Source: a virus. Taken from it: a stretch of DNA of 31,696 bases. The stretch lies in IMG/VR virus record IMGVR_UViG_3300024346_000312, positions 1 to 31,696 of that record. One strand, 5' to 3'. Both the position numbers and the translations under genes were made by a program. Every line of letters begins with the position of its first letter. Within the stretch, counting starts at the first letter, position 1. Positions 1-31,696 of this stretch are shown one piece after another. The notes under the pieces were generated by a model that was not told the origin of the DNA, did no database searches, and was given only the letters and a program-made list of their open reading frames with translations.

Positions 1-3000
1 AATAGAGAGCTGGCAGCAGTAATTGGCCTACCAGGATTTATAATAGATTCAAGTTTACTCCTTTGATTATCACTTAAAGTTACTACATTTTCAGGAAACA
101 TACTCTTATAAACAGTCTGATCATATTTATATTCCCTAGTTCCGTCCTGCCCATATTTTGAAGTATGTTGATAGATAGCGTCATTTTCAGTTGTGTACCC
201 CATTAGCTTATATAAGGAGTCATTACTGTCAGTAACAAAGTACGGTGCCGCAGCTAATCCAAAAGTATCTGAACCTATTGAATACTCAGCTAAGTTCTTT
301 GATGAAAGTATAAACCCATTACGTCTGTCAAAACCTTTAATACCTGTTGGGTATCCTTTGTGTGACTTAATAATGTGTGGTACAACCTTACGGTTTTTAG
401 AAAAATGTCTAACCAAAGTACCAAGTCCTGGTACAGTAGATTCTTGTGCTAGATTTTTAGTAGTTGCATTTATAAAGTGACCCAATCCAATGTTAGCCAA
501 ATATTGTGGCGGAACTAAGTGGAAGAAACTCTTAATGGTTCTACTAGCACCTGAACTATAGAATGCATAGTGCACTAGATTTTTAGCAAACTCTGGCTCA
601 GTTTGGAATAATTCCCACCAAGCTCTTTGTAAGATGTCTTTAGACTTACTTTCAATGTTTCTGTGTGTAATTAAATCTACATCACCCCCTTTTTTACTAA
701 ACTTAGGCTGTAATACCAATGGGCTAAGTAATAAGTTATCAGGATATTTCTTCTGTAACCTAACTAATTCCTTGGCCATACTAGTTTTACTAGAACTGTT
801 AAACAATTCATATGGGTTTTCCATATACAATGGAGAGGACGGTGATGTTAGTATGTATCCATACATGGAGTCAACTAATTTCTCTACAGTCTCTTCGTCA
901 TTAATAAGATCCGGGTTCTGGTAAGCTGCAATACTAAATACTGCATTTTTAACTGCCTGTGTAGTAGATAATGAAGTGTCTTCCCACATTTTAAGGGCCA
1001 ACTGTACCGTGTTTTTATGGAAAGTACCAATCATTCTTGATCCGTCTAGTTTTACAAAACCGTCTTTATTAAGAACTACTGATTCTTCTTCACCTTCGTA
1101 TTCAGCACCAAACTTTTTATCTAAGTTAGACAGCTTTCTTGCCTGTAATGTGTTGTGTAACATAATTTCAGCAACTTCCGCACTAACATAAGACTTACCT
1201 GCACCGTTAACATCCGCCTTAGCCGCTTTAATAACATCATTAAGCTCTCTTGCAGTTTCTACAAGTGATTTAAATTTATTAAGTATAGCAATTTGACGCT
1301 TTATGTACTCTTTTCTCTCATCTACAGTAGGTAAATTTTTAATATCACTTACAAGCTCTGAAGTTTTAACTTTTGAGAAATCCGTCTGTAATTCTGCTAC
1401 ATCAGAAGCACTTAATCCTGCAGATTTAGCATATTTATTAATTAGCTCTACATCCGGGCGTATAGTTTCCTGGTTTTCTCTAAGTTTTTCTGATACTCTA
1501 CCTTCTCTTGAAGACTGTAAAGCTACATATTGCTTAAGAATAGGTTGTCCAATGAAAGACATGATAAACTCTCTACTTATACCAGCCCTAGTCATCATAA
1601 ACACTACACCTGCAGTACTTAAGTTAACGTTTGCACGGATAATTGCAGGATCTTTTACAGCATCCACAATAAGGGACATAAATTCATTAAGTGTTTGGGA
1701 GATGATGTTACCATCTTCATCTTTAATCTTACTGTAAACAGTTTTACCTGTAGTCTTATTGAAGTTACCTCTACCTAAGTTGTAATATGGACCCACTTCA
1801 TCTATTTGAGATATGTTGTGGTCAGTCATGTGGTTGGCCACAATACCTACCATTGCTTTTGCCTTATCAAATACTGTTTTAGTAATGATCTGGTAAGCAC
1901 CTCTCCAAAATCCTAGGTTAGTTTTACTAACTGCGTCATCTTCTGCTACGTGTAAATCATTAATTATACCTAAGATATTTTCACTGTCTAAAGGAGCCAT
2001 TGCAATACCATACGTTTTTCTATCTGTCATCATAGAAGCCATCATATCTATACGTAAGTTCTCTACGGCCTTTCTTGTAGATCTTTCTAGTAAAGACATT
2101 TGAGAAAATTCATCTATTGTTGGTATAACCTCTTCAGATTGTAGCCTATCAAATACTTTAGTTGCAATAAGACTATCTAATTCAGAAAGTTCATTAAGCA
2201 GCTTACTTTTTTGTATCTTGTCTTGTGAAGACAAAAGGTTAATCATTTTAGAAGTTTCCTTAATCTCTTTGTTAATCTCATCAGAACCTTGTAATTCTGC
2301 TCTCAACCTTCTACTGCTAATGTCACCATCAGTAAACTGTCTTGTAAGGTCCATTATATCTGCAAAAGACACATCTTCAATTAACCTGTCATCAAGTTCA
2401 TTTCTGTAATCTTTAAATGCCTGTAGTAATGGGTTAGTACCTTTAATTGAAAGAAGCATTTCAGTTAGTTCTTCTTTAGCTTCCCTTACAAACTCTTCTT
2501 CTTCAGCTCTAATTTCTTTAGCTCTAGGGTGTTTTGCCCAATCTTGTAAATATTTTTCCTTGTAGGCATCTAATGGAGACATTTTATCAGCTAGCTCATG
2601 TCTAACTATTTTTCCAGTTTCACGGTCTACATATACATTAGGTAATAATACAAAAGCCTTATCAATATCAAAATCTGATCCTGTTTTCTTTGTAATTTCA
2701 GAGTAAGAAACAATAGTATCACCAGCGGACGGAGGTAAAATACCTACAATCTCAAATGCATCCGTAGATGAGAGATCCTGGTTAGGAATCCTGTAACTAA
2801 TACCCTCTAAAACCTCAGGAGTAAGCTTTTCTCTAAGCTCTTCCTGGGAAAGATTGGTGTAATTTGCACCAAGTAAGTCAATAATCATGGTATGTGGTAA
2901 TAGTATTTGGGCCTTTGAAGCCGCCATTTTTTTACCATCTAATCCCATTGGTTTAAGTCCATCTGTAATTTCCTTTAACCACATGATACCGCCTTTAACC

Positions 3001-6000
3001 TTGTCAGAAAGATCATATTGGTGACCAATAAGTCCAAGTTCTGATACTTGGATAAATGCACCGCCAGATTGCTTAAGCTTAACAGCTCTGTTTCTAATAA
3101 GTGCCATTCTTTTGTTGTCTGCAAGCCTCTTAACACCCATAAGGCCATCAAAAGGGAATCCTGCTTCTAACAAAGCTTTTTCCATAGTGGAAAGATCTGC
3201 CTCTAAATCTTTAATAAGATTCTGCTGCATGGTATTCATGTCTAATTCACCTGTCTCAGCATTATATCCGTATTGGTCTATGAAATTTTGGGTACTGTCA
3301 TCAGACAAGTGGCCAATAATCATATGATAATCATCAATAAGTTGTTGTCCAGAAGTCTCTACTCCTGAAAATGGGTTATTGTAGATACCGTCTGGTACAA
3401 TGTTAGACACAATGTTCTTAACTACCTGACTAGCCACAAGTCTGTTGTGTACTTTCTTGGTAGGAAATTCTTGTTGTAATCTTGTATACTTAGTAGTAAG
3501 CTCTACAGGATCTAGTACAATGTCTTTAGCTTCCATAAAGTCACCTTTACCATTGGATACTTCAGATACATTACTAGCACCTACTTTTTTACCACTCTCC
3601 ATAATTACCTGATCAACTCCTTGAGCTTCCATTGCTTCTAAAAGTCTAGATAATCCTGTGTTCTTTCCTACCAATCCTGGTAATAATGGAACTTCAGAGT
3701 GTTTAACGTAGTGTAAAAAGTATTGTCCCTCAACTACTGTAGGTTCTGCATGTACTGTTTTAAGTGGTTGTGCAAATAAACTAAGGTCAGACATTGTAGC
3801 CTCTCCTTTTTCTATTTTAGCAGCCGCTTCATCATGTACACCGTCTTTCCAGTAACCATAAGACTTCATTCTCTGCTTGTATAAGTCAAATGTAATATAA
3901 GACTGTCCATCAGCTACGTTTACATTAGCGTAACCATTTAACATTTCTGTTACACTTTTTTCAATGTCCTTTAAAGTTCTCTTGTCATCTTTATATACAC
4001 CTTCTTTTAGACCTGCTGCAACATTTTGTACAATGTACTCTTTAGGCTTACCAGTTTTTTCATCTATAAAGTATGTTGACTTTTTGTAAATATCTCTAAC
4101 TACGGCAGACTTGTATTTAGCCTTAACATCACCGTGTACCCTAGCTGTATATCCTGAAGCGGTAATAGCTGGTATACGTTTTAAGTAATCCACAAATAAG
4201 TTACCTCCTTTTTCAGCGTATGCTGCAGGATCACCAGTAAATAGCTTACTAATTTCAATAGTACCTATAATACTATTAAGTGTGAAGTCAGCCATGGCCC
4301 TTGTTACATCACCATTATATCTATCTAAAGTCTCTTTGTTAATACCAATGTTCTTGTACCCTTCAGAATCCTTAGAAATAATACCGTATTCCTTGAATAA
4401 CTGTAAATCCGTGTTAATAGCTCTTCTAACGGATTCAATAATCATTCTTTTTATTTCCTCATTATCTCTAAGATTTTCCCTGTTTGGAGTAACAATCTGA
4501 CCATTAACAGAAAGTCCAAGTTCTTCTAACTTAGTTTTACCTGTCTCTTTATTAACCTCATTCAACTCTGGGAATAAGTGTGACTTCTTACCTTTACCTT
4601 GTGTATGTAAAAATTCTATTTCTCTTGTCATTGGTTTTCTACCAGCTAGTTGATCACTTGTAAGACTCATCCTACTAAGTTCAGCGTGTAAATAATCCAT
4701 GAAGATTTCAATAATCTGTGCTTGGCTGTTACTACGGAATCTGATAACACCTTGTTCATCTCTGTAAGAGTTAGCTTCTACAAAGTTACCTGCTTCTATA
4801 ACGATCTGTCTAGTTTTATCAGCCTCTGATAGACCAGTATATGTAGCAATCTTTGTACTTTTTAATGTGGCGTTAATTCCAATTGCAAGTAATTCAGATT
4901 CTTTTAAGTTAGATGGCTTATCACCTACATCATCTTTATCTGTATTTCTAAGAGAGTTAAGGGTCCTCATTCTAAATTTGTCCATGTTGTTACCCTCTAG
5001 CATCCAAGCACCTAACTTAGAAAATAATGCCCAGTTAGCTGTTGAACCTGCTTCTGGGTCTATTAAATCTCTAAGAGACTTTGGATCTGCTTTCCATTGT
5101 GCAACTTTAGAAGACATTAAATCTCTAGTACTGTACCCGTAGTACATGTTACCCTTAGCTCCTAGGTATGCAGTCTCATTTAAATCTGGTAATATTTGGC
5201 CATATTGTTTAGCTACACCAGCAACAGATTGCTGATCAACCATTGGCAACTTTTCAATATCCAAGAAAACTTTTCTCTTAGATTTTGGATTTACTTTAGA
5301 TGTAAGCTTACTTAAATACCCAAAGATACGTCCAATACTGTTACTTGGTTGCTCTGTCAATAAATGTGACATTGCAGTAAGGCCCTTAGCAGGCTTAATG
5401 CCCCTAAGAACTTTTTCAAGATTCTCTTCTGACATAGTAATACCTACACTTTCTAGTAACTCAACTGCTTCACCAAGTAAAGGGTCTGTGTTTAGGTTAC
5501 GTGTGTTGTACTTATTAAGTTTTGAAACAAGCTTTTGGTGCTTATCTAAAATTTTATTTTTACCTAGTACTTCATCTACTTTTAAAACTCTGTTGTACTT
5601 ACCAGGTTTAACCTTTTCACTATGAGATAGCTTGTTAATAAAGGACTCATTCCAAGTTTGTATTATAGCTTCAGCTTGTGACCCTAGTCTACTAGTTTTA
5701 AACCGCACACTAAAATCTCCAGAATAACCTGCTACTAATGCAGACATGTAATCAATAGTTGCCTGATCCAATGTTTTAAAGAACAACGTTTTCAATCTGT
5801 TGTTATCTTCCTTGTCAAAGGTATTTAGTATCTCTTGGAATACTGGGTAACGTAGTTTCTCCTCCTTCATTGCATCATACATTACTTTAAGGCCGTCTTG
5901 GTCTTCAGGAATGTGCAAATCAGATAAAACACTTGTCAATGCATGCCATACTTCTTTCTCATTCATCATGGTAGCAATACCTAAATAAGAAGATGACTTA

Positions 6001-9000
6001 CTAATTATTCTATTTTCTTTCTTATTGTACTGTACATCTTTAAGAAGTGATAAAAAGGACCTAACTTCTTGAGAAGCGCTCTTAATGTAAGATGTTTCTA
6101 CGTTAGATCTAGGTACAAAATTACCTTCATTATCTTCTTGGTACTCTTCAGTAATGGTAATACCCCTTTGCCCAAAGTATTCAAAAATCTTAGGCTTAAA
6201 GTAATCCAAGTTTTCAATAACACGGTTAATGTTTTCTCTGGACTTTCTTAATTTAGGGTAAGCTGCAAACTTTTTAAGCTTGTTTAGAAGAAGTTCATTT
6301 ATATCTACACCATCTATTTGTGAAATATCTCTTTCTATCTCATTATAAAGTACATATGATAACGCCCTAACAATATCTTCCTCTTGTTCTGGTAAGAATA
6401 AAGGGTTATGTGTAAAAATAATAGGTCTGATAGTCTCTACTGGTACGTCCTTGTAAGGGTTTTTAGCTGCATCAGCCATTAAAGTTTCCTTAGCGTTAGG
6501 TATTCCCATAAAATCATTCCATGCTGAAATACGTCTGAACAAATCTGTTCTAATACTCTCCTCTGTTAATTCAAACATGTTAGGACTAGTCTTGTACGTC
6601 TTGTAATCTTCAGCAACCATCTCCTCATAAAACAACTCAGTAGCTTCCTCCTTTTCTAAGTTGTAGGAAGTCATTAAAGTATTTATTTCAGAGTCTAAAG
6701 GTTTTATGGAGTTCTTCTTGTAGTATTCTAGTACTTCATCTCTAGCTTCTTTTTTAAGCATAGACCTGAACACTCCGTGGAATCCAGATTGATATTCAGC
6801 TTCTTTTGATAATGTAGAACTAACATGTCCCATACTGGACATAAACATTCCTGCCATTCCAATACCACCTTCTATAAGTCTGCCATATTCTTGGTAAAAT
6901 TTCTCTTGTTCTTCTGGCTTCCTGTTTTCAATAGCTTCATGTACTTCAGAAATAGTTATCCTGTCTTTAGGATCTATATTTTCTGTCTTCATTCCATAAA
7001 GAACTGGAGACTCTAGGCTGTACTTTGTAAGATCCAACTCATACATTGGAGTTTTATTCTTAAAAGAAGGGTTAGGCTTGTATGCCATTTTAACCCCTTT
7101 AATTTTAGACATTGCAGAGTACAAAGGCCCTACTTCTAGGAATCCTTTAGTTTCTTCAAATATATCTATAAACACTTTTGCTTTAAAGGAACGGTAATCC
7201 GCCCATCCCATGTCTTTTGCAGTGTCACTTTCATCAATACTTCTTAATATATTTTTAAGCCTACTGTAAATTTCTTTCTTAGATTGTTCTACACTTTCTG
7301 CGGTATTTTCAGAAGTGTTTTCAAGTGTAAGTACATCTGCATACTCCTTATTTAAATCTTGTAACTGCTCATACATTGCGTAAAACCCTTCAGTAGAAGA
7401 CACTCTTGAAATACCTCCCTCTATAACAGCTGCATGTTTAAGCAATGCTGGTAATAGTGCATCTATTTTTTGACCAGTACCCTTTATTACTTCTTGAGGA
7501 CCTGCGTATAAAGCAGAACTTAATGCACCAGAAGATAAGCTTTGTAATTCAACTGTAGCTCTTCCTCCAGCATACCAAAGTTTAGAGTACCCTTTTGAAA
7601 TAGCTTTTTGTATAGCTGAATGCATTGTAACCGTTCTATATGATGGGAAAAACTCCTCATACTTTGTATAAATACTTTGCTGGTAGTTATCAAGCTCTTG
7701 CTCACTAACTCCCTGGTTTTTTGCATAGCTGCCTTTAAAAAATTGAGACCTAGCATCCCTAACAGTGTTACGTAACTCTTTAACTATGCCAACTACTTGC
7801 TCATCTTTAAGTGTAAGTAATTTTTCAATCCTGTCTTGTTTTTTCTGATACCCAAAAGATATTCTTCTTGACATGTTGGCTTGATTTACAGCACTTTGTA
7901 TTTCAAAGTTTTTATGTCCACGGATGTTTTTAAGGAACAATCCAGAATTTGGAGACTTTTTTATGATTTTTAAAATCTCTCTTTTAGCCTCTTCAAGACC
8001 AATACTTTTACTATTAAATTGTTCTGAAGCGCCTTTAGATAGTATGCTTTCTACAAGATTTTCTACAGCGTCATTTATTATCTTACCAGCGTCTTCACCA
8101 TTGATACGCAGTTCCTCATAATCCTTTTTATTTTTTCTTTTAATCCTGGTAAAATTAATGTACTCTCCCCTAAGTTCAGAGGCAAAGTTATCATCCACTA
8201 CAAGAGATTTGTAGATAGACCGCAATATGTTACTTGCAGCCATCTCTTTCATATACTGCTCCTCTGCAAGTTTTATGTCTTTTTTTACACCAGTCAGCGG
8301 TGTCTGTTCACTAATAGCTGTTTTATCCAGTGATAAAAAAGACCCTGCGTAAAGATCTTTAAATACGTGTTCCCATTTTGAAAGTATTTCAGTATCTGAA
8401 ACTTCTTGGTTAATGTTTGAACCGTATAACTTAGATATCATATTGAGAAATAAACTATCTTTTTTAGTTATATCCTCAAGAGCTTGCCTCATAGAGAAAG
8501 GATCTCCTGCACCTTCTGCATAAGATTTAAGTAAATCTAGAAAACGTGTTCCTTTTTTATCTTTAAAGTCTGCAAAATCAGACTGTATCTCATGGATAAG
8601 TCCTTCAGTTAAATTTTCACCATTCTCATTTTTATTAGCAATGTACTCCAGTGTATTTTGCCACACTAATGGATCACTACCGTGAAAATGTGAGTTTCCA
8701 GCACCTATTACACTAGTTGAAATTGCATTACCTCCAATGTATATACCGTACCTGTTATGACTTGCCTGTCTAGTTTGGTGATGATCAAAGATATGCTCTA
8801 ATCTATATCTATCATACCCAGACCTTATCTTCTTTTCTTTTAAATCATAGTACTCAGACAAGTATTTTTCTATCTCTGTAATAAAATCTTCTGCAGATAT
8901 AGATTTCAGAGTAGGGTTGTCTTTTCTAATAGCTTCTCTAACTTTTTCAACTAGTATAGCTTCATTCTTATTGTCAAGTTTTATTTTATTCTTTAAAGGT

Positions 9001-10316
9001 ACACCCTGTTTGTATTTTTTTAGGATGTCTACTTTACCTCTAAAAGTTAATTTAACATCAGTTGTTTTCTCCAGCTGTATAAAAGCGCTGTCAGTGTTGA
9101 TCCATTTATCAAGTGTAGTTTTTCTATACTTTGATTTTTTAAACTTCTTTTTGGTTAAGTAATCTACATAAGTTTGTGCGGCATCTAATACTACATTAGT
9201 TTTAGCTGCTTCATTGATAGATGCATTAACCTCCGTTTCCATTACTTCAGGATCAGCCTTAGCCATAAGGTCTCTATACTCTTCAGCACTCATTACTTGC
9301 TCTAGATCATTAGCTAAAATCTTAGCTGCAGCTATATCAAATGGAGTTTCTTGTTCTTGCTGGTACATTCCAAGTAGTTCCTTAACAAATTTGACAAGCT
9401 TTTGCCAAAAGTTAAGTTCTTGTGGAGTAGCCTTACCTTCTTCCATGCGTTTCATGGTTTCAGCAAGTACCTGTCCAATAGCTTCTTCTCTTAATTCTGC
9501 TACAGCGGAACGTATGTCATCAGAACTGGCTTGTTTATCAGCCATTAACTTACGTACCTTATTACCGTATTGAGTATTTAAAAGTTCTTCTACTTTAGAA
9601 TGTTCTTCAATAGCTGACCACAAAGAATTTTTTAGTTCACTATTTTGATCCAATAATCTGAACCACCAGTGAGCTACTTCTTCAGGAAGCTTGTTCCAGG
9701 ACTCTTCATCCATACGTCCGTCTTCACCTATTACTTCAATAGTACTATCTAGAAAGTTAGCTGCTGCTTTTATGTTAGGACTGTCAAACTTTGTATAGTC
9801 AAACTCTATACCTAGGGCATCCATCACAGATGTAACAGCTGCCATTGTCTTATTAGAAAAGACAAGTGTAGGACTTTCTGTAGTCCCTAAAAACTTATCA
9901 ATGTCAGGATCTGACTCATCATTGACTTCATCATCTTTTTTCTCTTCCTCTTTATTCTCTGCTTTAAGGGCATTAGCTTTAGCTTTTAAGGCCGCTATTT
10001 TACTAAGCATTTCCTTCTTAGGAATATTAATCTTCTCTATTTTATGGTCACCAGTTGTTTCCCCTCCAGATTCTACTTCAGATTCTACTTCTACGTTTAT
10101 AGGTTCTCCTTTAAGAAATTCAGCAAATCCTTTAAGATCTTCTTTAGAGCCTTCAGGAGTTATTGCTACAAGAAAAGAGTCTGATCTGTACTCTGCATAC
10201 TTCTCCTCTGCTACATACTCTTTAAGAGCTTTAATGTTGTCAAATCTTTTACGTTCACCTTTGTTATTTATGTATGTTGGCAAACATCCTGGTGCAAGCC
10301 CTCTTTTTTTAGCCAT
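1..10316 (-). CDS. Giant virion RNA polymerase polyprotein, crAss-like (3' end outside window)
   Basis: This frame stays open from an ATG at 10316 to the left edge, at least 3438 codons, with no stop. I checked the phase at several points along it. Residues 2548-2552 read DFDID within GSDFDIDK, preceded by RIPNQ-x-LSS at 2509-2516. This is the arrangement around the metal-binding aspartates of the second double-psi beta-barrel in crAss-like virion RNA polymerases, which are related to RNA-interference polymerases of the QDE-1 type. ESGKKVG at 2240-2246 may supply lysines from the first barrel; this is less sure. The family polymerase is packaged in the virion, enters with the DNA and transcribes early genes. 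About 2200 residues precede the catalytic region: an acidic/lysine-rich low-complexity stretch near 75-135, a His-rich segment with HEIQSDF at 504-581, then long helical sequence. The gene is separated from its upstream neighbour by 40 bases that carry a putative promoter. The start has no Shine-Dalgarno sequence. Confidence 0.9.
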   Translation of the reverse strand, partial: MAKKRGLAPGCLPTYINNKGERKRFDNIKALKEYVAEEKYAEYRSDSFLVAITPEGSKEDLKGFAEFLKGEPINVEVESEVESGGETTGDHKIEKINIPKKEMLSKIAALKAKANALKAENKEEEKKDDEVNDESDPDIDKFLGTTESPTLVFSNKTMAAVTSVMDALGIEFDYTKFDSPNIKAAANFLDSTIEVIGEDGRMDEESWNKLPEEVAHWWFRLLDQNSELKNSLWSAIEEHSKVEELLNTQYGNKVRKLMADKQASSDDIRSAVAELREEAIGQVLAETMKRMEEGKATPQELNFWQKLVKFVKELLGMYQQEQETPFDIAAAKILANDLEQVMSAEEYRDLMAKADPEVMETEVNASINEAAKTNVVLDAAQTYVDYLTKKKFKKSKYRKTTLDKWINTDSAFIQLEKTTDVKLTFRGKVDILKKYKQGVPLKNKIKLDNKNEAILVEKVREAIRKDNPTLKSISAEDFITEIEKYLSEYYDLKEKKIRSGYDRYRLEHIFDHHQTRQASHNRYGIYIGGNAISTSVIGAGNSHFHGSDPLVWQNTLEYIANKNENGENLTEGLIHEIQSDFADFKDKKGTRFLDLLKSYAEGAGDPFSMRQALEDITKKDSLFLNMISKLYGSNINQEVSDTEILSKWEHVFKDLYAGSFLSLDKTAISEQTPLTGVKKDIKLAEEQYMKEMAASNILRSIYKSLVVDDNFASELRGEYINFTRIKRKNKKDYEELRINGEDAGKIINDAVENLVESILSKGASEQFNSKSIGLEEAKREILKIIKKSPNSGLFLKNIRGHKNFEIQSAVNQANMSRRISFGYQKKQDRIEKLLTLKDEQVVGIVKELRNTVRDARSQFFKGSYAKNQGVSEQELDNYQQSIYTKYEEFFPSYRTVTMHSAIQKAISKGYSKLWYAGGRATVELQSLSSGALSSALYAGPQEVIKGTGQKIDALLPALLKHAAVIEGGISRVSSTEGFYAMYEQLQDLNKEYADVLTLENTSENTAESVEQSKKEIYSRLKNILRSIDESDTAKDMGWADYRSFKAKVFIDIFEETKGFLEVGPLYSAMSKIKGVKMAYKPNPSFKNKTPMYELDLTKYSLESPVLYGMKTENIDPKDRITISEVHEAIENRKPEEQEKFYQEYGRLIEGGIGMAGMFMSSMGHVSSTLSKEAEYQSGFHGVFRSMLKKEARDEVLEYYKKNSIKPLDSEINTLMTSYNLEKEEATELFYEEMVAEDYKTYKTSPNMFELTEESIRTDLFRRISAWNDFMGIPNAKETLMADAAKNPYKDVPVETIRPIIFTHNPLFLPEQEEDIVRALSYVLYNEIERDISQIDGVDINELLLNKLKKFAAYPKLRKSRENINRVIENLDYFKPKIFEYFGQRGITITEEYQEDNEGNFVPRSNVETSYIKSASQEVRSFLSLLKDVQYNKKENRIISKSSSYLGIATMMNEKEVWHALTSVLSDLHIPEDQDGLKVMYDAMKEEKLRYPVFQEILNTFDKEDNNRLKTLFFKTLDQATIDYMSALVAGYSGDFSVRFKTSRLGSQAEAIIQTWNESFINKLSHSEKVKPGKYNRVLKVDEVLGKNKILDKHQKLVSKLNKYNTRNLNTDPLLGEAVELLESVGITMSEENLEKVLRGIKPAKGLTAMSHLLTEQPSNSIGRIFGYLSKLTSKVNPKSKRKVFLDIEKLPMVDQQSVAGVAKQYGQILPDLNETAYLGAKGNMYYGYSTRDLMSSKVAQWKADPKSLRDLIDPEAGSTANWALFSKLGAWMLEGNNMDKFRMRTLNSLRNTDKDDVGDKPSNLKESELLAIGINATLKSTKIATYTGLSEADKTRQIVIEAGNFVEANSYRDEQGVIRFRSNSQAQIIEIFMDYLHAELSRMSLTSDQLAGRKPMTREIEFLHTQGKGKKSHLFPELNEVNKETGKTKLEELGLSVNGQIVTPNRENLRDNEEIKRMIIESVRRAINTDLQLFKEYGIISKDSEGYKNIGINKETLDRYNGDVTRAMADFTLNSIIGTIEISKLFTGDPAAYAEKGGNLFVDYLKRIPAITASGYTARVHGDVKAKYKSAVVRDIYKKSTYFIDEKTGKPKEYIVQNVAAGLKEGVYKDDKRTLKDIEKSVTEMLNGYANVNVADGQSYITFDLYKQRMKSYGYWKDGVHDEAAAKIEKGEATMSDLSLFAQPLKTVHAEPTVVEGQYFLHYVKHSEVPLLPGLVGKNTGLSRLLEAMEAQGVDQVIMESGKKVGASNVSEVSNGKGDFMEAKDIVLDPVELTTKYTRLQQEFPTKKVHNRLVASQVVKNIVSNIVPDGIYNNPFSGVETSGQQLIDDYHMIIGHLSDDSTQNFIDQYGYNAETGELDMNTMQQNLIKDLEADLSTMEKALLEAGFPFDGLMGVKRLADNKRMALIRNRAVKLKQSGGAFIQVSELGLIGHQYDLSDKVKGGIMWLKEITDGLKPMGLDGKKMAASKAQILLPHTMIIDLLGANYTNLSQEELREKLTPEVLEGISYRIPNQDLSSTDAFEIVGILPPSAGDTIVSYSEITKKTGSDFDIDKAFVLLPNVYVDRETGKIVRHELADKMSPLDAYKEKYLQDWAKHPRAKEIRAEEEEFVREAKEELTEMLLSIKGTNPLLQAFKDYRNELDDRLIEDVSFADIMDLTRQFTDGDISSRRLRAELQGSDEINKEIKETSKMINLLSSQDKIQKSKLLNELSELDSLIATKVFDRLQSEEVIPTIDEFSQMSLLERSTRKAVENLRIDMMASMMTDRKTYGIAMAPLDSENILGIINDLHVAEDDAVSKTNLGFWRGAYQIITKTVFDKAKAMVGIVANHMTDHNISQIDEVGPYYNLGRGNFNKTTGKTVYSKIKDEDGNIISQTLNEFMSLIVDAVKDPAIIRANVNLSTAGVVFMMTRAGISREFIMSFIGQPILKQYVALQSSREGRVSEKLRENQETIRPDVELINKYAKSAGLSASDVAELQTDFSKVKTSELVSDIKNLPTVDERKEYIKRQIAILNKFKSLVETARELNDVIKAAKADVNGAGKSYVSAEVAEIMLHNTLQARKLSNLDKKFGAEYEGEEESVVLNKDGFVKLDGSRMIGTFHKNTVQLALKMWEDTSLSTTQAVKNAVFSIAAYQNPDLINDEETVEKLVDSMYGYILTSPSSPLYMENPYELFNSSSKTSMAKELVRLQKKYPDNLLLSPLVLQPKFSKKGGDVDLITHRNIESKSKDILQRAWWELFQTEPEFAKNLVHYAFYSSGASRTIKSFFHLVPPQYLANIGLGHFINATTKNLAQESTVPGLGTLVRHFSKNRKVVPHIIKSHKGYPTGIKGFDRRNGFILSSKNLAEYSIGSDTFGLAAAPYFVTDSNDSLYKLMGYTTENDAIYQHTSKYGQDGTREYKYDQTVYKSMFPENVVTLSDNQRSKLESIINPGRPITAASSL

Positions 10317-10334
10317 TTCTAGAGAATTTTAGTG

Positions 10335-10345
10335 TGTTAAATATA
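10335..10345 (-). promoter_or_regulatory. Putative promoter element TATATTTAACA before the polymerase gene
   Basis: On the minus strand TATATTTAACA ends 18 bases before the ATG of the giant polymerase gene, inside a 40-base gap. The same 11-mer precedes the 235-aa gene, and a 10-base variant precedes the 1037-aa gene. TATATTTA resembles the Bacteroidota -7 box (TAnnTTTG) apart from its last base. I see no clear -33 TTG at normal spacing, so a phage factor may be involved, or the element may act in translation instead. Confidence 0.42.
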
Positions 10346-10356
10346 CAGATAATGTA

Positions 10357-13236
10357 TTAATTCCCTGCATTTGTTTCATCACTATTTTGTGATGTGGATG
10401 CAGCTCCTAGTGCCGTAATACCTGTAAGTATTGGTAAATTGTTCAGTAATTGTTGTAACGCTTTCACAGCCATGGTAGTTGCTTCATTCAAATCTTTTGC
10501 TCCATTGTTATACGCTTGTACCCGCAACATATCAGCAAAGCTGTCACTTACAGTACTTTTACCACTATTAATTTGGTTAAATATGTATCTAACATTTGAT
10601 TCAGGTACGTTATATCTACCCATCAGGTTTTCACCAAAACGTCCTTTAGTACTTATTTCAGTTCCTTTTTTAAATAGTGGTGAACCTTTAACTACATCAT
10701 CATCTAAAAGTTCTAATTTAAACTCTTTACGTAGCTGCATCATCCTTGCTTGAACTTCATCAGCCTCAGATGCATATCTCATCCAATCCAACTCTTCCTT
10801 AGACATCTTCTTAAGATACTTTGCGGCAGGACCTGTTATTTCCTCTCCATTAGCTGCTTTAGTTATTGCATCATCAAACATTGAATAACCTGTCCTTTTA
10901 CCTACCCAACCTTCTGCAAATTGTAAAAATGATTGTCCGTATTCACCTGTCTTATAGTTTTTAGACATCATCATATTGTGGAATGTTTCATGTATAGTTA
11001 CAGATTCTATCATTTCTGATAGGTTCTTACCATTAGGTACACTCATATATGCGTCTACTGCGGACTTTGCCTTTTCAAAATATAATTGACCGTTTGAGTA
11101 TGAAACACCGTTAGTAGTTCCAAAATTACCGCTAGCAATTTTTTCAATTTTTTGCCCTAAGTGTGGGTCTTTAAATGCACTAGATAATTCAGTTTTAAAA
11201 TTACCGCTGTTTAATTTTTTCATCATTGCATCCTTAACTTTTATCCTCTCTGCTGGAGGTAATAATCTTGCAAACTTGTCAAAGAACTGTGGATTAGATA
11301 TCCAATTTTTTGCGTATTCATTACCTTTATCTACAGATTCCTGCATAAGTTTTTTAGTCTTTGGTAATGATCTGTGAGCTACAGTAAAAGGTTTTTTTGC
11401 AATGGTGTATGCTTTACTACCTGCATCCATCATACTTTTCCATAACCTGTCATGTTCTTTTAAATAATCATCATAGCTTAACTTACCGTCTAAAACCGCT
11501 TGGTATAAACGGTTAGATTGGCCAGTATGTATTTTAACAGCCGCATTTACATAAGTTTTTGCAGTTCCTTGTGCAGCTTTCCTTAATGTACCTGCAAAAG
11601 ATGATACCTCCTTAGGAGCAAGTGACTCATTATTTGCAAACACATTTTTAAATGCTTCTTTACCAGTGTACGGTGTATCAAATACTTCAGTCAATTTCTT
11701 AGATTTTCCTGAAGCCATTTGACTAGCAGTGTGCATGTCCATTTCTGGATGCTCTTTAAGTATCTTATCTAATGCATCAAAATCCATTTCTTTTGACCCT
11801 ACGTTAGCCTCTTTAAACTTATTCCATTCTTCAAAAAGTCCAGAATATGAAGCGTCATCTTTAAATGCTGCATCACTTACTAAGTCTCTTTTTGTTGTTT
11901 TAGCCGCTGCCTCAGACCACTTTTTTATTGCCTCTGGATTCTGTCTACCAAATTCAGCAATAGCTTTAAGTTGAGGTTCTGTAAACTCTCTTCCAAGTAT
12001 GCCTTCCATTTCTTCTGATGTAACATCTTTAAAAAATGATTGAAAAATTTCTTGCTCATCCTGTTCCTTGAATAAGTTTTTAATTGCCTTATTTGCGGCA
12101 ATCTCATCATGGTTAAACATTGCATCATCAAACATTTTAATATGGTCTTCTTTGGCAACGTTAAATCCATCTGCAATATCATCAAACACACCTTTACCTT
12201 GCATAGATTTTTGCAGTCCTTTTCCTAATCCTACTGCTCCTTTGAACCCTGCTTTTAAGGCCCCCTTTATAACAAACGGATCTGATAATATGTCCTGGGC
12301 CATATTAGCATCATTATATGTTCCAGATAACCCTTCATAGAAATTGTAGTCTTCTCCTAGTGCGGTTTTAAAGTCTGTAATTCCCATACCAGTAAGTGCC
12401 CCTTGAACAACTTTAGAAGGATATTCTAATGCTGCCATTGCTGAAGTACCTAGGTGTGGATCTTTATATGTTTCTTGAGTATATCCTTTATTTTTAAAGC
12501 CTGCTCCTCCTGTATATGCAGTATTAAGCAGTCCTTGTTCTACTTCTTGTAGTAGATTTTTAGATGTTTTACTCCATATTTCAGAATCTTTTACATATTT
12601 CTGCTCTTTAGGAGTAAGACTATTTAAATAAGCTTCAGCTCCCTTTTCTTTCCATGCATCATTATATGGAAAAGATTTAAGAATATGGCTTGCAGTAGCT
12701 TCTTTTGCATATTTAGAACTTTCCTGTTCTTTTTGCTGCGTCTCATATTGTTTTCTACGGTATTCTGAACTACTAGCTTTAGCTGCTGTAGGAGAGAATG
12801 TACCAACCATACTTCTATCAGGCTCATCAGAGTAATACTTATTTTTATTATCTGTTTGCCACTGTGTTTGTTGGTTCTTGTAATAATCATCAAGGCCTAG
12901 ATTATAGGTAGTTTCCAATCCTGCCACTCTATTTTCTAGTGGAGTATCTTCTACAAAACTTACATCTCCTCCAATAGGTTTTAAGAACTGATCAGTTAGA
13001 CTAGGCGTAGGTTGTGCAAATGCTGGAAGTTCTTCTGCTGGAACAACCGTCCCATCACCTGCATATTGCTCCATTATAGGAAGTGTCTCTACAAAACCAT
13101 CAATACATCCGTGACATCCTTCCTTAATCCACTTTTTAACTTGTCCCCTTTTGTTTGCAGGAATGATTACATGGTCACCACTTTCATTTTTTAGAACTAA
13201 CTCATTATGTTCTGCTTCTACATTTAAATTCTTCAT
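10357..13236 (-). CDS. Large virion cargo protein with zincin-like metallopeptidase motif (959 aa)
   Basis: Probable packaged virion protein, immediately upstream of the polymerase gene. Residues 749-753 are HETFH, an HExxH zinc site, set in VTIHETFHNMM; E827 in the helix EADEVQARMMQLR is a possible third ligand. Zincin-like domains are known in the large proteins of this part of crAss-like genomes. Whether this one cuts virion proteins, host proteins or cell wall cannot be told. Residues 10-67 form a small N-terminal domain (ELVLKNESGD, IIPANKR, GCHGCID, then a LP-rich turn) of a kind I associate with this gene position. The middle is charged and helical, with an Ala/Gly-rich patch near 320-350. 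The last ~35 residues include a hydrophobic stretch (LPILTGITALGAAS). Its ATG overlaps the previous gene's TGA (ATGA), so translation is probably coupled. It ends in TAA. Confidence 0.78.
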   Translation of the reverse strand: MKNLNVEAEHNELVLKNESGDHVIIPANKRGQVKKWIKEGCHGCIDGFVETLPIMEQYAGDGTVVPAEELPAFAQPTPSLTDQFLKPIGGDVSFVEDTPLENRVAGLETTYNLGLDDYYKNQQTQWQTDNKNKYYSDEPDRSMVGTFSPTAAKASSSEYRRKQYETQQKEQESSKYAKEATASHILKSFPYNDAWKEKGAEAYLNSLTPKEQKYVKDSEIWSKTSKNLLQEVEQGLLNTAYTGGAGFKNKGYTQETYKDPHLGTSAMAALEYPSKVVQGALTGMGITDFKTALGEDYNFYEGLSGTYNDANMAQDILSDPFVIKGALKAGFKGAVGLGKGLQKSMQGKGVFDDIADGFNVAKEDHIKMFDDAMFNHDEIAANKAIKNLFKEQDEQEIFQSFFKDVTSEEMEGILGREFTEPQLKAIAEFGRQNPEAIKKWSEAAAKTTKRDLVSDAAFKDDASYSGLFEEWNKFKEANVGSKEMDFDALDKILKEHPEMDMHTASQMASGKSKKLTEVFDTPYTGKEAFKNVFANNESLAPKEVSSFAGTLRKAAQGTAKTYVNAAVKIHTGQSNRLYQAVLDGKLSYDDYLKEHDRLWKSMMDAGSKAYTIAKKPFTVAHRSLPKTKKLMQESVDKGNEYAKNWISNPQFFDKFARLLPPAERIKVKDAMMKKLNSGNFKTELSSAFKDPHLGQKIEKIASGNFGTTNGVSYSNGQLYFEKAKSAVDAYMSVPNGKNLSEMIESVTIHETFHNMMMSKNYKTGEYGQSFLQFAEGWVGKRTGYSMFDDAITKAANGEEITGPAAKYLKKMSKEELDWMRYASEADEVQARMMQLRKEFKLELLDDDVVKGSPLFKKGTEISTKGRFGENLMGRYNVPESNVRYIFNQINSGKSTVSDSFADMLRVQAYNNGAKDLNEATTMAVKALQQLLNNLPILTGITALGAASTSQNSDETNAGN

Positions 13237-16200
13237 CCTTGTTTAGGTATTACTAATCCGTGTTTAGCTTTAATTATTCCGTCTTTACCAGTTAGTTTTA
13301 CGCCTCCTTTTCCAATAGAAAGGTCTACACCTCCTTTAGCGTGTGTAGGCATTCCTGCTAAATCTTTTTGTATTGTCCATTTGGACCCTGGTGTAATGTT
13401 AGTAGTTCTTCCACCTACTTGTGCACAGATAGTACCGTCTTCTTCAGTGTATATAAGTTGGTTAGTTTCCTGAAGTTCTTCAATATCTATAAGGTCTTGG
13501 ATAGTTTGGTTCCCTTTCCTTTTATTTTGAAGTATCTTTTCAATAGATGCCGCCCTGTCCTGGTATATAGAAAGCTCTCTAATAGAAAGAGGCTGTCCTG
13601 TAGCTACTTTATCTGCAATAGCCTTTAGCCTTTTCTTGTAAACCTTGCCTTTCCTAGACTTCTTACCTTTAGAATCTACTTCTATCTCTGTCTTATCAGT
13701 AAACATTGTCCATTCCTTATTAGGTACTGCATCAGCAGTACTAGGACTTATAGTTGTGGTTTTACCTGTATTTTTTATCTTGCTTTTAGTAGCAGGTTTA
13801 GATGTAGATTTTGGCTTTGCAGTAGTATCTGCAGGCTTTAGAGGTACTAATTTAACATCAGAATTATTAATATCATGTTGTTGAAACTCAAACAAATTAC
13901 CTACAGAAGCTCTAGAAGATTCTGCTGTTCTTTTATGGTAATTAATCATAACAGGCATTGCAAAAATACCTTTAATTTCTTTCCCAAATCCTCTTTTAAT
14001 AACTACACGGTAGCCATTTTGCTGATCTGAATAAGACTGTCCAGTAGACTTTTCTAATTTACCTGTCTTCTTATTAGTGTATTGCTTGTAGAACTGGTCT
14101 TCTATAATGTTACCGTCCTGATCCATTTTACGCTGTGTCATTGTTTTAGTATCAATGATATACAGGTCACCAGTTTCATTATCTTCTACAAGTAAATCTA
14201 ATTCTCCTGCAACACCCAAGTCTAGGTCTGCAACCATTACCTTATCAGCGTAAACTGTTTTATTATGTAAGAAACCTCCTGGAGAAGTCAGCTTATTAAG
14301 GCCGTCAATAAGCTCTTGAAAAGCTTTCTCATTAAACACCGGATTCATTACGGGAGTTGTGGATACAGTCTCACCGTAAATAAACTGCGCATCAAATGGA
14401 CCGTTCATTACGTCCTCTACTGCAACATCATCTACTGCGTAATGTTCTCTGTTCTTTAATTCCCCTGTAAAATAGTCCCTAACAATAGCATCTGCTACTT
14501 GACCAATGATACTAGATGTTTTTAATATCTCATGGTTCTCTGCAGTAAGTTCAATCTGGTTTCCAACCCAGTTAGACATCCTATCAAGAATTGTAGTCTC
14601 ACCTGTTGAAGGGTCAGTATATACATAATTCTTTTGATCTGGTGTTCTGGTAATGTTACTAGATTTGGTAGTTATTTCATTACCTACTTTGTTAGCAGGA
14701 TTGGCAGCAATAGATTGGTTAGTGCTATAAGATCTTTTAGATGGAATTTCTGAAGGCTCTCCTATAATAGTTGTAGGACCTGAAAACAAAGTTTCACCAG
14801 TAATATCATCTTTAAGTTTTGTAGCATTGGTTGAAATAATTCCAGCACCTTCTAGGTACTTTTTGTATGCAGGGTTACCTAACATACTAGCTACTACCTG
14901 TCTCTTTCTATACTTCTTTAAAAATTCTGTGAAGTAAGGTTTAAGTTCACCTTTGAATTGTGATTGCGTCATACGCTCATCACCCATTCTAACAGTAACT
15001 TCGCCCTTCTTTGTTTGTTCCATTTTAAGAGTAGGCATGTTAAGGCTTTCTGTAGCACTACCTTCATATACTAAGAAGTTAAGTAAGTCCTTGAACTGTA
15101 CTGTAGATAAATCTAAAACTTCAGCAATACCTTTAATTCTGTAATCTTTAGAATCATCAATCATACGTAAGATCTCTTGACCTTCTGTACTATCAGCTAA
15201 TGGTGCAGTGAATAAATTTGGGTCCCCAAACTGTGCACTATAAATAGCATGTATAAGTTCAGCTTCTTCATCACTAATGTTCTCCACCATCATCCTAAGT
15301 GGGAATGTCTCACCGTTGGCTGCTAATATTTTAGCATAGATAGCTCCTGGTGAAGCAGAGAATAGTGCAAATAAATCTGGATCTGTAGCAACTTCACCAT
15401 CTATTTGTGTAGAGTACTTTTTACTTGCATTACCAAACACAAACTCTACCTGCTCAATAGGCATACCTATTGCTGAAGATACCGTGTTCTTAGCAAATTT
15501 ACCGTCTTGTGTATTAGGACTTTTATTTAAAGAACCTTTACGTTGCTCTACAATAGGAGTAGAAATTATATTCCCTTTCTTGTAGGAATCATAAACAGAA
15601 GTCTTTAATAATAACGTCTCATCTTTGGCCTTAGTTCTCTTATCTTCAGTTAGTTTATAGTTACCGTTTCTATCTTTTTTGTCAAAAAACGTAGGTAAAT
15701 GTAAAGTAGTTTTAATGTATGTATTAGAACCTGCATCATTTTTATAGAATGCAGGGTTACCTTTACCGTCCCTAAATATACCTATTACTGGTAGTGATGC
15801 TATCTCCTCATTAGTTAGAGGTTCCTTGTTTAAAACCTTACTTGCAATAGCAGCATATTCTTCTTGTTGCTGCAATGCTTTTAAATCAACAGCAAGTTCT
15901 ACTGTATAATCAAGCATGTTTATAGAAGGATCTTCTAAAAAGTTAGCTAGTGCAATAGCGTTAGCGTAATCCGTACTGTATATTTCCTCTACAGGTAATC
16001 CAGTATAACTATGCCATGCCAATGCATGTCCTGTTTCCGCCATAGCAGAATTGGACTCTTCAGTACCAGTTGGGTCTTCATTAACATTTTTCTCATCTAG
16101 TGCTGTTGGAACATTACCTCCAAATACAGTTCTAGCTTTAGCATCTGAAGCTCCAACTACTTTCTTATTCTTTTCATTAGCTCTTTGCTTACGTGCAGCA

Positions 16201-18701
16201 TCAACTTGTTCTTTTGACCAACCAAGTTGCTGCATTAGGTCCATATCACTATAGTCATCTATGGAAAAATCAGATACAGTGGACTTACTTGTCTCACTAT
16301 CTAATTCTTGTGCATCATCTTCTGTACCAGTACCTTTAGGGCCAGGTACAACCTTTTTTTCAACAGGCTTACCTTGTTCTTGTGCTTTTTTTTGTCTTAA
16401 TGCTTCAAGCTTTTCTTCATATCCAGGAGCGTCCGCCACATTTCCAACACCACCTTCTGCACCATTAAGTTCTGTTCTAGAACCTTCTACAGAATTATCT
16501 GCACCTTCAATGCCGTCTGTTGTGTTTAATTCTGACTGAGTTTGTTCTAAAGCTTGAGCCTCTTTTTCTGCTTTAAGTCTGTCAGCCTCTTGTTTATCTT
16601 GAAGTGCTTTAATATTCTCATCAGATGTAAACTCTTCAAGTTGTGTTGTAATACGGTCTAGTTCATGCTCAGCTATATTTTTTTGTATGTGCGCAGTTAC
16701 AGCAGACTCTCCTAAACTAGTGTTTACTGATTTTAGGATACTAGCATCTTTTTCTGCAGCACGTTTCTTATTAAAAGGTATAGAACCTTTACTGCCGTCA
16801 GCAATTACTTGTGCACGGGCTGCATCAAAATCTTTTAATTGTTTTTTAAGTCCATCAATTGCAGGGATAATTTGTGTATCAAGATACCTTTGAGCGGCCT
16901 CTGCCGTTTCAGGTTTAGTCTTTTCCGCAGCAATTAACGCCTCCATTTCAGATTTAGTTCCTTCTAATCCTTTAAGGTCTAGCTTTGTATCAAACTCTTC
17001 TCTACCTTCTGGAGTTAGCTCATTAACTCTAGGCATGCTAGAAAGTTCACTCTGTAATTTAGAGTTAGCGTTATCTAGTTTTTCCTGTGCTTTAGTTGCA
17101 TCATACTCAAACTTTGTAACTGCGTGTAAAATTTCTCCGTCATATTTACGTGAATTTTTTTCAAACAGTTTACCTACTATATCCATGTCTTCTTTGACAC
17201 TCTCTAATCTTTGCTTGTAGTCTTCTTGAAATTCAAGGCTTCCTGCCTCTTCTTCACTAACATTTTCTATTAGACTGTCTATAGTTTCTTTACCAAGATT
17301 AAGGTTACCCCCTAATGCATTTCTATAAGCTATATCAAATTTTAAAGCATTCTCTGCAGATTTAATTCCAGCTTTGTTACCAGACTTTATTGCACTCAAT
17401 AATTCAGACCCTGCTAAAGTAGACTTGTCAACCATTGAATTTATATCTGATACTCTACGCTCTGCCGCCTCTTTAGAAGACGCACTACCATGTATCTTGT
17501 CCATAACAGGCTTACCAGCAGTTTGCATAAACCCAGCACCTAATGCACCAAATATAGCAGACGTAGCCATTTGCTTGTTAAAGTAAGAACCAAGTCTATC
17601 TTTCTCTTCTACAATACCTGCTTTTTCTAAAGCTCTCCATCTAGAATTTTCTGATAGGGCGTATTGAAAAGCTTCTTCACCACCTTCTGATAGCATTTGC
17701 CAACCTCCAGCTTTTACTAGTTCTGCATTAGCCTTTGCAGTAGACATTCCTGCCGCAGCAGCAACCTTTGCATCTTTAACAGGATTACTGGCTTTCATTC
17801 CTCTAGCTAGTAAAACATATTGTGGAATATCTTGTATAAGCATTGCGTACCCTTTAACGTAGTTATTCCTAGCAGCTTCACCTGCAATTAGGTTACGTTC
17901 TTCTTCATTGGATAGCTTTTCATACCTTCTACGTTCTTCAGGGCTTAAATTTTCAACCCCTTTTATATCTAAGTTACGTTTTTCAAATTCAAGTGTTTGT
18001 AGTGTAGATTCCCAAGTACCTCTAGCTTCCATCATGTTCTCCATGTGTCTAGATATTACGGCTTGTCCCACACCAGTTCTAACAGCTTTACCTATCTTAC
18101 CTGTCTTTTGCATTACATTTAATGCCTTACCAATAGAAGATAATCCCTTCATTGCCATACCAGAAGGTATCAATAAACTGAATGTACTAGCGACACTAGG
18201 AGCATTTGTTGCCCACCATGCGGCACTACCCATGTCTTCAGCATTTCCATATATAGGAGTAGCTTCTTCAGCGTGTTCTCTAAGACTAGCTCCAAATTGT
18301 GACAGTGAATTTCCAAACTCATCCATGTCATTCTTCATAAGGTCAGTAAGACCTACCATGTCTAACAGGTATCCTGTATTTTCAATGGTACCTCCCAACA
18401 TTTCCCCAACAATGGACCTATATAATGAGTGACCAACTTGAGTAAGTCCGCTTTGTTCCTCTCCTAAACGTTGCTTAACTTGTTCAATATGTGGAGTAAA
18501 TGCCCCTAATAAATTTGATGCATCTTCTACATCAGCTCCAAATAAAGATTTAAATTCTCCTGGATCTAACTCTCCATAACCTCCAAAACTTCCATAATTT
18601 TGATCTTGGTTAAAAGCTTCACTGGGTGAGTAGTCATTCCACCACTCATCCATCTGTTGGTCAAAATTTCCCGTAACAGAATTATATATAGGTTTTCCCA
18701 T
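13233..18701 (-). CDS. Large virion cargo protein with PD-(D/E)XK nuclease-like domain (1822 aa)
   Basis: Very large protein of the cargo block, probably virion-associated. Near the C-terminus is a RecB/Cas4-type PD-(D/E)XK pattern: G1499-E1500-L-D1502, then D1517-T-K1519 after a predicted beta turn, then Q1560-x3-Y1564. An upstream helix (GQVADAIVRDYFTG) suits the N-terminal part of that fold. I infer a metal-dependent nuclease or DNA-binding domain; activity is unproven. Residues ~155-215 are hydrophobic (APSVASTFSLLIPSG) and another Ala/Gly patch lies near 380-395, which would suit membrane interaction on ejection. A long helical, partly coiled-coil region covers ~410-740, followed by acidic/Ser/Thr-rich linkers and a Lys/Thr/Pro linker near 1625-1665. 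The last ~50 residues carry a KGGVDL/GKGGVKL motif ending AKHGLVIP. The start overlaps the upstream TAA by one base (TAATG); the stop is TGA, overlapping the next ATG. Confidence 0.78.
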   Translation of the reverse strand: MGKPIYNSVTGNFDQQMDEWWNDYSPSEAFNQDQNYGSFGGYGELDPGEFKSLFGADVEDASNLLGAFTPHIEQVKQRLGEEQSGLTQVGHSLYRSIVGEMLGGTIENTGYLLDMVGLTDLMKNDMDEFGNSLSQFGASLREHAEEATPIYGNAEDMGSAAWWATNAPSVASTFSLLIPSGMAMKGLSSIGKALNVMQKTGKIGKAVRTGVGQAVISRHMENMMEARGTWESTLQTLEFEKRNLDIKGVENLSPEERRRYEKLSNEEERNLIAGEAARNNYVKGYAMLIQDIPQYVLLARGMKASNPVKDAKVAAAAGMSTAKANAELVKAGGWQMLSEGGEEAFQYALSENSRWRALEKAGIVEEKDRLGSYFNKQMATSAIFGALGAGFMQTAGKPVMDKIHGSASSKEAAERRVSDINSMVDKSTLAGSELLSAIKSGNKAGIKSAENALKFDIAYRNALGGNLNLGKETIDSLIENVSEEEAGSLEFQEDYKQRLESVKEDMDIVGKLFEKNSRKYDGEILHAVTKFEYDATKAQEKLDNANSKLQSELSSMPRVNELTPEGREEFDTKLDLKGLEGTKSEMEALIAAEKTKPETAEAAQRYLDTQIIPAIDGLKKQLKDFDAARAQVIADGSKGSIPFNKKRAAEKDASILKSVNTSLGESAVTAHIQKNIAEHELDRITTQLEEFTSDENIKALQDKQEADRLKAEKEAQALEQTQSELNTTDGIEGADNSVEGSRTELNGAEGGVGNVADAPGYEEKLEALRQKKAQEQGKPVEKKVVPGPKGTGTEDDAQELDSETSKSTVSDFSIDDYSDMDLMQQLGWSKEQVDAARKQRANEKNKKVVGASDAKARTVFGGNVPTALDEKNVNEDPTGTEESNSAMAETGHALAWHSYTGLPVEEIYSTDYANAIALANFLEDPSINMLDYTVELAVDLKALQQQEEYAAIASKVLNKEPLTNEEIASLPVIGIFRDGKGNPAFYKNDAGSNTYIKTTLHLPTFFDKKDRNGNYKLTEDKRTKAKDETLLLKTSVYDSYKKGNIISTPIVEQRKGSLNKSPNTQDGKFAKNTVSSAIGMPIEQVEFVFGNASKKYSTQIDGEVATDPDLFALFSASPGAIYAKILAANGETFPLRMMVENISDEEAELIHAIYSAQFGDPNLFTAPLADSTEGQEILRMIDDSKDYRIKGIAEVLDLSTVQFKDLLNFLVYEGSATESLNMPTLKMEQTKKGEVTVRMGDERMTQSQFKGELKPYFTEFLKKYRKRQVVASMLGNPAYKKYLEGAGIISTNATKLKDDITGETLFSGPTTIIGEPSEIPSKRSYSTNQSIAANPANKVGNEITTKSSNITRTPDQKNYVYTDPSTGETTILDRMSNWVGNQIELTAENHEILKTSSIIGQVADAIVRDYFTGELKNREHYAVDDVAVEDVMNGPFDAQFIYGETVSTTPVMNPVFNEKAFQELIDGLNKLTSPGGFLHNKTVYADKVMVADLDLGVAGELDLLVEDNETGDLYIIDTKTMTQRKMDQDGNIIEDQFYKQYTNKKTGKLEKSTGQSYSDQQNGYRVVIKRGFGKEIKGIFAMPVMINYHKRTAESSRASVGNLFEFQQHDINNSDVKLVPLKPADTTAKPKSTSKPATKSKIKNTGKTTTISPSTADAVPNKEWTMFTDKTEIEVDSKGKKSRKGKVYKKRLKAIADKVATGQPLSIRELSIYQDRAASIEKILQNKRKGNQTIQDLIDIEELQETNQLIYTEEDGTICAQVGGRTTNITPGSKWTIQKDLAGMPTHAKGGVDLSIGKGGVKLTGKDGIIKAKHGLVIPKQG

Positions 18702-21154
18702 TATTTACGTTTATATGAAATGTATTTACTGTATTCTTCTGCTACCATTATAAGATTGGCTTTACTCTTAAAGATAAAAGGCTCTTGGTATTTAATACGC
18801 TCAATGTCTTGTTTTACAGATGAAGTTAATGTAGCAGTTTCACCTTTAGCTACCGCTTCAATTATAGTGTCAACATCTGCCTTTGATTTTGTAAGTGATA
18901 AATGAAGTGCTAATTGTTGCAATACATACATAGGACTTTTAAATCCAGGGTCTCCAGAATGTTTCATTACTTCAGAAACAGCCATTACAGAAAATGCGTT
19001 TCCATTTTTACCCATTGGCTCAGTACCACCAAGAAGATCAACATTAGAAACCCAACCTCTAGTATCTAGACTAACCTTGTTGCCTGACTTTTCATCAGGA
19101 ACTGCATACCCTAAAACATAATTACCGCCTTTATTTTTTGTAACTAGTGCTTCACTAACATTAGCTGCAGAAGGATCATTAGCAGCTTCTAATACAGTAG
19201 ACATTTGTGAGACATGGGCAGGAACATATACATCTTTCTTTTCCCAACCTCTTATCTGAGACGCTGTAGCGTTTTTACCAATAGTCCTTTGAAATAATTC
19301 TTGTAGCTTCTCATTACCTCTCCAATCCCCTGTAGGTTCTAAGATGTAAGTACCTCCAGGTATTTTAGTAGACTTTCCTGTTTCATAATCAGTCACTATA
19401 CCTTTTCTAGTAGTTATTTGTAACCTAGGTACATGTGGATTAGGGATTACAGCTGCAGTAAAGTGCGTTGCTGGTAGGTTCTGTAGAGAAGCTAGATCAA
19501 ATGACTGTCCTTCTTTAGTACCTGCAACAACTTTGTATTGGTTTGGCATTGATTGTGACGCAAGTAAATCTTCTACAATTTTACGTTCTTTCTCTAAACT
19601 TAATGTGTATGCCCTACCTAATTCAGCTTTAGTTCCTTCAGTTTCTTTTATAAAACCATCATGGTAATCATCAATACTATTACGTAAAGCCTGACCCTCT
19701 TTACCATTTCTAACTAACTGTACAGCCCTTTCAATATAGTTATCCATAGGGTTAGTCCATCCTTCAAGATCTTTAGGCGTTAGTCCAACATCTTCTAAAG
19801 GAATTACCACACCTTTTGGTAATCCAAATGGAGATATACCATTTTCATCAATTTTAGTTTTACCTGCTATATTGTCTATCCCAGAATATCTAGATCCAGG
19901 AGCTGCAGAGTTTGCATACTCTTGTGCAACCCGTCTTATAACATTATCCATAATGGTTGTAGTCTGCTCTCTAGTTTTACCATCAGGTAATTTAGCTTGG
20001 CCAGACTTTGCCATTAAAAGTTCAACTCTACTATTTAAGTACTCCTCACTAGTAAATCCAACAAGTGCACTATCTACCTTTTCAGCATTAGACTGTCCAG
20101 TGCTCTGTTCATATTTATGTAATTGATCCTGTAATTGGATAGAAGCAAATTGCTTATCAGAACCTGAAGCAGTTCCGCTGTAAATAGTTTCCCATAATTT
20201 GTCTGGCTGTAACTCTTTACCTTTCATAACAATTGCATCATCATATGATACACCACTAGATTGGTCTTGACTACCTACAGAAACAGCTTTATTAAGTTGT
20301 CCATCATAAACTTCTTTATAATCACCCCTTAAAAATTCACTACCAACACCTTGTAATGTTTCATACATGTGCGCTCTGAAATCTTTTTGTCTAGGATCAA
20401 TCTTTCCCTCATCTACAAGTCTATCATAATACCATTTTTCTTGCTCACCTGCATTACTTGACATCATAACACCAATGTTCTCATCAATAATTTTATTGAT
20501 TGTATTCATGCTAATAGTACTTGTACCTGTACGTATCCATTGTTCTAATCCGTCAAAAGTATCTTTACCGTATTTCTCTACAATTTTAGGTTTCAAGTTA
20601 TTGAAAAGTGTTTCATACTCTTTCCTTCTATTGATAGCGCCTGCAGCTTTCATTCCAATTGCACCTCTACCTTCAACACCACTATATATATCTTCTGTAT
20701 TAAGGCCTTCAAATTCTTGAAGCCTTTTATTCATCATATATTCATAGTCTCTGTTAAGTTTACCTTGAGCAAGAAGAGTAGTTTTAGTCTTATTGTAAGT
20801 CTCCATTTCTTTTGCTCTGGTAGTTATGTCCTTAAGAGTTGCATCATTACTAAGATCACCTACAAACCCTGCAATACGTTGTGCAGCATTACCTACAGAC
20901 ATATCACTATTGTACAGTTCTTGTACAAAAGGGTTAATAACCTTATCCCTATACATCTGTAAAGTTTTCTGGTCATTTTCAGTACCAGTTTTCAAATTAT
21001 AAGCAGATATCTTATCTAACTTTGCTCTCTCAATGTCCTGTCTTTTTTGCCTGTCTTTAAGATTAGACATTATAAGATCAACTGGAATTTGTTCTTGTAC
21101 AAAGTGAGACATTGGATCACTTGTTTTATATTGAAAATACGGATTAAAGCCCAT
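18701..21154 (-). CDS. Virion cargo protein, helical, function unknown (817 aa)
   Basis: I recognise no catalytic motif. It lies between two probable ejected proteins and is translated in step with both: TAATG overlaps at its start and at its end. The N-terminus (MGFNPYFQYKTSDPMSHFV) is followed by a charged helical segment near residues 25-60 and by long mixed helical sequence rich in K, E, D, T and Q. There is no signal peptide and no clear membrane span. By position it matches the second large gene after the muzzle in crAss-like genomes, whose products are virion components. A structural or cargo role inside the capsid or tail barrel is inferred from context only. The ATG at 21154 is preferred because it sits in the overlap and there is no better upstream start. 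It ends in TAA. Confidence 0.7.
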   Translation of the reverse strand: MGFNPYFQYKTSDPMSHFVQEQIPVDLIMSNLKDRQKRQDIERAKLDKISAYNLKTGTENDQKTLQMYRDKVINPFVQELYNSDMSVGNAAQRIAGFVGDLSNDATLKDITTRAKEMETYNKTKTTLLAQGKLNRDYEYMMNKRLQEFEGLNTEDIYSGVEGRGAIGMKAAGAINRRKEYETLFNNLKPKIVEKYGKDTFDGLEQWIRTGTSTISMNTINKIIDENIGVMMSSNAGEQEKWYYDRLVDEGKIDPRQKDFRAHMYETLQGVGSEFLRGDYKEVYDGQLNKAVSVGSQDQSSGVSYDDAIVMKGKELQPDKLWETIYSGTASGSDKQFASIQLQDQLHKYEQSTGQSNAEKVDSALVGFTSEEYLNSRVELLMAKSGQAKLPDGKTREQTTTIMDNVIRRVAQEYANSAAPGSRYSGIDNIAGKTKIDENGISPFGLPKGVVIPLEDVGLTPKDLEGWTNPMDNYIERAVQLVRNGKEGQALRNSIDDYHDGFIKETEGTKAELGRAYTLSLEKERKIVEDLLASQSMPNQYKVVAGTKEGQSFDLASLQNLPATHFTAAVIPNPHVPRLQITTRKGIVTDYETGKSTKIPGGTYILEPTGDWRGNEKLQELFQRTIGKNATASQIRGWEKKDVYVPAHVSQMSTVLEAANDPSAANVSEALVTKNKGGNYVLGYAVPDEKSGNKVSLDTRGWVSNVDLLGGTEPMGKNGNAFSVMAVSEVMKHSGDPGFKSPMYVLQQLALHLSLTKSKADVDTIIEAVAKGETATLTSSVKQDIERIKYQEPFIFKSKANLIMVAEEYSKYISYKRK

Positions 21155-24100
21155 TAGTATTTGTTTTTAGTTGGAATTAAATTTAAAGCGGCTAAATTAC
21201 TTTTAGGGATTACTCCTCCTTTACTGAATTTAAAATTGTCCATCTCAGTAGTATACTGATCTTGGGTAATATTACCCGCCTTATAGTCATTGTATAATAA
21301 GTCTCTATGGTCTGTAGTACCTGTTGTTGGTGTAGAAGCTTGTCCAGCATTACCATAATTACCTTTATAATGATTACTTCCCTGACCGTAGTAATAATCC
21401 GGGGTTACTAGCTGCTTTTCTTGAATACCCATTAGGTCATACATAGCGTCTGTCTGTCTAACATCTTTAAGTGCTCCTGCAGCCTTATATCCAAGACCTT
21501 TAATAGCTTCACCTTGTGCTGTTTGTTTAGCACCTTTAGCTTTAAGGTTAAACATTGTCTCTTTATCTCCTTGTGAAAGGTTAATTTTATTAGCCTCATT
21601 CTGTAATCCTACATTAGTGACTTCTTCTTTTTGGTGTGACGTTCCTAAACCTTGAGACAGCTGTGCATTTATTGCAGCATTACTAGCAGCTAAATTTGAA
21701 AGTTGTTGTCCTGAACTTGTAGCGGCAGATCTTACATTTTCTCTACCAATAGCATTTGCTGTAGCCGCTTGGTTCCTAAGAGCTATTCTTTCTCTTTCAA
21801 GATCTACTAATTCTGGGTTATATCTTCCAAGACTTAATTCATCAATAGGACGCATAGAGTTAATTAAACTATATACATCTCCTGCAGAAGATAATCCTGC
21901 ACCTGTCCAGATATTTCTTTTAGCGCCAGGCATTTTATCTTCATACCTTTGATCAATCTCAGCGTTTCTTTCTTCTAAGAATTTTGCATATCCAGCTCCT
22001 CCATCACTTTGTCCACCATAGTTTGATCTATCATATGGCTCATTACCGTTACCAGTACTATTTCCATTTCCGTTGCCAGTATTTGCATTAGTACCTGTAC
22101 CAGACTGTGACTGTTCCCAGGCTTGGGCATCTTTAAATACTTGTGAATGTTCAGGACCAAATCTTTCAGTACCTGCGCCAGTTTCTCCGTCTTTTCTAAT
22201 ATCTCTTTTATACTGTGGAAATATTTCATCCATACTCTTACCTTGAGACTTAGCATATGCATCATACAAATTGTAAATCTCTACATCTGTATATGGAGTA
22301 CCATCTGCTTTTGAAGGTCTAGATTGTCCTGGTGTAAAAGAATATGGTGTACCTCCTTGAGCAGGTGTTGCTGCCGCAGGATTAGTAGTAGGATTAGCTA
22401 CTGTAGGCTGTACTACTGTTTTTGGATCAACAACTACCTGTGCATTTTTTACTGCTGCATTTGGATCTACAGCCGTGCTATCATTTCTATACTCTGTTTT
22501 TGTAAAGTCACTATCTAAGAAATCAATACCTGATTTTGTGTCTACTTTAACTGCAGAATCTGGTATAGTTTCTGTGTCAGAATATTTATTATATCTCTGT
22601 ACATATTCTGGAGCATTGGCCATAACATTTGGATCATTTATATCTAATCCCTGCTTCTCAGCCAACTCTAACCACTCATTAATTCTATTTCTGTCTCTTC
22701 TTTTTATCTTATCTCCATTAGGATATTTGTCCCCTTTTATTGGACCGCCTACACCATATTGCTTTGGTTGAAAAGGGCCTCCTCCTGCAAGTATATCACC
22801 ACCCATAGCAGCCATCATTTGGTTAGGGTCCATTCCTGGAGCCATACCTTCTGGAACTGGTCCACCTGGTGCAGGCATTTCTGGTGCAGGGTTCTGTGGG
22901 TTCTGTGCAAAGTCAGCACCTGTTACACCACCTAAATCTTCAATCTGCTTTTGTAGTGCTGCAACTTTCTCAGCTTTAATCTGTTCCTGTTTTGTAGCAA
23001 GTGCTTGTAGCTCCTGATCTTGTGCTTTCTTTGCAGCAGCGTCACCATACCTATCTTCACCTTTTGCTGTCTTATATTTCTTTTTAATCTTCTTTGCCGC
23101 ATCTGCTACAGTAACACCTTTCTCTACTTCTATTCTATTAGAAAAAGCAAATTTAGTCATGTCTCCACCTTTACCTGGCATATCAGCAACTACTTCACCT
23201 TCTTCTACTAGAGCATTAGGTCCTTGTGGAACTCCACCTATTGGGCTTTGTTCATGTGTACCTCCAGCATTAATTTCAGCAACGCCTCCATTAGACATTA
23301 AACCACCATTGGCAAATGATGAAGCTCCAGCTGCCATAGCTTTAGCGTAGTCAGCATCATAAGCTGCCTGTCCTACAGGTGCCTGACCAATATTACCTGT
23401 TGCCATTCCGCCTGCCATACCTGCAAAATTTCCCACTGCGTTTACAGCTCCTGCATTTTTCTTTCCCCACTTAGTACCACTAGAGATACCTTGAGATAAT
23501 CCTCCTGCAATATCATCTGCTCCAGCAGCTAGACTAGAACCTCCTGTAGCAACTGCAGTTCCTATTGCTCCGGCTGCCTGTCCATACCCCATAAGAGCCT
23601 TATCTTGGTCTGTAATGTCTTTATCCAATGCCCCATGTAAGGCATCAATACCTTGATTGGCAACCATACCTAAAGGCCCTGGCAATAAAGAACCTGCAAT
23701 TCCTTTACCAGCTCCTGCCAATACTGCTCCAGCACCAGATAGTATATCTCCACCTTTTGCATATATTGCGCCTCCGTGCATCATTTGTTGTTTCTGCATC
23801 ATTTGTTGGTATGCAGCTACCATTTCTGGTGTCATATTATTCATAGCGTTTTGCTTTTGTATCTTTGATTGTGCTGTTTCCAGCCCCTGTAATTCATTAA
23901 AAGTAGATAGATCACTTGTGGAACTAGCCCCTTTACTTATTTGATCTACTGAAACGTTTTGTAATGCGCTGTTAGTGGGGTACATGCTACCACCATTTCC
24001 AAAAGTATATCTAAGTGCTGCATTATAGTTAGTATAAGGATTACCCTCACTTGATCCGCGTGTAGCTCCTAAACCAACATTAAGATTTGGATTAACTTGA

Positions 24101-24267
24101 TAGTTAAGTGCTGCACCTAGTTGTTGATAGTAAGGGTTCTTTTCACCATGAACGTTAAGGTTTACAGGATTTATATAAAGTTCTGCACCTCCACCTACAC
24201 TGTTAGGTGATGCTTGTAAATAAGCATCCGTAACTCTTGGAATTTTTGGATTTTTCTTTTTAGGCAT
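21154..24267 (-). CDS. Gly/Ala-rich virion cargo protein (1037 aa)
   Basis: First large gene after the muzzle, the position of a virion cargo protein in crAss-like phages. Residues 25-90 look like alternating amphipathic beta strands (AELYINPVNL, LGAALNYQV, LNVGLGATRG), ending in ALRYTFG as outer-membrane barrel strands do. Residues 164-300 are Gly/Ala-rich with weakly hydrophobic helices (GAGAVLAGAGKGIAGSLLPG). At 321-358 a GG-rich motif occurs (ANGGLMSNGGVAEI, AGGTHEQSPIGG, LVEEGEVV) of a type I associate with crAss-like cargo proteins. Pro/Gln-rich and Asn/Gly-rich linkers lie near 455-500 and 721-759. Residues 803-925 are helical and Ala/Gln-rich. The protein ends with SKGGVIPKSN. I infer an ejected protein that may contact or cross membranes; no enzyme motif is seen. 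An 84-base gap with a palindrome and a putative promoter precedes it. It ends in TAA, overlapping the next ATG. Confidence 0.75.
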   Translation of the reverse strand: MPKKKNPKIPRVTDAYLQASPNSVGGGAELYINPVNLNVHGEKNPYYQQLGAALNYQVNPNLNVGLGATRGSSEGNPYTNYNAALRYTFGNGGSMYPTNSALQNVSVDQISKGASSTSDLSTFNELQGLETAQSKIQKQNAMNNMTPEMVAAYQQMMQKQQMMHGGAIYAKGGDILSGAGAVLAGAGKGIAGSLLPGPLGMVANQGIDALHGALDKDITDQDKALMGYGQAAGAIGTAVATGGSSLAAGADDIAGGLSQGISSGTKWGKKNAGAVNAVGNFAGMAGGMATGNIGQAPVGQAAYDADYAKAMAAGASSFANGGLMSNGGVAEINAGGTHEQSPIGGVPQGPNALVEEGEVVADMPGKGGDMTKFAFSNRIEVEKGVTVADAAKKIKKKYKTAKGEDRYGDAAAKKAQDQELQALATKQEQIKAEKVAALQKQIEDLGGVTGADFAQNPQNPAPEMPAPGGPVPEGMAPGMDPNQMMAAMGGDILAGGGPFQPKQYGVGGPIKGDKYPNGDKIKRRDRNRINEWLELAEKQGLDINDPNVMANAPEYVQRYNKYSDTETIPDSAVKVDTKSGIDFLDSDFTKTEYRNDSTAVDPNAAVKNAQVVVDPKTVVQPTVANPTTNPAAATPAQGGTPYSFTPGQSRPSKADGTPYTDVEIYNLYDAYAKSQGKSMDEIFPQYKRDIRKDGETGAGTERFGPEHSQVFKDAQAWEQSQSGTGTNANTGNGNGNSTGNGNEPYDRSNYGGQSDGGAGYAKFLEERNAEIDQRYEDKMPGAKRNIWTGAGLSSAGDVYSLINSMRPIDELSLGRYNPELVDLERERIALRNQAATANAIGRENVRSAATSSGQQLSNLAASNAAINAQLSQGLGTSHQKEEVTNVGLQNEANKINLSQGDKETMFNLKAKGAKQTAQGEAIKGLGYKAAGALKDVRQTDAMYDLMGIQEKQLVTPDYYYGQGSNHYKGNYGNAGQASTPTTGTTDHRDLLYNDYKAGNITQDQYTTEMDNFKFSKGGVIPKSNLAALNLIPTKNKY

Positions 24268-24274
24268 TGTCTAA

Positions 24275-24292
24275 TTTTAACAGGTGTTAAAA
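24275..24292. promoter_or_regulatory. Perfect-arm palindrome TTTTAACA-GG-TGTTAAAA upstream of the 1037-aa gene
   Basis: An 18-base inverted repeat with 8-base arms and a 2-base centre, 8-25 bases upstream of the start codon at 24267. On the minus strand no T-run follows, and the stem is AT-rich with a very short loop, so it does not look like an intrinsic terminator. It is more likely an operator-like dyad or an RNA hairpin near the ribosome site. It overlaps the conserved TATTTTAACA element. Confidence 0.4.
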
Positions 24293-24294
24293 TA
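24285..24294 (-). promoter_or_regulatory. Putative promoter element TATTTTAACA before the cargo operon
   Basis: On the minus strand TATTTTAACA ends 17 bases before the ATG of the 1037-aa gene. It is a one-base-shorter variant of the TATATTTAACA found before the 235-aa gene and before the polymerase gene, at nearly the same distance from the start. It lies in the largest intergenic gap of the window (84 bases) and would begin the unit covering the four cargo genes. Confidence 0.38.
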
Positions 24295-24351
24295 CCCATT
24301 AAAATTGACAATAGAAAAAACTGAAATAACTTTCTTTGGAATTGATATACC

Positions 24352-27300
24352 CTAATCCCTTGCAATCACATATGAGGTAATTACATCATGTAATACCAAG
24401 CGTCTATCATTAGCATTATCATATGATAGCTTTAAGAATATATGGTAATCACGGAATCTTGCCTTACGGTGCCTAGACTCTTGAGTATTAGAGTTTTGAT
24501 CTCTTATTAAAGCATGTCTCCAATGTCTCATTCTACGCTTAACATTGGTAGGTACTGTTACTGGAATTACACCAGAAGCTTGATAATCTGTATAATACTC
24601 TAAACTTGTTACAGTCTCATCTCTTTCATTAGATGTATACTCTCCATCAATATCTTTAGAAAATATCTCAGAGTTGTATTCTAAATTATTAAATAGTTTA
24701 GGAATGTCCGCTGCAGGAGATATTAGTAATGTAATATAAGAAGGTGCAGGATCTTTGTCATAGAACACACCTCTCTCCCCAACATTATGTAAATATGCTT
24801 TAGAAAAACTTCCTAGAAGTGGTCCAGGATTCTCTGCAGATAATACTCTTCTACCTGCCTCTAAATATAAAGACGGTGTAAAACTGTAGAAAGATTCAAA
24901 TGAATCTAAATACTCATTAAACCCTATAGTAAAATCTTTTACTTCTGGATCTGGATCAGAGAATAAGAAAGTAAACAATACTCTGTTATATCTATAGTCA
25001 TATACACCATGTATACCTACAGGCCTTAGTACACCTGATTGGTTACGTAGAGTTCTATCAGTGTTAATTATTGCATGCTTAACATTCTTATGGAAGAATG
25101 AAGACATTCCTTCTACATCTCCTAAAGGTACTGCACCATTACCTGCTAGTTTATATATCTTATTTAAATAAGTATCATAATGGTAGATGTTGTTGTTTGA
25201 TTTAACAACACCAAACTGGTGAAAGCTTCCTGTCTCAGTAGAAATATATCTAAAGTGGTCTAAAATAGATCCTGTACCCACAGCTACTTCTACACCAGAA
25301 GTATCAGTAATCATAGATCTCTCATTGATAGAGCCTACACCAAACCCTCTGTTCTGGTAGAACAAAAGCTTATCTTGGAAATTAACTACCTTATTAATAG
25401 GTCCATAAGTACCTTCAACTTCTATGTAGTTATTGTCCTTGAATATTCTCCAATTATCTATAAACTCCCCATCAAACTTTTTATCAGAAGCCCATAACCT
25501 ATGAGGAAATTCTTCTGTGGTTTTTGAAGCAAAATCTTCAGCAAAAGATTTACCTTCTGAGTTGTTTTGCTGTGTATATACAGGAACTGTAGAATATACG
25601 TCTGTAACATATGCCGCAGTGTCTTCACCATCTCTATCTTTATCAAAATATCTACCTAAAGCTAAAGCAGTGTTAATATAAGATTCTGTAGGCATCATGT
25701 AAGCTACAGACATTCTTCTATCTACTTCTGGCGGTGCTAAGTGGCCAGGATTTTGAACTTCTTCGCTATTGTAGTGATGTATAAATTCTTTTGCAAAGTA
25801 ATTTACATAAGTATCACCTCCATATACTTGAACCTGTATAACATTAGGAATATCTTTAGTTACAGGTTGGTAATGATTAGTAGAAATGTATTTTTGCTTA
25901 CTCCTATCTTCATAATTTGCACCACCATATTGTTTTTGTAAAGGCCTTATATAAGCAACTTCTTTTAATCTAAATATTTGTGCAGTAGTTAACGAAGCAC
26001 CGTCAGGATCATTATATTCTACTGCCCCCACTTGTAAGTTAAAATTCCACTCTTGTGCAGAACCCGCAACATGGTTACCTTGTCCACTACTTCTAAACGT
26101 CATGTAATAGGTATCATTGCCTATACCTAAAGGCGCATCCGTTTGAGAAGTACCAGAAACTTTACCGTAAGAAGTGTTCAAAAATCCATTACCTATATGA
26201 GATTCAGATAGTTTTCCGTCTTTGTCTGGTATATGTTCTCCATCTTCTAAGTAGTGCCCCTCTTCAATTTTTAAGCTTTCAAACCCTATTGCTGGTAAAG
26301 GATATACTACATCTTCAAATTCTCTAGCAATCCATACCCATCCTTGGTTTTCCATGTCACTATTACTGTCAGTATTTCTAACATACTGTGCCGCACGTGC
26401 TTTATAGTATCCATATGTTTTAACATAATCACCAGATTTAAGTTCATACCCATTATCCTCTCTAAAATAATTTAAAGGGGACATGTAACTTACAGATGCT
26501 TTTGTACTTGCAAAAGCTAATTGAGGGCCTTCATACCCTCCATGAGATATTTCATTAAATCCCGGCTGATCTGATAAATGAAACACTAAAGGTATTTCGT
26601 CTGAACTAGCATTTTCATCATATAGTAATATGTCTTCTGCCCCTACTTGTACAGTTATACCGTTATTTTTTTCAGCAAATATTTCATATAAAGTATTTTT
26701 ATATGGATTTTTATCTCCAACATCATCGTCATCTTGCCTCTGATCACATACAAAAAATGTACCTGTACCTAACCTGGTTCTATCTGAAGAAGTTCTTTCT
26801 GCACGTACTATTCTATAGCCACTAATTTCATCTCTAACAGTTGTTATATCTACTTCAAATAGTATACCTAATGTGTTTAGTTTAAGAGCTTCTTCTGTAT
26901 CTAAAGGCCCAGTACCTACTGTAAAATCATTTGACCCATCAGAATCTACTGGTTCAGGAAATTTAATATCTCCAATCCAAGATGTAAATGTAGGCTTACC
27001 TTTTAAATTTATAAACTCTATTCCAAATCTATATACTTCTCCTCTAGCATATCCAGTTAGATATGTTTCTATAATAGGAGAATTAAAATTATTGTATTGG
27101 CCAGAAGCATCTACACTTACTGGAGCGCCTGTATAATCTAAATCACCTAAACTAATATTACCTGCAGATCTTGCTACATTAGCAAATGGTGCGCTCCTTC
27201 TAATAGTATCAGCAGGTTTACTATCATGGTCTAAAGGCGTTGTTACAAAAGTGTATTTTATATTAGGACCTTCCCCTCCCAAAGTTACACCGTCAGATTG

Positions 27301-28680
27301 ATATTTGTACTGGTACAGTGTATTCCAGTCTGGGTTAGTGTCAGGGTTATCATCATTATAATAGTTAATAGCGTCATGCTCTTCATCTATAGTGGTCCAA
27401 TCAACTACAGGGTTTGACCCTACAATAGTTTTATCAACACCGTTAATAAATAATTCAGTACCTGAAGTTTCATCTTTTATTCTAGCAGACTGTATACTGC
27501 TAAATCTGTAAGCTCTTGTATCATACCCAACTACTTCTGCTATAGGTGTTTTTATATTACCTGCAATTATTCTATTGTCTTTTATGTCAATAGTTTTACA
27601 GGTTTCAAATCCTATAGATACTGTAGAAAGTTCTACTTGTGATATAGGTATAACATCTTCAGAACCGTCTAGTACTACTTCTAATTCACCTGAACTAGGC
27701 ACAGAATCTTCTCCAAATTTAAAGATACTTGGTACATCATTATCAGAATATATAACAGCTATGTGCTCAATTATATCATAATTACTACTAATACCTGTAA
27801 CTCTAAATGTAACAGATTTAGAATTAGATGATAGCGGGTCCGTACCTATAAATTCATGGTAACTTTTTGATTTATCATCATAGTCTGTTAAAAATACTAA
27901 TGAGGATGTTGGAGATATTATAGTTTGTACTCCTGTAAAGCTAATCAATCTACATGCATATTGTACTTTACTTCCAGTAGTAAGATTGCCAATACCTACA
28001 GATAATACGTTAGCTTTTGGAAATATTACATTAGGCTTAGAATCTATATCATTTGGGGATATTGTAGTTATCTTACCTGCCGGGTAGCTACCGCCTTCTT
28101 CTAAAGATCTTGCTAAAGGGTCTGCATTTTCAGATATATTTATAGAACGTAATTGATTGTGAAAATCTGTCCAATACACTTTAGAAGTTACACTATTCTC
28201 TTTTCTACCTACAGCCTCTATCCTGTGAAAAGTTGAAAGGTTTAATTTATGATTATATTTTAAATGTACTAAAGGGTCTAGCTCATTACCGGGTAATAGT
28301 CCTATAACTGTATTTGTAGTCTCATCATATTTAATAGACCATATTTGTCCATATGAACTTGACGGGTTAGGTGCAGACTCATTTGTAGTAAATATTACAA
28401 TATCATTTTCAATAGTAGTCCAACCTACAATTTTTAAATCTTCTTGTAAAGGTACATTTGCCTGTGTTCCATCTAAAAAACATACGTCAGGTTCTGCAGG
28501 TAGGTCAGGTATAACAAAGCTAAGAGTATTACCTCTTTCATTCTCAATAGATCCTGTAGATAACCCGTCATCCGTAACAACCCTTATATTAAGGGCATCA
28601 TAATAATTAGCTTGATCATACTTTGACCTACTAGTATCTTGGTTTAATCCTTTGCTATATGTGTTACGGTGCTTAGCCAT
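24352..28680 (-). CDS. Tail muzzle / tail stabilisation protein, crAss-like (1442 aa)
   Basis: Large structural protein at the tip of the short tail barrel. The N-terminus (RNTYSKGLNQDTS, YYDALNIRVV, GSIENERGN within residues 5-50) is the signature I recognise for the crAss-like muzzle protein, and the length fits. Most of the chain looks beta-rich, with many short strands and Asp/Asn/Gly turns. Around residues 1110-1180 there is a run resembling a propeller or receptor-barrel repeat (DKLLFYQNRGFGVG, ISTETGSFHQFGVV, YHYDTYLNKIYKLAG). The C-terminus has a basic stretch (KRRMRHWRH) and ends FRDYHIFLKLSYDN...LHDVITSYV. No enzyme motif is seen. It follows the 262-aa ring gene after two bases, as expected for an assembly unit. 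It is the only complete gene here that ends in TAG; reading through would add 24 codons up to a TAA at 24277-24279. Confidence 0.85.
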   Translation of the reverse strand: MAKHRNTYSKGLNQDTSRSKYDQANYYDALNIRVVTDDGLSTGSIENERGNTLSFVIPDLPAEPDVCFLDGTQANVPLQEDLKIVGWTTIENDIVIFTTNESAPNPSSSYGQIWSIKYDETTNTVIGLLPGNELDPLVHLKYNHKLNLSTFHRIEAVGRKENSVTSKVYWTDFHNQLRSINISENADPLARSLEEGGSYPAGKITTISPNDIDSKPNVIFPKANVLSVGIGNLTTGSKVQYACRLISFTGVQTIISPTSSLVFLTDYDDKSKSYHEFIGTDPLSSNSKSVTFRVTGISSNYDIIEHIAVIYSDNDVPSIFKFGEDSVPSSGELEVVLDGSEDVIPISQVELSTVSIGFETCKTIDIKDNRIIAGNIKTPIAEVVGYDTRAYRFSSIQSARIKDETSGTELFINGVDKTIVGSNPVVDWTTIDEEHDAINYYNDDNPDTNPDWNTLYQYKYQSDGVTLGGEGPNIKYTFVTTPLDHDSKPADTIRRSAPFANVARSAGNISLGDLDYTGAPVSVDASGQYNNFNSPIIETYLTGYARGEVYRFGIEFINLKGKPTFTSWIGDIKFPEPVDSDGSNDFTVGTGPLDTEEALKLNTLGILFEVDITTVRDEISGYRIVRAERTSSDRTRLGTGTFFVCDQRQDDDDVGDKNPYKNTLYEIFAEKNNGITVQVGAEDILLYDENASSDEIPLVFHLSDQPGFNEISHGGYEGPQLAFASTKASVSYMSPLNYFREDNGYELKSGDYVKTYGYYKARAAQYVRNTDSNSDMENQGWVWIAREFEDVVYPLPAIGFESLKIEEGHYLEDGEHIPDKDGKLSESHIGNGFLNTSYGKVSGTSQTDAPLGIGNDTYYMTFRSSGQGNHVAGSAQEWNFNLQVGAVEYNDPDGASLTTAQIFRLKEVAYIRPLQKQYGGANYEDRSKQKYISTNHYQPVTKDIPNVIQVQVYGGDTYVNYFAKEFIHHYNSEEVQNPGHLAPPEVDRRMSVAYMMPTESYINTALALGRYFDKDRDGEDTAAYVTDVYSTVPVYTQQNNSEGKSFAEDFASKTTEEFPHRLWASDKKFDGEFIDNWRIFKDNNYIEVEGTYGPINKVVNFQDKLLFYQNRGFGVGSINERSMITDTSGVEVAVGTGSILDHFRYISTETGSFHQFGVVKSNNNIYHYDTYLNKIYKLAGNGAVPLGDVEGMSSFFHKNVKHAIINTDRTLRNQSGVLRPVGIHGVYDYRYNRVLFTFLFSDPDPEVKDFTIGFNEYLDSFESFYSFTPSLYLEAGRRVLSAENPGPLLGSFSKAYLHNVGERGVFYDKDPAPSYITLLISPAADIPKLFNNLEYNSEIFSKDIDGEYTSNERDETVTSLEYYTDYQASGVIPVTVPTNVKRRMRHWRHALIRDQNSNTQESRHRKARFRDYHIFLKLSYDNANDRRLVLHDVITSYVIARD

Positions 28681-28682
28681 TA

Positions 28683-29471
28683 TTAGTTATTTTCTAAATT
28701 GTCAAAATAATCATCTCTTTCTACTTCATTACCAGAAATTCCTGTAGATGTATAAGAGTTATGTGATATTCTTTCTTCTTGGTTTCCTAGTGAGGAAAAG
28801 AAATCCTCTTGTTGGTTAATTTTAGGTATAAGTCTAATCCAGTTATTTTTAATATTCTCCATTTGATCTACAGAAGGCATTGCTCCCCTAGTCTGTGCTG
28901 CACCAATATACCATAATTGCTCTTGTAATGTTCTATCATAAACACCTGGTTGTATTTTACCTGCACGTAATAATCTATAATCTATCTTTTCCCTAATATA
29001 AAATTCTACCGCCCTGACAAATTTAATATCATCTGGTATAGCTGGCCAACCGTTCTTGTCAGTTGCAAACGCCATATACGCCATCTCAACCGTACCGCCA
29101 GAAAAATCCACAAAAATGCAATCATCAGAAACACGGTAAGTGTAACTAGAAGAACAGTCAAGATCTTTAGAATTATTGCAATGTGTTTTAGAATGGAATG
29201 TATTAGTAGCATAGCGCATTGGGGAATACCCCTTTTCTGTTTTAATTCTTGTTTGAGCTATCTGATGTAAATCACATGGTAAGTCTCCCCTACCATCTGT
29301 AATTTCAATACTAGCTACTTTCTCACTGTAAGATTGAGGAGCGCCTATCAGCTCCATACATTCTGCAGCCCATTCTATGCAATCATAAATGTCTACGCCT
29401 TCAACAATACCAGTATTCCTGAAAACTTTTTCAACTATATATTGTACGCTCTTTGTCTTACCGTTAAACAT
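28683..29471 (-). CDS. Probable tail ring/adaptor protein next to the portal (262 aa)
   Basis: Probable head-tail adaptor-like ring protein of the tail barrel, matching by place and size the crAss-like ring protein encoded just before the muzzle (from memory, gp43 of PhicrAss001, ring R1). The N-terminal region is helical (YIVEKVFRNT, CIEWAAECMELIG), followed by a beta-rich part with DGRGDLPCDLHQIAQTR at about 59-75. The C-terminal half is helical and ends in PSVDQMENIKNNWIRLIP at 199-216, then an FFSSLG turn and a polar tail, a pattern typical of this family. The fold is thought to resemble podovirus adaptor proteins (P22 gp4, T7 gp11). It lies two bases upstream of the muzzle gene and two bases downstream of the 86-aa gene. 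The start has no Shine-Dalgarno sequence; the stop is TAA. Confidence 0.72.
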   Translation of the reverse strand: MFNGKTKSVQYIVEKVFRNTGIVEGVDIYDCIEWAAECMELIGAPQSYSEKVASIEITDGRGDLPCDLHQIAQTRIKTEKGYSPMRYATNTFHSKTHCNNSKDLDCSSSYTYRVSDDCIFVDFSGGTVEMAYMAFATDKNGWPAIPDDIKFVRAVEFYIREKIDYRLLRAGKIQPGVYDRTLQEQLWYIGAAQTRGAMPSVDQMENIKNNWIRLIPKINQQEDFFSSLGNQEERISHNSYTSTGISGNEVERDDYFDNLENN

Positions 29472-29473
29472 AA

Positions 29474-29734
29474 TTAAAAGTTTATATATTTAATTGCTTG
29501 AGCTACTGATGTAGGCTCTTCATCTTTTACCTTACCTTTTTTATCAGGCATTGGATCTTCTTTAGAAATCCATTTCTTTTTTGTTACCTTGTATTCTCCA
29601 TCTACCATATCAGTAGTTGTAACGCACACAATGTAACCATTCTCTACTTGAGTAATAGTAATTTCTTTAGTGCAATCATTTTTAGTTACACGCTTACTTC
29701 TTACCTTATATTCATTTTTACCGTAATCCATCAT
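29474..29734 (-). CDS. Small conserved phage protein, function unknown (86 aa)
   Basis: Short, strongly charged protein with a likely beta-sheet core (KEITITQVENGYIVCVTTTDM, DGEYKVTKKKWI) followed by an acidic/lysine-rich linker and a final AIKYINF. No known domain is recognised. It belongs to the ring-protein operon: its ATG overlaps the upstream TGA (ATGA), and the downstream ring gene begins two bases after its TAA. There are two adjacent ATG codons; the first is taken because it forms the overlap. From context it could be a minor virion or assembly protein, but nothing in the sequence proves this. Confidence 0.65.
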   Translation of the reverse strand: MMDYGKNEYKVRSKRVTKNDCTKEITITQVENGYIVCVTTTDMVDGEYKVTKKKWISKEDPMPDKKGKVKDEEPTSVAQAIKYINF

Positions 29735-30297
29735 TTTAAATAGTAATTTACTTTAATACTTGGGTCTTTTAAAATCTGTGCAAGTGCTCTTTTATTTGTC
29801 CTTGTAGACTTAAACTTATACACTGTCTTATTTGTAAAGTTACCAGTATGTACGTTAAGATACCAAAAAGGAATGTAACCATTGGTATGTTCGTTAGTAT
29901 GTCTTAGTAATTTTTTTTGCTCTTTAGATTCTTCATCTTCACTCCAAAGCTCTAACGTAGATTTCCAATCAATAGGCATCCTATTAACCATAGTACCATC
30001 TTCAAGGAAATAAACTTTACGTTTCTTCTTTTTAATACTAAGTGTGCCCATTCTAGCAGGTAACTTGTATTCAAAGTTATCAAACATTATAGCTTCTGAT
30101 ATAGCTGAATTAAAGTCTCCTATTATTCTAGTGTACACTCCTCTGTCAATAGAGTATATAGAATTATGGTGAACTTTAGTTTTATTATCCTTACGCTCTT
30201 TAAACGTAGAATAACAATAGTACTTGTAGAAGTCATCTATTCCAACATGCACTTTGTGTTTTTCTTGTTGCTTACCTTTACTTACGTGGTTGTACAT
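29731..30297 (-). CDS. Conserved phage protein of the tail operon, function unknown (188 aa)
   Basis: Basic protein that I recognise only as a type found between two ring-protein genes in crAss-like genomes. It has an aromatic N-terminal motif (DDFYKYYCYSTFKER, residues ~22-36), a central helix (YTRIIGDFNSAISEAIMF), then KLPARMGTLSIKKKKRK with a marked lysine/arginine patch near 87-96. The C-terminal half has WYLNVHTGNFTNKTVYKFK and a helical tail. The basic patch could bind nucleic acid, but no fold is assigned. The gene starts inside the end of the 235-aa gene, overlapping it by 20 bases, and its TGA overlaps the next ATG. This close packing suggests translational coupling and equal expression with the ring proteins. 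Confidence 0.68.
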   Translation of the reverse strand: MYNHVSKGKQQEKHKVHVGIDDFYKYYCYSTFKERKDNKTKVHHNSIYSIDRGVYTRIIGDFNSAISEAIMFDNFEYKLPARMGTLSIKKKKRKVYFLEDGTMVNRMPIDWKSTLELWSEDEESKEQKKLLRHTNEHTNGYIPFWYLNVHTGNFTNKTVYKFKSTRTNKRALAQILKDPSIKVNYYLK

Positions 30298-30985
30298 TAC
30301 CTAATTCTTTTGACTCTCCATCATTAATATTATCCTCCGGCATTTGTAAACTCATTACAAGCTCTCTAACTACCTGTTCTTTTATGTAAGGTATCATCCA
30401 ATCATTTACAGGGTATTGATCATCTTTAGAAAAACAAGATTCTCCGTTAGTAGTACAGAACTCTTCAACTTTTGTAGGGTCTTCAAATACTCCCATGATA
30501 TTTACTCTGGTAAGAAACTTGGCTATTGTACCAGTAACTTTAAAGTACATCCTGTCTTCATATAAAAATGCATACACTACATCCTTAGAAAACTTACCTT
30601 CACCTGAAAAAGGAGCTTGCTGGTAAGGTATATAAGAAAAGAAATAACTAAGCTTATCTACTGGACCTACTTTTGTAATAGCTGTCTTGTGATGTAACTC
30701 AATTGTTTTAGGTATAGTACATTTTGTTTTTAGTATTGTACATCCAGAAGGAATATCTGGACATTCAGAACTATCTGCAGTGACTAGTTCTACACAACCT
30801 AATGACTGTACTAGAAAAGAATCTAATGTACGTCCAGGTTTATTAAACTCATTTCTAAGTTGTAATGCCCTTTGTACATTCAGTTTGTATATGACCAGAC
30901 GCTCATCTATATCTAAGTCATCTGATACTGCATTAGATCTAACGTCTTCTAGTATATCATATACTATTTCATTTAAAGTAGCCAT
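30278..30985 (-). CDS. Probable tail-barrel ring protein, crAss-like (235 aa)
   Basis: Structural protein of the tail barrel, similar in sequence pattern and place to the crAss-like ring protein that I recall as gp40 of PhicrAss001 (ring R2). The N-terminus is helical (TLNEIVYDILEDVRS, YKLNVQRALQLRNEFNK). The middle has LVQSLGCVELV, four cysteines at 64, 75, 82 and 89, and CTIPKTIELHHK. Beta strands follow (VVYAFLYEDRMYFKV), then VNIMGVFEDPTKV at about 161-173 and a C-terminal helix (VNDWMIPYIKEQVVRELVMSL). The cysteines are frequent for a cytoplasmic phage protein, but whether they bind metal is open. It is the first gene after a 37-base gap that carries a putative promoter, and so probably begins the ring-muzzle unit. 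The stop TAA lies inside the next gene. Confidence 0.72.
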   Translation of the reverse strand: MATLNEIVYDILEDVRSNAVSDDLDIDERLVIYKLNVQRALQLRNEFNKPGRTLDSFLVQSLGCVELVTADSSECPDIPSGCTILKTKCTIPKTIELHHKTAITKVGPVDKLSYFFSYIPYQQAPFSGEGKFSKDVVYAFLYEDRMYFKVTGTIAKFLTRVNIMGVFEDPTKVEEFCTTNGESCFSKDDQYPVNDWMIPYIKEQVVRELVMSLQMPEDNINDGESKELGNVQPRK

Positions 30986-31000
30986 TGGTAGTCAAGTTTA

Positions 31001-31011
31001 TGTTAAATATA
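31001..31011 (-). promoter_or_regulatory. Putative promoter element TATATTTAACA before the ring-protein operon
   Basis: On the minus strand TATATTTAACA ends 15 bases before the ATG of the 235-aa ring gene, within a 37-base gap. It is identical over 11 bases to the element before the polymerase gene. There is no Shine-Dalgarno sequence and no obvious -33 TTG box, so the element itself is the only candidate signal in the gap. Confidence 0.42.
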
Positions 31012-31022
31012 AGGAACTTTAA

Positions 31023-31433
31023 TTAATTTTTAGAATTACCTTCATCTTCTTCTATAGCCATCTCAACATGATTGTGTTCAATCTTGTTTAAAAGCCATGC
31101 CCAAATATTTCCAAACTTAGTTAACGTATCAACTCTTTTATTTTTACCAAATACACTTGACAGAGTTTCATCAGGAAATCCAAATTCATTTAAGCTCATT
31201 TTTGTAATCATGATGTCATTGTATATTACACCGTTTTCTGCGTTAGCTGTTTGATCATATGATACAGCTACATTTAGAAAATATTGTTTAAGGTCTTTCC
31301 ACCCTTTTTCTTTTGAAAATGCAATTCTAAATACAGTAATTACCCATGCAATGGGAGAGAAAAATCTTTGCAAAAACATTGCTAGTATAGATAGTAATAA
31401 ATAAACTAATGATTCTTTTATTTGGGTCTTCAT
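31023..31433 (-). CDS. Small membrane-anchored phage protein (136 aa)
   Basis: Begins with a long hydrophobic segment (LVYLLLSILAMFLQ, then FFSPIAWVITVFRIAF, residues ~9-40) that could form one or two membrane spans. A cytoplasmic-looking part follows, containing YNDIMI, FGFPDETLSSVFGKN and FGNIWAWLLNKIEHNHVEMAIEED. I associate the FGxPDETLSSVxGKN pattern with small proteins common in Bacteroidota phages, but their function is not known to me. The membrane segment and small size would allow a holin-like or lysis-accessory role; a minor tail or membrane-docking protein is equally possible. It starts one base after the stop of the preceding gene (TAATATG), so the two are surely co-expressed. 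It ends in TAA, before the 37-base gap. Confidence 0.65.
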   Translation of the reverse strand: MKTQIKESLVYLLLSILAMFLQRFFSPIAWVITVFRIAFSKEKGWKDLKQYFLNVAVSYDQTANAENGVIYNDIMITKMSLNEFGFPDETLSSVFGKNKRVDTLTKFGNIWAWLLNKIEHNHVEMAIEEDEGNSKN

Positions 31434-31434
31434 A

Positions 31435-31696
31435 TTAATAATGGTTGTTTATGTAATTATTTATTTCAGTTTCATATTCATCATAGATACCCTGTGTTAA
31501 AGCTCCTTCAACAACCACTTCTAAAAGTCTTTTACTTGCTGACTTCCAATCTCCTGTACCTAATTTCAACTGAACTCTTTCAAGTTTAGTATCAATATAA
31601 TCTGCTTCTTCTTCAGTAATACTACCAACAAGGATCAGCTTAACAAGCTCTGCTCTTTTCTTTCTGTAATATGCCTGACCGTCTAAAGTTTTATAG
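31435..31696 (-). CDS. C-terminal part of a small phage protein (5' end outside window)
   Basis: An open frame enters from the right edge and ends in TAA at 31435-31437; 86 residues are visible. The sequence is helical and charged (AYYRKKRAELVKLILVG, ITEEEADYIDTKLERVQLKL, TGDWKSASKRLLEVVVEGA, ending YETEINNYINNHY). It looks like a small all-helical protein, and I recognise the general pattern only as one common in Bacteroidota phages. No function can be assigned. It is separated by one base from the membrane-anchored protein gene, so both belong to the same transcription unit, whose promoter must lie beyond the window. Confidence 0.65.
   Translation of the reverse strand, partial: YKTLDGQAYYRKKRAELVKLILVGSITEEEADYIDTKLERVQLKLGTGDWKSASKRLLEVVVEGALTQGIYDEYETEINNYINNHY

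Follow-up and report, generated by a model that had tools for sequence, protein, structure and literature searches.

In a block of late phage genes that otherwise follow one another within 2 nt, why do three junctions open into longer gaps, and why does each of these gaps carry a form of the same short element, TATWTTTAACA, shortly before a start codon? The window analysed here is a whole IMG/VR contig of 31.7 kb, a crassvirus late region whose main genes all lie on the minus strand. Ring, muzzle and cargo genes and a single-chain RNA polymerase gene occur in crassvirus order, as is typical of Crassvirales, and the virion RNA polymerase (vRNAP) is 34% identical to the catalytic RNAP subunit of phi14:2 (E=3e-47). 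Direct comparison revealed no DNA-level similarity of the window to phages, IMG/VR searches via the vRNAP, the cargo protein and an 1822-aa protein gave no relatives, and a MAG scan for the muzzle protein gave only distant ones. The genes that matter for the following are these:

30278..30985, minus strand: ring protein 2, first gene of putative unit 1 (Pfam PF25702 CrAss_Ring_2, E=2e-39)
28683-29471, minus strand: ring protein 1 (CrAss_Ring_1)
24352..28680, minus strand: muzzle protein, last gene of putative unit 1 (phrog_28748, E=1.3e-126; tblastn match to crAss001 gp44, a muzzle protein)
21154..24267, minus strand: cargo protein 1, first gene of putative unit 2 (Pfam PF25725 crAss_CARG1, E=3.4e-12)
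3..10316, minus strand: vRNAP catalytic subunit, putative unit 3 (SDFDIDK motif; the 3' end lies off the contig)

The three gaps and the elements within them are located as follows:

30986..31022, minus strand: gap 1, 37 nt, upstream of ring protein 2, where the ring/muzzle unit would begin
31001..31011, minus strand: TATATTTAACA, candidate -7-like late promoter element 1, exact, 15 nt before the ATG at 30985
24268..24351, minus strand: gap 2, 84 nt, putative head of the cargo unit, from muzzle to cargo protein 1
24285..24294, minus strand: TATTTTAACA, candidate element 2, exact, overlapping a hairpin loop, 17 nt before the ATG at 24267
10317..10356, minus strand: gap 3, 40 nt, putative head of the RNA polymerase gene
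10335..10345, minus strand: TATATTTAACA, candidate -7-like late promoter element 3, exact, 18 nt before the ATG at 10316

A sequence-only reading of this DNA had claimed these positions, their minus-strand placement, the distances of 15, 17 and 18 nt and the identity of the two 11-mers, and all were verified in the sequence. Its claim that these are the sole longer gaps was also borne out, since no other gap in the window exceeds 2 nt; the element is absent from the remaining starts as well. In contig L003, which is 99.6% identical to the window, element 1 is unchanged.

The placement of the element is more regular than chance would produce. On the coding strand, the motif family has four matches in the window, three of which fall inside the 161 nt of gaps (0.5% of the sequence), while the fourth (27886-27896) lies within the muzzle gene; one further match is on the opposite strand. 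The sequence-only reading had named a motif as frequent inside genes as in gaps as the finding that would speak against it, and three of four coding-strand sites in so small a part of the window count against that outcome. In 20,000 dinucleotide shuffles, a 7-mer (here TTTAACA) common to the three gaps and equally far from the ATG, to within 3 nt, was rare (p=5e-5), as were an exact 11-mer in any pair of gaps (p=0.0076) and a co-positioned 11-mer pair with its 7-mer in the third gap (p=1.5e-4, about 0.015% of shuffles). Real gaps of relatives, taken three at a time from different phages, gave 1.4e-3 for the 7-mer and 3.75e-4 (about 0.04%) for both criteria. The shared element at a matching ATG distance thus exceeds chance. 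These statistics were picked after the motif had been seen, for which a tenfold discount is fair, so the placement is real but moderate evidence. Only the placement is unusual: with one mismatch allowed, the window contains no excess of the 11-mer (3 found vs 3.05 expected).

The element of gap 2 needs a one-base deletion to align with the other two, and an ungapped three-way comparison of the gaps was not significant over 11 columns (p=0.2; p=0.03 over 8 columns). Gap 2 is therefore a weak match to gaps 1 and 3, and its element might resemble theirs merely through the local repeats that build a hairpin at this site.

What do related phages carry at the same junctions? We took 152 gaps from about 100 IMG/VR crassvirus loci, and the 7-mers most enriched in them in an unbiased count were ATATTTG, TATCTTT, ATCTTTG and TATTTGT, which correspond to the Bacteroidota -7 box; TTTAACA was mildly enriched (8 vs 3.0). 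In many aquatic relatives TATATTTG stands upstream of the ring gene, at about 5 nt from its ATG. At the ring protein 2 junction, TTG-N18-22-TAHHTTTG is present in crAss001, cr106, cr128 and DAC15 (4/5 gaps vs a shuffle mean of 0.4). The cargo protein 1 junction bears a bipartite promoter in the same four phages and in phi14:2 and the -7 box alone in Dulem 41, so that all six annotated crassviruses with a gap there have a canonical -7 box (shuffle mean 0.8). Upstream of the vRNAP gene, where phi14:2 has no gap, a canonical promoter occurs in 5/8 gaps (shuffle mean 0.5), bipartite in crAss001, cr106, cr128 and DAC15 and as a -7 box in Dulem 41. Directly upstream of the cargo promoter, crAss001, DAC15, cr128 and Dulem 41 also have a hairpin resembling a terminator, so the cargo junction has the appearance of a genuine boundary between units.

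The window sites stand at exactly these ring protein 2, cargo protein 1 and vRNAP junctions, which divide units in crAss001 and DAC15 as well. Because annotated crassviruses carry host-type promoters at the same junctions, the split into ring-muzzle, cargo and polymerase units that the sequence-only reading had proposed is, as judged from sequence, well supported. There are two differences: the boxes of crAss001 and DAC15 are canonical -33/-7 boxes whereas the window sites are not, and the terminator-like hairpin found before the cargo promoter in crAss001, DAC15 and cr128 is absent in the window. RNA-seq of crAss001 placed the start of late gene expression at 30-60 min, with the RNAP subunits gp49/gp50 expressed apart from gp47, and the host RNAP was suggested to transcribe both middle and late genes (PMC8375218).

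How close is the element to a host promoter? The promoter of the Bacteroidota primary sigma factor (sigma-ABfr) has a -33 TTTG and a -7 TANNTTTG. In F. johnsoniae the -7 box is TAHHTTTG, and promoters there are often without a clear -33 (PMC6847099). The window sites resemble such promoters in their position at the heads of the relatives' late units and, at gaps 1 and 3, in TATATTT, the first seven letters; a weak -33 is usual in Flavobacterium, so the missing -33 of the window is not unusual. They differ in having A for G-5 at all three sites and in a common AACA extension. Of the six near-invariant bases of the -7 box, five are present at gaps 1 and 3 and four at gap 2, G-5 being absent at every site and T-6 also at gap 2. 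A missing -33 is ordinary in Flavobacterium; a missing G of the -7 box is not.

The TTG of a -33 box, read from the sequence at N17-22 upstream, is absent at all three sites. A canonical TAHHTTTG is likewise absent from the three gaps and from the sequence close upstream, and there is thus no better promoter candidate than the element; a Sigma-70 scan gave fewer sites than in shuffles. With a -7 matrix built from other phages only, TATATTTA was the best site in gap 1 (p=0.083) and in gap 3 (p=0.088), whereas gap 2 received no support (p=0.96). The earlier description of the element as partly like the -7 box and lacking a -33 box accordingly holds for gaps 1 and 3 but not for gap 2.

The explanation we favour, and consider fairly probable, is that a separately transcribed late unit begins at each of the three gaps (ring/muzzle, cargo and virion RNA polymerase) and that TATWTTTAACA forms the core of a late promoter that has diverged and takes the place of the canonical Bacteroidota -33/-7 promoter of the relatives. 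We infer promoter activity, the reading polymerase and the start sites from the comparisons above. RNA would start a few bases past the element, leaving leaders of about 10-15 nt. The sites themselves probably function as promoters.

The promoter explanation could work in two ways. In the first, which is a serious possibility, unmodified RNA polymerase of the host reads the sites as ordinary sigma-ABfr promoters whose -7 box is degenerate (G-5 to A), and the AACA is coincidental. Besides the frequent lack of a clear -33 in F. johnsoniae, degenerate boxes at the cargo junction of three relatives, recognised by inspection, favour it: TTG-N20-TATTTTTA in L028, TTG-N20-TATATTAC in L023 and TTG-N20-TACTTTCG in L009. 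Simple drift is possible because these boxes are degenerate with the TTG kept. However, that same TTG separates them from the three window sites, which have lost both TTG and G-5, and the 4-base AACA extension is common to 3/3 sites.

In the second, which appears possible though somewhat doubtful, a phage sigma-like factor, activator or RNA polymerase reads TATWTTTAACA, and the sites form a late class of their own. That all three late unit heads are without the host box and share an element fits such a class, as does the role of gp49/gp50 late in the same infection cycle that was suggested for crAss001 (PMC8375218). Nevertheless, no candidate factor is visible in the 31.7 kb, gap 2 matches poorly, and published work favours the host RNAP for the late genes of phi14:2 and crAss001. 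The element was also found in no other phage searched before a late crassvirus gene. Across IMG/VR, the element followed by ATGGCT occurs in 117 stretches, and in the 80 of the 117 that were listed it lies mostly within genes; the fetched loci matched crassvirus proteins seldom, weakly or through single shared genes. The exact sequence of gap 2 does not recur in IMG/VR.

Two more specific polymerase assignments were rejected. As an early promoter for the virion RNAP the element fails in phi14:2, whose early gaps contain TTTAACA just twice and show no enrichment of a similar word. The late promoter of the AR9 non-virion RNAP is AACA-N6-T(A/G) (PMC5312081); the window shares its AACA, but AR9 is an unrelated phage, and the N6-T(A/G) part fits gap 1 only and not gaps 2 and 3.

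We regard it as unlikely that the element is an AT-rich leader before start codons, related to translation or arising by chance, with no promoter involved. The mild enrichment of TTTAACA in the gaps of relatives and the non-significant ungapped three-way match point in this direction. Against it, triples of real gaps seldom reach the joint similarity seen here, the gaps coincide with the relatives' promoter junctions, and the other starts of the window have neither gap nor element. The sequence-only reading had also offered an operator. A version in which the element is a half-site of a dimeric regulator is very improbable: gap 2 does contain a perfect 9-bp palindrome, ATTTTAACA-CC-TGTTAAAAT (p=0.009), but gaps 1 and 3 have none above chance (p 0.81 and 0.82), and TTTA..TAAA pairs like those that suggested operators are met at about one per kb throughout the window anyway (0.95 per kb). 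Neither an Rfam nor a tRNA match was obtained for the gaps, and a structured RNA or a tRNA there was rejected as well.

The crassvirus literature that we located nowhere defines late promoters by sequence. The comparison above shows where, in several annotated phages, promoter boxes of the canonical host type stand, namely before ring protein 2, before cargo protein 1 and before the vRNAP gene, and these boxes would explain the separate timing of late blocks. If the diverged late promoter is real, the window phage would offer a natural example of switch positions that were kept while their letters changed, and such changed letters bear on which polymerase transcribes crassvirus late genes.

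Gap 2 also contains a predicted hairpin, which the sequence-only reading had missed:

24268..24310, minus strand: 17-bp hairpin with a single bulge; the loop of 8 nt spans 24286-24293, and the last base of the hairpin adjoins the cargo start codon

The predicted energy of this 43-nt hairpin is -14.9 kcal/mol, compared with a range of 0 to -2.4 for the other start codons examined and with a mean of -4.7 (sd 2.8) kcal/mol for background 43-mers of the window (z -2.8 to -4.0 by stretch). The cargo element occupies its loop. The hairpin is followed by AUGCCUAAAAAG with no U run, unlike an intrinsic terminator, and a terminator scan found none there. In L007, the closest relative with a gap 2 (muzzle 46% identical) and the sole close relative compared, only TATGTTAA is kept and the hairpin is absent (z +0.5).

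A comparable arrangement is known from T4 gene e and I-TevI: a hairpin there locks RNA that reads through from upstream, and late RNA starting inside the hairpin is free (PMC3014915). As in T4, a stable hairpin is predicted to cover the translation start region, and the candidate promoter element sits inside it, so that the 5' arm would be missing from RNA started locally. This layout fits the T4 geometry, given an assumed start after the element. The differences are that Bacteroidota translate without Shine-Dalgarno sequences and that the window hairpin is not kept in L007. By this analogy, RNA reading through from the ring/muzzle unit would fold into the cargo hairpin and be translated poorly, whereas RNA from the local cargo promoter would be open for translation. 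RNA starting after the cargo element contains the 3' arm only and is predicted to be unfolded (-0.6 kcal/mol). We propose a translational lock at the cargo start only tentatively. A fuller version, in which all three unit heads have moved to the phage's own TATWTTTAACA, read by a phage factor or RNA polymerase, and the cargo hairpin also locks read-through RNA, is rather unlikely. The hairpin itself suggests that an extra layer of translational timing may operate at the cargo start.

The 5' part of the muzzle-cargo gap (window 24324-24351) resembles positions 6339-6366 of L007, the closest relative having this gap, around AAAGAAAGTT, despite only 46% identity between the muzzle proteins. In four annotated crassviruses, crAss001 (L225), DAC15 (L231), cr128 (L229), and Dulem 41 (L234), the corresponding gap contains, directly upstream of the cargo-unit promoter, a strong hairpin that resembles a terminator and has T-rich sequence on its 3' side. 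Three other loci retain TTG-N20 in this gap, with a degenerate -7 box:

L028, TATTTTTA
L023, TATATTAC
L009, TACTTTCG

Crassvirus muzzle relatives were also found on contigs (L239, L241, L242, L243, and L244) binned to Cloacimonadota, Spirochaetaceae, Sphaerochaeta, Zoogloea, and Bacilli, which may reflect either non-Bacteroidota hosts or misbinned phage contigs. The late block of the window also encodes two small proteins:

31023-31433, small protein with a weak match to phrog_3342
29474-29734, small protein for which no family was found among PHROGs

At loci L062, L063, L073, L075, L081, L082, L084, and L086, which represent one aquatic group of crassviruses, the ring ATG is preceded at exactly 5 nt by TATATTTG. 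Given a transcription start 4-5 nt after the box, the ring mRNA of this group would be leaderless. The same 5 nt spacing between box and start codon was observed at the cargo protein 1 gene of phi14:2. When the early and middle genes of phi14:2 (L236, L226, and L237) were examined, TAHHTTTG was nearly absent from the early-gene gaps, unlike in the late region, a distribution consistent with transcription of early genes by the virion RNAP and of late genes by the host RNAP.
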